Below, one piece after another: positions 1 to 64,000 of a DNA stretch of 64,000 nt. A program made the translations under genes and the position numbers. Source of the DNA: Diploptera punctata (taxonomy: Eukaryota; Arthropoda; Insecta; Blattodea; Blaberidae); the NCBI GenBank assembly GCA_030220185.1, contig JASPKZ010003434.1, positions 1,582,284 through 1,646,283 on the forward strand, written 5' to 3'. The notes beneath the pieces are model-generated. The model made no database searches. It was not told the origin of the DNA and saw only the letters and a list, made by a program, of their open reading frames with translations. Numbering within the stretch: position 1 is the first letter of the stretch; the number at the start of each line of letters is the position of its first letter.

Positions 1-31
1 TTCTTTTCTCTCTTTACTATTGATTATAATA

Positions 32-1357
32 CAGGGTGGACCGCTCGAATGGACCTAATTTCAATTGCTTGTTACTGGCAAACGGTTGAAGATAGATACT
101 TAAAACAACGTTCATATTACAGAAAAACTCACCAAGTTTTGATATCCAGATCACCACATCTCTATATGAGCCCCAGCAGTCACTGTGACGATATCAAAGC
201 GATGAACAATTTCTTGCCAAGTACGTTGGAGTATGTCTTCTGGAATGTTCTCAATAGCCTCTATGATGCGCTCACGAAGATCACGAAGGTCTTTGACTGG
301 GGTGGTGTAAACTTTATCTTTGACATAGCCCCAGAGAAAGAAATCCAGTGGTGTTAAATCGGGAGATCTCGGGGGCCACGCGTTTGGTCCTCCCCTACCA
401 ATCCAACGGCCAGGGAAAATGTTGTCCAAAGTCGTACGAACTTCATTGGACCAGTGGGGAGGAGCACCATCTTGCTGGAAAACGATGTTAGGCTGCAGTT
501 GTTCAATTTGTGGAAAGAAGAACTGCTCCAGCATGTCAAGATATGTGGTACCACGAACAGTTTTCTCGGCGAAGAAAAACGGTCCAATGACCTTATTATG
601 TGACAAACTGCACCAAACATTCATCTTCGGACTATCACGAACATGCTCTTGAATAGCGTGAGGATTCTCCGATCCCCAGATCCGCACATTATGCCGGTTT
701 ACCTTGCCTGACAAATGGAAAGTGGCTTCGTCCGAGAAGAAAATCTTGGTCATGAAGTCAGGATCAGCGCCGAGACGGTCCAGCATCGTATTGGCGAATT
801 CCACTCGTTTCGGCATGTCATTCGGCTCCAGACGTTGCACTAACTGCACTTTATATGCGTGCAGTTTGAGGCGTTTGTGGACAATCCGTTGTAATGTCGA
901 TTTTGGTATTTGAAGTTCCCGCGAAGCTCTTCTTAATGACTTCCGGGGGCTTCGCTCAAATGCGGCTTGAACATTTGCTACCATTTCATCGGATGCTCTG
1001 CGACCACCACCATGCTTCTTCAACACAGATCCTGTAGCTAATAATGTATCACGCCACTTCTTTATGCTTCTAGCAGTTGGAGCATCACGGTTAAACACAC
1101 GCCGGAACTCCCTTTGAACTCTAATGATTGATTTAAACTCCACATACCACAAAACAGCTTGCGCTTTCATCTGCGGAGTCGCCATTTTCACAAACAATTA
1201 AATCTAAGAACGAGAAACGTATCTTTGTGCCATCTACCGACAGGATTCGAAACTTGGTGAGTTTTTCTGTACTATGAACATTGTTTTAAGTTTCTATCTT
1301 CAACCGTTTGCCAGTAACAAGCAATTGAAATTAGGTCCATTCGAGCGGTCCACCCTG
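32..1357 (-). mobile_element. Complete Tc1/mariner-superfamily DNA transposon, DD41D type
   Basis: This is a full-length element bounded by TA dinucleotides at 30-31 and 1358-1359, the expected Tc1/mariner target duplication. It starts CAGGGTGGACCGCTCGAATG and ends with the exact inverse. The terminal inverted repeats are long, 32-139 and 1250-1357 (108 bp each), with three mismatches and no indel. It encodes one uninterrupted transposase on the minus strand. The near-perfect arms and open frame point to recent activity. Assignment to the rosa-like DD41D group rests on spacing of the catalytic residues and is from memory of that group. Confidence 0.93.
151..1197 (-). CDS. DD41D Tc1/mariner-type transposase, intact
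   Basis: A 348-residue transposase that would cut and paste the surrounding element by binding its inverted repeats. The N-terminal third has helix-turn-helix character (around residues 10-55, and again around 80-110 with SKSTLQRIVH-like spacing, read as PKSTLQRIVHKRLKL). The catalytic DDE/D core shows FFSDEATFHL (first Asp), FQQDGAPPHW (second Asp) and SPDLTPLDFFLWGYVKDKVY (third Asp in PLD). Forty-one residues separate the second and third Asp, so the signature is DD41D rather than the mariner DD34D or Tc1 DD34E. The length matches the family and there is no stop or frameshift. The start could be Met1 or Met5 (MATPQMKAQ); Met5 resembles related proteins better. It lies fully inside the inverted repeats. 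Activity is inferred, not shown. Confidence 0.93.
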   Translation of the reverse strand: MFVKMATPQMKAQAVLWYVEFKSIIRVQREFRRVFNRDAPTARSIKKWRDTLLATGSVLKKHGGGRRASDEMVANVQAAFERSPRKSLRRASRELQIPKSTLQRIVHKRLKLHAYKVQLVQRLEPNDMPKRVEFANTMLDRLGADPDFMTKIFFSDEATFHLSGKVNRHNVRIWGSENPHAIQEHVRDSPKMNVWCSLSHNKVIGPFFFAEKTVRGTTYLDMLEQFFFPQIEQLQPNIVFQQDGAPPHWSNEVRTTLDNIFPGRWIGRGGPNAWPPRSPDLTPLDFFLWGYVKDKVYTTPVKDLRDLRERIIEAIENIPEDILQRTWQEIVHRFDIVTVTAGAHIEMW

Positions 1358-1439
1358 TAGTTTAGTTGTGTACATTAATTTACTTATTTCAATCATAGTA
1401 ATAGCTTTAGCTTCTTAATATTAATTTAATCTCTTTATA

Positions 1440-1760
1440 TCATCATCCATGCAACTATAAGACAATGTGGCCTGTTACGGTCTCAAAGAGAAATTTTCCA
1501 GCCAGTGCTTTTATGTCTCAGCAATCTTTTGTTTTGAGGATAGTAATGAAGCATAGCTTTTGGAATTCTGTGAGATGGCATTTGTTGAAGATGGGCTTTC
1601 CAGTTGTTCTGCAGTTTTTTATATGATGGAGAATGGTTTCTACTTAAGAATTAAATGAATCGTGATTATTTCTTACCTCATACTTCTATGTTCCTTTAAA
1701 CACACCTAACTCTTCCATAATTTCTTCATTTCTTTTATGGTCCCACTTTGTATAGTGTCA
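1440..1760 (-). mobile_element. LINE 3'-end fragment with a small PLE insertion
   Basis: Read on the minus strand, this matches the 3' end of the LINE at 9680-10782, including the ORF end and the 3' untranslated end that starts with a CATCATCATCC run on the plus strand. The frame is broken. Around 1644-1704 it is interrupted by about 60 bp (TTAAGAATTAAATGAATCGT to AAACACAC) that matches the PLE end sequences at 9131 and 10916. Confidence 0.75.
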
Positions 1761-2167
1761 AATGTTCCTGGCACATGGATTATTAAAATACCTAGGTATG
1801 TAATATTACTATTAAGAATAAAAAATGTGCCATGATTTTTATTTGTTGCAAATATTTAAGCATCTTCCCCTTTTTTTACTTCAGTTTTTGGCAAAATAAG
1901 TGCGGCCTATACATGAGTAAATACAATAATTCAGTATTTTATTTTGCAAACAGTAATTCTCTATCTTTTACTGCTTGTATAAGGTAACTCTTTAAATAAT
2001 TCAAATTGTTTGGTATAATTCCTTTACATTCTGCAAATAGTCATCTTTCACATACTGCATTGTTATGTCACTTAAGGCACGAAGGAAGGGAAATAGAAAG
2101 TAGGAATGGACACTGAACAATAAATGTATAGCAGAGTCGACTGTAGATATAACATAAAAAGGTAACA

Positions 2168-2790
2168 AAATAATGTTGATTGGTTGGTATCTAATGTTGA
2201 GCACTTGATAATAAAATCATTCGCTCTCTTGCACTCCAATATTTAGCAGGAAGAGAGACCACTCTTCTACAAAAGCTGGACAACGGAGGAGATGGTTTCT
2301 TTCCATATCTTCATTTAAATTGCAAAAAGGACATTTAGGTGAATCTGTTATGCCAATTCTGTGTAGGTGTTTATTCAGGCAGTCATGTCCCGTTAGCAGT
2401 CTGAATGTTGCTACTGTGGATTTTCTTTGTAATGTAGTAATGTCATAAGCTTGTAGATTTTCCCATTCCTTTCCAGATGTTTTGGTGGTGTATTCTTTTC
2501 TAAGTTTGTTGATATATTTATTTGAGATAATTCTTTTGATAGAGTGAAAGGAAACTGGAGTAGAAGTTGGGTTTGAAACAATTTTGCTACCCTTCTTGGC
2601 CAGAAAATTGGCTATTTCATTGCCTGTCACTCCACAATGGGCTGGAATCCATTGAAGTACAACTTTTTTATGTAGACGGGATAACTGTTTTATCATTTTG
2701 TGACATTCAATAATTTTGATGCTTTTGGGTGTTGTGTCTCGTGTTATAGCGAGAATAATGTACACACGGTTCATCCTCTAACTTTATCTT
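2168..2790 (-). mobile_element. 5'-truncated LINE of an RNase H-bearing clade
   Basis: The 3' end reads ...GATACCAACCAA on the minus strand, the same 3' terminus seen at 24248-24469, 10849-10895 and 51596-51690. The coding part is described in the 2217-2774 entry. The 5' break is near 2790, just upstream of the candidate host exon. Confidence 0.8.
2217..2774 (-). pseudogene. LINE ORF2 C-terminal remnant: RNase H end plus zinc-ribbon
   Basis: A 185-residue open stretch from the C-terminus of a non-LTR polyprotein. Residues around 40-60 contain WIPAHCGVTGNEIANFLAKK, the last conserved block of RNase H. Near residue 140 there is LLTGHDCLNKHLHRIG, followed by CPFCNLNED...HLLRC, a Cys/His cluster typical of the end of I/R1-like LINEs. 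The reverse transcriptase and most of RNase H are missing, so it is a 5'-truncated dead copy although the remaining frame is open. Confidence 0.85.
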
Positions 2791-2848
2791 CCTATTCCCA
2801 TTCTTGTAGGCCTTTTTTGATAATCTAATACTTGGCTGTTTTTTTCAG

Positions 2849-2965
2849 GATCTTCTCCAACTCCAGTTTGAAGGTGCAGCAATCATGGATATATTTGGAA
2901 AAGCGAAAATAAATGTAAATCTTCTATTATTCCTTCTCAATAGCAAGTTCTATGGGAAGAAATGA
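2849..2965 (+). CDS. Candidate 3'-terminal coding exon of an unidentified host gene
   Basis: A strong acceptor (GGCTGTTTTTTTCAG) ends at 2848. The following 38 codons are open in frame 0 and end with TGA at 2963-2965. The peptide starts DLLQLQFEGAAIMDIFGKAK and ends LNSKFYGKK. Its composition (balanced, not low-complexity) differs from the AT-rich surroundings, and it matches no transposon here. The other two frames close within 20 codons. AATAAA occurs about 190 bases downstream. A GTAAAT at 2915 could instead be a donor, making this an internal exon. I do not recognise the family and see no other exon of the gene in the window. Confidence 0.45.
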   Translation, partial: DLLQLQFEGAAIMDIFGKAKINVNLLLFLLNSKFYGKK

Positions 2966-3686
2966 ATTTGTACTGGTAAGCAACAAATCTCAATGTGAAG
3001 CAAAGATATAATGAGAGCAAATATTAATTTAGGTTGAAATATTAATAGCCAGTTGCTAAATGCATATTATCCTAACTTTTATCATATATTCATACTTTCA
3101 ATTTATAAATAATTAAAAGAAATATTATTAATGTGTTTCTTTTATGATTTAGAAAATAAACTCTGATGAAATATGAATAAGAGAGAATGACAATATTGGC
3201 TTGATTATTCTGAAATACACACAAAAAACGTAATAAATGTCAAAATTAAAAATAGATTGATAGAGCAGACTTTTTTTAACAGTGATGTAACTAAACTATA
3301 AATTGAGTTCAAATATTCACATATTTACAGTTACTTCAGTAAACTTTGTTTTATTGGGGCATGTTTTAGAGAAGGTCTTATACATTTTGAAATCCTTGCT
3401 TAACTACAGGAATAAACTGCTCTAATCTGGTGTATGTAAAATGGATCTCTTAGTTAAAATTTCACAACACAAGATTTCAAAATTCATTTTTTACATGTTA
3501 AATTCTTTAATAGTTTTAGTACCCTAGTATTTTGTATTCTGTTTCGCAGAAGTGATTTGCAATATTACTGATTTTTCCATTTTATGTTATTGGATTTTCT
3601 TTAGTTCTTGTGTTTTGTTTGTCCTGTGCAAATTTGATTACAGTTGTGACATTTTTATTTGCAATTTCTTAGTTGTGTTTTATGTC
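2966..3686. other. AT-rich stretch without recognised features
   Basis: I see no ORF, repeat copy or structure that matches anything else here. It could be the 3' untranslated and flanking region of the candidate exon, with AATAAA near 3154 and 3231. Confidence 0.5.
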
Positions 3687-4045
3687 ATCTGCGGTGGACT
3701 AGTAGTTATGCTTTAAGGTAGATTTTTTTTATCATTCACTTCATATTGTTCTATATTATTGTTCTCATATTAAAATCTACCTTAATGAATATATCTCATA
3801 GTGAGAATTCCTAAAATAAGTAATTAGTAGTAGTTATGCTCCTTGCCTCTGGTCCCAAGGTTGTGGGTTCAAACCTGGCTGGAGTCAATTGATTTTATAG
3901 GATGGAGAAATCCAAGGAGCAAGTCCTCTGGGAGGGACTTTAAGCTGTGGGTCTCGAGTCTGAAGATTTTCATGCTCGTAAAAGAATGTTAAGCCTGAAT
4001 AAAGAGGCCTCTGAGAAAAATTTACCAACCTTCATCATTCTAGTT
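3687..4045 (+). mobile_element. SINE-A (tRNA-like head), interrupted
   Basis: The head GCGGTGGACTAGTAGTTATG and the downstream B-box-like GGGTTCAAACC match the copy at 17928-18150 along the whole length (GGATGGARAAATCCAAGGAG, GTCTGAAGATTTTCA, and so on). It is split by a 115-bp foldback at 3713-3827 that duplicated TAGTAGTTATGCT. Confidence 0.8.
3713..3827. mobile_element. Mini PLE foldback with one-sided tail
   Basis: A 115-bp insertion between perfect 13-bp duplications TAGTAGTTATGCT (3700-3712 and 3828-3840). The arms TTAAGGTAGATTTT and AAAATCTACCTTAA are inverted. A tail of about 42 nt follows only the right arm and contains CTCATAGTGAGAATTCCTA, the variant of the PLE tail motif seen throughout the window. 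It has no coding capacity. Confidence 0.85.
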
Positions 4046-4059
4046 ATACCATAGTTAAT

Positions 4060-4252
4060 AATAATTAATTTGATTCTGTCATCTTACCTCATAAATTATT
4101 GTGTTCTTGAGATCATATTTTAATATGTCTTCATATTATCGTCAGCTTATTCAGACACTGACGATAGGTTGATAATATAAATACTTATTGAAATATATTC
4201 TCAAGAACATAATAATTTATGAGGTAAGATGATCGCACAAATTAATTATTAA
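4060..4252. mobile_element. PLE-derived foldback
   Basis: The arms ATCTTACCTCATAAATTATT (near 4081) and its inverse (near 4214) pair over about 65 bp each, including outer AATTAATT blocks. The loop side of each arm carries CTGACGA followed by a potential stem (TAATATG/CATATTA), a decayed hammerhead-like core. Confidence 0.75.
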
Positions 4253-4389
4253 AAAGAATCTTATAATTAGGACTCGGAAGTTGAGGACCTATAAAATGTC
4301 TATAAAGGCCTTTAAGAAGACCTAAAGATATTCTACAAAAGACCTAAAAACTGGAAAAAGGACGTAACAAATGTTGCAGTGGATAAAGA

Positions 4390-4472
4390 TAACCTCATAA
4401 GAATTAAATTAATCATGATTATTTCATACCTCATAATAATCATGATTAATTTAATTCTTATGAATTTGAACC
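4390..4472. repeat. Short palindrome of PLE-end type
   Basis: AAGAATTAAATTAATCATGA and its inverse flank TCATACCTCATA. The sequence matches the PLE end variant found at 1644, 9131 and 10916, and AACCTCATAATGTTA follows on the right. Confidence 0.65.
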
Positions 4473-4511
4473 TCATAATGTTAAAAATTCCCAATTTTAA
4501 TATATAAAGAT

Positions 4512-5170
4512 AACCTCGCTGCCTTCACCCTCTGCTAGAGGTAATTTTCACAAAGTGACAACTTCTTAGAAAATTTTAAGTCGAAATACAATAATTCATG
4601 CAGTCAGTAGACTGGTGGTTAAAAATAACAGGATATTTTGTGAGGGTTCAATATTTTCTCGAATTAAAGTGTTTGGAATGTGAAAAGTCTTTAGAAAGTA
4701 AAACTATTAGTGTTTTTAAAAGAAGTTGGAATTGAGACTAGACTCTGTGGATTATGAATTATACAAATGGTATAAATGTAGTTGAAAGAAAGTAAAGTTG
4801 CAAAAAAAAACCAATAAGCCAAAGAATTGTCAAAAAAAGGACAAGTACCACCCAACATTTTCTCACCTACAATGACCCAAAATGTATATATGTATAAGTT
4901 GGGTCTGGTCTTCTGACATAAAATGAAAAAAAAAAGTTTTTTTTCTCTATTTCCGAGCCCTACTTATAATGTTACTTCCCATTGTAATTTTAATTAAATA
5001 CCTTAGTTGCTACTAGATGTCTCTTTGGGTCGGTATGTTGACCGTATACCATTCATGACATATGTAGGGAAATAAGCGTAATTAAAGTAACTTGGTCTAG
5101 CAACTGCTAACAAAAGAGAGGGTAAGGCCTAACATTGGGCTATTACGCCATTATAGATGTCTTCTATTGG
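4512..5170. other. No recognised feature
   Basis: AT-rich sequence with a homopolymer stretch near 4925. No coding, tRNA-like or repeat match was seen. Confidence 0.4.
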
Positions 5171-5171
5171 A

Positions 5172-5600
5172 ATGATATATTTTTTTTTAATATATGTAGG
5201 AAATAACACTATGAGGTTTCTTTTAATTATTAATGAGTTGGTTATTTTGACTTACCTCATATTTCTTGATTTTTATGCAGAGCTGGTTTCATCGCTTTTG
5301 TGTGACATTGTCAATGCATTCCAACTGTTGTTTTGCAGTTATCCTTCCTGTAAGTTGATTTCTGCTCCCTCTGCTGGCTGACTGAGGAACTAGCTAATCA
5401 AATTTTTTTCTTTTTCTCTGGGAATTTCAAAATTCATGGTTTTCATCCTATTCTTGCAGATGTAAATTTTCTCCCAAATTGTCAGTTCCTTAGATTTTTC
5501 TAAGTGTTTTAGTAATTTGGCCTTGGTTTCAATTCTGACTTTTCTCTTATCACTTTCATTACAACTTCTTTACTTTGTTAATTTTTAATCTGTATTCTTT
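5172..5600 (-). mobile_element. PLE 3'-end fragment with decayed GIY-YIG C-terminus
   Basis: It begins with the recurrent tail (ATGTAGGAAATAACACTATG) and the TTACCTCATA motif. On the minus strand a broken frame then encodes a C-terminus related to the ELTIWEKIYICKNEN block at 7968-8340. Several frame breaks make it nonfunctional. Confidence 0.75.
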
Positions 5601-6065
5601 TAAGGCATCATCCCATTTGATAACTTTTTTATTAATTTTTCGCTAATGTATTGACGTAGACTTTCATAGCTGGAGTTGCTGTGATGATCTTGAAGAAGAT
5701 TTTCGGGCTGTAGGCTGTGATAGTGAGGCTTTAGTTCCCCGATGTTTTGCCCAGAGACTGCGTCTGGCATCCTCAAGGGTTGTCTTGAGACTGGCAATTC
5801 TGTCCACTGTCTGTCCTATTTATACGGTCACCGTGATGTGTTTGTAAGTTATATCAGCCTTCTGATTGGTCAGTGGTAGGGACTTCCATTGCTCCAATGA
5901 TATTGCTGTTTGATAGTCTAGTCGACTGTACTTGTAGAGGTTTTTAGAACCGGTATCCATACTTTGTTGACTTTTAATGATTCTTCTTTTCTATTGAAAC
6001 TGTTTTTATGTTTGAATATTTTGATGGCTTCTCGTTGTAGACCCGTGTCTATTGTATAGAACATA
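5601..6065 (-). mobile_element. 3' end of a second PLE family
   Basis: On the minus strand the sequence first encodes a PLE-like C-terminus (peptide DTGLQREAIKIFKHK, then FNRKEESLKVNKVW). It then passes through the GC-richer end CTTGAGGATGCCAGACGCAG and ends ACAGCCCGAAAATCTTCTTC. That last segment matches the foldback at 22700-22922. The ORF is broken. Confidence 0.75.
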
Positions 6066-6862
6066 TCTTATTTGTTGTAATCAAGAAAAGATCAAAGGTG
6101 GAGGAAACTTCTTCTGAAGCAATGTCCCAATTAAAACAAAGATTAGCGAGAGAAGAGTAGTTGTATAAACTCAAATTCATAGTTTAAATGTACAGAGTAA
6201 TTCATATTTTGTCTTCTTAGTTTACTTATATTTACATTCATCAAATGTTTAATTGAGAAATATTCTGAATACAACTTCAGTTTGATGAGAAAATTAAATT
6301 ATTGAGCACATATTGTACATTTATTGCACATAAATTAAATAAATCTTAATTCATAGTTTCCTGTCCGAGGGTAGTTTGTTCCTTCAATGTAAATACTACA
6401 TTTTCCTTTATCTATAATAGATGTTTAAAATCAAAATACCATTTTCTGTTACTGACTTCAAGAAGCAGAAGAATGTTTTAGTAACTAATGTAGGAATCAG
6501 AATATGAAATTTCAAGTAAACGAAACGAAGCCGAGTAAAATGGAAATGGAAGAAAAATAATTAAGAAATAGCCATCAGGGAGGAACTTTTTAAATTTCTC
6601 TGTTGTCTTTTCTGTTCATATTTTATCATTTGTTTTCAGTCAGTTTATATTAACAGCAAAAATATACATTTAAATAAACATTTTAATTATTCTATAAAAT
6701 AATTTATGTATAAGGATCAATTAAGATTTTTAGTTATTTTCATTATTTGATCATTTTTAAAAGCTTTTCATATTCAGTACACTCTTGGTTATTTGGAATA
6801 TTGGGGGGGATATTATACAAGGAAAAATACTAGAAACATTTAATTCAAATACACATTCTACC
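6066..6862. other. No recognised feature
   Basis: Very AT-rich. Scattered motifs only, with no ORF or repeat relationship that I could support. Confidence 0.4.
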
Positions 6863-6920
6863 AAATAAATAAGTTTGATCTGTCTTCATCTTACCTCATA
6901 TTTCATTGTGTCTTTTAAGA

Positions 6921-6953
6921 CATGTTTTCAAAGCTTCTTTGCTTCATCTTCAG
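6921..6953 (-). ncRNA. Hammerhead-ribozyme-like core in a PLE arm
   Basis: On the minus strand: CTGAAGA, an imperfect stem (AAGC/GCTT), then GAAAACATGTC. The extra A in the GAAA element weakens the match. Confidence 0.4.
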
Positions 6954-7212
6954 TTGGTACAGACTGATGATCTTTAAGTTATCGGCCCTGGATCTCAACT
7001 CCTGCTCTCTCTTTTTGTGGTCCAAAGAACTTGGGAGAGAAACTTAATAAGCAAGTTTTTGGACCACAAAAAGAGAGAGCAGTAGTCGAGATCCAGGGCC
7101 TATAACTTAAAGATCATCAGTCTGTACCAACTAAAGATGAAGTAAAGATGCTTTGAAACATGTCTTACAAGAAATAACGAAATATGAGGTAAGATGAAGG
7201 AAGACCAAACTT

Positions 7213-7455
7213 AACTTAACCTTTTTTTTTTTATATAGGAATTATCACTGTGAGGTTCAATTCAATATTAAATTAAAAGATTCTTACCTCTCCTCACATT
7301 ATTCTGTTAAGTAGATCGCGATTTCAGTGGTTCTTCCGAGCGACATAACACCGGTCAACAACAGTGTACTGAAGATGGGCCTGCTATAGGCCTGAAATCG
7401 CGATCTACTTAACAGAATAATGTGAGGAGAGGTAAGAATCTTTTAATTTAATATT
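7213..7455. mobile_element. Nested PLE foldback with 13-bp target duplication
   Basis: It is flanked by GAAGACCAAACTT at 7200-7212 and 7456-7468. The left end has a tail of about 51 nt (poly-T, TATATAGGAATTATCACTGTG, AGGTTC) that the right end lacks. The arms then pair from AATATTAAATTAAAAGATTC inward. It lies inside the foldback 6863-7498. Confidence 0.88.
7369..7405 (+). ncRNA. Hammerhead-ribozyme-like core
   Basis: CTGAAGA at 7369-7375, a GC-rich stem (GGCCT-GCTAT-AGGCC), GAAA at 7394-7397, then the palindrome ATCGCGAT as a candidate stem III. The order fits a type I hammerhead of the kind known in PLEs. Confidence 0.6.
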
Positions 7456-7665
7456 GAAGACCAAACTTGTTTATTAAGTAGAACCTCATAATGTTACTAC
7501 TTCCTATTATATTTTCATAACATTCTAGCAATCAAGGTTTTAAAAGATTTTCATTTTCAGTACACACTGGTTATTTTGAATATAATAAAAAAAAAATATA
7601 TATTAATATTTTTAATACCTCAATTCACATTAGAGGATATGAGGCGAGGAATTAAAAACATAAAT

Positions 7666-7850
7666 TTAATTCTTAAATTGAACCTCATAGTGTTTTTTTT
7701 TTTTTTCAGTGAAAGTTAAATAAAATTGCAAGGAAAAATATTAGAAACACTTAATTCAAATACATATTCTAGCAATTTTATTTAAATTTCACAGAGAAAA
7801 AAAAAACACTATGAGATTCAATTTAAGAATTAAATTTATGTTTTTTAATG
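7666..7850. repeat. Palindrome with PLE tail motifs on both arms
   Basis: AATTTAATTCTTAAATTGAA plus CCTCATAGTG on the left is repeated inverted on the right (CACTATGAGATTC...). The loop is about 45 bp. Confidence 0.75.
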
Positions 7851-7862
7851 ATGTTTTTATTA

Positions 7863-8477
7863 AGTTATGTAGATAGGAAATAACACTATGAGGTTCTTTA
7901 ATATTGTTTATTTTTTATCATTTCACTCACCTCATACTTCATAATTTATAGCAGACCCAGGGTTTCTTCACGTAATTCGTGACATTGTCAATGCTGCGTC
8001 ATGTTCACAACTGACGTCCAACGGCCTTCTATCCTGCAGACTGACCTCCGCGCCATCTGGTGGCCGACCGAAGAATTTCCAAATCAGGCCTCTTTCTTTA
8101 TAACCGGGTATTTCAAAATTCATAGTTGTATTTTCATTCTTGCATATGTAAATTTTTTCCCAAATTGTGAGTTCCTTCGGTTTTTCCAATTGTTTAAGTA
8201 ATTTTGTTTTGGTTTCTATTCTATGTTTTTCTGACCAGGCATGTGCAGCTATTGCAGATTTTTCGGTTTCTCCATTTTTAACATTTCTGAGGTGTTCTTT
8301 TAATCTTGTATTTAGATTCCTTTTTGTTTTTCCTATGTATATCTAGGATAGAAGGCCGTTGGACGTCAGTTGTGAACATGACGCAGCATTGACAATGTCA
8401 CGAATTACGTGAAGAAACCCTGGGTCTGCTATAAATTATGAAGTATGAGGTGAGTGAAATGATAAAAAATAAACAAT
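7863..8477 (-). mobile_element. PLE foldback carrying a GIY-YIG C-terminal piece
   Basis: It is flanked by ATGTTTTTATTA at 7851-7862 and 8478-8489. The left end has a 40-nt tail (starting AGTTATGTAGATAGGAAATA); after it both ends share TTGTTTATTTTTTAT and CACTCACCTCATACTTCATA in inverse orientation. The arms extend over about 170 bp. The spacer (about 8050-8340, minus strand) encodes the end of a GIY-YIG endonuclease: NLNTRLKEHLRN, HAWSEKHRIETK, ELTIWEKIYICKNEN. Confidence 0.88.
7968..8340 (-). pseudogene. PLE GIY-YIG endonuclease, C-terminal remnant
   Basis: The minus-strand peptide includes KRNLNTRLKEHLRNVKNGET, then SAIAAHAWSEKH, then LTIWEKIYI. This order is that of the Arg-helix, the H-x-W-x-x-x-H block and the terminal LTIWE block of PLE endonucleases. 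The catalytic GIY and YIG strands and the whole RT are absent. Confidence 0.8.
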
Positions 8478-8489
8478 ATGTTTTTATTA

Positions 8490-8713
8490 TTAATTTAACA
8501 TTTCTCAATGAAAGATAAATTAAATTTGAAGAGAAAAATTTTCGCCTAGACCGGGACTCGAACCCGGGACCCTTGGCTTTCCGGGCCAAGTGCTCTACCA
8601 ACTGAGCTACCGAGGCGAGTTCGCCTCGGTAGCTCAGTTGGTAGAGCACTTGGCCCGGAAAGCCAAGGGTCCCGGGTTCGAGTCCCGGTCTAGGCGAAAA
8701 TTTTTCTCTTCAA
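8490..8713. mobile_element. SINE-G foldback: two inverted tRNA-like units
   Basis: The minus-oriented unit (8543-8617) and the plus-oriented unit (8622-8696) are near-perfect mirror copies separated by 4 bp. The left side continues into a tail of about 35 nt (TCTCAATGAAAGATAAATT) that the right lacks. The same tail occurs in related SINEs at 13081 and 42190. Confidence 0.85.
8622..8696 (+). other. tRNA-like SINE head (A and B boxes)
   Basis: It folds as a cloverleaf: acceptor GCCTCGG/TCTAGGC with one mismatch, D arm GCTC-AGTTGGTA-GAGC, anticodon stem CTTGGC/GCCAAG, and T arm CCGGG-TTCGAGT-CCCGG. The seven-base anticodon loop CCGGAAA lacks U33, so it is tRNA-derived rather than a working tRNA. 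The mirror copy is at 8543-8617 on the minus strand. Confidence 0.75.
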
Positions 8714-8784
8714 ATTTATGTTTTTAATACCTCACCTCATATCCTCTAATGTGAATTGAGGTATTAAAAATATTAATTATTAAG

Positions 8785-9125
8785 GGTAGGTATTTGATCT
8801 GTAATTTTAGGTGGACACAATCTCTTTCTAACCATGTTCTACTCTTTACAGGCAATTTTCTCTGTTTTATCTAATGTTTTATCAAGTCCAGGGCGGGTGT
8901 AAGTTCTGTATCACGAAGTATTATGGTACAATAATACTAACTTTAAGATAGAGAAGTTATATGAGTACTTATATGAATAGATACAATCTATTTACATTGT
9001 CTTCTTATCTTGAATCCCCTTCAAATGAAGTTGATTTTCAGATAGTAATCTTAAATTATCTCAAATTCTTTCACATTTCCTCCTTTTCGATCTTAATCCA
9101 ATTGGAATTTCTATATTGGTGTCTT
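8785..9125. other. No recognised feature
   Basis: AT-rich, with no supported coding or repeat content. Confidence 0.35.
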
Positions 9126-9129
9126 GAGA

Positions 9130-9250
9130 ATAAGAATCAAATGAATCGTGGATTCTTCTTACCTCATACTTCTATGTTTTTTAAACACAGCACCACAGTA
9201 TTGGTGACCATCGTCACCATCATCAGCTGTTTTCACGACTGTCAATTTTT
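9130..9250 (-). mobile_element. PLE end fragment
   Basis: Its sequence is close to the defined insertion at 10916-11030 (AAGAATCAAATGAATCGTGG, CTTACCTCATACTTCTATG, TTTAAACACAGCA). On the minus strand it has CTGATGA followed by the perfect stem TGGTGAC-GATG-GTCACCA, but the GAAA element is not intact. Confidence 0.7.
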
Positions 9251-9361
9251 TCTTTTGCCGGTAAATCTCTATTTTCTTTATCTTATGTGTAATTTTTTTT
9301 TTAATGTTAGTATCTGCCTATGCACTACTTTTATTTTTCTAAATTAATGAAGTTGATTAAA

Positions 9362-9679
9362 CATTAATGGGAAATAACACCATGACTTGTTTCAGAATCT
9401 ATCATCCCAATTCTCAACTAAATTCCAGTTTATCAAAAATTCATGAGAAGTGACACTATGAGGTAAATATCAATAGAATACAAATATGAATTGGAAACTT
9501 TACACCTGATTTAACATTATATGAGGTGAGATGTAAAGTTTCCAATTCATTGTTGCAATCTATTAATTCCGGTTATTCAAAATGTCCCATCTACATCAGG
9601 TGCACTTTGTGCTTCTGGTGGGGAGCAAATTAATTTATGAGATTGAATCTTTTTTCTTACTGGGAACTTTAAATTTCAT
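9362..9679 (-). mobile_element. PLE end remnant with palindrome, left part
   Basis: Two degenerate tail motifs are present (GGGAAATAACACCATGA near 9370 and GAAGTGACACTATGAGG near 9445). A palindrome follows (ATGAATTGGAAACTTTACAC and its inverse, 9487-9552). A minus-strand ORF remnant continues across the LINE insertion at 10797-10848. Confidence 0.65.
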
Positions 9680-10782
9680 CATCATCATCATCCATGCAAG
9701 TATTAGGCCATGTGGCCTGTTACGGTCTCAAAGAGGAATTTTCCATCCAGCGCTTTTTTGGACGTCCCAGCGATCTTTTGCCTTGGGGGCAGTAACGAAG
9801 CATGGCTTTTGGAATTCTATGAGATAGCATTCGTTGAAGATGGGCTTTCCAGTTGTTCTGGTAGTTTTGTATATGGTAGAGAATAGGTTCTACATCCAAC
9901 TCTTCCATAATTTCCTCATTTCTTTTATGGTCCCACTTTGTATAGCCTGCTGTATGGCGCATAAATCGCATCTCATTTGCTGTTATTCGGCTTTTGTCTC
10001 TTCTTCGTATTGTCCATGCTTCACTACCATATCTTAATACTGGTCTTGCGAGAACCTTATAAAGTCGTAATCTTGTGTTCTTCTGTACTAAAGATGGTTT
10101 CATTATACTGTTAATTATCCCTGTTGTATTTGTGAAATTTGTGATTTTCTTTGATATATCAGCTTCATCTTGGAATGTTAAATTATAACCCAAATAATTA
10201 AATTCATTTTACTCGTTCTAAAATGTCATCATCCAAAACAATTTTTTGCTAGGTATAGGGTATTTCTCACAAAAGACCATCACTCTAATTAGTTGGATTG
10301 ATTTCCACAATGTACCTTTTTGCAATTATATTAAAATTGTGTGTAGAATACTGTAAATCTGTTTCTGTTGGAGCTATTAATACCAAATCATCTGCAAAAA
10401 GTAAGGAGTCTATTTTTAGGTTTCTATTAATTTAGATAGAACCGTGTCTCATCTGTCGTTAATCATGGAGTATTCTATCCATGTATATGATAAAGAGCTA
10501 GGGCGACAGGCCACATCCTTGTCTTACGCTCCTATTAATTTCGGTCCATTCTGTTTGTGTATTATTGATTCAAACTGAAATCAAATTTGTTTTATAGATA
10601 TTGTATAAATTTAAAATATGCTATTGTGGTTGATTGTTGTCAGCTAAAATTTCCAACAGTTTATTCCTATTGATTTTATCGAAGGCTTTTTTGAAGTCCA
10701 CAAAAGCTAAATGTGTTTCTACATTGAACTCCCTGTGTTTTTCTATTAATTTCATGGAGAAATAACCATCACAGCAAGATCG
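9680..10782 (-). mobile_element. 5'-truncated LINE with 14-bp target duplication
   Basis: Flanking duplications ACTTTAAATTTCAT lie at 9666-9679 and 10783-10796. The 3' end (plus-strand start) is a CATCATCATC tract. The minus-strand coding runs from the RT core, recognisable as THLAFVDFKKAFDKINRNKL and VRQGCGLSP with frame breaks, to an intact C-terminal ORF. The same family appears at 15527, 47309 and 48167. It is inserted in a PLE remnant. Confidence 0.9.
9720..10193 (-). pseudogene. LINE reverse transcriptase C-terminal region
   Basis: A 157-residue open stretch: thumb/connection block KNTRLRLYKVLARPVLRYGS, then EAWTIRRRDKSRITANEMRF, then NNWKAHLQRM and the basic end GKRSLGRPKKRWMEN. This is the C-terminus typical of RTE-like endonuclease-RT proteins in insects. 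The catalytic FADD region upstream is degenerate, so the element is not autonomous. Confidence 0.85.
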
Positions 10783-10848
10783 ACTTTAAATTTCATAATT
10801 TTGCTTTTGCTCTTTTGAATGTGTATCTTTTCTCATATTGTGAGTTTT

Positions 10849-10895
10849 ATGGTTGGTGTCTAATATTGAGCACTTGACAATTAAATCATTCGCTC
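10849..10895 (-). mobile_element. 47-bp LINE stub
   Basis: Perfect 11-bp duplications TTGTGAGTTTT (10838-10848 and 10896-10906) enclose only 47 bp. These match the extreme 3' end of the RNase H LINE at 2168 (GGTTGGTGTCTAATATTGAG). It is an extreme 5' truncation. Confidence 0.82.
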
Positions 10896-10915
10896 TTGTG
10901 AGTTTTGTTTATGGT

Positions 10916-11030
10916 TCATGAGAATTAAGTGAATCATGGTTTCTTCTTACCTCATACTTCTATCTTTTTTTAAACACAGCAGTGTGTAGTATCAGCGACC
11001 ATTGTCACCATCCTCAGCTGTTTTCACGAC
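10916..11030 (-). mobile_element. 115-bp PLE end insertion
   Basis: Perfect 10-bp duplications TGTTTATGGT (10906-10915 and 11031-11040). The insert holds a single arm of the PLE end type (TTCTTACCTCATACTTCTAT) and, on the minus strand, CTGAGGA plus a stem TGGTGAC...GTCGCTG. It is not a foldback. Confidence 0.82.
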
Positions 11031-11212
11031 TGTTTATGGTGTTAAATGCTTTAATAATTTAATTTCTTCAATTACATGATCTTGGATCAAACAATTAGCC
11101 ATTACTGCAGATTTTCTATTTCTAGAATTAAAGATCATACGAGGATAATTAAATATATGAAAATAGAAAAAATCCACAGTAATTGCTCATTTCAAAGAGT
11201 TGTAGTTTAGCT

Positions 11213-11625
11213 GATTATTAGGGAGTGAATTTTTAGATTCTAAAAGTTAAGATTGCAACATAGTATAATGATAAAATTAATGTCCAATCAACTGATTTTT
11301 TAATAATATAACTTACAAAAACAAATATCTCAATAATTTTGTGTGGGATCTAGCAATATTACATTTATATTACATATCTTACCTTTAAATTAAAAGGAAA
11401 TAATGAAAATAGAACATTATATCTTTTTAATTTAAAAGTAAGATATGTAATATAAATGTAATATTGCTAGATTCCACAAAACAATTATTGAGAAACATTT
11501 TTATAAGTTATATTATTAAAAAGAAACAGTTGATTGGATATGAAGACTTATTAAATTAATTTTATCTCTGTACTATGTTGCAATCTTAACTTTTAGAACC
11601 TATAAATTTGCTCACTACTGATTAC
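11213..11625. repeat. 413-bp palindrome
   Basis: The arms are about 190-200 bp each (left from GGGAGTGAATTTTTAG, right ending CTCACTACTG) and are highly but not perfectly matched. The loop AAATAATGAAAATAGAACAT is short. The inner ends read CTTACCTTTAAATTAAAAGG. No ORF. It may be a further PLE foldback or a palindromic MITE. Confidence 0.75.
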
Positions 11626-11629
11626 GGTC

Positions 11630-11700
11630 TCTGAAACATATCTAGGTGAGGGATCTTATTTTATGAGGTGAAGTGTAAAATTTCCAATTTATGTTTTGAC
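11630..11700 (+). mobile_element. PLE end remnant
   Basis: CTGAAACATATC followed by TTATGAGGTGAAGTGTAAAA and TTTCCAATT. It matches the arm at 9517-9545. Confidence 0.55.
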
Positions 11701-12655
11701 TTTATAAATGAAATTAACATATTTAGAAAGAATTTTATTTAATAGGAATTTGATTAATCAAGAGTGTGCTCTATATTAAAAAATATTTTCTTAATTTAGT
11801 GTTGGTTTTTGCATGAAATTTTCCTTTTTATTAAAATGCAAATCATGTAGTTTGTTTTTAATTTTACTGTAATAGAATGACGTAACATTTTTTAATAGTA
11901 TGTTAATGAAGAGTAGTGTTGGAATGTAGTATATAATTTGCTTGCATGTTCTAATTTTTATGTGAAAATTTTAATATGTATATATAGGTCAAATATCAAA
12001 ACAAGAATCTCTTCATCATATACTGTTTTATATTGTACAGATTTCTTTGTAGGAAAAATCATTATATCTTATTTTTAAATTGTTTTACTACTGACTATAA
12101 GACATAGAACAGTGTATTTTTTAACTATCTTATTACATTTTATAATTCAAGTTTTCTTAAAATTGTTTCAAATACAGAATATAAAGAAATACAGATATAT
12201 ACATATTGTTTGACTTTATAATTACCTTTCAAAGGGTTCCTCAAATATTTCCCAACCATCGGATACAGAGGTAGGAAAGTAATTTTTATATTTCAATCAT
12301 CTAAATTGGATGGATGATTACAAGCTACGTTCCATATACTTTTGATACAAAAAAAGTGATAGTAGTAGTATTCAAATGTTCTGAAGCTCTTGATCTGTCA
12401 TCATTCGCTTGTAATACAAAAAAAGTAATACTAGTCTATTATACAAATTGTCAGAATTCTGTCCCTTGATTTATCAGTTGTATAATCACAATGAGTGCTA
12501 GTACTGTTATGTAAACTATATTTGCTTATTTTTTTTATTCCTTAAATTGATAATGTATCATATAGGATACATCAATTGGGTAATTTACTTAATATTTTTA
12601 ATAAGATACAAGAAAACGAACAAGCAGAAATTACTTAATTATGTGCAGAATTACA
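11700..12655. other. No recognised feature
   Basis: AT-rich unique-looking DNA. A short inverted pair of TATAGGATACATCAATT type near 12560 is too small to call. Confidence 0.4.
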
Positions 12656-12662
12656 CAATATA

Positions 12663-12820
12663 CTAATTATATGTAGGAAGTAACACTATGAGGTTTATTT
12701 TAATTAAATTTGAATTGTGTTTTTGACTTGCCTCATATTTCTTGATTTTTATGCAGACCTAGGTTTCGTCGCTAACTTGGGTCTGCATAAAAATCAAGAA
12801 ATATGACCAATACAGTTAAA
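12663..12820. mobile_element. PLE foldback
   Basis: The tail ATGTAGGAAGTAACACTATG at the left only is followed by arms CATATTTCTTGATTTTTATG and the inverse, with a loop of about 25 bp. The family is the same as 5172-5600. Confidence 0.75.
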
Positions 12821-12888
12821 TGAACTATAAAATAATTAAATAAAAATAAAACTTATAGAGATAAAAGGTCTCTCGTATAAAGGAACAC

Positions 12889-13058
12889 ATGAGAGCATAT
12901 AACAGAAATTTAGAATATTCAAAATATGCTAACTGCCTATTCCAATTTAATCATTGTTTCGATCCAAATTTTGAAATTTTACATGTTTGTGATAAGGGTA
13001 AGAAGTTGGACCTTTTGGAGGCTGTAGAAATAAATAAATTGAAAAGTAGTAATAAACT
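12889..13058 (+). pseudogene. PLE GIY-YIG endonuclease C-terminus, split by SINE dimer
   Basis: The peptide MRAYNRNLEYSKYANCLF...NHCFDPNFEILHV...LDLLEAVEINKLK matches the minus-strand PLE ORF at 40366-41139. It resumes after the SINE insertion at 13638 (LLHSQLDLNESPL), ending near 13694. The GIY and YIG strands and the RT are absent. Confidence 0.85.
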
Positions 13059-13637
13059 TTTTTTTTATTGATTTCGTACATCTCAATGATGGATAAATCA
13101 TATTTGAAGAGAAAAATTATACGCTCAGACCGGGACTTGAACCCGGGACCCTTGGTTCTCTAGACCAAGTGCTCTACCAACTGAGCTACCTGAGCAAGTA
13201 CCGATCTAAACGCAAATCCTTTTCTATATACATTGTAATTCCCATCCACCAAATGCTGTGAAGCCATGCTTCTATCTTGCAAATGGCGGCTCCTTTATTA
13301 AGAAGACATATTTGGGAATTATACATTACAGCCAGTACGGCTTTTTTCAAGTTTTTATTATTGATTTCGTACATCTCAATTATGGATAAATCATATTTGA
13401 AGAGAAAAATTATACGCTCAGACCGGGACTTGAACCCGGGACCCTTGGTTCTCTAGACCAAGTGCTCTACCAACTGAGCTACCTGAGCAAGTACCGATCT
13501 AAACGCAAATCCTTCTCTATATACATTGTAATTCCCATCCACCAAATGCTGTGAAGCCATGCTTCTATCTTGCAAATGGCGGCTCCTTTATTAAGAAGAC
13601 ATATTTGGGAATTATACATTACAGCCAGTACGGCTTT
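13059..13637 (-). mobile_element. SINE-G head-to-tail dimer
   Basis: Two nearly identical units of about 290 bp (13059-13346 and 13347-13637), both minus-oriented, sit between 12-bp duplications TAGTAATAAACT (13047-13058 and 13638-13649). Each unit has a 5' part (from AAAGCCGTACTGGCTG), an internal tRNA-like segment (GGTAGCTCAGTTGGTAGAGC, B box GGTTCAAGTCCCG) and the 3' tail TCTCTTCAAATATGATTTAT...AATAATAAAAA. They were inserted together, as shown by a single pair of duplications. Confidence 0.88.
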
Positions 13638-14044
13638 TAGTAATAAACTGTTACATTCTCAACTTGATTTGAATGAATCGCCTTTGCTAAATTAAAAAAT
13701 TTAAATAAATTATTGTTGTATTGTTATTAGATCAGTTGATATGTACTATAATAACACAATTCATAATTTGTTAACATGTCTGAAGAAGGTACAGTGTACC
13801 CAAATAGCTGTAACTGAATTATATCTTAATAAATATGAAAATCAAATAAAACTATAAGTTTTATTTATATTTAATTAATATGGATTTTCATCAAGTAAAC
13901 ACCAACTCAATTGATTATAAAATAATTAATAAATTACAATAGGAAGTAACCTTATGAGGTTTTTCTTAATAAATAAGGTGAATCCAGTCATCTTACCTCA
14001 TAACTTGTTGTGTTCTATTTGAACATGTTTTGATATTGAACTTT

Positions 14045-14255
14045 TATAGGAAAAAATCACTATGAGGTTTAATTTAAGATTTAAATTAAAATATTTTATA
14101 CATCACCTCATATCCAGTCTTCTAATTATACCGGTTTCAAAACCTGGGCAGCTTCATCTTAAATAATTTCTTGTAGACTGATGGGCTTTGAAACCAGTAT
14201 AATTACAAGACTCGATATAGGTGAGGTATAAAATATTTTAATTTAAATCTTAAAA
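14045..14255. mobile_element. Nested PLE foldback
   Basis: The left tail (TTTTATAGGAAAAAATCACT, ATGAGG) is followed by arms AATTTAAGATTTAAATTAAA and inverse. The core carries CTAATTATACCGGTTTCAAA and inverse with ACCGGT as a candidate stem III. A degenerate ATGTNTCAATAT duplication may flank it. Confidence 0.7.
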
Positions 14256-14522
14256 TGTATCAATATACCATGTATACCATATTCAGCTTTTCCATACTTC
14301 TGAATTTTACTTTGTTGGCTCCCACTCCATCTTTTGGCTGATAGAAGAATTTGTAAATTAAATCTTTTTCCTGAGAAAAAATACAGAAGAAGAAAAACAG
14401 GATTATGAATTTTGAAATTCATGGAGAAAAAGATTTGATTTGCAAGTCCTTCAGTCAGCTGTAAGATGCAGTGGGAGCCAACATCCAGGGCCGAGAAAGT
14501 AAAATTGAACGTTCTGGAAAAG

Positions 14523-14558
14523 CTGATGATGGTATACATGGTATATTGAAACATGTTC
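14523..14558 (+). ncRNA. Hammerhead-ribozyme-like core
   Basis: CTGATGA (14523-14529), stem II GGTATAC-ATG-GTATATT (7 bp with two G-U), GAAA (14548-14551), then the palindrome ACATGT. GTTCT upstream can pair with AGAAC downstream as part of stem I. It is located just before ATGAGGTAAGATG, in the same sense as the PLE ORF. Confidence 0.68.
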
Positions 14559-14809
14559 AAATAGAACACAAGTTATGAGGTAAGATGACTCTGGATTCAC
14601 CATATCTATTAAAAAAAGGAAACCTGGAAACAAACATAAGAGATCTCTACATAAAGGAGAGGAGAACAAATATTGTGAGAGGTGGAAATAAGGAATATAA
14701 AAGCAGGATTATACTGTTTTATTTTTTTAAAACCCAAGTAGATGGATTGCTTTGGGTAAATGAAAAAAAAGTTATATACCTTAAAAATATAGGATTCAGA
14801 CTTTATTGA

Positions 14810-15515
14810 CTTTCATTGTGTCTATTAGATTTTTTTATTAAAATAACAATACAAAAGCTGACATTTTTCACAACCAGTTCCATTTACTGTGTTGATATAA
14901 TTTTTTACTGGTATAAATGAATCAGTTGCTTTAGAAATAATATAATTCCATATATACAAATTTTTCCAGAAAAAAAAATTGGAAAAACAAAGCTGCTACC
15001 GATAAAAAATATTCTTAAGCATTAAGAATATTCTGTTTGAAGCAAAGATATAAAATGTATAAATTAAAAAAACAAAATGGTTCTATAATTAGCATATTAA
15101 ACTTGTGATAAAAAATGTTTCTCGAAAAATTTGAACTTTCTAAAATTACTAATTCAAATAACGTACTTTTTCCCTTTCTATTTACGTATATTTAAATTAC
15201 ATTTAAAATGAGTTAAGTATAGTAACTTCTCTCTTAATCTGTCAAGAATATAGGTAAATTTTATTAGCTCTGAAAAAAGGTTTGTACTTTAGTGTGACCT
15301 CTTCTTTCCTGTTTACTTATACTCTCATCATACTCAGTCAAGGATAAAAATTTGTTTGTCATTCGGTGAGAAGTGATAAATTTAATATTAAACATCGAAG
15401 GACAAAGTGTTCATACAATCAGTTCATAATGCTTTCAAACTTCACATTTACTTAGAATTCACGTAGACAAACCAAGAAGTTATGTTACAATTTTATTTTA
15501 TGATGTTTAAGAGCT
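14810..15515. other. No recognised feature
   Basis: AT-rich; no supported gene or repeat. Confidence 0.4.
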
Positions 15516-15526
15516 AAGATCATTAG

Positions 15527-16660
15527 TAACTGGAGAAGAGCAGAATGAATTCAGAAAGGGTAGATCTTGTACAGATGGATTCTTCACTCTAAAACTACTA
15601 TTAGAAAGCACAAGGAATTCAAAATAGAAACTCATATCGCCTTTGTTGACTTCATAAAGGCTTTTGACAAAGTAGACAGAAATATATTATTACAAATTTT
15701 AGCTGATGATAACGTTCCATAGCAATATATTACTAATATTTTCAACATCTATAAAGATAATGAAATCTCTGTTAAACAAGATGGCAAACTATCTTCTTGG
15801 AAAAGATCAACACTGAGTAAGACAGGGATGTGGACTTTCACCGGTGCTTTTCATTATATATATATGAATAGAATAATAAACGAATGGAGGAAAACACAAC
15901 GGGGATATATACCCATCAATAGGAACCTCAAACTCGATGCTATTCTTTTTGCAGACGATTTAGCGCTTCTGGCACTTTCCGAAAACGATTTGCAACAATC
16001 AATTTATAATTTACAAAAAATAGCTGCCAAATTTAATATGGAAATATCAATTAACAAAACTAAAATTATGGCATTTCATTGGAAGGACCCCATACAAAGT
16101 AAAATCTGTCTCCAGAATAAAATTTTAGAGAGATCTAATCAATTTAAATATCTTGGATATTATCTCTCTATCTGGGATGAAAAGGATATCCCTGAAAAAA
16201 TTACTAGTTATAATAAAAGTTTTGGAATTATTAATCAAGTTATGAAACCATTCCTTGTACAAAAAAAACACCAGATTACGTTTATATAACACTTTGGCTA
16301 GACCAGTGTTGACCTATGGTAGTGAAGCATGGGCACTAAAAAGACAACATGAAAGCAGAATAATGGCTTGTGAAATGAGATTCATGCACAGAACAGTGGG
16401 TTACACCAGATGGGATCGGAAAAGGAACACCAATATCTTAAAAGAATTGAAGACTATGCCAATTTTGGAATATATTAAACAGTACCAACTAAATTGGAAA
16501 CACCATCTTGAAAGAATGAGTTCAAATCGGATCCCCAAAGCTGTTTATAATTATAAACCAAGAGGACGAAGATCTCTGGGCCGTCCTATGAAATGCTGGA
16601 GGGAAAATTTTCTATAGGATCATAACAGGCCTTGGCCTAATACTTGGAAGGAAGAAGAAG
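15527..16660 (+). mobile_element. 5'-truncated LINE with 11-bp target duplication
   Basis: Duplications AAGATCATTAG at 15516-15526 and 16661-16671. It ends in a (GAA)n tract after CAGGCCTTGGCCTAATACTT. The family is the same as 9680-10782, and an even closer relative is at 48167-48628. Confidence 0.92.
15535..16617 (+). pseudogene. LINE reverse transcriptase, partial and frameshifted
   Basis: Recognisable in order: EEQNEFRKGRSCTDGFFTLK (RT fingers), HIAFVDFIKAFDKV-like palm with breaks, YMNRIINEWRKTQ, the catalytic ILFADDLALLA near 15950 (FADD box), NMEISINKTKIMAF, KYLGYYLS, and the C-terminal ARPVLTYGSEAWALKRQHES...GRRSLGRPMKCWRENFL. A frameshift at about 16262 splits the last part, and the palm contains stops. 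The endonuclease domain is lost. Confidence 0.88.
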
Positions 16661-16671
16661 AAGATCATTAG

Positions 16672-17695
16672 CATTAAATTGAAATTTGTGCATAAAAAAC
16701 AATATTGTTCAGAAGCCTGTTTTTTTTAGTCCAAAATCTATAACATGCACCCATAGCTTTAGTTTCCATCCGAAGGAATCCATACTCAGGATTTGACTGA
16801 AAAATCCAATGAATCCGTGATCTTTGGAAACAAATCAGGATGTGTGGCTATTTTGAACCATTCTACAGGAAGTTGTGGTAAAAGCTAGATAACACAGTAG
16901 GTGGTTGAAAGAGAAGTTACTATATATGTTATTTAAAATTATATACAATAGTTAAGTGTTAATATGTTGCAGATATTCTGTTCTAGAGTGATTTTTTTTT
17001 TCTCATATTCCATTGACTCATGTTTACCAATGCCATTAAAAGAATAGAGTCGTTATAAATTAATAGGACAAGATAAAATGTTGTGTACCACTCATGACAA
17101 AATATCATTATTGTTTAATGAAAATTATAACTAGTAAACAATGGTTTATTTTAGCCATTTGTAACTTAAATAACCATTATTATTTGGGCTTTTAATATCA
17201 CTTTGGTAAAACAGAATTATCATTACATTAACTTGAAAAAGAAAAATGATTGCAAAGGAATATGACAAGGGTGCAAAAAACTAAATTTATGAAATATTTG
17301 GTTTGCAAACAATTTTAAACTTATGTTTAATTAATAAATTCACAAAGCTTATATACAAAAGTAATGTTTGAATTTTGACAAACACAAAACCAGATATAAT
17401 TAATGTTCTAGGGATGACAATATATTCATTAAAGTACTTCATAAAATATATACTTTTTATACTTTAATGCCATATAACGTGTGTAGGGATGAAACCATCA
17501 ATAGTAAAAATAGGCCTAAATTCTGACTTGGGTGTTGTGAATAAAAAATGTTTAGGAATCTCTATCGTATTATACAGAGGGAAGTCTCAGCTAAATGCAG
17601 AGCTTAAATAACTATATCAATTTTTACATACCATATCAAAATTTTACTCTGCATTGTACCATAATTATGCAAATCTTAAGGACATGTTCATGAGA
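16672..17695. other. No recognised feature
   Basis: AT-rich DNA without ORF or repeat relationship that I can defend. Confidence 0.4.
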
Positions 17696-17699
17696 AGTT

Positions 17700-18980
17700 G
17701 CCCAATTTAAGCAGTATTTTAAATTGTCAATTTATAGAAGTGAATGTAATATAATTTTACAATTGTTTACATTTTTGTGTAATTATTTGTCCTTAATTAT
17801 ACTAATTCTGAGCTAAGTTCCAGTTGTACTGTATAAACAAACTTGCATAAGGTTTTACTCTGCCGACTCTTGTCTATTGGGAGAACCATGGTGCTACTTT
17901 TACCTGCCATATAATGATTTGTATCGGCCGCGGTGGACTAGTGGTTATGCTCCTTGCCTCTGGTCCCAGGTTCAAACCCGGCCGGGGTGATGGATTTTTT
18001 AGGATGGAAAAATCCAAGGAGCAAGTCCTCCAGGAGGGACTTTAAGCCGTGGGTCCCGAGTCTGAAGATTTTCAGGCTTGTAAAAAATCCTTAAGCCTGA
18101 ATGAAAAGGCCTCTAAGCAAAATTTACCGAATTTTCCCGTCCTAGTACTACCTTAGTTTCCTTGATGTCAGTATAAGGTGGAACGCTGACCACGAACCAC
18201 TCAAAATGACATCTATATGAAAACAAGTGTAACTAAATTAGTATGGTTCAAATTCTTCCCTCTAGGGGGAGAGTGCCTAAATCTCTGTAAAGGGCTATAA
18301 AAGAAAATAACTGATTTGTGTAAGGAACAGTCATTGATAGAAACATTGTTCTTAGGCAAACCATATTTTACAAGAAATAAGACTGAATACAAGGTAAGAT
18401 TGTACTAATAATTAGGAACTTCCATTTCTTACGTATTTATGACAAAAAATTATATATGGACCTACCTAATCAGACATTTACACTTTTTCCATGATGACAA
18501 TAGATATCCTTTATTTGCAATTTCATTACAGGCATAATATATGCTCTACGCTGACTCACCTGTAAATTTTGCTGTTATTTTCACCATATCCTCAAAGGCT
18601 AATGTAGGACATTTTTTACTAAACTGTTTGAAAACATTCAAAAAATTTGTTTCTCTCTGCTTTTCAAATGAGTTCTGTTCTGATGTTTTTACAAATTCTA
18701 TAGAAAACAGTAATTTTGAAACAATAGAAATCCCAACATATTGTGAATTGCACATGCGTAAGAACACAATAATGCTTATTTAATCTATTTTAAAATTCTC
18801 CAATATAACTTGTGTAGACATGTGTTAATTAATACATATTTTTATTAAGTTATATATATATTATTTTCTTTATTTCGAGTGTTACATTTTCTTATATGCT
18901 TAAAGATAAAACCATTATTTGTCCAATGAAAAATCTGGTTTGTTTACATTACAACTGAAACTGACATTCATTATTTATAA
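17700..18980. repeat. Paralogous segment, copy A
   Basis: It shares many blocks in the same order with 47190-49800: GAGCTAAGTTCCAGTTG, TTGTCTATTGGGAGAACC, TACCTGCCATATGA, CATATTTTACRRGAAATAAG, TTATATATGGACCTACCTAA, ACTAAACTGTTTGAAAACAT, and AATTCTCCAATATAACTT. The two copies differ by independent transposon insertions. Confidence 0.8.
17928..18150 (+). mobile_element. SINE-A
   Basis: tRNA-like head GCGGTGGACTAGTGGTTATG with B box GGTTCAAACCC, a body GGATGGAAAAATCCAAGGAG, and the 3' region CCTAGTACTACC. It is absent from paralogue copy B, so it inserted after the duplication. Confidence 0.82.
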
Positions 18981-19349
18981 TGTATTAGTTGTCTTATAAT
19001 GCAAATTTAACAAGCAAACAGTCTAATGGAGCAGGTAAACATTTACATTTTTTCTTTCACCATATTTAGAATGTTAAAATGTGTGCTTATACAAATTTTG
19101 GTCACTTGAGGACAATAATGTTTTGACTTGTACAGGATGGTAAAAAGGTAATTTGTAACTTAGTAGGGATGGTCAAGATGCACAATATTTAATGTATGAA
19201 AATTTATGTCCATCAAGTATTTTGCTGCTGGGAGTGCAGATAAGGTGGGCCTTTAAATTGAGGCATGTGGTCCTCCATGATAAATAGACTGTGTATAACA
19301 TTTAAGGGATGATAGGGTAGATGAAAGCAAGATGAACAACATTCTTAAT

Positions 19350-20000
19350 TTATTTAAAAATACAATAGGAAGTAACATTAAGAGGTTTATTTAATAATGA
19401 AGATATTTGGTCTGTATATTCTTACCTCTTTTGGTTGTTTTTGTTGAACATATGTTTCAAGGCTTCTGAGCCCCATCATCAACGATTATAGACTGATGTT
19501 CCTCAAGTTGTCGGCCCTGATTCTTGACTCCTGCTCCCTTTGCCTGTGGGTCCAATGAACTTGCTAATGAGGTTGCTTTCTCCGGGAATTTCAAAATTCA
19601 TAATTATTTCCTTATTCTTTTGTATGTAGCTTTTTTCCCATATTGTGAGTTCATTTTTGTTCTCAAACTATTTTAATAATTTTGTGTTTACATCTATTTT
19701 GTGTTTTTCTGACCAAATGTGAAGCAGCCACTGCATATTTTTCTACTCACCATATGGGAAAAAAGTCTACATACAGAAGAACAAGGAAAAAATTGTGAAT
19801 TCTGAAATTCCTGGGGAAAGGAACCTCATTAGCAAGTTCATTGGACCACAGGCAAGGGGAGCAGGAGTCAAGAATGAGGGCCGACACAACTTGAGGAAAA
19901 TCGGTCTGTAATCGCTGATGATGGGGCTCAGAAGCCTTGAAACATATGTTCAACAAAACAACCATAAGAGGTAAGAATATACAGACCAAATATCTTCATT
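19350..20000 (-). mobile_element. PLE foldback with GIY-YIG remnant
   Basis: Perfect 12-bp duplications AACATTCTTAAT at 19338-19349 and 20001-20012. The left tail of about 46 nt (ACAATAGGAAGTAACATTAA) is absent on the right. The arms start at AATGAAGATATTTGGTCTGT and inverse, and extend through CTTACCTC and the GGTCCAATGAACTTGCTAAT C-terminal block. The spacer holds an LTIWE-type remnant on the minus strand. Confidence 0.88.
19915..19950 (+). ncRNA. Hammerhead-ribozyme-like core
   Basis: CTGATGA (19915-19921), stem II GGGGCT-CAGA-AGCCTT (two G-U pairs), GAAA (19939-19942), palindrome ACATATGT. The left arm contains the mirrored copy. Confidence 0.66.
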
Positions 20001-20058
20001 AACATTCTTAATGTTCCATATCCAAGTACAGTACATTAATTCACTAACTTCCAGCTAG

Positions 20059-21748
20059 GGTGGATCATGTCTTTTTATACTTTTATACCATGTCCAGAAA
20101 GGAGAGTTCACATGTTTAACACAAATACATTCAAATACCTCACCATTGATTTGATTCCAGACTAATAGCTTTGTACGATTGAGTGCATGTTATGTCCAAA
20201 CATTCCAGAAATTTCTACTATGACTCTAAATTTTCATACATAAAAATGTTATTTTGACTTCCTCTACACTACTCAAACAATGTAAATGCTATTTTTTATC
20301 AGTTTGTATGTATAGAAAGCTGTAATTGCAGAAAGGTCTCTCTTGTTAACCCATTCACTACTTCGGAAGATGAAGTCTGCTCATATTTCTTTTGTGGCCA
20401 TCAATTCAGAACATGAACAAGGCTCAATTTTGTACATAATTTGGGAGAGCATTCTGTAATTAATATTTACAACTAATACAAAATATGTGGCTTGCTTTTC
20501 ATCCTCCTTCATTCAATTTTAATATTTTGAAAATAGAAAAATATCAAATGACCATACCTTTTTGGTTTAAAAAAAGAGAGATTGTAGGACATTTAAATTT
20601 GAAGCGAATGTATTAATGCAATTTTTTTTTGCAAAGTATCTCAAACTACTCATACAGTAATGCAATGATAGATAGGGGTGGTTATTTTATCATTTATACA
20701 TTTGCAGTATTTAATATTATAGCATTTTGAAGAAAATATAGAGTTCATTCTAATTACAGGTAATAACTTCAAAATTTATTTAATGTGAAATTAAAATCAC
20801 ATTTGTAGAGCATGATATTGAGATAAAAATGCATTAATTAAATTGTAAATTCATTTAAAATTAGTATGAGCAGACAGGCAAATGGAGAAGACTACTTAAC
20901 AGTGAGCTATACATCATTTTTAGAAACTTGATATAACAAGGACAGTTAAGTCTCAGACTGCGATAGGCAGGACATGTGGCATGAATGGGAAATGAAAGAA
21001 GGGCATGGAAATACCTTATAGGCAAACCAGAGGGAAAGCACTCATTAGATAGATTATGAATGAGGTGGGAGTATAATATTAACTGTAATTTGAGAGAAAG
21101 TAAATGACAAAAGGGATGAATGGAAAATATTAGGTCAGGATAGGGATGTATAGAGAGCTTATGTCTGCACATCACAGCCACAAACCTACTGGTTCGATAG
21201 TGCTAGTGAGTTAGTTATAGGTGAAAGTAACTCGCAAAAAATGTGTATATTTATACTGAGAAAACCCAGATTGATATAAAAATACACAAAATTTACCAAA
21301 AATAAAATTAACTTAGGTCATGAAAGTTCAGTAGAATGAAATTATAGAACATACCTCAATATTTTGTTCTGTCATTTGGATTCTCCTGTCACAATTAATT
21401 GGTATACTGAAATAACTTTTAGCATCTATGCTGTTGAAGGACCCCAAATAATTGCAGACCTGCTTGGGGAAACTCTGAATATTTGAGCTTAACAGCCAAG
21501 AGCGTTTGCAGGCTATCTACATCTTTATTTCTCTTGAAGTTTCTGAAGGAAACAAAATATTTGAAAAAAAAATAAATTTTATATTTATATCACATTTTCA
21601 TAATTTTTTGGATTTTGTAATACTTTCAAAACATACAAAATATTGTTTACAGGTTGCGAAAAATTAAAATACAGGAGTTAAATAACTAAGTTAAGTTAAA
21701 CATGTGAACTCTCCTTTTGTGGACATAGTACATAATCATGACCCACTT
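20059..21748. repeat. Widely spaced inverted repeat, possible DNA element
   Basis: About 60 bp at 20059-20121 (GGAGAGTTCACATGTTTAA at its inner end) recurs inverted at 21692-21748, with some divergence. It could be the termini of a 1.7-kb element, but I see no transposase and no clear target duplication. A LINE end lies between. Confidence 0.4.
20860..21210 (+). mobile_element. LINE 3'-end fragment (RTE-like)
   Basis: The degenerate coding end and 3' sequence (GCGATAGGCAGGACATGTGG, then CCACAAACCTACTGGTTCGA, TAGTGCTAGTGAGTTAG) match 46540-46980. It has many stops. Confidence 0.65.
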
Positions 21749-21759
21749 CTAATATAGTA

Positions 21760-22695
21760 TAAAAAAGTGGATAAAGCATAACTCCACTATATAGAAACCA
21801 CATGAAATAATGGTTATTTTTTTTCACAATTATTGTTTAAAATTCTTGTGCAGTTTTATTTAACATAATATTTTTAGAATCTCATACATTTTAGCTATTT
21901 CTGTTTCTTTTTCTGAATAATAAAAGTAAGATAATTTTTATCCCCTCTCTTCAAACTCGGCTATAAGAATATTTTGTAAATTGATATTTTAATTTTTTCC
22001 AACAACCACACACAATATAATAATGAACTGGCGATGCTACCACACTCCCTCCAATTGCCTTGCTTGATAAAGAAACACATACATATTATGGCTAGTTACC
22101 TTAGTTGCATATTCGTGTGCAATCTAAAAACACCTAGATGTACATTTTTCACAATTTTTTTTCTAAAGAAATAATTCCTACACATTTTCAATAATTGCAT
22201 ATAGGCATATTTAATAAAACTGATTATGATGGTATAAAAATTAACAATTTCATCTGCCCCATTAAAATGTTTGCTTGGAAGAAGCTCAATGGTCAAAACA
22301 CACACAGCTGGAGATGTGGTTCAAATTCTATGTCGGCTGTACATTTTTCTTCTTATATACATTATTATTTATGTCTTTATACATGATACATTTACTTAAT
22401 ATGGAATTTAATACAACCTTATTTTTCTTTAATCCAATTTGATGGACATTAATTTTATTAAACTCTCAATATTCAACATTTGTAACTTTGATGAATACTG
22501 ATATATTATTATGGATGGGATAGGCCTAAGTTTAAATATAGTACAAAACACAATTATCAGTCTTGAAAACTTTCCATAATCTGTTTACTTGTAGCAAGGA
22601 TGGAACACACACAGAAAAATAAACTTAATCGTCAATTAAATATGAGTCTACTAATCCTCTAGAAAACAAGTGATTTATTTGAAAACTTAATGACT
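21760..22695. other. No recognised feature
   Basis: AT-rich sequence without supported features. Confidence 0.4.
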
Positions 22696-22699
22696 GTAT

Positions 22700-22922
22700 G
22701 ATGATGATTTTCGGGCTGTAGGCCGTGGTCGTGAGGCTTGTAGTTCCCCGACGTTTTGCCAAAGACTGCGTCTGGCATCCTCAAGGGTTGTCTTGAGGAT
22801 GCCAGACGCAGTCTTTGGCGAAACGTTGGGGAACTACAAGCTTCATGACCACGACCTACAGCCCGAAAATCTTCATCAAGATCATCATAGCAACTCCGGC
22901 CGTGAAAGTCTACGTGAATACA
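22700..22922 (+). mobile_element. Foldback of a second PLE family, one-sided tail
   Basis: Perfect 12-bp duplications TTAATGACTGTA at 22688-22699 and 22923-22934. The arms GATTTTCGGGCTGTAGGC and inverse meet at CAAGGGTTGTCTTG. The right end alone has a tail of about 44 nt (CATCATAGCAACTCCGGCCG onward). Near the centre, TTGAGGATGCCAGACGCAGT...GGCGAAACG has hammerhead-like order with a non-canonical first core base. It is related to 5601-5800. Confidence 0.87.
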
Positions 22923-22934
22923 TTAATGACTGTA

Positions 22935-23337
22935 ATTTATTTCAGAGATATATCAATAATGATGTTCTTACATAATATTATAAATAATGGTAATTATGAG
23001 TTTTATAAAATTAAGCATATAAATATATATTTTTACATTTTAAAAATGTCTACATGGCTAATAAAACATACAAATTATTAGTCCTTCTATTTCCAGTATC
23101 ACATTTTCACTTTTCAGTATATACACAGGTAAAGGTAGCCATTAACATATCATTAAGGATGCTGGAAGTTCTGGATGTAAAGGATCTATGTAGTATTTGT
23201 CGTTATGTGAGACTGGCTTACTTTATCTCTAGGGAAGTAGTTTATTGCCAGTCACTCATTTTTAGGAAAATGAAGCCCAATACAGTATATGCAGCAAAAT
23301 AAGCAATCTTTTACATTTCCATAGTATCCATGTTTAA
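22935..23337. other. No recognised feature
   Basis: AT-rich; no supported features. Confidence 0.35.
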
Positions 23338-23376
23338 TATATTTTTAGGAAGTAACACTATGAGATTTTATTAAAT

Positions 23377-23839
23377 GGACTATTCAGTGCAACCATCCCG
23401 CCAGTGAATATTCAATTGGAGAACAAGTGACTTTTAGCGTCTTGTTGGCCACTGTGATAACACATGTTCCGGATAATGCTAACTGCCAACATGTTTTTTC
23501 ACATATAAGGGAATTCTATCCCAAGAGTCCACCTATATTAGTGGGCAAGTTGGGGTGAGAAAATGGGTGAGTTAGTACACCAGATTAGTTTAGCATTCAC
23601 TTGTTTGTTAGTGGATTTTAGTGTTGACTACATTGTCTGAGCTGTGACTAATACATAATTTAAATTGCAAATATACTGAATTTAGGTTACTTTGAGTTCA
23701 ACTTCTCACTTTATTTTAAAGCATTTTTCACATTTTTTTGGGAAAAAATTAACATTTAAATTTCTCTCAATTATTCACATACTGCAACAATAAATTGTTT
23801 TTTTTTTCATTTGAATTTATGTTGTTGGCATAGAAACCC
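23377..23839. mobile_element. 463-bp insertion with 8-bp target duplication
   Basis: TATTAAAT at 23369-23376 and 23840-23847 flanks a non-coding insert (from GGACTATTCAGTGCAACCAT to TTGGCATAGAAACCC). No inverted termini are visible. Its right third (TTAGGTTACTTTGAGTTCAA to TTATGTTGTTGGCATAG) is related to 56328-56480. An 8-bp duplication would fit hAT-type transposition, but the class is unproven. Confidence 0.6.
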
Positions 23840-24247
23840 TATTAAATTAATAAGATTTTACACCTCATCTCATATATTTTGTATATATTCAGGACAGGTT
23901 TCAAAGGGTGTTCTCTTCATTATCAACTAGCATCTGACTTGATTTTACCATTGGCAATCCTGCAGGCCAATTCTTTCTCCTTCTGTTGAACTGCCAAATC
24001 AAATTCTTTTCATGGGAAGTTCAAAATTCATGATTTTGTCCTTGCATTTCTGGATGTAGATCTACCAGATTGTGAGTTCTTTGGATTTACAGGTATTTGT
24101 TTAATATGTGTTGCTTTTTTTATTTAATATTTAAATATCCTAACTCATAATAATTAACATGTTGCTTTACTTCAATCCTGTGCCTTTCTGACCAAGTGTG
24201 AGGCATTTACTGCAGTTTTCTACTTCCCCACTTTTTACATTCTTAAG

Positions 24248-24469
24248 CCAGTAGCAACATTCAGACTGCTTGAATAAACACCTACACAGAATTGGCATAA
24301 CAGATTCACCTAAATGCCCTTTTTGCAATTTAAATGAAGATATGGAAAGAAACCATCTCCTCCGTTGTCCAGCTTTTGTAGAAGAGACTAGCCTTTCTGC
24401 TAAATATTGGAGTGCAAGAGAGCGAATGATTTCATTATCAAGTGCTCGACATTAGATACCAACCAACCA
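24248..24469 (+). mobile_element. 5'-truncated RNase H LINE end
   Basis: Perfect 11-bp duplications ACATTCTTAAG at 24237-24247 and 24470-24480. It encodes NKHLHRIGITDSPKCPFCNL then HLLRCPAFVEE, nearly identical to the 2217-2774 copy, and ends GATACCAACCAACC. Confidence 0.9.
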
Positions 24470-24868
24470 ACATTCTTAAGCTGTTCTTTCATTCTGATGG
24501 TCTATTTTTTTTTCCTATGTTGATTTTTTCACAACCTGCACATATTATGTCTTGATTAATTTCTTCATTTTTGTTAGTTTTCCAAGAGTTTATTAAGGCT
24601 AAAATCATTTTTCGGTGCCAATTTGAATTTGTAAAAATTTTTGAAATTTATTGTATATTGAAGGACATGTAAATTTTTTATATATTATATTTTGTTCTTT
24701 TTCAGTTTGATTGATACTTCCTTTAATTAATTTTTGTTTTCTGAGGCTATTTATTTTCTTGTAAATAACATTTTATTCAAAGCCATTATCTATTGCACAA
24801 GTGACTCTTTGAAACTGGTCCTGGATATATACAAAATATACAAAGTGAGGTGTAAAATCTGATTCATT

Positions 24869-25674
24869 TGAAGATTATTTGTTTTTAAATTCTGTTACCT
24901 GAACAGTTCAAGCAATAAGAATTCATCCTTCACTTGTCTTTTTGTGCTCCAAGAAATGGATGATGGGTGTTGAAGTTTTTTGGGTGATACAGCAAGAGAA
25001 AGAGAAGAAAATGTCATTAGGTAATTGTAACATTGTACTTTAGTTATATGGCAGGCATATAGTGTACTCAAAATATCATTAGTTGTTTTCTTTGTAGGGT
25101 TTTCTCCGACTGTTTGAATTATCCCTGGGATGTTTCTGATACTCAATTTAAAGTATATTGAGTGGGACCTGGTTTAGTTTAGACATTAGCAAGTGTAGAA
25201 ATCTCCACACAGAGATTGACTCCAGGCCATTTACTTTTTTAAATACATATAGAAATTGAACATTAGAATACTACAGTATTAAAATAGATAGTTAATATTA
25301 AAATAACTGCATAAGAGTACGTTTAATAGACTTGAATCTAGTAATTTTTAAACTGTCAATTTGTTACATGGAAGTGAATTTAAATTAATTTTGCAATTGT
25401 TTGAACATTTTATGTAATATAAGATTGAACGTTGAAGTTCAATTTTTCATTAAAGCTTAATTTGTCTTAAATTAAACCTCATAGTGACATATTCCTATAA
25501 AAGTTCAATATTTTATGTAATACTTGTATTTTGTATATGATGTAGCTGTTTCATACACAACATAATATGTAGATATCAGTCTCCTGTGCTAATACTTTAG
25601 ATGTGACATCATTGACATATTAATATTAATTGTGCAGCAAACAGTACAGAAAAAAATTATATTTTGTTTGTATG
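24869..25674. other. No recognised gene; one PLE-tail-like motif
   Basis: AACCTCATAGTGACATATTC near 25475 resembles the PLE tail on its own. The segment near 25350-25440 weakly resembles 17715-17790. Nothing else was supported. Confidence 0.4.
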
Positions 25675-25687
25675 ATAATAAATAATC

Positions 25688-26038
25688 CGATTTCCGATTG
25701 AGGGTCTTTTCCACTTTTCAGCGGTTCCCCTTTTACCAGCTGGCCGTTCACATCCACATGTGTCAATCACAGAGGTAGATGATCAACAGCCAGTGTAGGG
25801 GTGACATGTGGTTAGCATGTCGAGTCCCCCAGCCGTTATAGCTGGTTCCTCAACCTGGAGCCGCTACTTATTGTAGCTACCCAATAGCCTCACGATGCTG
25901 GGTGGGCACCGGTCCCATACTGGCCGAAATACCATGAGAAAATTTCTTCCCCCATGGAGACTCGAACCAGCGCAAGTCCTGTAGCTCTGCGCCAAGGCTT
26001 CCTACCTTAACCGCTTGGCTATGGCGCGGGACTTAATA
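25688..26038 (-). mobile_element. SINE-B with 13-bp target duplication
   Basis: Duplications ATAATAAATAATC at 25675-25687 and 26039-26051. On the minus strand the tRNA-like head reads GCCATAGCCAAGCGGTTAAG with B box GGTTCGAGTCTCC. The body runs TACTGGCCGAAATACC (reversed) and contains one copy of the 60-bp segment that is repeated four times in 37556-38000. Confidence 0.88.
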
Positions 26039-26097
26039 ATAATAAATAATCAAGCTGCATAAAAATACATAGTAACATAAATGATTATCAAAATTGA

Positions 26098-26275
26098 TAG
26101 GGAGTAATACTATTAGGGTTTGTTTATTAAGAGCTTGAATTGATAACATACATACCACATATGTACACAATTTTCATCTTTCTTCTTGTCTCCCCTTTAA
26201 TGAGGGTCAAGTCTGTGTACAAAATATGAGGTAAGGTGTTTATTTCCGATTTAAGCTCCTAAAATAAATGATGCT
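26098..26275. mobile_element. Diverged PLE end, probable foldback
   Basis: A degenerate tail GGGAGTAATACTATTAGGGT at the left, CATACCACATATGTACACAA and inverse-like GTGTACAAAATATGAGGTAA at the right, with matching TAAGAGCTTGAAT/ATTTAAGCTCCTA ends. Confidence 0.6.
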
Positions 26276-26826
26276 AAGGTAACTTCATAGCATGTATGCA
26301 ATACAATTGTAATTTCTGAACAACTTCTAGCAAGAATTAAAAGTATTTATAATTCTAGCAAGACATGGGTGGCTCTCTGAACTGCAAGTGGTTGGTCACT
26401 TGTCCCTCCACTTCTGGACAAATCTCAATCAGGGGAGGTTTTCCATTTTACCCTGCAAAAGGCATCATTCCACCACTTCTCTATAATTATGTTATCTATT
26501 TAATTTCATTTCTTTCTATGATGGTGCGACAGGCCTGGTCAAATCAGCATCCATGTATATCACAGACCTTCAATAATAAGGGATTCACCTCAGTCTTTGA
26601 CCTAGCATTACACCGGGCATAATTATGACATATAAAATATAAAAAAGATATAGAAATTTGCTAGATATTCATATTAACCAATAAAATACCAAAATACTGT
26701 TGATTGTAATATATTATTTCACAGAATTATATTATTGGTTAAAAAGTTTGTAGGAAATAAATAAGAATTACTCTTTACTTATTGGAAATGAGCTAAATAT
26801 TTTTAAACTTTTAGGTAGAATAAAAG
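26276..26826. other. No recognised feature
   Basis: AT-rich; a weak open stretch at 26365-26622 has no recognisable domain. Confidence 0.35.
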
Positions 26827-26837
26827 ATTCATTTGAT

Positions 26838-27082
26838 GTTGAATGCAGGCTTTCACGGCTGGTAATCATAATGTTGAGTGATTCCGGGCTTTGTGGCCGT
26901 GGTCCATTACTGGTGTTCCTACCAGACGTTTCTCCCTCAGCTGCGGAGGGCATTTTCAATGGCTAGGAAACAACACCTAGAAGTACTCACCATTGACGAT
27001 GCCCTCCGCAGTTGAGGGAGAAACGTCTGGTAGGAACACCAGTAATGGACCACGGCCACAAAGCCCAGAATCACTCAACATT
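26838..27082 (+). mobile_element. Foldback of a third PLE family
   Basis: Perfect 11-bp duplications ATTCATTTGAT at 26827-26837 and 27083-27093. The left end has a 32-nt tail (GGCTTTCACGGCTGGTAATC). The arms AATGTTGAGTGATTCCGGGC and inverse enclose a loop of about 45 bp. Near the right arm, GACGATGCCCTCCGC...GAGGGAGAAACGTC resembles a hammerhead core with stem CCCTC/GAGGG. Confidence 0.87.
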
Positions 27083-27093
27083 ATTCATTTGAT

Positions 27094-27290
27094 TCTTATT
27101 AGAATAAAAGAATCTAGCAGAAACTGGAAAGAGCATGTTCAAAGAATGAAAGATGAACGCATACCAAAAATTATACTTAATTACAAACCAAAAGGAGACA
27201 GGAATGTTGGTAGACCGAAAAAGAGATGGATTCAACTTTTTGAATGAGAATCTGAGACCGGAACAAGCCACATGGGCTTAATCCGTAATT
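27094..27290 (+). mobile_element. LINE C-terminal fragment
   Basis: The plus-strand peptide SSRNWKEHVQRMKDERIPKI then GDRNVGRPKKRW matches the conserved end of the RTE-like LINEs in this window. It ended up interrupted by the PLE foldback at its left side. Confidence 0.8.
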
Positions 27291-27299
27291 GTTGATGAT

Positions 27300-28125
27300 T
27301 ACTCTTTACTTTCTATGTTTATGTGTGCTACTTGTTTTGCCTGTAAAATTAAGAGATTATATTAGTCAATTCTATCCAAAAGTTGATGTTAGCACATAAT
27401 TTTTATCTTTGAATTTATCACACTTATCCCTACAGGATTTTGTGAAAAAGTGCCAATATTTAAAGAGAAGGTCATTTGAACCACAACAAAAGAAATTCTA
27501 TAAAATGCCTTAAAATTGTTATCTTCTGAATGGAAGGAACTGTTTGTAATGAATTTGCATTGTGAGTGAGCTTAACTTGTTATATTTTTTGTTATGGGGA
27601 TGGTTAAAGGGCAGAATGTAGTGTAATGATGCTTTATGGCTAGCATACATAAAGAGAGATCTTAAATGTCTGTCAGCAGTTGAAGCTAAATCATTGAGCA
27701 AAAGAATACAAAATAATGAATGGTCATATTGGATACTTGCTTTACTGAAGGATACATTGGTGTACTTCTAAATTATGTAAAACAGAGAATACTGAACTCC
27801 AAATTACTAAGAAAAGACATTTAATTTATTTAATGCAGAGGCATTGATATAAATGTCATTGGCCTTACAATGACAAAACTACAACAAGAAAACACATAGA
27901 AGAAAATAATAGTTATAACACAATGTCAGGGATATTTTCCACTCATTCTTTTCTCTTGCTTCCCAGTTCTTGTTGACTTAGTTTTCACTTCTCAAAGTAG
28001 GGAAAACATTGAATGTCCATGATTGAGATTGCATAAGGGGGAGTGGGGATTATTGGAGGTGCCAATGTGGTGTAGGTGTTAATTCTACGACTTTTGTTTT
28101 TCTAGTGTTAATACATTTTACCTCC
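27300..28125. other. No recognised feature
   Basis: AT-rich; no supported features. Confidence 0.4.
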
Positions 28126-28137
28126 ACATCTTTAAAT

Positions 28138-28451
28138 AGTCCACCGCTGTGGTCTCGAGGTAGTGTGCTGCCTTGTCATGCAGCGGGCCCGGGTCCGATC
28201 CCCGGTCGAGGCAGTTTTTCTGGGTGAGGTTTTTATCGGGGTTTTTCCTCACCTGTAAGACAAATGTCAGGAAAACTTTAAGGCCCAAATGGTCTCCGAA
28301 ATCATATGGCCATCATCCTTCACCAGTGTGGAAAGCAATGGGAAGCTACCAACACCTACACAATTCCCTAGTAAAGCTGCAAGCATAGCATGAAAATGCT
28401 ATGATTGCAGTGAAGGACCTGCCTTCGGGCAGAATTACTATGGATGGATGG
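28138..28451 (+). mobile_element. SINE-C
   Basis: 10-bp duplications ATCTTTAAAT at 28128-28137 and 28452-28461. Head CCACCGCTGTGGTCTCGAGG with B box GGTCCGATCCCCGG; body GACAAATGTCAGGAAAACTT and GCATAGCATGAAAATGCTAT (a small palindrome); 3' end (GGAT)n. Further copies at 33416 and 52925. Confidence 0.9.
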
Positions 28452-28686
28452 ATCTTTAAATTTGGGGACATTTTCCAGAACACCTTAAGTATAGTGTAAG
28501 ACATGTATAATTAGTTTAACATTTCTGACATATCACAAGGTGTTTCTCAATCTTACACTTTCTAAAATACTATTGCTATTACTGGATTGGAGTTTGTGAT
28601 CAAAGTGCAATCAATGTGCACTGTATCATAATTCTATGATAAATGGCAATAGTGGATTTTAAGTAAAAAGATACTATACCATATAA

Positions 28687-28978
28687 TAAAAAAAGATAAG
28701 ATGAGGTGATCCCATATTGACCTTAGGAGGCCCTTGTAGTTTGAGGTTAAGACTCATACTTTACTTCATAATCGGCATGGTATGTTAGCCTTGCACGATG
28801 GCTGATTTTACCCACAAAACAAGAATGGTCATCTTTTTTTGTTTGAGGCTGAGTTGACCCTAGGGCCATGGTGCTGCCAGAGGATTTAGGCCAGTTTAAA
28901 AATCCTGCCCCCACTAGGCGTGACCTTTGGCTTTCTGGCTTATAGTGTGTTGCCTTAACCAACTAAGCTATAGTATGC
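28687..28978 (-). mobile_element. SINE-D, tRNA-like head
   Basis: 13-bp duplications CTATACCATATAA/CTATACCATACAA (one mismatch) at 28674-28686 and 28979-28991. On the minus strand the head reads TATAGCTTAGTTGGTTAAGG with a diverged B box. Confidence 0.78.
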
Positions 28979-29339
28979 CTATACCATACAACAAAATGAA
29001 TAAATAAATCTGTTGCATGTCAGCTCCATTAAGCCAAGGCTGATTAAACTGGTTGCGATCAGTGGCTAGCAGATGACACTTCAGGGAGTCACAAGGTTAG
29101 GATGACACAGTCCCTTCAGCATCAGTTTCTTTATATCATAAGAATCAGAAAATGTACTCTTTAAGATGTTATAAAAAGCTCATTAATATAATAATATTTT
29201 CCTGAATAAAAGATGTTTGTAATATCATAATGAGCACATTTTTCTGACACATATGATAAAACATTTAAAGATTGTATTTTTTAACTTAAGCTCTTTATAA
29301 CACTTACGAACATAATATGAAAATAATGTACAATTCACA

Positions 29340-30880
29340 TGCAGTAGTTAATATAACTAAAGAGAAAAATTCCTGCCTGAACCCAAGATATCCAGTTTTA
29401 TGCACTGACATGTTAGCTAACTGTGCTATTTAACATTTTCCAATACTGTTTTTTAACACAGTTCCAACAATGGATCATATTATAATATTGTGAAAAGAAA
29501 AATTAACGTGTGAACCAGGTATCAAACTGAGGACTTCTAGTTCTCTAGACTAGTGTGCAGCCCACTACACCATTCCTCATATACAAATCTATAATTCTCA
29601 TTTCGTCCGCTGTAAGATAGATGACACTGCCATCGCCAATGGCCAGCTTCATTTAGAAGTATCTATATTTGAGAATTTTACACTTTTATAAGTAGTAAAC
29701 AATGTTATTTAACATTTTCCAATACTGTTTTTTAACACAGTTCCAACAACGGATCATATTATAATATTATAATGATATTATGAAAAGAAAAATGAATGTG
29801 TGAACCAGGAATCGAACCGTGGACCTCTAGTTCTCCAGACTAGTGTGCAGCCCACTACACCATTCCACACCTGGCACAAACACTAACAATTCTTTCCACA
29901 TATACAAATCTATAATTCTCGTTTTGTCCGCTGTCAGGTAGATGACACTGCCATCGCCAACGGCTGGCTTTGTTTAGAAGTATCTATATTTGAGAATTTT
30001 ACACCACTACTTATTATAGATTTGTATATGTGGAAAGAATTGTTAGTGTTTGTGCCAGGTGTGGAATGGTGTAGTGGACTGCACACTAGTCTGGAGAACT
30101 AGAGGTTCCGGTTCGATTCCTGGTTCACACATTAATTTTTCTTTTCACAATATCATTATAATATTATAATATGATCCATTGTTGGAACTGTGTTAAAAAA
30201 CAGTATTGAAAATGTTAAATAACATCGTTTACTACTTGGTGGTGTAAAATTCTCAAATATAGATACTTCTAAACGAAGCCGGCCGTTGGCGATGGCAGTG
30301 TCATCTACCTAACAGCGGACGAAAAGAGAATTATAGATTTGTATATGTGGAAAGAATTGTTAGTGTTTGTGCCAGGTGTGGAATGGTGTAGTGGGTTGCA
30401 CACTAGTCTGGAGAACTAGAGGTCCACGGTTTGATTCCTGGTTCACACATTAATTTTTCTTTTCACAATATCATTATAATATTATAACTGTGCTATTCAG
30501 ACAATCCAGGAGTAGGCACAAATCTTTCTCTATTTGAAATTCTCACATAACTTTAGTAGTGAAATACTATTCACATTATAACATGGTTGCTTTTACTAAA
30601 AATACATTATGATGTAATTTATTCCATCCACAGCAGCTAATTATGAACATAATATTGAAATTAATGTGCTCAGGCAAGCCATTCACATTCAGTAGTTAAT
30701 ACAACTACAGAAAAATATCTTCTTAGAAGAAGCAACCATGTTCTGCTCCTGGATTGACTGAATAGCACAATTGGTTAGTGTACCAGCACATAAAGCTGGA
30801 GATCTTGGGTTCAAATCCCAGTTCAATCAGGAATTTTTCTCTTTAGTTTTATACCGCTTGTGTACAACAAAATTTATAAA
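29340..30880. mobile_element. SINE-F inverted pair, host of the SINE-E array
   Basis: The right unit (plus, about 30755-30860) has a tRNA-like segment: GAATAGCACAATTGGTTAGT, then GGGTTCAAATCCCAGTTCAA, then AATTTTTCTCTTTAG. The left unit (minus) is the inverse at 29360-29430, continuing at 30498. Only one side of each is well preserved. The SINE-E array sits inside the left unit. Confidence 0.65.
29431..30485. mobile_element. SINE-E inverted tetramer inserted as one unit
   Basis: Perfect 12-bp duplications AACTGTGCTATT at 29419-29430 and 30486-30497 enclose 1055 bp. It holds four tRNA-like SINE units of about 250-300 bp, two minus (29.43-30.00 kb) then two plus (30.01-30.485 kb). Each has GGAATGGTGTAGTGG (A-box side), GGTTCGATTCCTGG or a variant (B box), and a 3' part AATTTTTCTTTTCACAATAT. 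The left end extends about 50 nt further than the right (TTTTCCAATACTGTTTTTTA), so the foldback is asymmetric. Confidence 0.88.
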
Positions 30881-31325
30881 AGGCAAGTACACATGATAGG
30901 TACTGAAAGAGGTAATACATGGCATTGCTAAATTTTAAGAACTGAACCGGATTAAAACATTTTATAGGGTATATCCCAGATCTCAAGAAGGTGCACTGAG
31001 CTATATTTTATTATATTGATCCATTGAACGTTTAAAGATTTTTTTTTTGAGTGCCCAAACATCAAAGGTCATTAGTGCAATTTCAAAGTTAAAATATTTA
31101 TACTATATGCTAAAAGATAATATTTTTAAATTACAGAGAAATTAAATTTCATATCACTGGTTACATTTCCAACATTTCTACATGAACATTAACATACAGA
31201 ACTCAAAAAGATTTGAATTAGATATTAAGTTACATAACTTAAAAAATACACAAACCAACTGTTTAACAGAATTTCACACATATCAAAGGCATACATAAAA
31301 TCCTTCACATCCATAACCTTAGTAA
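30881..31325. other. No recognised feature
   Basis: AT-rich; no supported features. Confidence 0.35.
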
Positions 31326-31329
31326 ATAT

Positions 31330-33350
31330 ATATACATATATTGTTGTTATCCAATGGCACTGGGAATTAATTGATATGCATATTTTTCTCCTAGCTTCCC
31401 AATACAGTGCTGCTTGTTAGGTTCTTGCATTCCTCTAGGTTGCTTCTGTTCATCATGGCATTATTATTATCATGTATTACTGCAAATAGGTATTGGTAAG
31501 CAGTTCATCTTGAATAGATATTTGGGAAGGCAATCATGTCAAGTTTTAAGTCTAAACATAGTCACTGCAGTTTTCCTTGGTATTTTGAGAATATCAGCTC
31601 TGTCTCAATGTTTTGGTAGACTTTGCCTTCTAACAGTTCTTTTAAACTAGCCTTTGTTGAATTGCAATTTGTTTGATTTTTATTAATCTGTTTGAGCATT
31701 TCTAGTACTGTTGGTTTTCTTTCCATCATAGCACCCTTTTAGTCTAGTTGATCAGTATGTTTGTTACCCACGATTCCAACATGACAGGCAGCATGACTTT
31801 CTTGTTCACTTAATTTTATTAGGCTTTTTATTTCTTGGACATTCGTTATTGTTTTATTGCTATAGTTATGATAATTTCTATTGTTGATTTAGATTCTGAA
31901 AGAATTATGTTTGATGTATGCCCTATATAAAATACTTTGTAATGCTGTTTTGATTGTAACTAATTTACATTCCTATAGATTGGCATGTTCATCAATGAAC
32001 ATATATTGTGAAAGATATTTGCAATGTACACTTAGCATAAAAAATAATGAGCAGACCCTTGATCTTGAACATTTCAAGTTTTAACGCACAATTCACACGA
32101 GTAAACTAATTGCACAATAGAACTACAATATGTTCCCCTTCCTCCAATGAAGGGCATTATTATTGTATGCACAGCAAGTCAGTGAATGCTTAACTCGGTT
32201 TCTTATGACTTGCTTTGTATGCAATAGGTCACAGGTTCAATTCTCGATGAGGTTAAGTTTTTGAATTCTTACAATGCCTTCTATTTTATTCTGTCCGTCC
32301 ACTCTTAAAGAAAAAACGAACTAACTATTTGGAAGTATTACTATTTTTTATTATTATTATTATTATTGTCCATCATCTATGGGCTATTATTAGACTGGAC
32401 TTGACCTATATAAACTAAATATTTTAATTGAAGGATAAAACGTTTTGCTCACTAGTATGTAATAAATAAATATATGAAGCTATATTATTTTTTATTACAT
32501 ACATTTATAGCATTATTATTAAAATGTATTACACACACAAATTTATACTGGTAGGTAAATAGTGTTATAGAGTTTACGAAGGCAGGAATTAAATGTTATA
32601 GAATGTATTTTGCAGAACTACAAATAAAATTAAAAAAAAACTTGTTCTTGTGGGATTTGAACCCTGGCTCTCGTACATATTTCATTGTTTCGTAATTGCT
32701 TTAATGATCTATGCTACTCGAATACTGGATACTAGTTGTCTAAATCCTGGTTGTCTTGTTTACTTTTACACTATGCACAACAGTTAAACATTTATTAGAA
32801 ATGTCGCAATTTGAATCATATTGTATACGTCACACATTTGTAAATATCTAGAAATGTGTCTCCTTCACTGCTCCTTAACTATTCAAGATGATTAAAACCA
32901 AATACAGCATATTTAAAAGATTTAACAATGTGTTTCCTCGTGAACCACAGCTTTAGTTCTTCGAGCATGCACAGTGGGTCATAACAGGGACTCTATGTTT
33001 TAAAGCTGCTCATTTTTTTTTTTTGCTAGTGTACATCTGCTCCTGCATTTTGTCCAGTATTTATGAGAAAACCATCTGTAAATATTCTCAACCATTCTCT
33101 TTCTGCATTACTGTACATTTATTGTAGCTAATGCAGTGTTCATTTCCTCTGGGATGTTTATGAATATATTAGATCAGTTTTATGATCACCACTATATTCT
33201 GCTGGGCTGGTTAATTTTGGTATGATAGTTCCATCTGCAATCATATTTTTAATTCTGAAATTTTGGATGTTTTAAAACTTGTTTTTAATTAAAATTTTAA
33301 TGGGAAATACCTGATGGAGGAGGAATGCTGGTGTTAATGACTCAAATCAA
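31330..33350 (-). pseudogene. Old RNase H LINE, RT/RNase H to C-terminus, interrupted
   Basis: The minus-strand peptides, with many breaks, are EREWLRIFTDGFLINTGQNA at about 33110-33040 (start of RNase H, DG motif), then after an insertion QSILYRAYIKHNSF, SHAACHVGIVGN (the HVGIxGN block), and a degenerate C-terminus near 31400. It resembles the LINE at 2168 but is older. Confidence 0.7.
32030..33025. mobile_element. Possible DNA element inside the RNase H LINE
   Basis: The LINE frame is split by about 1 kb whose ends are inverted: AGCATAAAAAATAATGAGCAG at the left and CTGCTCATTTTTTTTTTTGC at the right. GTACA lies at both outer borders. No transposase was seen. A B-box-like GGATTTGAACCCTGG lies near 32651 on the plus strand. 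Confidence 0.5.
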
Positions 33351-33415
33351 ATAGTAAAAGTATAACTGAAGATAGAATGGAATGTTCTCAAAACTAGTCA
33401 GATAAATATATATAT

Positions 33416-33710
33416 ATAGTCCACTGCTGTGGTCTCGAGGTAACGTGTTGCCTTGTCACACAGTGGGCCCGATCCCTGGTCGGGACAGTTTTTCTGGGCG
33501 AGGTTCCTCACCTGTAAGACAAATGTCAGGAAAACTTTAAGGCCCAAATGGTCCCTGAAATCATATGGCCATCATCATCATCATCCACTGGTGTGGAAAG
33601 CAACGGGAAGCTACCACACCTACAATTCCCTAGTAAAGCTGCAAAGCATAGCATGAAAATGCTATGACTGCAGTGAAAGACCTGCCCTTGGACAGAAATA
33701 CTGTGGATGG
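33416..33710 (+). mobile_element. SINE-C, second copy
   Basis: It follows the copy at 28138 closely, with a short deletion in the B-box region (GGGCCCGATCCCTGGTCGG), and ends GTGGATGGATA. A CATCATCATCATC expansion near 33570 is specific to this copy. Confidence 0.86.
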
Positions 33711-33719
33711 ATATATTTA

Positions 33720-34190
33720 TGAGATGAGGTGTACAAATTCTAATCCAATAATATAATATTGCTTTAAGACTTGTTTGGCTTTTCAAATTTTGATAACTGC
33801 TGCCATTTTGACACCAGTGATGTTTGGTTTTGTTGGTATGCAATTTTTGTGAAGCTCTGCAGTGCAATAATGGGTGTTGTTTTCATAGCTTCCCCAGCTA
33901 TTCACATTGAATTTTTTTTGTTATATGTGTGTATTGCTGTGCTTGAGTCTGGATGATTATTACTCCAACAATGTGCTTACTCTGATCCACTGGATAGAAA
34001 TTCACAGTTCAAGTTCCACAAGATTTTGAATTATTATAATTAAGCAGCTTTTATTTTTTATACATATTAAACCATAATAGCTGTTAAAAGTGACAACCAA
34101 CAATGCACTAAAAATGGTTCTTGATGTCTCACATCTCTGGTTTTTTCTTTCCCTAAAGGGAAAATCAATATGTCTTCAGTAAAAACAGAG
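33720..34190. other. No recognised feature
   Basis: No gene or repeat supported. Confidence 0.35.
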
Positions 34191-34199
34191 ATATGATTC

Positions 34200-34452
34200 T
34201 AAAATTACAATAGGAAGTAATATAATGAGGTTCTTCTTAATAAGTAAGGTGAGTCTGTTGCATCTTACCTCATAAAAGTTGAATTCTTTTAGGACATGTT
34301 TAATACAATTCTGTTTCATCATCGGCTTGTCCAGACTGACAACTTAAAAATCAACAGTCTAGACAAGCTGATGATGAAACAGAATTGTTTTGAAACATGT
34401 CCTAAAAGAACTCAACTTTTATGAGGTAAGATGCAATAAACCCACCTTATTA
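34200..34452 (+). mobile_element. PLE foldback with left tail
   Basis: The left end has a tail (ACAATAGGAAGTAATATAAT, GAGGTT) before the arm CTTAATAAGTAAGGTGAGTC...CATCTTACCTCATAAAAG. The right arm is the inverse, ending CACCTTATTAAG without a tail. Target duplication not resolved. Confidence 0.83.
34368..34401 (+). ncRNA. Hammerhead-ribozyme-like core
   Basis: CTGATGA (34368-34374), stem II AAACA-GAAT-TGTTT (plus a G-U), GAAA (34392-34395), palindrome ACATGT. The opposing arm has changes in both core elements (CCGATGA, TAAA), so only one arm keeps the consensus. Confidence 0.66.
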
Positions 34453-35858
34453 AGAGAGAGGATTGGTTACAGAGGCCTCATACCTGCCTGTCTCGTAACA
34501 CATGGCTTCTGCATTTATAGCATATAACCCACCAATATCGATACTAGTATCACTGGATTGCCCTTGACATTGAAGTCATCTGTAATTTAGGATTGTCAAG
34601 AACAGACTCACTTATGATGCAACTTTGAGTGGAGCCACACGGCCTGTAAAATTGCGCCTTAATGCTTATTGGTACTGAATCCTCTCTCCTATTTCTTTAT
34701 ACTTGTCCTATTATTCTACAACTCTTTGTAATCTTGTAGCCCTACAAGATTTCATCATAAAGTTGATTTCTAACAGTTTATGTAGACATATTAACACCTG
34801 TAGCCCCTTGGAACTCCCTTCATAAGGTTGTTGCAGTGAAAATAAGGTTTCCCCGAGCGGTAATATGGAAGTATCAGTCTTGTACAGTGGTTGTACAGAC
34901 CTCTCCAAGGCCTATCAGCTACACTTTGTGTATGTTGGAACTTCCAATGCATCGAACCATGTGACCTACCTCAATTTGTGTCATATGACCATGTTGCATT
35001 AACATCACTATTCGAATTTGGTCTGTTGCTGAAAGTGTGTACTGTAGCATTGTCCTAAGTAAACAACACAGCAAAATTGTTTCTATGCTCCTTATTCACT
35101 TTCCCTCTTCAAGTTTACCCTCTCAATCAAACAGTATCTCTACCTGATACTGAATGAATGAGCGCAACACAAATGGAATGATTTCAAAGATAATAGCAAA
35201 TCAAAGAAATACAACTTACAAGACTTGACCATAAGTCAATGTTCTGACATTATATAAAACTTCTTTTGACCAGTGAATAACAATGTACATTGTTTGGAAT
35301 AAATGTATAAACCTTTGATTCAAATTAAGAATTATGGTATGGTGCCAGTAGTTGTGTTATGAATTGTAATTTCAGGCATACTGTCATAACAGCAGAACCC
35401 AGTAATCATGTAAAAAAGTACTACATTTGAACTATATTAATTCATTGAAGAGCAATTATAAAATTATTTACATAATTCTAGTGATGTTACTTGTTATGAG
35501 CAATCTTCAAGTTATAATAAATAGCAATTTTTCAAGCATAAGACACCTTAAAAGTTAACCAACTGAAATCCATCCTAACTAATAACATATGCTAGACAAA
35601 AATAACAAATATTAGGTTAGTGTGAATAATTTTAGAAGCTTTTTAAATTAAATATTGATGTATGTATTATATGTGAAGTTAAACTAATGTGAAACTAAAA
35701 TTAATAAGACAAGGTAGTCATCCTGAAATTGTTCAGCAAAATTAATTAGTTCAAAAGTGGTAATTTGTACACATTAGCCAGAGCACTTCTGATAAAATGT
35801 GTGAATGCAGCTTAACTGTCATGGGGATTAGAGAGAAGAATTTGAGCATGGTCTGAGA
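34453..35858. other. No recognised feature
   Basis: A long stretch with no repeat or ORF I can identify. Weak inverted AAGAGAGAGGATT / AATCCTCTCTCC bounds 34445-34700. Confidence 0.4.
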
Positions 35859-35967
35859 GATGATCCTTAGTATTAATTAATTACAATAGGAAGTAACATT
35901 ATGAGGTTCTTCTTAATAAATAAGGTAAATCTGGAGTCATCCTATCTCATAACTTGTGTTCTATTTA

Positions 35968-36002
35968 AACTTGTTTCGATATGCCATGCATACCATCATC
36001 AG
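35968..36002 (-). ncRNA. Hammerhead-ribozyme-like core
   Basis: On the minus strand: CTGATGA, stem II GGTATGC-ATG-GCATATC, GAAAC, then AAGT. It lies 3' of the degenerate PLE ORF in the same sense. Confidence 0.66.
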
Positions 36003-36372
36003 CTTTTACAGACTGTCGAATTTTATGTTGTCGGCCCTGGATGTAGCTCCCACTCCAACTTTTGGCTAACCAAAGAACTTTTAAATCAAATCTTCTTCCC
36101 CCGAGAATTTCAAATTCATAATCTTGTTTTTGTTCTTCTGGATGTATATCTTCTCCCAAACGGTGAGTTCTCTTGTATTTTACAACTGTATTAATAATTT
36201 TGTGTTTACTCAATTTTATGTTTTCTGACCAAACATGAGCAACCACTGCAGATTTTTGGTCGGAAAAGCATTAAATGCAAACACAAATTTATTAAAACAG
36301 TTGGAAAATACAAGAGAACTCAACATTTGGGAGAATATCTATATTCAGAAGAACAAAAACAGGATTATGAAT

Positions 36373-36625
36373 CAAGTTTTTTTTTTTTGAGACTGGAAAC
36401 ATCTTACCTCAAATTAATGTTGATTTATTCTTGAACATGTTTCGATATAATCTTGTATATCATCTTCAGCTTGCCCAGACTCAAGTAATTCAAGTCTGGG
36501 CAAGCTGAAGATCATATCGAAACATATTTGAGAATAAATCAACATTAATTTTAGATAAGATGTTTCTAGTCTAAAAGAAAAACTTGATTAAATGAACCTC
36601 AAAATATTACTTCCTAAAATAAACT
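36373..36625. mobile_element. Nested PLE foldback with 15-bp target duplication
   Basis: Perfect duplications AACAGGATTATGAAT at 36358-36372 and 36626-36640 interrupt the right arm of the outer PLE. The arms CAAGTTTTTTTTTTTTGAG... and inverse end in CTTGATT; a 39-nt tail (AACCTCAAAATATTACTTCC) is on the right only. No ORF. Confidence 0.92.
36435..36469 (-). ncRNA. Hammerhead-ribozyme-like core
   Basis: On the minus strand: CTGAAGA, perfect stem II GATATA-CAAGAT-TATATC, GAAAC, palindrome ACATGT. The mirror copy at 36505 has lost half of stem II. Confidence 0.68.
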
Positions 36626-36743
36626 AACAGGATTATGAATTTTGAAATTCCCAGGGAAAAAGATTTGATTTACAAGTTCTTTGATCAGCCAAAACATGGA
36701 GTGGGAGCTGGCATCCAGAGCCAACAACATAAAATTCAACAGT

Positions 36744-36778
36744 CTGATGATGGTATGAATGGTATATCGAAACATGTT
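36744..36778 (+). ncRNA. Hammerhead-ribozyme-like core
   Basis: CTGATGA (36744-36750), stem II GGTATGA-ATG-GTATATC (imperfect), GAAA (36769-36772), palindrome ACATGT. It belongs to the right arm of 35871-36831. Confidence 0.6.
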
Positions 36779-37044
36779 CAAACAGAACACAACAAGTTAT
36801 GAGGTAGGATGACTCCGGATTCACCTTATTTATGCTCCTTAGAAGTTCAATTGATTGAGCACCTGAATGTCAAGTTGGTCATCTATCATTCAAATCCCAG
36901 CTCAGATACAAAATTATATTTTAAGATATGTTTGACATTTCTTTAGACTAAAAAAGAAATGCATTGATTTCAGAGATATTTCATATTACAGATGGTAATA
37001 GCTACCATAAAATATTCTCGTTTACTTATACAAAACTGAGTATA

Positions 37045-37518
37045 TCATTGTTTCTTTTTCGAGTCTTCAGTTAAATATATTACGTATAAAATAGGACCTG
37101 CAAATCCAAGTAACAAAGAAAAAATTAAGAGCTGCAGCCATGAAATACCCCAGTCAGCACCATTACAATTATATGCAGAGTTTTTATTTTCTATTTTAGA
37201 ATCTTCTTGCAATAACAAAGGATTGGTACTAGAAACATCATCAAAATTCTCAACATCAGCATCTTCTGTCCTTTCTCTATCATCACAAACTTTATTGACT
37301 ATACTTGGAGACACTTGTATTGGGACAGAACTAGATTCTGGTTTTTCAGTTATAACTGTAGAATTTTCAAGTTCTATTGTTTTGGCAGACTTGTTAGATG
37401 AGCTTGAATGCACATCAACTAGTTTGTTTGTAAATAGTTTCATTGGAACTTTAATAATCCTCCTTGCAAATATTTCATTGTCTCTATGAATGTTGTTTAT
37501 CCTCTTCAATTCTGAAAT
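37045..37518 (-). CDS. LYSMD3/4-like LysM membrane protein, terminal exon
   Basis: The terminal coding exon of the only host gene I can name. On the minus strand the acceptor AATTAATTTCAG precedes ATT TCA GAA TTG AAG, giving ISELKRINNIHRDNEIFARR, the second half of a LysM domain, then KVPMK. A Ser/Thr/Glu-rich linker of about 80 residues follows. The family signature GADWGISW sits directly before a single transmembrane segment (about 23 hydrophobic residues), and the protein ends with a short polar tail ending KKKQ and TGA. In LYSMD3/LYSMD4 proteins the same order (LysM, linker, GADWGI, TM) is found. The family is known as type II membrane proteins of uncertain biochemical role, with a suggested glycan-binding function. 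The exon joins 49998-50181 in phase 0 across a 12.5-kb intron. The linker is shorter than in vertebrates. Confidence 0.88.
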   Translation of the reverse strand: MSELKRINNIHRDNEIFARRIIKVPMKLFTNKLVDVHSSSSNKSAKTIELENSTVITEKPESSSVPIQVSPSIVNKVCDDRERTEDADVENFDDVSSTNPLLLQEDSKIENKNSAYNCNGADWGISWLQLLIFSLLLGFAGPILYVIYLTEDSKKKQ

Positions 37519-37555
37519 CTGAAATTAATTTTTTTATATGAGAATCATGTCCTAT

Positions 37556-38000
37556 TCTGTAGCCGAGTGATTAAGGCAAGATGCCTTTGCGCAGAGCTAC
37601 AGGTGCTGGTTCGAGTCTCCATGGAGGAAGAAATTTTATCATGGAATTTTGGCCAGTATGGGACCAGTGTCCACCCAGCATTGTGGGGAATTTGGGTAGC
37701 TACAATAAGTAGTGGCTCCAGGTTGAGAAAACTAGCTATAACAGCTGGAGGACCAGATATGCTAACGTCACCTGTACACTGGCTGAATGATTGTCGTATA
37801 ACAGCTAGAGGACCAGATATGCTGACGTCATCCCTACACTGGCTGAATGATTGTCGTATAACAGCTAGAGGACCAGATATGCTGACAACGTCACCCCTAC
37901 ACTGGCTGAATGATTGTCGTATAACAGCTAGAGGACCAGATATGCTGACGTCACCCCTACACTGGCTGAATGATTGTCTATCTCTGTGATTAACACATTC
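37556..38000 (+). mobile_element. SINE-B copy with expanded internal repeat
   Basis: The head GTAGCCGAGTGATTAAGGCA and B box GGTTCGAGTCTCC match the minus-strand copy at 25688. The body (CCAGTATGGGACCAGTGTCC) follows. A 60-bp segment present once in the other copy is repeated four times here. An open frame of 140 codons across it is a by-product of the repeat. Confidence 0.88.
37738..37978 (+). repeat. 60-bp minisatellite, four units
   Basis: Units start at 37738, 37798, 37858 and 37921 (the third is 63 bp through an extra ACA). Consensus blocks: ATAACAGCTAGAGGACCAGA, TATGCTGACGTCACCCCTAC, ACTGGCTGAATGATTGTCGT. Confidence 0.92.
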
Positions 38001-38054
38001 GGCTGGTAGGGCAAGACCTGTTGTGCCATGGAGTTTATGAGAGAATCATACCAA

Positions 38055-39180
38055 ATGTAGTAGCATATTTGGCCTTAGTAGGAATAATTATAGAAATTAT
38101 TAGCCAAACAAAAAGTAAATTGAAAAAATGGATTAAAGCAGTATTATTTTTTATCATTAAAAAACTTAGAAACCATGTAGCCTAACTTTAGTGCCCAAAG
38201 TGCACATTAAAATTTTTCCACCATTATTTGATTTCCTAATTTCAGTATATTTTGATTTTTTCTAGCTGGTAATTGAATTAATCACTCACAGCGTAAGCTG
38301 TTCGTGTTAAAATGTTAATTGCAGCTTTTTATGTTGAAGTTATGTGATGACACTTATAATTAACTGTTTTGCATTATAGTAATAACTTGAATTTCACAGT
38401 TATTACTCTTTCAAGAAATGTTAGAATTTATAGATTGTAAGCATCATTTTAGAATTTTTGAATGCTAATACAGGATGGAACAGAACTCAAAACTTTCACA
38501 GGTTTTTTTAGAGTGTTTTGACAGAAGTCAGTAACTCATTACTGAGTTAAGCGCATAGATTTTTACAATGCCTACTTTGGTGATAATTACTTGATTATTT
38601 TTTTTTCTTCTCTGTAATCTATTAGAGCTCATCTTATCATTGTCATTGGATTCTGCAGTGCGTCCGAGGGAATGCTAATGGAATATTATTTACCCACTGC
38701 TATGTGGGTCTGGTGTGACAATTCCCAGTCACACATTCTGTGAGTGCTTGGTTGAAATATGATACAAGATATTAAATAACAGTATTGATTACTCACTCCA
38801 ATCATAGAAGATGCTGAAGTGCTGGCCATCTTGTCTCATACATACATCACACTTACTTATGAAATTATCATTCACACAAATCAGTTCTTCTACATTAATG
38901 GACCCAACTTGTTTCCTGTTAAGGAGGGAGTTTCATTGGTTTTTTTTCTTGCTATTCACAAAACCTGTGTTACACATTCACTAATTTAACATTGTATTTC
39001 TACATGGAAGTGGCATGTTAACAAATTTACATCTAAATATTCGTCTAGTTTTCCATGTAAATTCTAATTTCTTAATAATATATCATTGGTTGAGTAATGT
39101 TTTTGACATCGTCCAATTCCTAATGGCCAATTTTGTCGGTCCATCCAATCTCTTGGTTGTAGATGTTTCTCCTTTATGTA
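38055..39180. other. Intronic DNA without recognised features
   Basis: Part of the LYSMD intron. AT-rich, no supported repeat. Confidence 0.4.
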
Positions 39181-39184
39181 TAAA

Positions 39185-39372
39185 TATATTCCCTGCCTCC
39201 AGGAGGTTTTAGGTCTTCCTCTGCCTCATCTTCCCTCAGGTTTCCATTCCAAAACACAGTTTGGTAGCCGATCCTGTTCCATTTGCTGGACATGTCCATA
39301 CCATCTTAATTGTTGAGTTTTAATATAAAGTAAAATGGTGTCTTCAATCTTCATTTTCTCCCTTATAACTGA
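39185..39372 (-). mobile_element. LINE C-terminal fragment (RTE-like)
   Basis: The minus-strand peptide KTQQLRWYGHVQQMEQDRLP then VLEWKPEGR and GRGRPKTSW is the conserved end of RTE-type proteins. One stop is present. Confidence 0.78.
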
Positions 39373-39704
39373 GTTTCTAATTTTTTTCTCTTCTTGAAAT
39401 TAATGCTTTTAAAATTGACACACTTTACACAAGTGAGTATACAACCATACTGTAGTATGAACAGAACACATCCACTCCAAAATCTAACCTCAAATTGAGT
39501 CAGTCTGGCTTGTTGCTGATAAATTATGCTAGAGTAGGCCTGAAATTCACAATATCTACAGATTGCCAAGCATGATCGGGAGTTGTTGCACCAAACTCAC
39601 ATATCGGTGGTAACTATAATACCAACTATGCTACGATAATACCACACCCCATATTGTTAACGTATCCATGGGGGAATTAAGATTTATAAGCAAGTATTTA
39701 TGAT

Positions 39705-39790
39705 TTAACTTTTATAGGAATTAATCACTATGAGGTTTAATTTATGGTGAAATTAAATGTTTCTTACCTCTCCTCAATCTTACCTCATTC
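39705..39790. mobile_element. PLE tail remnant
   Basis: TTTATAGGAATTAATCACTA, TGAGGTTTAATTTATGG, then TTCTTACCTCTCC and CTTACCTCAT. No inverse arm. Confidence 0.65.
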
Positions 39791-39794
39791 CCCA

Positions 39795-39995
39795 GATTTA
39801 ACGTTTTGTGATTTTTATTCATGAGGAAAATACAAAGATAAAACATATGCCACTAATCCTCACATGCTTGAAGAACTTAAAAAATGGTACACAAGTTAGG
39901 TCCAATAGTATAGAAGAAGTGATTTGTATCAATGATAATTTCATAAGAAGGTGTGATACATGTATAGACAAGATGGCCAAACTTCGTCTTCTATG
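39795..39995 (+). pseudogene. Tc1/mariner-type transposase C-terminal remnant
   Basis: The plus-strand frames read PDLTFCDFY, a stop, then GKYKDKTYATNPHMLEELKK and, one frame on, INDNFIRRCDTCIDK. The order matches the end of transposases that have DLTPCDFFLWG followed by KDKVY (third catalytic Asp region onward). Termini not found. It is distinct from the intact DD41D element. Confidence 0.6.
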
Positions 39996-40278
39996 ATAAG
40001 GGTGAGTAATGAATACTGTTATTCAATATCTTGTATCAAATTTCGCCTGAGCACTTGCGGCATGCGTGACTGACAGACCTACATAGCAACAGATAACTAA
40101 TGTACTGTCAATATTCGTTTGGATGCACTGTATTTCTAGCTCAGCTAGTGGCTACAATACTGGCATTAGATTATACATTCCAAAGGACATGCTACATATA
40201 TAACACACATCAATAACACTATTAAATAAAAATAAAACATAGTTTTATTTGATTTTCGTATTTATTATATAATTCAGT

Positions 40279-40311
40279 GACAGCTGTTTCGGTACACTGT
40301 ACCTTCTTCAG
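40279..40311 (-). ncRNA. Hammerhead-ribozyme-like core downstream of PLE ORF
   Basis: On the minus strand: CTGAAGA, perfect stem II GGTAC-AGT-GTACC, GAAA, then the palindrome ACAGCTGT. It begins about 55 bases after the PLE stop codon. The copy at 13779 keeps CTGAAGA and stem II but has CAAA. Confidence 0.7.
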
Positions 40312-40365
40312 ACATGTTAACAAATTATGAATTGTGTTCCAACTGATCTAAGCAACAATATTTAT

Positions 40366-41139
40366 TTAAATTTTTAAATTTAACAAAGGGGATTCATTCA
40401 AATCAAGTTGAGAATTTAACAGTTTGTTACTATTTTTCAATTTATTTATTTCTACAGCCTCCAAAAGATCTAACTTCTTACCCTTGTCACAAACATGTAA
40501 AATTTCAAAATTTGGATCGAAACAATGATTAAATTGGAATAGGTGGTTAGCATATTTTGATGAATGTTCCAAATTTCTGTTATATGCTCTCATGTGTTCC
40601 TTTATCCGAGAGATAAAAGGTCTACCATTTTGTCCTGTATAGACATTGTCACATGTGCCACACTTCAATTTATATACACCTGATAATTTTTCTTTCTTTA
40701 TTTTGTTTTTTATTATATTTTGTAAAGTTTTATTAGTTTTAAATGCCACATTAATGTTCAACTTTTTAAAGTGTTTAGATATTTTATCTGAAAGTAGGCC
40801 TATGTATGACATTACGACATATTTCTTTATGTTTTCTTTGGGTAAAGGATAAACTTTGTTAATTGCTTCTTTGTAATGAACTTTCTTAATTAAATATTCT
40901 ATAATTTTAGGGTCATAGTTATTATTAATAGCTAATTGTTTAATAATATTCAATTCATTATTATATTCCAAGGGTGAAAGAGGGATATTTAAAAGCCTAT
41001 GAATGTAACTATTAAAGGCTGCCATCTTATGAGTATATGGGTGAAGAGAAGAACTATGGATAGTGGTATTAGTATGAGATGGTTTGTGAAAGATACCAAA
41101 CTCAAACTTATTATCAATGTGTTTTATTGATAAATCCAA
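40366..41139 (-). pseudogene. PLE thumb and GIY-YIG endonuclease
   Basis: A 257-residue open part of the PLE polyprotein. Residues 1-130 form the region after the RT active site (FLDLSIKHIDNKFEFGIFHK with the frame upstream, FHKPSHTNTT, YTHKMAAFNSYIHRLL). The GIY-YIG nuclease follows: SGVYKLKCGTCDNVYTGQNG (V-Y replacing the I-Y of the GIY strand and YTG for YIG, with the PLE-typical Cys pair), RPFISRIKEHMRAYN (catalytic Arg region), SSKYANHLFQFNH and LLEAVEINK (Glu). This nuclease nicks target DNA for integration. The frame is open to its natural stop, but the RT part lies in other frames. Confidence 0.9.
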
Positions 41140-41164
41140 GAAATTTATACTTCTGTGAATGTTA

Positions 41165-41760
41165 TTAATAAAATTTAAAAAAGGAATTCAATTGTCTTTT
41201 AGTTCCTATGAAGCCTGCTATGACATCATCTACATAACGATACAAAAATAGAACATTTCTAGCTAATACATTCTTATGTATGGTTTGTTCTAAGTCATCC
41301 ATAAAAATCTCTGCCAAAAGAGGGCTCAATGGATCACCCATAATCAAACCATCTTTAGCTATGTACAATTTGTTATTAAATTCAAAATAATTTTGATGTA
41401 AGCATGTTTTAAGAGTGTGTAATATTTCTTCAACTACAAAACTATTCACTTTATTAGTAACATTCTATTAATAATCTCTATTACATCAAAAGTAGGTATA
41501 CTGGGAAACAGATTCTTTACATCAAAAGAAACTAAAATTAAGTTATTAGGCAAATCAATGTTCTTTATATTGTCAATTAATTCAATAGAGTTTTTTATAC
41601 TGTAAATTGGATTGAACTTAATATTAGATGAAATTATATTTATTAGCTTTTTAGACATTTTGTATGATGGAGAACTTATGAAAGAAACTACTGGTCTAAT
41701 AGGATAATTTTCCTTATGTAATTTAACTAGAGAGTACAGTTTGGGTGGTTGGGGATTCAT
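41165..41760 (-). pseudogene. PLE reverse transcriptase, frameshifted
   Basis: Two overlapping frames carry the RT core. 41446-41760: LVKLHKENYPIRPVVSFISS and LVSFDVKNLFPSIP (motif A, catalytic Asp). 41165-41449: KDGLIMGDPLSPLLAEIFMD (motif B) and LYRYVDDVIAGF (motif C, YVDD). A frameshift near 41447 and another near 41160 separate the RT from the C-terminal ORF. The catalytic Asp residues are preserved, so the decay looks recent. Confidence 0.9.
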
Positions 41761-42106
41761 TTGTATTATAGGGTATTCAAAAAAGTTATTACAAAATTAT
41801 ACTATTTTTATAAATATTTATAATTTCTTTTTGATATTTCTCTGTTGGGTCTTTATCAATAATTTGAAAATTATCTGAATTTAGAAAATCTACAGTTTTA
41901 GAGATATAATCATCCTTATTTAAAGCTATTAAAGTTTGTCCTTTATCTGCTCGTGTAATAACAATATCATCATTTATAGTTTTCTATACAATCAATATTA
42001 TCAATAACACATTACTTTGTAATAAGTCATTGGATACTATGGGTTCCTTAGGCTTACAGTATATCAAAACACTCAAATAGCATCCCTTAACAACATGTAA
42101 ACATTT

Positions 42107-42247
42107 TTTTTAAGAGAAAAATTATACGCTCAGACCGGGACTTGAACCCAAGGGTCCCGGGTTCAAGTTCCGGTCTGAGCGTATAATTTTTCTCTTCAAA
42201 TATGATTTATCCATCATTGAGATGTATGAAATTAATAATAAAAATAT
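42107..42247 (+). mobile_element. SINE-G 3'-half foldback inside the PLE
   Basis: 13-bp duplications CATGTAAACATTT/CATGTAAAAATTT (one mismatch) at 42094-42106 and 42248-42260. The arms AAGAGAAAAATTATACGCTC... and inverse carry half of the tRNA-like unit (B box GGTTCAAGTTCCGG). A tail of about 50 nt (CAAATATGATTTATCCATCA) is on the right only. Confidence 0.85.
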
Positions 42248-42364
42248 CATGTAAAAATTTGTTTGTACAGTTCTGTTTCATTTTGTATATTGTCTGCTAA
42301 TGACTTCAATGTTAAATGCAGCTCATTAGACACCAACGATATTTTTGTTAAAAATACTTTCTAG

Positions 42365-42660
42365 TGTGAAGAGACCTGGAAGGTCCTTGGCCTCACATCC
42401 ACTTGTGCTATTTAAAGAGCTGTCAATCTTCCAGGAGTGACATGAGATCAACATGTTGGGCTTGACAGCCATGTATAGCTAGTTTTCTCAACCTGGAATT
42501 GTTACTTATTGTAGCTAAACAAATTCCTCGTAATACTGGGTGGGTACCAGTCCCACATTAATTGAAATTTCATAAGAAAATTCCATCTTTATTGGGACTT
42601 GAACCAGAATATGTTCCATAGCACTGCACCAAGACATAATGCCTTAGAAACTCAGGTATT
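42365..42660 (-). mobile_element. Diverged SINE-B copy
   Basis: On the plus strand it keeps the order GTTTTCTCAACCTGGAATTG, TTGTAGCTAAAC, TACTGGGTGGGTACCAGTCC and ACTTGAACCAG of the 25688 copy, with many changes. Confidence 0.75.
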
Positions 42661-42685
42661 GGTGACGAACATATTATTAATGTAT

Positions 42686-42838
42686 TGTTTATTTTTTATT
42701 ATTTCACTCACCTCATACTTCATAACTTCTTGCAAGAAACTTCTTGCAAGAAGTTATGAAGTATGAGGTTGAGTGAAATAATAAAAAATAAACAATACTA
42801 AAAAACCTCATAGTGTTATTTCCTATATACATAACTTA
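42686..42838. mobile_element. 153-bp mini PLE foldback
   Basis: Perfect 15-bp duplications ATATTATTAATGTAT at 42671-42685 and 42839-42853. The arms TGTTTATTTTTTATTATTTC, CTCACCTCATACTTCATAAC and inverse leave almost no loop (CTTGCAAGAAACTTCTTGC). A tail of about 42 nt (AACCTCATAGTGTTATTTCC, ATATACATAACTTA) is on the right only. The hammerhead and ORF are entirely absent. Confidence 0.92.
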
Positions 42839-42873
42839 ATATTATTAATGTATCATACACAATTTGTTAAATA

Positions 42874-44183
42874 CGAGGGTCATACTGAAAGTCATGAGCA
42901 ACATTTTTTAAACAATCATAATATTTATTTTAGACAAACCAAGTACACCATGATAATCTACAGACCTTTGTGCTACTTTTCAACATAGTCTCCATTTCTT
43001 TGCACACATTTTGTCCAGCGTTCTACAAGCTTGAAAATTCCCTTATGATAGAAGTCCATTCCAGCTGCTCGAAGACACTGATGCACTGCTTTCCGAATAT
43101 CCTCCAGCGTCTCGTAGTGTTGGCCTCTCATCTGCTCCTTCACAGAATCGAAAAGATGGTAGTCGGAGGGTGCCAAATCGGGATTATAGGGAGGATGTGG
43201 AAGAGTTTCCCACCCAAATGTCCTGGTCTTCTCCACAGTGGCATGAGCAGTGTGAGGACGCGCGTTATCGTGTTGCAGAATGATTTTCCTTCCAGGGCGT
43301 TTGTCGTGCAATGCACGACGGAGCTTCACAAGTGTCTGGATACAGCGGGCAGCATTTATGGTTTGTCCAGGTTCAAGAAATTCAACCAGAATGCAACCTT
43401 GTGCATCCCAGAAGACGCTGCCCATAACTTTCCCAACAGATTGCATTGTCTTCGCTTTTTTCTTTGATGGCGAATTCAAGTGGTGCCATTCCATACTCTG
43501 GCGTTTTGTTTCAGGCTCGTAGCGATGAAACCAGCTTTCGTCACCTGTCACAATACTCGTCAAAAAATCATCACCTTCATTTTGAAATCTCTGAAGAAGG
43601 TTATGGGTGATGGTTCTTCTCTGAAGTTTGTGGTCTTCACTCAATAAACGTGGAACCCAACGGGCACTAACTTTTCGGTAACGAGCTGTGAATCATTTCT
43701 TGCACTGCACTGTGTCCTACTGCAAGTTTTGTAGCGATTTCATTCACTGTGATATGCCTGTCGTCTCTAATGAGCGCATCAACACTTTCCTTGTTGCAAT
43801 CCGTGGAGGCAGAGCGTGGACGACCGCTACGAGGCTCATCTTTGATACTCATGTTCCCATCTTTAAAATGTTTCACCCATCTCCTAACACTGCTGGCACC
43901 CATGCAGGCATCTCCGTAAGCACATTGAAGTCTTTGGTGAATATCAACAGCAGATTGTTCCTCTTTAACAAGGAATTCAATGACAGTGCGCTGTAGAAAC
44001 GAAACATTGATGTCTGCCATTTTGGAAACACTGCGTGTGGTCACATGATAGAAGCTATGATGCCACAAAATGGCAATGTTGTGGTATAAAGTATGTAGAT
44101 TACAATCCTGCAGTTGTTTTTGTTACATTGTTGAAATTTGAATTTTAACAATGGGTTGCTCACGACTTTCAGTATGACCCTCG
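42874..44183 (-). mobile_element. Mariner transposon (DD34D), 1.31 kb
   Basis: TA at 42872-42873 and 44184-44185. Terminal inverted repeats of about 28 bp (CGAGGGTCATACTGAAAGTC) differ by one base. Length and structure are those of a complete mariner. The transposase gene has one frameshift. Confidence 0.93.
42973..44068 (-). pseudogene. Mariner transposase with a single frameshift
   Basis: The N-terminal part (43667-44068) has the paired HTH domain: FLVKEEQSAVDIHQRLQCAY, then SSVRRWVKHFKDG and GRPRSASTD linker, then VNEIATKLAVGHSAVQEMI. After a frameshift near 43680 the frame continues with YRKVSARWVPRLL and the catalytic part: IVTGDESWFHRYEPETKRQS (first Asp), ILQHDNARPHTA (second Asp) and NPDLAPSDYHLFDS (third Asp, 34 residues from the second). 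It ends at 42973. Apart from the frameshift near 43680 it appears full-length. The first Met (MWHHSF) may be upstream of the usual start; MADINVSF fits better. Confidence 0.92.
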
Positions 44184-44189
44184 TATCTT

Positions 44190-45218
44190 TTAAACCTTTC
44201 AAAACTAAATTGATGTGAAATTATAGTATTAAAACAATGTATTTGGGGCTTAAATTTATTGCCATTTAAAATCAAGAATGAGTTATTCTCAGCGAATTAT
44301 ACTATGCAATTTAATTTTGAGGTTGCTGAGCAAATTAATTAAAAACCATTGCTTCATATGGGTTATTCCATTGTAATAAACATATGTATTATAACTACAT
44401 TTTTTGATTTCTTATATTTTTAAATATGGGATTTGAAACAATTTTTAAATTTAAAAAAATGTTTATTTCTCTCAGATATATTATTACTCATATCCTGAAA
44501 TCCAAAATTGATGTACAAAAATTGCTGAAACTTTATAACAAAATATTCTGATTTTTGATTGAAACTACATTTCCTATTAAAAAAAAAATCACAGCAGAAA
44601 AGATTAGGGGGGAGTTATAGAATGGATGTGGTCTCACTTTGTTATTGAGTCTAGCGTACAATTCTTCTTTCTTAAATAAAATTCTGTCCAGGACTGGAAA
44701 ATGTTAAACATAAAAAAATTGTTGTACAATGTTAAAATCTGATAAATGCCGATTCTTGTCATGGCTCATGGGCTACATTGCCAGTTGACTAACACATATG
44801 TTTTAACCACCAAATTCTGACTAATCAGGACAGACAAACTAGGAATAAAATCTTTAAAGAAAACTAGGTCCTGTATATTAGTATGCATTGGATGCTAGAC
44901 TACCTCAGCAGCACCATAAAAATCTATTTTTTGCAGAATCTTGACAAAAAAAAGCTGAACTTATTGACGGGTTTATACCTAGGCATGTTAAGACTAAAAC
45001 CTGGGAAATTACAAGGAATTAATGGAGTAAATAGCAAAATGATCTTAGAAATGCTAGTGATTCAAGAAGTTGGTGGAATATAAAATATTAATTAATAAGA
45101 AGACATTGACCTTTTACTACAGTGCCTTAATATCCAAAACAGGAACTGGTTTCTCATGCATCAGAAATTACAAAAAGTACTTCCTTTTATCATTCAATGA
45201 AAAATTGACCAATTTGGA
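44190..45218. other. Intronic DNA without recognised features
   Basis: AT-rich; no supported features. Confidence 0.4.
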
Positions 45219-45221
45219 ATA

Positions 45222-45540
45222 AAGGAACTAACCAGGAACTACAAACTTTACACAAATATATAGATGTAATAGCAGATATTAAAGTCAAATAGTCAATTGG
45301 TTGGGACATGTTTACAGAATGAGTACAGACCGAACCCCAAAGATAATACTGGATGCATAACTTGACTCCAAAAGAAGATGTGGTAGACCCAAGATTAGAT
45401 GGATGATGTGGAGAATGATTTGAGAAGAACTGGAAACAGTAATTGGAGGCAGAAAGTAGGGGATAGAACAGAATGGCGAGCTGTTGTTCCAGAGGTCAAT
45501 GCTAAACTGTAAGAGCTGTAGTACTGAAGATGATGGTGAT
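45222..45540 (+). mobile_element. LINE C-terminal/3' fragment (RTE-like)
   Basis: Broken frames read WLGHVYRM-like sequence, CGRPKIRWMDDVENDLRRTG, then NWRQKVGDRTEWRAVVPEVN, the characteristic end of RTE-clade proteins. The fragment ends GATGATGGTGATAAT. Confidence 0.82.
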
Positions 45541-45850
45541 AATTTGGAATAAAGGATTAATAATCTGAAATTAATGAATGCCTATAAGCCCACTGAGTGC
45601 AATTTAGATTTAACTAAATTATAATTTTATGATTATTTAGAACATGTTGATTGTATTCATAATAAAAGGAGAGAGGACTACAATTTTAGATGATTTTTAA
45701 TGTTAAACTTAGGAAAGAGAATATTTATAAATTAATAGTACAAGAAAAAAACCAGTGAAGAAAGGTGAACTACTATGCCAATTTACAATAATAATGTGAT
45801 AATTATGAATACATAAATGTACATGGATTACTCCAGACCATAAAAATCTT

Positions 45851-45909
45851 CATCATTTTGAACTACATAGTGTAAAAATGATACAATTTCTCTAAAAAAC
45901 TTACACTAA
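45851..45909 (+). repeat. Flanking direct repeat, left
   Basis: CATTTTGAACTACATAGTGT...TTTCTCTAAAAAACTTACAC, repeated at 46478-46532 with a small indel, on both sides of the Harbinger-like element. Confidence 0.8.
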
Positions 45910-46475
45910 TGGTCGTATGCAAATACATTACTCTCTACTCAAATTACTTCCAATCACTGGTGAGCTGAGATCAAATTAATGGCCGCCTTAACCGGTCATG
46001 CATGAATGTTGACGTTTTTGTAATATTGGCAACGAATTACCCAGAATTCTCAGCGATAAAACCACTTCCGTTATTTTCGTCTGCTATAGAGGAATGCATT
46101 TATGCTTGCATCCCGCAAATAATACCGTATACAAACACGTCTGCGACGCGCAATATTATGCCGATTCTCCTGTTCTTCCACTTGAATTCTTTGGTAGACT
46201 CTATCAAATTCTTCTTCTCCGCGTATACCGAAAACATGATCGAAGTCTTCAAGGTCCGACATCTTGGATAAGTTTCAAACTACATCGGTTACCATCGGTT
46301 CCCTTCGGGATTTTCACATAAGTTTATATCTTGAGCTACGATCTTAAGGTACCTTGTCAGGTAGCTTTACAATTATTACCGCGTGAATAGATTTGAGTAA
46401 GAAAAATGTGTTTGAATAAAACTTTATCAGCAGAGAATGCCTTTTACTGTCTAATGCGTTCAAACATTCGACCCT
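45910..46475 (-). mobile_element. Harbinger-like non-autonomous element
   Basis: TAA at 45907-45909 and 46476-46478 fits the TWA duplication of PIF/Harbinger. The termini TGGTCGTATGCAAA and AAGGGTCGAATG-type (inverse) are imperfectly inverted. It contains a 63-codon minus-strand frame (46071-46262) that begins MSDLEDFDHVFGIRGEEEFD and turns basic (ARRRR), like the N-terminus of a transposase gene, which I infer was captured from the parent element. Confidence 0.65.
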
Positions 46476-46477
46476 TA

Positions 46478-46532
46478 ATCATTTTGAACTACATAGTGTA
46501 AAAATACAATTTCTCTAAAAAACTTACACTAA
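46478..46532 (+). repeat. Flanking direct repeat, right
   Basis: Partner of 45851-45909. It is far too long to be the element's target duplication. Confidence 0.8.
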
Positions 46533-46539
46533 GAGTATA

Positions 46540-46980
46540 TAAAACTGTTATTGTTCCACTTATATGAATGCAAAACATGGACTCTTACCTTATGGGAGGA
46601 GAAAATATTACAGGTATTTGAGAATAACATCCTTAGTGGACCAAAGACAGGTCAACAATGGAGAAGCCTACACAATAGTGAGCTACTTGATCTTTACTGG
46701 AAACTAGATATAATAAAAACAATTAAGTCTCATAGGCTGCAATAGGTAGGACATGTGGCACAAATGGGAATGAAAGAGGGGAATAGAAACTCCTTGTAGA
46801 GAAATTAGAGGGAAAACGTCTAGTAGGTAGGCCAAGAATGAGGTGGGGGGGATATTATTAACCATGGTTTGAGGGCAGTAAATTATACTAGAGATAACTG
46901 GAAAACATTGGCTCAGGATAGAGATATAACTCGATCCACATAACCATAAACCTCCCGGTTCGATAGAGCCAGTTAATTAG
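46540..46980 (+). mobile_element. LINE 3'-end fragment (RTE-like)
   Basis: A degenerate coding end (AAIGRTCGTNG, KLEGKRLVGRPRMRWG) and the 3' end CATAAACCTCCCGGTTCGAT AGAGCCAGTTAATTAG. Same family as 20860-21210. Confidence 0.72.
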
Positions 46981-47308
46981 TTATAGTCCACATATTTTCA
47001 TTAGATCGAAGTCACTGCTTAGCTGCCACATTGAATCCAGTGATAAGTTGTGTGGGTTTAAATTATCTCACACTGCATCATGCAACCCTCCATTGAGTTT
47101 TAAGACATGAGGGGAAAGGGGATTGATACTCCAATATGACATGAGACATATGGAACATTTTTAAGATAAAACATCTCTACCGAGTCCACTTAAAACTGTA
47201 TGTAAATAGAAATAAATTAAATTTTTAGTTAATTTTTTACACATGTCAATTACAAGCTGTACAGTAACTGAGCTAAGTTCCAGTTGCACTATAAACAAAC
47301 TTGCATAA

Positions 47309-47990
47309 AGTGATAATGTTTGCAGATGATCTTGTTTTACTAGCAACATCTGAAGATGATTTACAATGGTCAGTACATAATTTGAATTTGATAGCCCAGA
47401 AATATTCAATGGAAATATCTACCAATAAAACTAAAATAATGGCCTTTTGTAGAAAATCCCTAATACCAAGCAAAATTTGTTTAAATAACAAAATTTTAGA
47501 GAGAGTTAATGAGTTTACTTATTTAGGATATAAACTCTCTTTGTTGAAAATTTGGATTTATCAGAGAAAATTGTGAAATTAATGGGAATCATTAATAGAG
47601 TTTTAAAACCTTCATTAGTGCAAAAATCAACTCGTACTTGTCTTTATCAAATAATGGCTCGACCAGTCCTATGTTATGGGAGTGAAGCGTGGACTATAAG
47701 GACAAGAGATGAAAGCAGACTAACAGCTTGTGAGATGAAATTTATGCGCCAAACAGGGATCGAAAGAAAAATGTAGAGATCCTTCAAGAACTTAATGTGT
47801 AACCAGTACTGGACTACATCTCCAGATATCAGCTAAACTGGAAGGAACATATCTCAAGAATGGCTAGATCCAGGATCCCCAAGGCAATAATGAACTACTG
47901 TCCAAATGGGAAATGGTCACTTGGTCGACCTATGAAAAGATGGCACGAAAACCGCTTTCTCAGGCCGTAACAGTTCTTCTAGCATGATGA
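47309..47990 (+). mobile_element. LINE fragment with RT active site
   Basis: Two open stretches encode MFADDLVLLATSEDDLQWSV (FADD box), YSMEISTNKTKIMAFC, YLGYKLS, then KPSLVQKSTRTCLYQIMARP, VLCYGSEAWTIRTRDESRLT. The C-terminus follows in a third frame (GRPMKRWHENRFLRP). It is absent from paralogue copy A, so it inserted after the copies separated. Confidence 0.85.
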
Positions 47991-48166
47991 TGAAGTAATA
48001 CTCCGCTGATTGTCTATTGGGAGAACCGTGGTACTACTATTACCTGCCATATGACTGAATTGTCTGTGTCAATAATACAAACATTTTTCTTAGAATACAT
48101 CATATTTTACGGGAAATAAGGCTTATTACAAGATAATATGGTACCAATAAATAATTAGTAACTTCC

Positions 48167-48628
48167 CTTCTTCTCTTCTTCCTTCCAAGTATTAGGCCAA
48201 GGCCTGTTACGATCCTATAGAAAATTATCCCTCCAGCGTTTCATAGGACGGCCCAGTGATCTTCGTCCTCTTGGTATATAATTATAAACAGCTTTGGGGA
48301 TCCGATTTTAACTCATTCTTTCAAGATGGTGTTTCCAATTTAGTTGGTACTGTTTAATATATTCCAAGGCGTAGTCTTGAATTCTTTTAAGATATCGGTG
48401 TTCCTTTTCCGATCCCATCTGGTGTAACCCGCTGTTCTGCGCATGAATCTCATTTCACAAGCCGTTATTCTGCTTTCATGTTGTCTTTTTAGTGTCCATG
48501 CTTCACTACCATAGGTCAACACTGGTCTAGCCAAAGTGTTATATAAACGTAATCTGGTGTTTTTTTGTACAAGGGATGGTTTTATAACTTGATTAATAAT
48601 TCCCAAACTTTTATTATAACTAGTAATT
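48167..48628 (-). mobile_element. 5'-truncated LINE with 15-bp target duplication
   Basis: Perfect duplications TAATTAGTAACTTCC at 48152-48166 and 48629-48643. The 3' end on the plus strand is CTTCTTCTCTTCTTCC. The peptide KNTRLRLYNTLARPVLTYGS, EAWTLKRQHESRITACEMRF, RRTAGYTRWDRKRN is nearly identical to the 15527 copy. Confidence 0.92.
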
Positions 48629-48765
48629 TAATTAGTAACTTCCATTTCTTATTTATTTATGACAAAAAATTATATATGGACCTACCTAATCACATGTTTA
48701 TACTTTTCCCATGATTTTGATAGATATCCTTTATTTGCAATTTCATTTGGTCTATGAGCAGAATA

Positions 48766-49021
48766 TATCGTCGCTTAAGAAACAATTCTGCGTAACTAAC
48801 AAAATGGAACATTTTACACAAGAAAAAAAAACTGTTTACTTTTCCCCTTAGTACTTATGCATTGAAACCATTGTATCTATAAGTTTAGCAAGGTCATGGT
48901 ACAAAATTGCATCCCTATCTATGTTAGAACTGAGCGCACTTCTTCCGTGATGCTAACAGTATAAAAATGTCAATTTCATCAGAAGTGTCAGTTACGCGGT
49001 ATTGTTTCTTAAGCTACGATA
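48766..49021. mobile_element. MITE of about 255 bp
   Basis: The termini TCGTCGCTTAAGAAACAATT and (inverse) TCGTAGCTTAAGAAACAATA continue through GCGTAAC, about 29 bp. TA/ATA is duplicated at the borders. The empty site is visible in paralogue copy A near 18537. No ORF. Confidence 0.8.
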
Positions 49022-49261
49022 TGCTCAATGCTGACTTACCTGTAAATTCTACTGTTATTTTTACCACATCCTCAATGGCTAATATGGGGTATTTTTCACT
49101 AAACTGTTTGAAAACATTCAAAATAATTTTTTTTCTCTGCTTTTAAGGTTTTCCTTTTTGATGCTTCAAAAATTATATAGGAGAAGCAGCCATTTGAAAT
49201 AATTGAAATTGTAAAGATTTTTGTATTGTGGATGAGTAAGAATTAAACAACGAAATCCTTA

Positions 49262-49604
49262 AGTTATGTAGATAGGAAATAACACTATGAGGATTTTTAA
49301 TATTGTTTATTTTTTATTTCACTCACCTCATACTTCATAACTCCTCGCAAACCCAGGCTTTCGTCACATCGTTTGTGACATTCTCAATGCTGTGTCATGT
49401 TCACAACTGACGTCCAACGGCCTTCTATCCTGCAGACTGACCTCCGTGCAATCTGATGGCTGACCGACAAACTTCAATTAGGATAGAAGGCCGTTGGATG
49501 TCAGTTGTGAACGTGACACAGCATTGAGAATGTCACAAATGATGTGACAAAACCCTGGGTTTGCGAGGAGTTATGAAGTATGCGGTGAGTGAAATAAAAA
49601 ATAA
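49262..49604. mobile_element. PLE foldback with 15-bp target duplication
   Basis: Duplications ACAACGAAATCCTTA/ACAACAAAATCCTTA (one mismatch) at 49247-49261 and 49605-49619. The left tail AGTTATGTAGATAGGAAATA and the arms match the element at 7863-8477 (GAAGGCCGTTGGAYGTCAGT), but the GIY-YIG spacer is almost wholly deleted. Absent from paralogue copy A. Confidence 0.9.
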
Positions 49605-49945
49605 ACAACAAAATCCTTATTTATTTAATCTATTTAAATTATAATTATGTATTTTAAAATTCTCCAATATAACTTATATAGACAAGTGCTAGATAATATA
49701 TATTTTTATTATTTTATTTATTTTGAGTGTTAGAAAGTGAACTACATTTTCTTATAGCTTAAAGATAAAAACAGTTATTCGACCAATGAAAGTGCAGTCC
49801 ATACATTTGGTTTGAACTTAGCTCGTAAGAGGTATAGATTCAATTTAAAACTCCTTAATATGATAAATTAATATCCCTGTATCAATTCTGATACAATTTT
49901 TACTCTTAACTGTGGAGACCAAAGAAGGATGCATATAGTGAAAAA

Positions 49946-49947
<2 letters not shown>

Positions 49948-49977
<30 letters not shown>
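49948..49977. repeat. (TA)n microsatellite next to a splice donor
   Basis: About 14 uninterrupted TA units, beginning about 20 bases into the intron downstream of the LYSMD exon at 49998. Confidence 0.9.
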
Positions 49978-49979
<2 letters not shown>

Positions 49980-49997
49980 TAAAGTAATGATACTAAC

Positions 49998-50181
49998 AGG
50001 GCAGTTAAATTGAAGTGATAATGTCTGTAGAGTATCTCCAGGTTGAATTTCTTTCTCAAGATATTGTTCCTTCTTAAATTCTTTCATTGAATGTATGATA
50101 ACTTCTTCTTCATCACTATCATCTCTGCTCTCAAATACATATTTATTTCCTTCTATGTGACCTTGATGGTACAGTTTCTTC
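49998..50181 (-). CDS. LYSMD3/4-like LysM membrane protein, internal exon
   Basis: On the minus strand the acceptor AAATTTTCAG precedes G AAG AAA CTG, and the exon runs 184 nt to CCT followed by GTTAGT. It encodes GNKYVFESRDDSDEEEVI, an acidic N-terminal stretch like that of LYSMD proteins, then YLEKEIQPGDTLQTLSLQFN, the first half of a LysM domain (GDTL motif). Splicing CCT to ATT at 37518 restores a continuous LysM domain (...FNCP + ISELKRIN...). The first base belongs to a codon begun in an upstream exon that I could not find in the remaining 14 kb; it may lie outside the window. The donor GTTAGT is weaker than consensus. Confidence 0.82.
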
Positions 50182-50189
50182 CTGAAAAT

Positions 50190-51590
50190 TTAATCAAATT
50201 TCATTAAAATTGTTATTAATTGACCTTGTGGAACAGATAAAAAAATAATGGAAATGCTAGCAATAGTAAATAAGGCAAGATCCAATCCATAAGAAATATG
50301 TACATCTGTTAACAGATATGTGTTTGCAATCCATAACATATTCATATCCAGCTTCTTATATTTTTTTTTGTCAGGAACTATGCACCAAAACAAATGAACG
50401 AACTGAGAATATCACAAAATATTTAGTGAATAATAGGAGTAAAGAAAAGTGTGGAAGAAGGTGATATGTTAAATTTTCCATAAAACTATTTCTTGGAATA
50501 GAAATGTTAAATGCCTCTCAAATTAAAAATGTTTATGTTAATGATTACTGTATTATCATTATCATCAACACTTCAACAATATTCCTAGAAGTGAAAAACT
50601 ACCATTCAAAATTCTTCTTCAATGCCTTTTAACCAAAATATATGAGCAAAAGAGGGAATATTAGAAAATACACTTTGAATGATGTAAATATTTGATGTAG
50701 TATCCTATGGAGGGTTGTTTCCAATCTCTCGTAAGGAATTGCTAGTGTGACTGTGGCATCACCATGCGAGTTTGCAGGTCAGGACTTGGAAGGATGACTC
50801 ATAAGTTGTTACTGTGTCTGTGTAAGTGTTCATACATGCATTGTTGCTAAGATGCCAAATTATGATTCAGTACATCAAGACAAGACTTCAGGTCACATAA
50901 TTTTAATACTATTTAATGATTAACCCATCACTGCCCGCATGATTTCTTTACCGAAACTAGTTTTTATTTTTCAGAAAGGATTCACTAAATAAATCAATTT
51001 TGTAGAGGAAAAATTACCCTTTCATTTGATATATAAAATTAATAATGTAGCTTATTTTCATATGTGTAATTTATTGTTAAATGTAGGCAAGTTTGAAGTG
51101 CAAGCATGTTCGGATGCAGCGCATTTGCTTTATTACGATTCTTAGTAAAAATACACTAAGGCACTACAATTTATATTTTATATATTTTTTTGTTCATGTA
51201 GTTCCTCATTGTTTATATAGATTGTGTTAGAGACTATTAGTCCAATTTGTGCTGTTCTCTTTTTGGAAACCATGAAATTATTAAAAAAATTTGTTTATAT
51301 ATATGTTTGGTGGAGGTTTCTTCTTTCGAATGATGTATGTGACACTTATATGACACCAAACTTGTGAAAGAAATTCTAACATGAATGAGAGGCTCTGTTC
51401 AGTCCTAGACTTGCTCGAGGGTGGTAGTCTGTGAGTTTTGCTATGGACCCTACAAATAAAAGAATGATTAGAGAAGGAAATGGAAAAGAAACACCCCAAT
51501 CTGTTGTATATTGTAATATATACATATGGGAGCCTTTGGACCTAACAGACCAATTTTGTTACATGTATATTTGTTGGAATGGAAGAAAAT
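50190..51590. other. Intronic or upstream DNA without recognised features
   Basis: No supported gene or repeat. The expected first exon of the LYSMD gene was looked for and not found. Confidence 0.4.
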
Positions 51591-51595
51591 AAAAA

Positions 51596-51690
51596 TTTGG
51601 TTGGTTGGTTGGTATCTAATGTCGAGCACTTGATAATGAAATCATTTGCTCTCTTGCACTCCAATATTTAGCAGAAATGGAGTACAATAA
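51596..51690 (-). mobile_element. RNase H LINE 3' stub
   Basis: (TTGG)n then GTATCTAATGTCGAGCACTT and CTCTTGCACTCCAATATTTA, the 3' end of the 2168 family. No coding remains and duplications are unclear. Confidence 0.75.
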
Positions 51691-51694
51691 ACTA

Positions 51695-52730
51695 GTTGTA
51701 ACCGTTTAGTAGTAGGCACCACATGTACATGAAAATATTTGTTTGCCTTCTAAGCAATGCTAATTGAACAGCATGATTATCTGTAGGGAGAATTCACCAC
51801 AAAATGCGTTTTGCATTGACTTTGCAGGATGTCATTCACCTGGCAATACAGTACCAAGATTAGTTACAAGGCATTTTCTGGAAAGAATACTCTGAGAGGA
51901 AATAAAGCCCACCCTAGCAAAATATGTGTAGTGTGTTATAAAAAAAGGTACAATTTTTTGATACTCTGACTATGAAGCTGGATTATGTGTGGAGGGGTGC
52001 TTCAAATCAATCTCAACTAATTTAATTTCTAAGGTATTGTAAATTTTATTTATATTACAGTAGCTAGTTAGCCTCACATTTAGCTGAGTATATGTTCAAA
52101 TTTCCATTCATATATTTTAAATATCAAACGAGATATTTAATTTTTACAAAATTTTGTTTTCTAATTTACAAATTTAAATGCCATTCCAAGAAATCCTCCT
52201 GCAGGTGGGAACTGTCAGGGAATTTAAATCCACTCACGCTGATGGGTTAATACTTCCTACAAATTTTGAACTTCAAGTCGTACTTCAGGTTCAACCCTCA
52301 GATTCTTGGATAAAAATGAGAGGAGGAGATTGGAATACATGCTATTACCTTCAGTCACATTCATGGCAAGTCCCTGATAGTTCTTCCATGGACTTTTGAA
52401 AACAGCATTAAGAAATAGATGACATCACACCACTGATGGTCTATAGAAAGCCTGTAAGAAGGAATAGGAGCAAATGGACATATGTATGCTTTGTAAAAGT
52501 CTTCTCCAATGGAAACTGGGATGCAAAACCATTGCATTGCAGTAAGGGAATTCAAATAGAACATGATGGGTGATGGATGCATGGTTTTTCTTAAGGTAAT
52601 CTTTTCTTCTCCAGAAAAGCCTGACCAGAGGCTATAAGATGGCAGCCCCATCACTGGTCTTGCCTTCCTTTGGCCAGCAACCAATCGAAGGGACTATTAA
52701 TATGCTTTCAAGTCTTATATGAGAATTTCC
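51695..52730. other. No recognised feature
   Basis: A few short open stretches (for instance 52178-52399) have no recognisable domain. Confidence 0.4.
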
Positions 52731-52734
52731 CTCA

Positions 52735-52808
52735 AATGCTGGAGGGAAAATTTTCTATAGGATCGTAACAGGCCTTGGCCTAATACTTGGAAGGAAGAAG
52801 AAAGAAGA
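52735..52808 (+). mobile_element. LINE 3' stub
   Basis: AAATGCTGGAGGGAAAATTT, then CAGGCCTTGGCCTAATACTT and a GAAGAAGAAAGAAG tail. It is the last about 70 bp of the 15527/48167 LINE family. Confidence 0.85.
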
Positions 52809-52924
52809 TCCAAGTGAAATTTGTTACCAGAAATCAAAAACAACCCTCCATACTGATATTTATGTTATTTAATATCGTGTGGTTGGCTTATTTTGTCTGT
52901 TTTATGCCATTTACATAAAAAAAA

Positions 52925-53241
52925 TGTCCACTGCTGTGGTCTCGAGGTAGCGTGCTGCCTTGTCACGCAGCAGGCCCGGGTTTGATCCCCAGTCGGGGCA
53001 GTTTTTCTGGGTGAGGTTTTTATCGGAGGTTTTTCCTCACCCGTAAGACAAATGTCAGGAAAACTTTAAGGCCCAAACGGTCCCTGAAATCATATGGCCA
53101 TCGCCATCATCATTCTTCACCAGTGTGGAAAGCAACGGGAAGCTACCACACCTACAATTCCCTAGTAAAGCTGCAAGCATAGCATGAAAATGCTATGATT
53201 GCAGTGAAGGACCTGCATTCAGGCAGAATTACCATGGATGG
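52925..53241 (+). mobile_element. SINE-C, third copy
   Basis: Duplications ACATAAAAAAA(A)T at both borders (52913 and 53242). The head CCACTGCTGTGGTCTCGAGG and B box GGTTTGATCCCC are followed by the standard body and GGATGGA end. Confidence 0.88.
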
Positions 53242-53248
53242 ACATAAA

Positions 53249-53545
53249 AAAATCTGGTTATGGCACAAAAAGTGGACATCCGAATTTCGAGATAAATTTG
53301 GTTTTAAAATGAAGCTTAGGACCACTAAACATGAAAACACAAAAAAAAAAAAAAATTGCAGACCATCCAGAAACAAAGCAGTAAAATAACATTTTATAAG
53401 CACTACAAAATACACATTTTACTAGTTTACTGTACGACACATCCCCTTTTCAATATGAATTTGGTATTAAAATGAAGCTTAGGATCACCAAAGATGAAAA
53501 CACGAAGAAAATCTGCAGACCATCACTAAAGAAACTAGGTTAGAG
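53249..53545 (+). repeat. Interspersed repeat, two adjacent plus copies
   Basis: 53249-53400 and 53451-53545 share TTTAAAATGAAGCTTAGGAC, a GAAAACAC block and GCAGACCAT. An inverted third copy is at 55331-55475. Confidence 0.75.
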
Positions 53546-54120
53546 TAATTAATTCTTATACATAATTAGATTAGCTTTTAGTTTCTTACACATATAATTT
53601 ATTTACATACCTGTAATTTAATATTGTCTAAATGCCATTCTATTTTTTTACTTTCACAGGTTAGAGTAATTTAAATATGTTAGGTTAGCTTTTAGGTTGT
53701 TATACATGTATTCTAATAAATTATATTACAAATTTCGAAGATTAGGTCATAAATATGTGGCTCCATTTATTGAATATTTTGTAAGGACTAATTTGCCATC
53801 ATTCATTTTTGAGAAATACATATGATGACCTATTGATTATTATCGACAACTGATTCAGTTGAACCATTTCTTCTTAAGAAACTCTACATGAGGATGTGAT
53901 TTTTATTAAATTTCAAACTCTTTGCTATGTAATTTTGGATATATAGCATTTGGAAATACAGCGGTGCACTTTTATTACAATAAAATATTTATTCTATTTT
54001 TGCATCTGTATTGAAGAAAACATATTTTCACCCTGGACTAACTTCTGAATATCGAATCTGATGTCATGACCACAATGGCAGCAACTTACTTCAGGTAACC
54101 TAGGGAATAGTGCTTTGATA

Positions 54121-54710
54121 AGGTCCAGAAATGGGTGCACACAAATTCTTGTAAGTTCCACATTATCACAGTGCGCATGCAGGAGTTGCTGTAATGGTTA
54201 ATGTAGCTTCCGGTAGATGGCTCTGAAGTCGGCGTTACCAACTTTAGGGATAAATTCCCAAATGCTAAAAAAATGGACGTAAACTAACTTGCCATTTTCT
54301 AACCTAAGAAAACAATTTACATGCATATTATTTATTCCCAAATGTGAAAAAAAATGGACGTTAACTTCCTATTTCCTACATAACAAAACAATTTATATGC
54401 AAATAATTTAATAAACTAAACTAATTTTATGTACACTAACACAAAATATGGTTTAAAATTATTTTCAGATGTTGGTAACTCCGATTTGAGAGCCATCTAG
54501 CGGATGTTACATGAAGCATTTCCACGTCTCTAGAGCCCGATGCACAATATTCACGTAATTTATAAATATTTAAAAATTGTAAAAAGTGTTTATAAAATGG
54601 TTCCAAAATGTTTAAAATAGTACGAAACATTATAAATGGTCGAAAAGTGTTTAGTGCATCAGTGGCATAAGAATGTAAGAATAAAATTGTGTGCACTCAT
54701 TTCTGGACCT
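54121..54710. mobile_element. TIR element, copy 1 of a three-copy family
   Basis: Terminal inverted repeats AGGTCCAGAAATGGGTGCAC (24 bp, one mismatch). The interior contains AGTCGGCGTTACCAAC, AAAATGGACGT repeats and TTTAGTGCATCAGTGGCATA. A second, inner inverted pair (GTAGATGGCTCTGAAGTCGG and diverged inverse) lies at 54211 and 54472. No ORF. Confidence 0.8.
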
Positions 54711-54742
54711 CAGCCTAGTGCTTTATAAATTCTTAGGAAAAA

Positions 54743-55310
54743 GTTGGTTATATGTCTCAGACGAATTCTTCTAAGTTCCACAGAATTGCAGTGCGCATAC
54801 GCGAGTTGCTGTAATGGTTAATATAGCCTCCGGTAGATGGTGCTGCAGTCGGCGTTACCAACTTCGGGAATAAATTTCCAAATGCAAAAAAAAATGGACG
54901 TTAACTAACTTGCCGTTTCCTAACTAAAGAAAACAATTTACATGCATATTATTTATTCCCAAATGCTTAAAAAAAAATGGATGTAAACCAACTTCCCATT
55001 TCCTAACGTAACAAAACAATTTACATGCGTACTACTTAATGAACTATAAACTAATTTTACGTACACTAACACTAAATATGGTTTGAAATTATTTTCAAAT
55101 GGTGGCAACATTGGAACAACATGGGAAAGTAGCAAGTAAGTAGTGTATCCACGATCATGTTTTACGTAAATATATAAATATAAAATATTGTAAAGAAAGC
55201 TTGAAGATAATTGCAAAATGTTTAAAACAGTACAAAACGTGTTTACAAGTGTTTAGTGCATCAGTGGCATAAGAATGTATGTGTAGAATTGTGATGGGCA
55301 TATAACCTAC
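54743..55310. mobile_element. TIR element, copy 2
   Basis: The interior is homologous to copy 1, but the termini are GTTGGTTATATG and inverse GTAGGTTATATG. The tandem AAAAAATGGACGTTAACT segments match. Confidence 0.75.
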
Positions 55311-55330
55311 CTCACCCAATTCTTATTTTA

Positions 55331-55475
55331 CAGCTTTGTTTCTGGAAGGTCCGCAAATTTTTTTCATGTTTCATCTTTGACGTTCCTAAGCTTCATTTTA
55401 AAACCAAAATTATCTCGAAATTTGGATGTCTACTTTTTGCACTGTACCCAAAAATCTCATACAAAGAAAATGTTA
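55331..55475 (-). repeat. Inverted copy of the 53249 repeat
   Basis: GCTTTGTTTCTGGAAGGTCC, CTAAGCTTCATTTTAAAACC and ATTATCTCGAAATTTGGATG are the inverse of 53249-53395. Together they bracket TIR copies 1 and 2. Confidence 0.78.
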
Positions 55476-55753
55476 TATCCCCAATCAGGATGAGTCCATT
55501 ACAAATTATAAGTAGTTTGTACTATATTTAAGACCAATTAAGAGAGATGTCATAGTATGGGAAAACAAATTTTAATCTTATTATTCTCCTTTTATTGCGA
55601 ATAATTGCGCTATTTATAAAATCAAATGCCACTGAATAACAATTATATATAGGAATCTAACTGGAGCTGAATAAAAACAAATTTACAGTTGTATAATTGA
55701 AAAAGACCAATGATTTGTAAACAGGAGAAATATATTTAGAAAGGAAGGAAAAA

Positions 55754-56315
55754 GTCGGTTTTATGTCTCTGAGGAATTCTTCTAAGTTCCACAGAATCGC
55801 AGCGCGCATGCACAAGTTGCTGTAATGGTTAATATAGACTCCAGTAGTCGGCATTACCAACTTTGGGAATAAATTTCCAAATGCAAAAAAAAAAAAAAAA
55901 AATGGACATTAACTGACTTGCCATTTTCTAACTAAAGAAAACAATTTACATGCATATTATTTCTTCCCAAATGCTTAAAAATGGATGTAAACCAACTTCC
56001 CATTTCCTAACGTAACAAAGCAATTTACATGTGTACTATTTAATGAACTATAAACTAATTTTACGTACACTAACACTAAATATAGTTTTAAATTATTTTC
56101 AAATGGTGGCAACGTTGGAACAACATGGGAAAGTAGCAAGGAAGTAATGTATCCACGAACATGTTTTACGTAAATATATAAATATAAAATATTGTGAAGA
56201 AAGCTTGAAGATCATTGCAAAATGTTTAAAACAGTACAAAACGTGTTTACAAGTGTTTTAGTGCATCAGTGGCATAAGAATGTAAGTGTAGAAATGTGAG
56301 AGACATAAAACCGAC
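55754..56315. mobile_element. TIR element, copy 3
   Basis: The termini GTCGGTTTTATGTCTCTGA and inverse GTCGGTTTTATGTCTCTCA enclose an interior collinear with copy 2. Confidence 0.8.
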
Positions 56316-56327
56316 CACATCCGAAAG

Positions 56328-56480
56328 GAAAATTTTAGGTTACTTTAGCTCAACTTCTCAGTTCATTTTAAGGCATTTATCATATTTCTGGGAAAGGTAA
56401 TTATTCACATACTGCAAAAATAAATAGTGCGGTTTTCAGTTTTTTTTTAAATTTATGTAGGTGGTGCTGTGTCATAGAAT
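56328..56480 (+). repeat. Repeat shared with 23685-23840
   Basis: TTAGGTTACTTTAGCTCAAC, TTCACATACTGCAA and ATTTATGTAGGTGGTGC align with the right part of the 463-bp insertion at 23377-23839. Confidence 0.7.
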
Positions 56481-56877
56481 CCCCCTTTTTATGTATTCAC
56501 TTTAAGATTAAAAAAGTTTAACCTTAAAGCTATGACTATGTCAATTTTATGTATACAAATAAAGTACATACCTCTGTTCTTTTGTACCTCTGCCAGGTTT
56601 GGCTTGAGTTAATACAAATTTCTTCATATTTTGTAGTTTTCATAATAATTGAGCAGCCATTTCTAAATTATTTTGTTCTTAAAAGAAAACACGATGAAAA
56701 CAACATTACCTCAATCACTGACATTTCAGTGTGTAATTGTTTCATTGACCTTCGAAAAATATTAGTGGTAAATACGATCAGTCATAGAGAACCGGATCAC
56801 TGCTCATTTGATAACGTAACCAAAGAGAAAGTTTCGTACCAGATGACGTGATATTAACGTGGGCAATAGCTATGGCA

Positions 56878-57382
56878 CATCGGAGATCTGATAAGAATCG
56901 AAAAAGTGAAAGCAATGTTCATGAAACGGATCCTGAGAATAGGAAAAACAGCGCCATCTCGTTTTGCTTATGAACTCATGAGAGAGACCTACTTCATAGA
57001 GGACATAAGAACCCAATTCTATCTACAATCCACAGAACCATACCAGAAATTCATAAGCATCAGAAATAGGAAGAAGAAGGAAATAGACATAGATTTCTAC
57101 ACCACAACTGCCATGCTGGACGACAGATGGACCAGAGAGTGCAACCCCCAGAGACACGTCACAACACGACTCGCAGTACACGGATTTCACAACAAGATAT
57201 GTACAAACAAGAAATTCCACGAGCCGACCGAAGAATGCAAGTGTGTGTTGTGTGGACAGAGATGCGGCAAATACCACATCATAACATGTGCGAAAAGGAC
57301 AAAACCCATTACAGACTACAGCAAAGACTAAACCACCACTAATGCTCAACCTGAGTGCACATTTATTATTATTATTATTATT
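56878..57382 (+). mobile_element. 5'-truncated LINE (R1-like C-terminus)
   Basis: 13-bp duplications AATAGCTATGGCA at 56865-56877 and 57383-57395. It ends in (ATT)n. A fourth LINE family in the window. Confidence 0.92.
56906..57331 (+). pseudogene. LINE C-terminal fragment with zinc-knuckle
   Basis: 141 residues: LRIGKTAPSRFAYELMRETY, FIEDIRTQFYLQSTEPYQKF, TTTAMLDDRWTRECNPQRHV, LAVHGFHNKICTNKKFHEPT and a CVLCGQRCGKYHIITC knuckle near the end. The frame is open to its stop, but RT and endonuclease are missing. Confidence 0.85.
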
Positions 57383-57395
57383 AATAGCTATGGCA

Positions 57396-58265
57396 GCATC
57401 TAGGAGTCAGTGACACATTAATCAGTAGAGCCAACCCAGGGATATCTATGGAGCCAACCATATAGAAACTAGTGATTATAATTAATTAAAAACATTATTA
57501 TTTTTTCTCTAAACATGTTAAATTTCATATCATACTTGATTATAAATGAATTTATACATAGTTTGGTGTAATCTATTTACATAATTAGAAGGGAAATATA
57601 TAATGTAATTGGAGGATTTGCATTGTCAATGTTCTTATCGTTAAAGCAGTGTCGCCAATAACTTGAATTTATCTAGTTCTGGAGTTTTTTTCTGCCATCT
57701 AGAGATTTGGTTAAAAATAACATTTTATAATTTGTATGACATCAGAGTTAAGTAGACATGATGTAAGAATAAGTACCAATTTTGTTCGGTTTTGCACATG
57801 ACGTCATCTGGATTATAAAACATTTCCCATACCTTTTCATGTATCAATTTGTTAAATTCTTTCACCGAGATGAATTTTACGTCTAGCAGCTTCTATTTTA
57901 GACGTTATAAATACTATATACATCATTTTTATGGTCATTTTTTTAAATGTAAAATGATTGATTATTCTTTCGCAGTTTTTTTGTTAATAGATTGTAATAT
58001 TATTACGTATTAAACATTTTTTTATTATATTCATAGTTATATTGGAACCAAATATTTAATTATTATCATTTACCAGCTGTTAATTTGAAAAGGCTACTCC
58101 ATATAGCTGAGGTACTACCGGACACTTAATTGTGAGAAAAAAAAAAGAACAAAAAATCATTATAAATCGAACTCCGCGGTTTTCTTCATTTTTCCTGGCT
58201 TCTCCCTTACTAGGCCTATACCTATTCTTCCAATATGTTTGGATTGTGCTGTGAATAGCACTACG
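57396..58265. other. No recognised feature
   Basis: AT-rich DNA between the LINE and the satellite; no supported features. Confidence 0.4.
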
Positions 58266-58269
58266 TTTT

Positions 58270-61200
58270 TCACAGGATTTTTACATTAGAAATTCTGGAC
58301 ACACGCTCTAGATTGTATTTTTAAAGTTTTCAAAATTTTGACATTTTTGGGGAAAAAAAGAAGAAGAAGACTCAATTTTGGAAAACTCAATTCTGAAATT
58401 TAGGATTTAGACTGGATTTTTTGCGTTTAGAAATTCCGGTCACGCCATCTAGATCGTATTTTTGCAGTTTACAAAATTTCGAAACTTTTGACACTTTTGG
58501 GGAAAACACCGAGTCATAGCCTTGGAAAACTCAGTTCTGAAGTTCTGGATTTGGACCGGATTTTTTTGCTTTACAAATCCAAGTCACACCCTCCATATCG
58601 TATTTTTGTAGCTATAAAAAATTAGAAAATTTTGACATTTTTGGGGAATAACACCAAAACTATAGCAAAACTCAATTCAAAATTTTAAATTTAGACCGGA
58701 TTTTTTTCATTACAGAACCCGGACACAGCTTCTAAATTGTATTTTTGCAGTTTTCAAAATTTCCAAATTTTTGACATTTTTTTTGGAAAAACACCAAGCC
58801 TTGGAAATCTCAATTTTGAAATTTTGGATTTAGAGCGGATTTTTTGCATAATAAATCCCGGACAAACCATCTACATTGATTTTTTTGCAGTTTTCAAAAT
58901 TTCGGAAATGTTGATATTATTGTGGAAAAACACCAAGACTTGGAAAACTCAGTTATGAAATTTTGGATTTAGACCGGATTTTCTGCATTAGAAATCCCGG
59001 AACCATCCTCTAGGTAGATTTTGTAGTTTTGAAAATTTCGAAAATCTTGACAGTCTTTGGAAAAACACTAAGTCTATAGCCTTGTAAAACTCAATTTCGG
59101 ATTTATACCGGATTATTTGCATTATGAATTCCGGACACATACTCTAGATTGATTTTTTTTGCTGTTTTGAAAATTTTGAATTTTTTTTGGAAAAACAAGA
59201 CTATAGCTTTGGAAAACTCAATTATGAAATCTTGACTTTAGACCGGATTTTTTTTGCATTAGATATCCCGAAATTATCCTGTAGATAGATTAACTACAGT
59301 TTTCGAAATTTTGAACATTTTGGCATTCTTTGGAAAAACAATACTATAGCCTTGGTAAACTCAAGTTTGAAATTTTGGATTTAGATCGGATCTTTTGCAT
59401 TAGAAATTCCGGACACACCCTCTACATTGTTTTTCTGCAGTTTTCAAAATTTCGAAAATATTGAGTTTTTTTTAAAATAAAAACCAAGATTATAGCGTTG
59501 GAAAACTCAATTCTGAAATGTTCGATTTATACCGGATTTTTTGCATTAGAAGTCCCGGACACGCCCCCTAGATTTATTTTTAGCCGTTTTCAAAATTTAG
59601 AACATTTTGTCATTTTTTTGTAAAACTAAAATTTTGAAATTTTGGATTTAGACCCGATTTTTTGCAGTAGAAATCTTTGACACACTCTCTAGATTGATTT
59701 TTTTTTGCAGTTTTGAAAATTTCGAAAATTTTGATATTTTTTTTGGAAAAACATCAAGACTATAGCCTCGGAAAACTCAATTTTGTAATTTTGGATTTAG
59801 ACCAGATTTTTACATTAGAAATATTGGACACACTCCCTAGATTGATTTTTTGCACTGTTCAAAACTTCGAAAATTTTCACATTTTTTTAAAACACACCTT
59901 GGAAAACACAATTTTGAATTTAGATCGGATATTTTGCATTATAAATCCCGGACACATCTTCTAGAATGATTTTTTTTGCAGTTTTCATAATTTCGAAACG
60001 TTTGACTTTTTTTTAAAAACACAATGACTATAGCTTTAGAAAACTAAATTTTGAAATTTTGGATTTAGAGCGGATTTTTGCATAATAAATTCCGGTAAAA
60101 CCCTCTAATTTGATATTTTGCAGTTTTCATAATTTCGAAAAAAATTGATATGCCTATTTATTTTTGGAAAAACACCAAGACTTTAGCCTTGGAAAACTCA
60201 ATTATGAAATTTTGGATTTTAGACCGGATTTTTCGCGTTAGAAATCCCGGAATCATCCTCTGGATAGTTTTTTCTTGCAGTTTTCAAAATTTCGAAAATG
60301 TTGACATTCTCTGGAACAACAATAAGTCTATAGCCTTGAAAAACACAATGTTGTAATTTCGGATTTAGACCGGATTATTTACATTATAAATCCCGGACAC
60401 AGCCTGTAGATTATTTTTTTATTTGCGGTTTTGAAAATGTTGACAATTTTTTAAAAACACCTAGATTATAGCCTGGAAAACTCAATTTTGAATTTTTTGA
60501 TTTATATCGATTTTTTGCAGTAAAAACCGGAAATATCCTCTAGATTCATTTTTTGCAGTTTTCAAAATTTCGAATATTTTGACATTTTTTGGAAAAACAC
60601 CAAACCTTGGAAAACTCAATACTGAAATTTTACATTAAGACCGGATTTTTTGCATTATAATTACCTGACACACCCTCTATATTGATTTTTTGCTGTTTTG
60701 AAAATTTGGAAATTTTTTGAATTTTCTGGAGAAACACGAAGACTGTAGCCTTGGTGAACCCAAGTTTGAAATTTTGAGTTTAGATCGCATTTTATGCATT
60801 AGAAAACCCGGGCACATTCTCTAGATACATTTTCTGTTGTTTTTAAAATTTTCACATTTTTGAAAATAAAAACCAAGACCAAGCCTTGGAAAACTAACTC
60901 TGAAACTTTCGATTTAAACTGGATTTTGCATTAGAAATCCTCGACACACCCCCCTGATTTTATTTGCTGTTTTCAAAATTTAGAAAATTTTGTCATTTAT
61001 TGGAAAAGCTATACCCTTGTAAAACTCAATTTTGAAATTTTGAATTTAGACCGGATTTTTTGCATTATAAATCCCGGACACACACTCTAGATAGTATTTT
61101 TGCAGTTTTTGAAATTTCGAAAATTTTGATATTTTTTGGAAAATATCCAAGACTATAGCCTTGGAAAACTCAATTTTGAAATTATGGATTTAGACCGGAT

Positions 61201-64000
61201 TTCTTGCATTATAAGTCCGGGACAGAGCATCTGGATAGTTTTTTTTTGCAATTTTTGCAATTTCGAAAATTTTGACTTTTTGGAAAATAACCAAGACTAT
61301 AGCCCTGGAAAACTCAATTTTGAAATTTTGGATTTATGCCGGAATTTTTGCATTATAATTCCCGGATAGAGCTTCTGGATAGTATTTTTGCAGTTTTTGA
61401 AATTTCGAAAATTTTGTCATTTTTTGAAAACCAAGACTTTTCCAAGGCTTTGAAAAACTCAATTTTGAAATTTTGGATTTAGACCGGATTTGTTGCATTA
61501 TAAATCCCGGACATATCCTCTAGATAGTATATTTGCAGTTTTTGAAATTTGGAACATTTTGACATTTTTTGAAAATCACCAAGAGTATAGGCTAGAAAAC
61601 TCAATTTTGAAATTTTGGATTTAGACCGGATTTTTTGCATTATAAATCCCGGACATACACTCTAGATAATATATTTGCAGTTTTTGAAATTTCGAAAATT
61701 TTGACATTTTTTCGAAAATCACCAAGAGCCTTGGAATACTCAATTTTGAAACTTTGGATTTAGATCGGATTTTTTGCATTATAAGTCCCGGACAGAGCAT
61801 TTGGGTAGTATTTTTGCAGTTTTTGAAATTTCGAAAATTTTGAATTTTTTTGGAAAATCACCAAGACTATAGCCTCCGAAAACTAAATTTTGAAATTTCG
61901 GATTTAGACCGGATTTTTTGCATTATAAATCCCGGACAGAGCTTCTGGATAGTATTTTTGCAGTTTTTGAAATTTCGAAAATTTTGTAATTTTTATAAAA
62001 ATCACCAAGACTATATGCTAGGAAAACACAATTTTGAAATTTTGGATATAGACCGGGTTTTGTGCATAATAAATTCCTACACACCCTCAAGATAGTATTT
62101 TTGCAGTTTTGGAAATTTCGAAACTTTTAACATTTTTTGGAACATCATCAAGACTACTGCCTTGGAAAACTCTATTTTGAAATTTTGGATTTTGACCGGA
62201 TTTTTTGCATTATAAATCACTCAATAACCTCTTGATGATATTTTTGTATTTTTTGAAATTTCGAAATTTTGGCAAGTTTTTCTAAACCCACCAAGACTAT
62301 ACACCTGGAAAACACAATTTTGAAATTTTGGATTTAGAGCCGATTTTTTGCAGTATAAATCCCGGACACAGCTTCTAGATAGTGTTTTTGCTGTTTTTGA
62401 AATTTCGAAAATTTTGACATTTTTTGGAAAATCACCAAGACTATTACCTCGGAAAACTCTATTTTGAAATTTTGGATTTAGACCGGATTTTTTGCATTAT
62501 AAATCCTGGACAGAGCTTCTAGATAGTATTTTTGCAGTTTTTTGAAATTTCGAAAATTTTGACACTATTTAGAAAACCACCAAGACTGCCGTGGAAAACT
62601 CAATGTTGAAATGTTGGATTTAGACCGGATTTTTGCGTTATAATTCCCGGACGGAGCTTCTGGATAGTATTTTTGCAGTTTTGGAAATGTCGAAATTTTG
62701 ACATTTTTTTGAAAACCACCATGACTATAGGTTTTGGAAAACTCAATTTTAAAATTTTGAATTAAGAGCGGATTTTTTGCATTATAAATCCCGACAAAGT
62801 TCTATATGTATTTTGCGTTTGGAAATTTCGAAAATTTGACATTTTTGGATAACCCCCGAGACTATAGCCTTGGGACTCAATTATGAAATTTTGGATTTAG
62901 ACGAATTTTTTGCATTATCAATCCTGTACAGTGCTTCTGGATAGTATTTTTGCAGTTTTTATAATTTTGAAAATTTTGAGGTTTTGGAAAACCACCAAGA
63001 CTATACACCTGGAAAACTCATTTGGAATTTTGGATTTGACCGGATTTTTTGCCGTATAAATCCCGGACCCAGCCTCTAGATGCGTTTTGGCAGTTTCTGA
63101 ATTCGAAATTTTGATATTTTTTGAAAACTATCAAGGTATACCTGGGTAAACTCAATATGAAAATTTGTTTAGGACGATTTTTTGCATTTCAATTCCGACA
63201 GGCTTGGTAGTATTTTTCATTTTTTTGAAATTCAGAATTTTGACACTTTTTGGAAAATCACCAAAACTATAGCTTGAAAACTCAATTGGAGATTTTGGAT
63301 TCAACCGGATTTTGTTGCACTATAAATCCGACAGAGTTCTTGATAATCTTTTGCCGTTTTGAAATTTCGAAAATTTGACACTTTTTGTAATCCCTACCAG
63401 AAAACTCATTTTTGAAATTTTGGATTTAGAACGGATTTTTCATTATAGTCCCGGAGAGAGCATCTGATCGTGTTTTTGCAGTTGTGAAATTTAAAAAAAA
63501 TTACACTTTTTGGAAAATACCAAACTATAGCCTTGGAAACTCATTTTGAAATTTTGGATTAGACCGGATTTTTGCATTATAAATCGCGACAGAGCTTGTA
63601 GATAGTATTTTTGCAGTTTTGAAATTTCGAAAATTTGACATTTTGAAACCCCCAAGTCTATAGCCTTGAAAACTCAATTTAAATTTTGGATAGACCGGAT
63701 TTTTTGCATTATAAATCGGGACAACCTCCTAGATATATATTTGCAGTATTTGAATTTCGAAATTTTGACTTGTTTGGGAATCACCAAACTCGGAAACTCA
63801 TTTTGAAATTTGGATTTAAACGGATTTTTTGCTTGATAAGTTCCAAGAGAGCATTGGATAGTGTTTTTGCAGTTTTGAATTCGAAATTTAACACTTTTTT
63901 GGAAAATCATCAGACTAGAGCCTTGAAAACTCATTTTGAAATAAAAAAAAATTTTGGATTTATGTCGGATTTTTTGCATTGTAATCGCGGACAGAGCTTG
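58270..64000. repeat. Satellite array, unit about 144 bp, running off the right edge
   Basis: About 40 units. Consensus blocks in order: CACCAAGACTATAGCCTTGG, AAAACTCAATTTTGAAATTT, TGGATTTAGACCGGATTTTT, TGCATTATAAATCCCGGACA, a TCTAGATAGTATTTTTGCAG block, then TTTCGAAAATTTTGACATTT. Left-hand units (58.3-60.9 kb) are diverse, central units (61.0-62.7 kb) are most alike, and right-hand units carry many one-base deletions. All open frames inside are by-products. Confidence 0.95.

What the first reader, a model, noticed from the sequence alone, without database searches (positions are those of the whole stretch)
3713..49604. A shared asymmetric-foldback insertion architecture across PLE families
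Many insertions consist of two inverted arms plus a tail of about 32-51 nt at one end only, between target duplications of 11-15 bp. Delimited cases: 3713-3827, 7213-7455, 7863-8477, 12839-13915, 19350-20000, 22700-22922, 26838-27082, 35871-36831, 36373-36625, 42686-42838 and 49262-49604. They span at least three families with unrelated arm sequences. Known PLEs can have inverted partial LTRs with a short one-sided extension, so this fits PLE integration. The short ORF-less hairpins (115-343 bp) look like a large non-autonomous class that behaves like MITEs but is retroelement-derived.
Basis: partly seen in the sequence, partly recalled or inferred. Interest (0 to 1): 0.88.

Follow-up and report, generated by a model that had tools for sequence, protein, structure and literature searches.

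The report
Two-ended priming by Penelope retroelements
The odd lopsided hairpins in this genome are insertions of Penelope-type jumping genes, and their shapes suggest that both cut ends of the target DNA start copying RNA, at two different start points, before the two copies are joined head to head.

Summary
All 11 listed insertions are there and I add six; each has inverted arms, a 32-51-nt tail at one end only, and a target duplication. They are Penelope-like element (PLE) insertions: RT and GIY-YIG coding, hammerhead motifs in arms, tandem units. The window's 3.1-Gb genome could be searched. Of 39 copies of one very young family, 31 were delimited, with exact 11-16-bp duplications, one tail and an inverted untailed arm. 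Each parses as two antisense cDNAs joined head to head: one starts at the tail end, the other about 40 nt upstream. Among 19 unequal copies the tail-side cDNA is longer in 12 and the other in 7, which single self-priming cannot produce; target bases match the RNA beyond both starts. This fits, in vivo, the two internal RT start sites shown in vitro for an Anolis PLE. Short hairpins are mixed: many are truncated insertions, while the e26838 family looks like a fixed, MITE-like unit. tRNA-derived repeats carry the same signature. Best reading: bilateral target-primed reverse transcription.

The parts
3713..3827 (+). e3713: 115-bp foldback, untailed arm of about 14 nt, tail 42 nt at right; TSD 13 bp; inserted in a tRNA/SINE-like sequence (by eye)
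4397..4503 (+). e4397 (new): 107-bp foldback, tail right, TSD 14 bp; by eye the centre belongs to the untailed arm
6865..7519 (+). e6865 (new): hairpin PLE insertion interrupted by e7213; tail right; TSD ACATTCTACCAA/ACATTCTAGCAA
7213..7455 (-). e7213: tail left, TSD 13 bp; hammerhead core at 7369; by eye the centre is contiguous with the untailed arm
7863..8477 (-). e7863: tail left, 135-nt perfect arms, GIY-YIG C-terminus between; 598 candidates in the genome
8487..8716 (-). e8487 (new): inverted tRNA-derived dimer, 99% identical arms, tail left, TSD 10 bp
12840..13913 (+). e12840: PLE C-terminal ORF fragment with 26-nt arms, tail right, TSD 16 bp (1 mismatch); carries nested tandem tRNA units 13062-13652
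19350..20000 (-). e19350: tail left, TSD 12 bp, hammerhead core at 19915
22699..22922 (+). e22699: hairpin with tail right, TSD 12 bp; stem CACGGCC/GGCCGTG
23816..24862 (-). e23816 (new, weaker): tail left, TSD 10 bp
26838..27082 (-). e26838: tail left, TSD 11 bp; 2,791 candidates in the genome, whole hairpin conserved in the 40 scored
29431..30484 (-). e29431 (new): inverted dimer of tandem tRNA-derived units, tail left, TSD 13 bp
35871..36831 (-). e35871: tail left, TSD 11 bp (1 mismatch), two hammerhead cores; interrupted by e36373
36373..36625 (+). e36373: tail right, TSD 15 bp; nested in e35871
42111..42247 (+). e42112 (new): hairpin of a tRNA 3' half, tail right, TSD 17 bp with 2 mismatches (left copy 42094-42110; one search used an edge one base off)
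42686..42838 (+). e42686: compact hairpin, tail right, TSD 15 bp; centre lies near the inferred hammerhead cut
49262..49605 (-). e49262: tail left, TSD 14 bp (1 mismatch)
13062..13652 (-). tandem 287-bp tRNA-derived units inserted in e12840; TSD 15 bp (1 mismatch)
40311..41464 (-). PLE coding remnant (RT piece and C-terminal part) with a hammerhead core

Best explanation
These are PLE insertions made by bilateral target-primed reverse transcription. The element endonuclease leaves two target 3' ends staggered by about 12-13 nt. One end primes at the downstream RNA start zone (site B), giving a cDNA that begins with the tail. The other primes at an upstream zone (site A), in or next to the loop of a stem that pairs arm with tail, giving a cDNA without the tail. 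Each cDNA runs a variable distance toward the RNA 5' end, and the two 3' ends are joined head to head; filling in makes the TSD. Shown here from sequence: the geometry, TSDs, one tail per delimited insertion, two cDNA lengths with either one longer, and target-RNA matches at both starts. Inferred: the enzyme order, whether one or two RNA molecules serve, and the joining pathway. The near-equal arms in a third of the measured copies point to coupled synthesis, a shared template end or a self-priming subset.
For: One-sided tail plus TSD in 17 window elements and 31 of 39 fetched genome copies of one family. TSD lengths cluster at 12-13 bp (22 of 30). D1 (tail side) and D2 (untailed side) measured in 29 copies: 19 differ by 5% or more, 12 with D1 longer and 7 with D2 longer (e.g. 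L057 525/2247, L039 662/1391). Untailed starts fall within 7 nt and tail starts within 9 nt. Target bases match the RNA just beyond each start, mean 2.43 (site B) and 2.87 (site A), n=30; swapped targets give 1.02 and 1.07, and 1.25 and 1.48 when chance over-extension of the duplication is allowed for (0 of 5000 reach the observed). The arm-tail stem is stronger in the right pairing than in swaps (P 0.005 and 0.008). In vitro precedent: the Anolis PLE cuts and extends both strands and starts RT at two internal sites that bound the tail (PMC11167929).
Against: Ten of 29 copies have D1 and D2 within 5%, against 1.5 expected by re-pairing; that fits snap-back or a shared template end as well as synchrony. 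Head-to-head joins do not show clear excess microhomology (>=2 nt in 14 of 29 against 31% in simulated blunt joins, P 0.07), and 9 of 29 carry inserted bases, two of them 74 and 107 nt. The in vitro paper reports no difference in start site between strands, which does not predict strict A plus B pairing. One copy (L121) has tails at both ends. L036 and L058 showed no inverted arm and L045 runs into other sequence. All genome copies were found with tail-bearing queries, so tail-less insertions would be missed, and required a site-A arm at the far end. In the stem test 5 of 17 elements (untailed copy) and 6 of 17 (tailed copy) were no better than swaps. No Rfam hammerhead match up to E 2.
Confidence: 0.8

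Rival explanations
1. Self-priming (snap-back): one cDNA, or one antisense RNA, folds back and copies itself, making the inverted arm; palindromes at the junction start it.
For: Proposed for rotifer PLEs (PMC3846280, passages). A third of the measured copies are near-equal hairpins, and six loci (five independent) are hairpins with the self-complementary centre TTGCAA.
Against: The self-copied side cannot be longer than its template, yet D2 exceeds D1 by more than 450 nt in 6 of 29 copies (by 150 in a seventh), while D1 exceeds D2 in others. In e4397 and e7213 the centre belongs, by eye, to the untailed arm. The untailed end shows target-RNA matches beyond site A.
Confidence: 0.1
2. Twin priming as in LINE-1: two target ends prime on one RNA, the second at an internal upstream point, giving a simple 5' inversion.
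For: Same geometry of two target-linked cDNAs and TSDs (LINE-1 knowledge recalled).
Against: LINE-1 twin priming is recalled to give non-overlapping segments; here both cDNAs begin about 40 nt apart near the same RNA region and repeat the same sequence.
Confidence: 0.05
3. DNA transposons of the MITE or foldback type with terminal inverted repeats.
For: Short, ORF-less, TSD-flanked hairpins; the e26838 family looks like a fixed dispersed unit.
Against: Ends are asymmetric, TSD sequence and length vary, lengths of the e7863 copies follow RNA truncation, and arms or spacers carry PLE coding sequence and hammerhead motifs.
Confidence: 0.02

Closest known systems
Poseidon/Penelope elements (Anolis PAc, PMC11167929; parts 1-3 of 4 read, the rest being references)
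   Same: GIY-YIG plus RT, tandem units with pLTR, hammerhead, two internal RT start sites bounding a tail, cleavage and extension of both target strands
   Different: Here in vivo products are resolved copy by copy: the two sites are used once each at opposite ends, cDNA lengths differ freely, and starts match the target by 2-3 nt on average, whereas the paper stresses lack of homology with the cut DNA
Adineta vaga Penelope (PMC3846280; passages read)
   Same: Inverted pLTR, 31-bp optional tail, 8-10-bp TSDs, tandems
   Different: The paper favours self-priming on antisense RNA; the D2>D1 copies here require a second primer
Metazoan retrozymes (PMC7229834; passages read)
   Same: Small non-autonomous retroelements with type I hammerheads
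   Different: Those are direct tandem repeats; these are inverted, one-tailed, often truncated PLE products
tRNA-derived SINEs (recalled)
   Same: tRNA-like unit in many copies
   Different: The few delimited copies here show inverted dimers and a one-sided tail of PLE type, and tandem units occur; SINEs moved by LINEs are recalled to lack this

Membership tests
Penelope-like elements | RT plus GIY-YIG endonuclease coding | tested here: met
   PF01541 E=0.0011 (19.6 bits, below the curated 22.6) in e7863; PF00078 E=5.7e-10 at 41165-41464; of 16 homologues of 40366-41187, 12 carry PF26215, 5 PF00078 and 3 PF01541
Penelope-like elements | pLTRs and tandem arrangement | tested here: met
   second tail plus arm about 2,665 bp on in L029, L031 and L047
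Penelope-like elements | inverted pLTR with one-sided tail of about 30-50 nt, and TSD | tested here: met
Penelope-like elements | minimal type I hammerhead | tested here: inconclusive
   9 exact-core motifs with stem II of at least 4 bp against 0.15 expected, 8 of them in foldback arms; no Rfam hammerhead match at E up to 2; cleavage not tested
Penelope-like elements | RT start at two internal RNA sites | tested here: met
   genomic ends only: two start zones of 7-9 nt; no biochemistry
MITE / foldback DNA transposon | symmetric terminal inverted repeats | tested here: not met
tRNA-derived SINE | tRNA-like unit | tested here: met
   8 tRNA matches above gathering score; ARAGORN 8
tRNA-derived SINE | Pol III transcription and 3' end shared with a LINE | not tested
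   no transcript data; no partner element identified
Retrozyme | direct tandem repeats with hammerheads, circular RNA | tested here: not met
   inverted structure in delimited copies; circular RNA not testable

The most novel reading that the evidence does not exclude
PLEs integrate through a paired machine in which the two target strands are primed once each at two distinct sites of the template stem-loop (A and B), probably on two RNAs held in one dimeric particle, with coupled synthesis and head-to-head joining; hammerhead-cleaved RNAs serve as templates for some copies; and the same machine moves tRNA-derived SINE-like RNAs in trans.
Probability: 0.4. Interest if true: 0.85.

Novelty: new variant of a known kind. 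Interest (0 to 1): 0.7.

Why it matters
How PLEs, a third class of eukaryotic retroelements, turn an RNA start at two internal sites into a finished insertion was left open by the in vitro study I read (PMC11167929). The copies here work as readouts of single events: they place both priming sites, both cDNA lengths and the join, and they explain inverted pLTRs, the tail and variable hairpins by one reaction. They also suggest that tRNA-derived repeats in this genome may be PLE passengers.

Tried and rejected
Snap-back as the sole mechanism: rejected by D2>D1 copies. A special targeting of PLEs to tRNA elements, suggested by e7863/e8487 and L044: not pursued, because tRNA-derived units were matched in 9 of 39 loci (my notebook says 11, which is wrong). 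Two-tailed reading of L029: rejected, the inner tail is a tandem-unit boundary. Two-tailed reading of short tRNA matches: L091-L098 and L105 look by eye like tandem units and were not delimited. Unit propagation against recurrent formation of the e26838 hairpin: arm comparison gave no clear fixed differences and is undecided (within copies 0.904, T-T 0.858, U-U 0.913, T-U 0.882). Automatic D1/D2 parsing of the short e42686 group failed, because arms matched through the whole hairpin; I used only lengths, TSDs and centres. Rfam found no hammerhead even at E up to 2; a first motif script was badly specified and replaced. On the first 20 copies D1 and D2 correlated (rho 0.79); on 29 they did not significantly (0.27, P 0.16), only the near-tie excess stayed. 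The first target-match null ignored chance over-extension of the duplication; one search adds it. One search printed the site-A starts against the wrong zero; one search gives 1-7. One search ended in an error while saving after its table was printed; redid the saving. One search crashed and was replaced. L021 received a wrong TSD; one search gives a 12-bp one. Dropped before counts: L031 and L038 from D1/D2 statistics, L021 from TSD and target-match counts, L077 from delimited short copies, L103, L104 and L110 (automatic TSDs that I judge to be tandem-unit repeats) from delimited tRNA copies. Not fetched: 9 of 40 scored places (the window itself and 8 for which the listing showed no second arm nearby), 20 of 40, 20 of 40 (one of these the window copy, which was included from the window).
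Full report
What was checked. The window is eukaryotic DNA of a 3.12-Gb assembly in 10,165 contigs, at C3382:1582284-1646283. To see whether such layouts are common by chance, I took 49 BLAST foldbacks and asked where a target duplication (score at least 12) lies relative to the arm ends. In 15 of 49 it lies against one arm end and 28-49 nt beyond the other; none has two tails; four have none, of which I judge three to be palindromes or AT runs. Swapping flanks between foldbacks gives 0.12-0.49 per class. With e3713 and e6865 this gives 17 elements, with tails of 32-51 nt.

Empty sites. Several insertions are nested. Joining the flanks of e7213 restores an unbroken arm of e6865, which then aligns with its other arm and shows its own target duplication; joining those of e36373 restores an arm of e35871. 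The tandem tRNA-derived unit at 13062-13652 interrupts a PLE reading frame, and a 33-bp stretch at 40400-40432 matches its right duplication and flank at 94%.

Identity. The spacer of e7863 encodes the end of a GIY-YIG domain (PF01541, E 0.0011, below the curated cut-off). Position 41165-41464 encodes an RT piece (PF00078, E 5.7e-10). The neighbouring frame 40366-41187 has 16 homologues, 12 with PF26215, 5 with PF00078 and 3 with PF01541. Hammerhead cores (CTGANGA, stem II of at least 4 bp, GAAA) occur nine times, against 0.15 in Markov sequences; eight lie in foldback arms and one beside the PLE frame. Their stem II sequences differ between families while staying paired, and the stretch after GAAA reads as a palindrome in most by eye. 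Rfam at E up to 2 listed no hammerhead. Passages read say that PLE hammerheads are minimal and may cleave as dimers.

Stem-loop. In most families the arm just upstream of the tail pairs with the first part of the tail: ATGAGG/CCTCAT, GTGAGG/CCTCAC in e7213, AAGAGG/CCTCTT in e19350, TTGAGG/CCTCAA in e36373, CACGGCC/GGCCGTG in e22699, ATGAAAATC/GATTTTCAT in e12840. Right arm-tail pairings are stronger than swapped ones (mean -10.8 against -9.3 kcal/mol, P 0.005, untailed copy; -10.1 against -8.6, P 0.008, tailed copy), but 5 and 6 of 17 elements do not beat the swaps. The 3' strand of the best duplex begins 1 to 16 nt after the untailed end, so that end lies in or next to the loop. In the Anolis RNA a stem CAUGGCC/GGCCAUG folds, and the reported start at ORF position 111-118 lies in the loop of the next hairpin.

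Genome copies. A search with e7863 gave 598 candidates with 40 scored: the window itself, one 94% copy, and 38 that match query 1-482 at 100% as rounded by the tool, so the family is very young. The 39 others were fetched; 31 are delimited by an exact 11-16-bp duplication, with the tail at one end and an inverted untailed arm at the other (L021). Eight are not. L029, L047, L050 and L056 run to the end of what was fetched; L044 (D1 about 2550, D2 about 88) adjoins a tRNA-derived unit; L045 runs into other sequence; L036 and L058 showed no inverted arm. Duplication lengths in 30: 12 bp in 14, 13 in 8, 14 in 3, 15 in 2, 11 in 2, 16 in 1. Some templates were tandem: in L029, L031 and L047 a second tail and arm follow after about 2,665 bp.

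Two cDNAs. Against a family reference each copy splits into a tail-side cDNA of length D1 and an untailed-side cDNA of length D2, which meet with a small overlap or an insert. Of 29 copies, ten are within 5% of equal (1.5 expected by re-pairing, 0 of 20,000 permutations), twelve have D1 longer and seven D2 longer; without the ties D1 and D2 do not correlate (rho -0.05). A single cDNA that copies itself cannot give D2 much longer than D1, so two primers are needed at least there. Overlap of 2 nt or more occurs in 14 of 29 joins against 31% in simulated blunt joins (P 0.07), and 9 of 29 have inserted bases, so microhomology joining is possible but not shown.

Priming. Tail starts fall within 9 nt and untailed starts within 7 nt. 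At both, the target bases match the RNA beyond the start, by 2.43 and 2.87 nt on average (n=30). Swapped targets give 1.02 and 1.07; adding chance over-extension of the duplication into the element gives 1.25 and 1.48, and 0 of 5000 permutations reach the observed values. That is what annealing of two target 3' ends to the RNA predicts. In the 17 window elements such matches range from 0 to 7 nt.

Short hairpins. A search with e42686 gave 877 candidates with 40 scored. Of 31 loci fetched, 25 are delimited (26 in the output, L077 judged wrong), 24 independent. Ten are compact hairpins of 136-152 bp; fifteen are 193-365 bp with 14 different lengths. The longer ones were chosen for fetching because the listing showed a second arm nearby, so lengths are not an unbiased sample. 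Six loci (five independent: L062/L068, L063, L065, L066, L069) have the centre CTTCTTGCAAGAAG, at the inferred hammerhead cut seen uncut in L072-L074. The query is itself a compact hairpin, the self-complementary TTGCAA may favour joining there, and a propagating unit is not excluded, so templates cut by the hammerhead are a suggestion. In the e26838 family the 40 scored of 2,791 candidates match nearly the whole hairpin; of 21 examined (20 fetched plus the window), 17 have a duplication and 20 have one tail, and the six centres printed are alike. That family looks like a fixed dispersed unit.

tRNA-derived units. e8487, e29431 and e42112 contain tRNA-like units as hairpins or inverted dimers with one-sided tails and duplications. 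Of 20 further loci fetched for e8487 (40 scored of 408 candidates), three could be delimited with that layout (L099, L100, L102); three more automatic calls (L103, L104, L110) I judge to be tandem-unit repeats, and 14 were not delimited. This suggests mobilisation by PLE machinery; no partner PLE was found and no transcript tested.

Known and new. The one-sided tail and inverted pLTR were known (PMC3846280, passages), as were two internal start sites and extension of both strands in vitro (PMC11167929). In the held open-access library I saw no listing that links PLEs with twin priming (three papers hold both terms, none opened) or with tRNA-derived passengers (listings only; two papers were read in passages). 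Key papers on PLE hammerheads were not held. So I rate this a new variant of a known kind.

Noticed in passing
window 8487-8716, 13062-13652, 29431-30484, 42111-42247; L099, L100, L102: tRNA-derived repeat units in inverted or tandem form with PLE-type tail and target duplication; similar units matched in 9 of 39 other loci
   Followed up: partly
L121: A copy of the e26838 family with the tail matched 24 of 28 at both ends and no target duplication found
   Followed up: no
L107: Sense PLE sequence ending near an inferred hammerhead cut runs directly into the 5' end of a tRNA-derived unit (by eye); may be a template jump
   Followed up: no
L044: PLE copy (D1 about 2550, D2 about 88) directly next to a tRNA-derived hairpin, with similar copies of the target sequence around both
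   Followed up: partly
L021, L028, L044 and e7863, e49262: Recurrent untailed-arm ends at about 87-91 nt and at 135 nt, perhaps RT stops at structure
   Followed up: no
window 15723-16289: RT fragment (PF00078) of a retroelement not examined further
   Followed up: no
window 42871-44186: Transposase_1 element with about 44-bp terminal inverted repeats, starting 18 bp after the right target duplication of e42686
   Followed up: no
window 151-1197: DUF4817 reading frame inside a 118-bp inverted repeat pair
   Followed up: no
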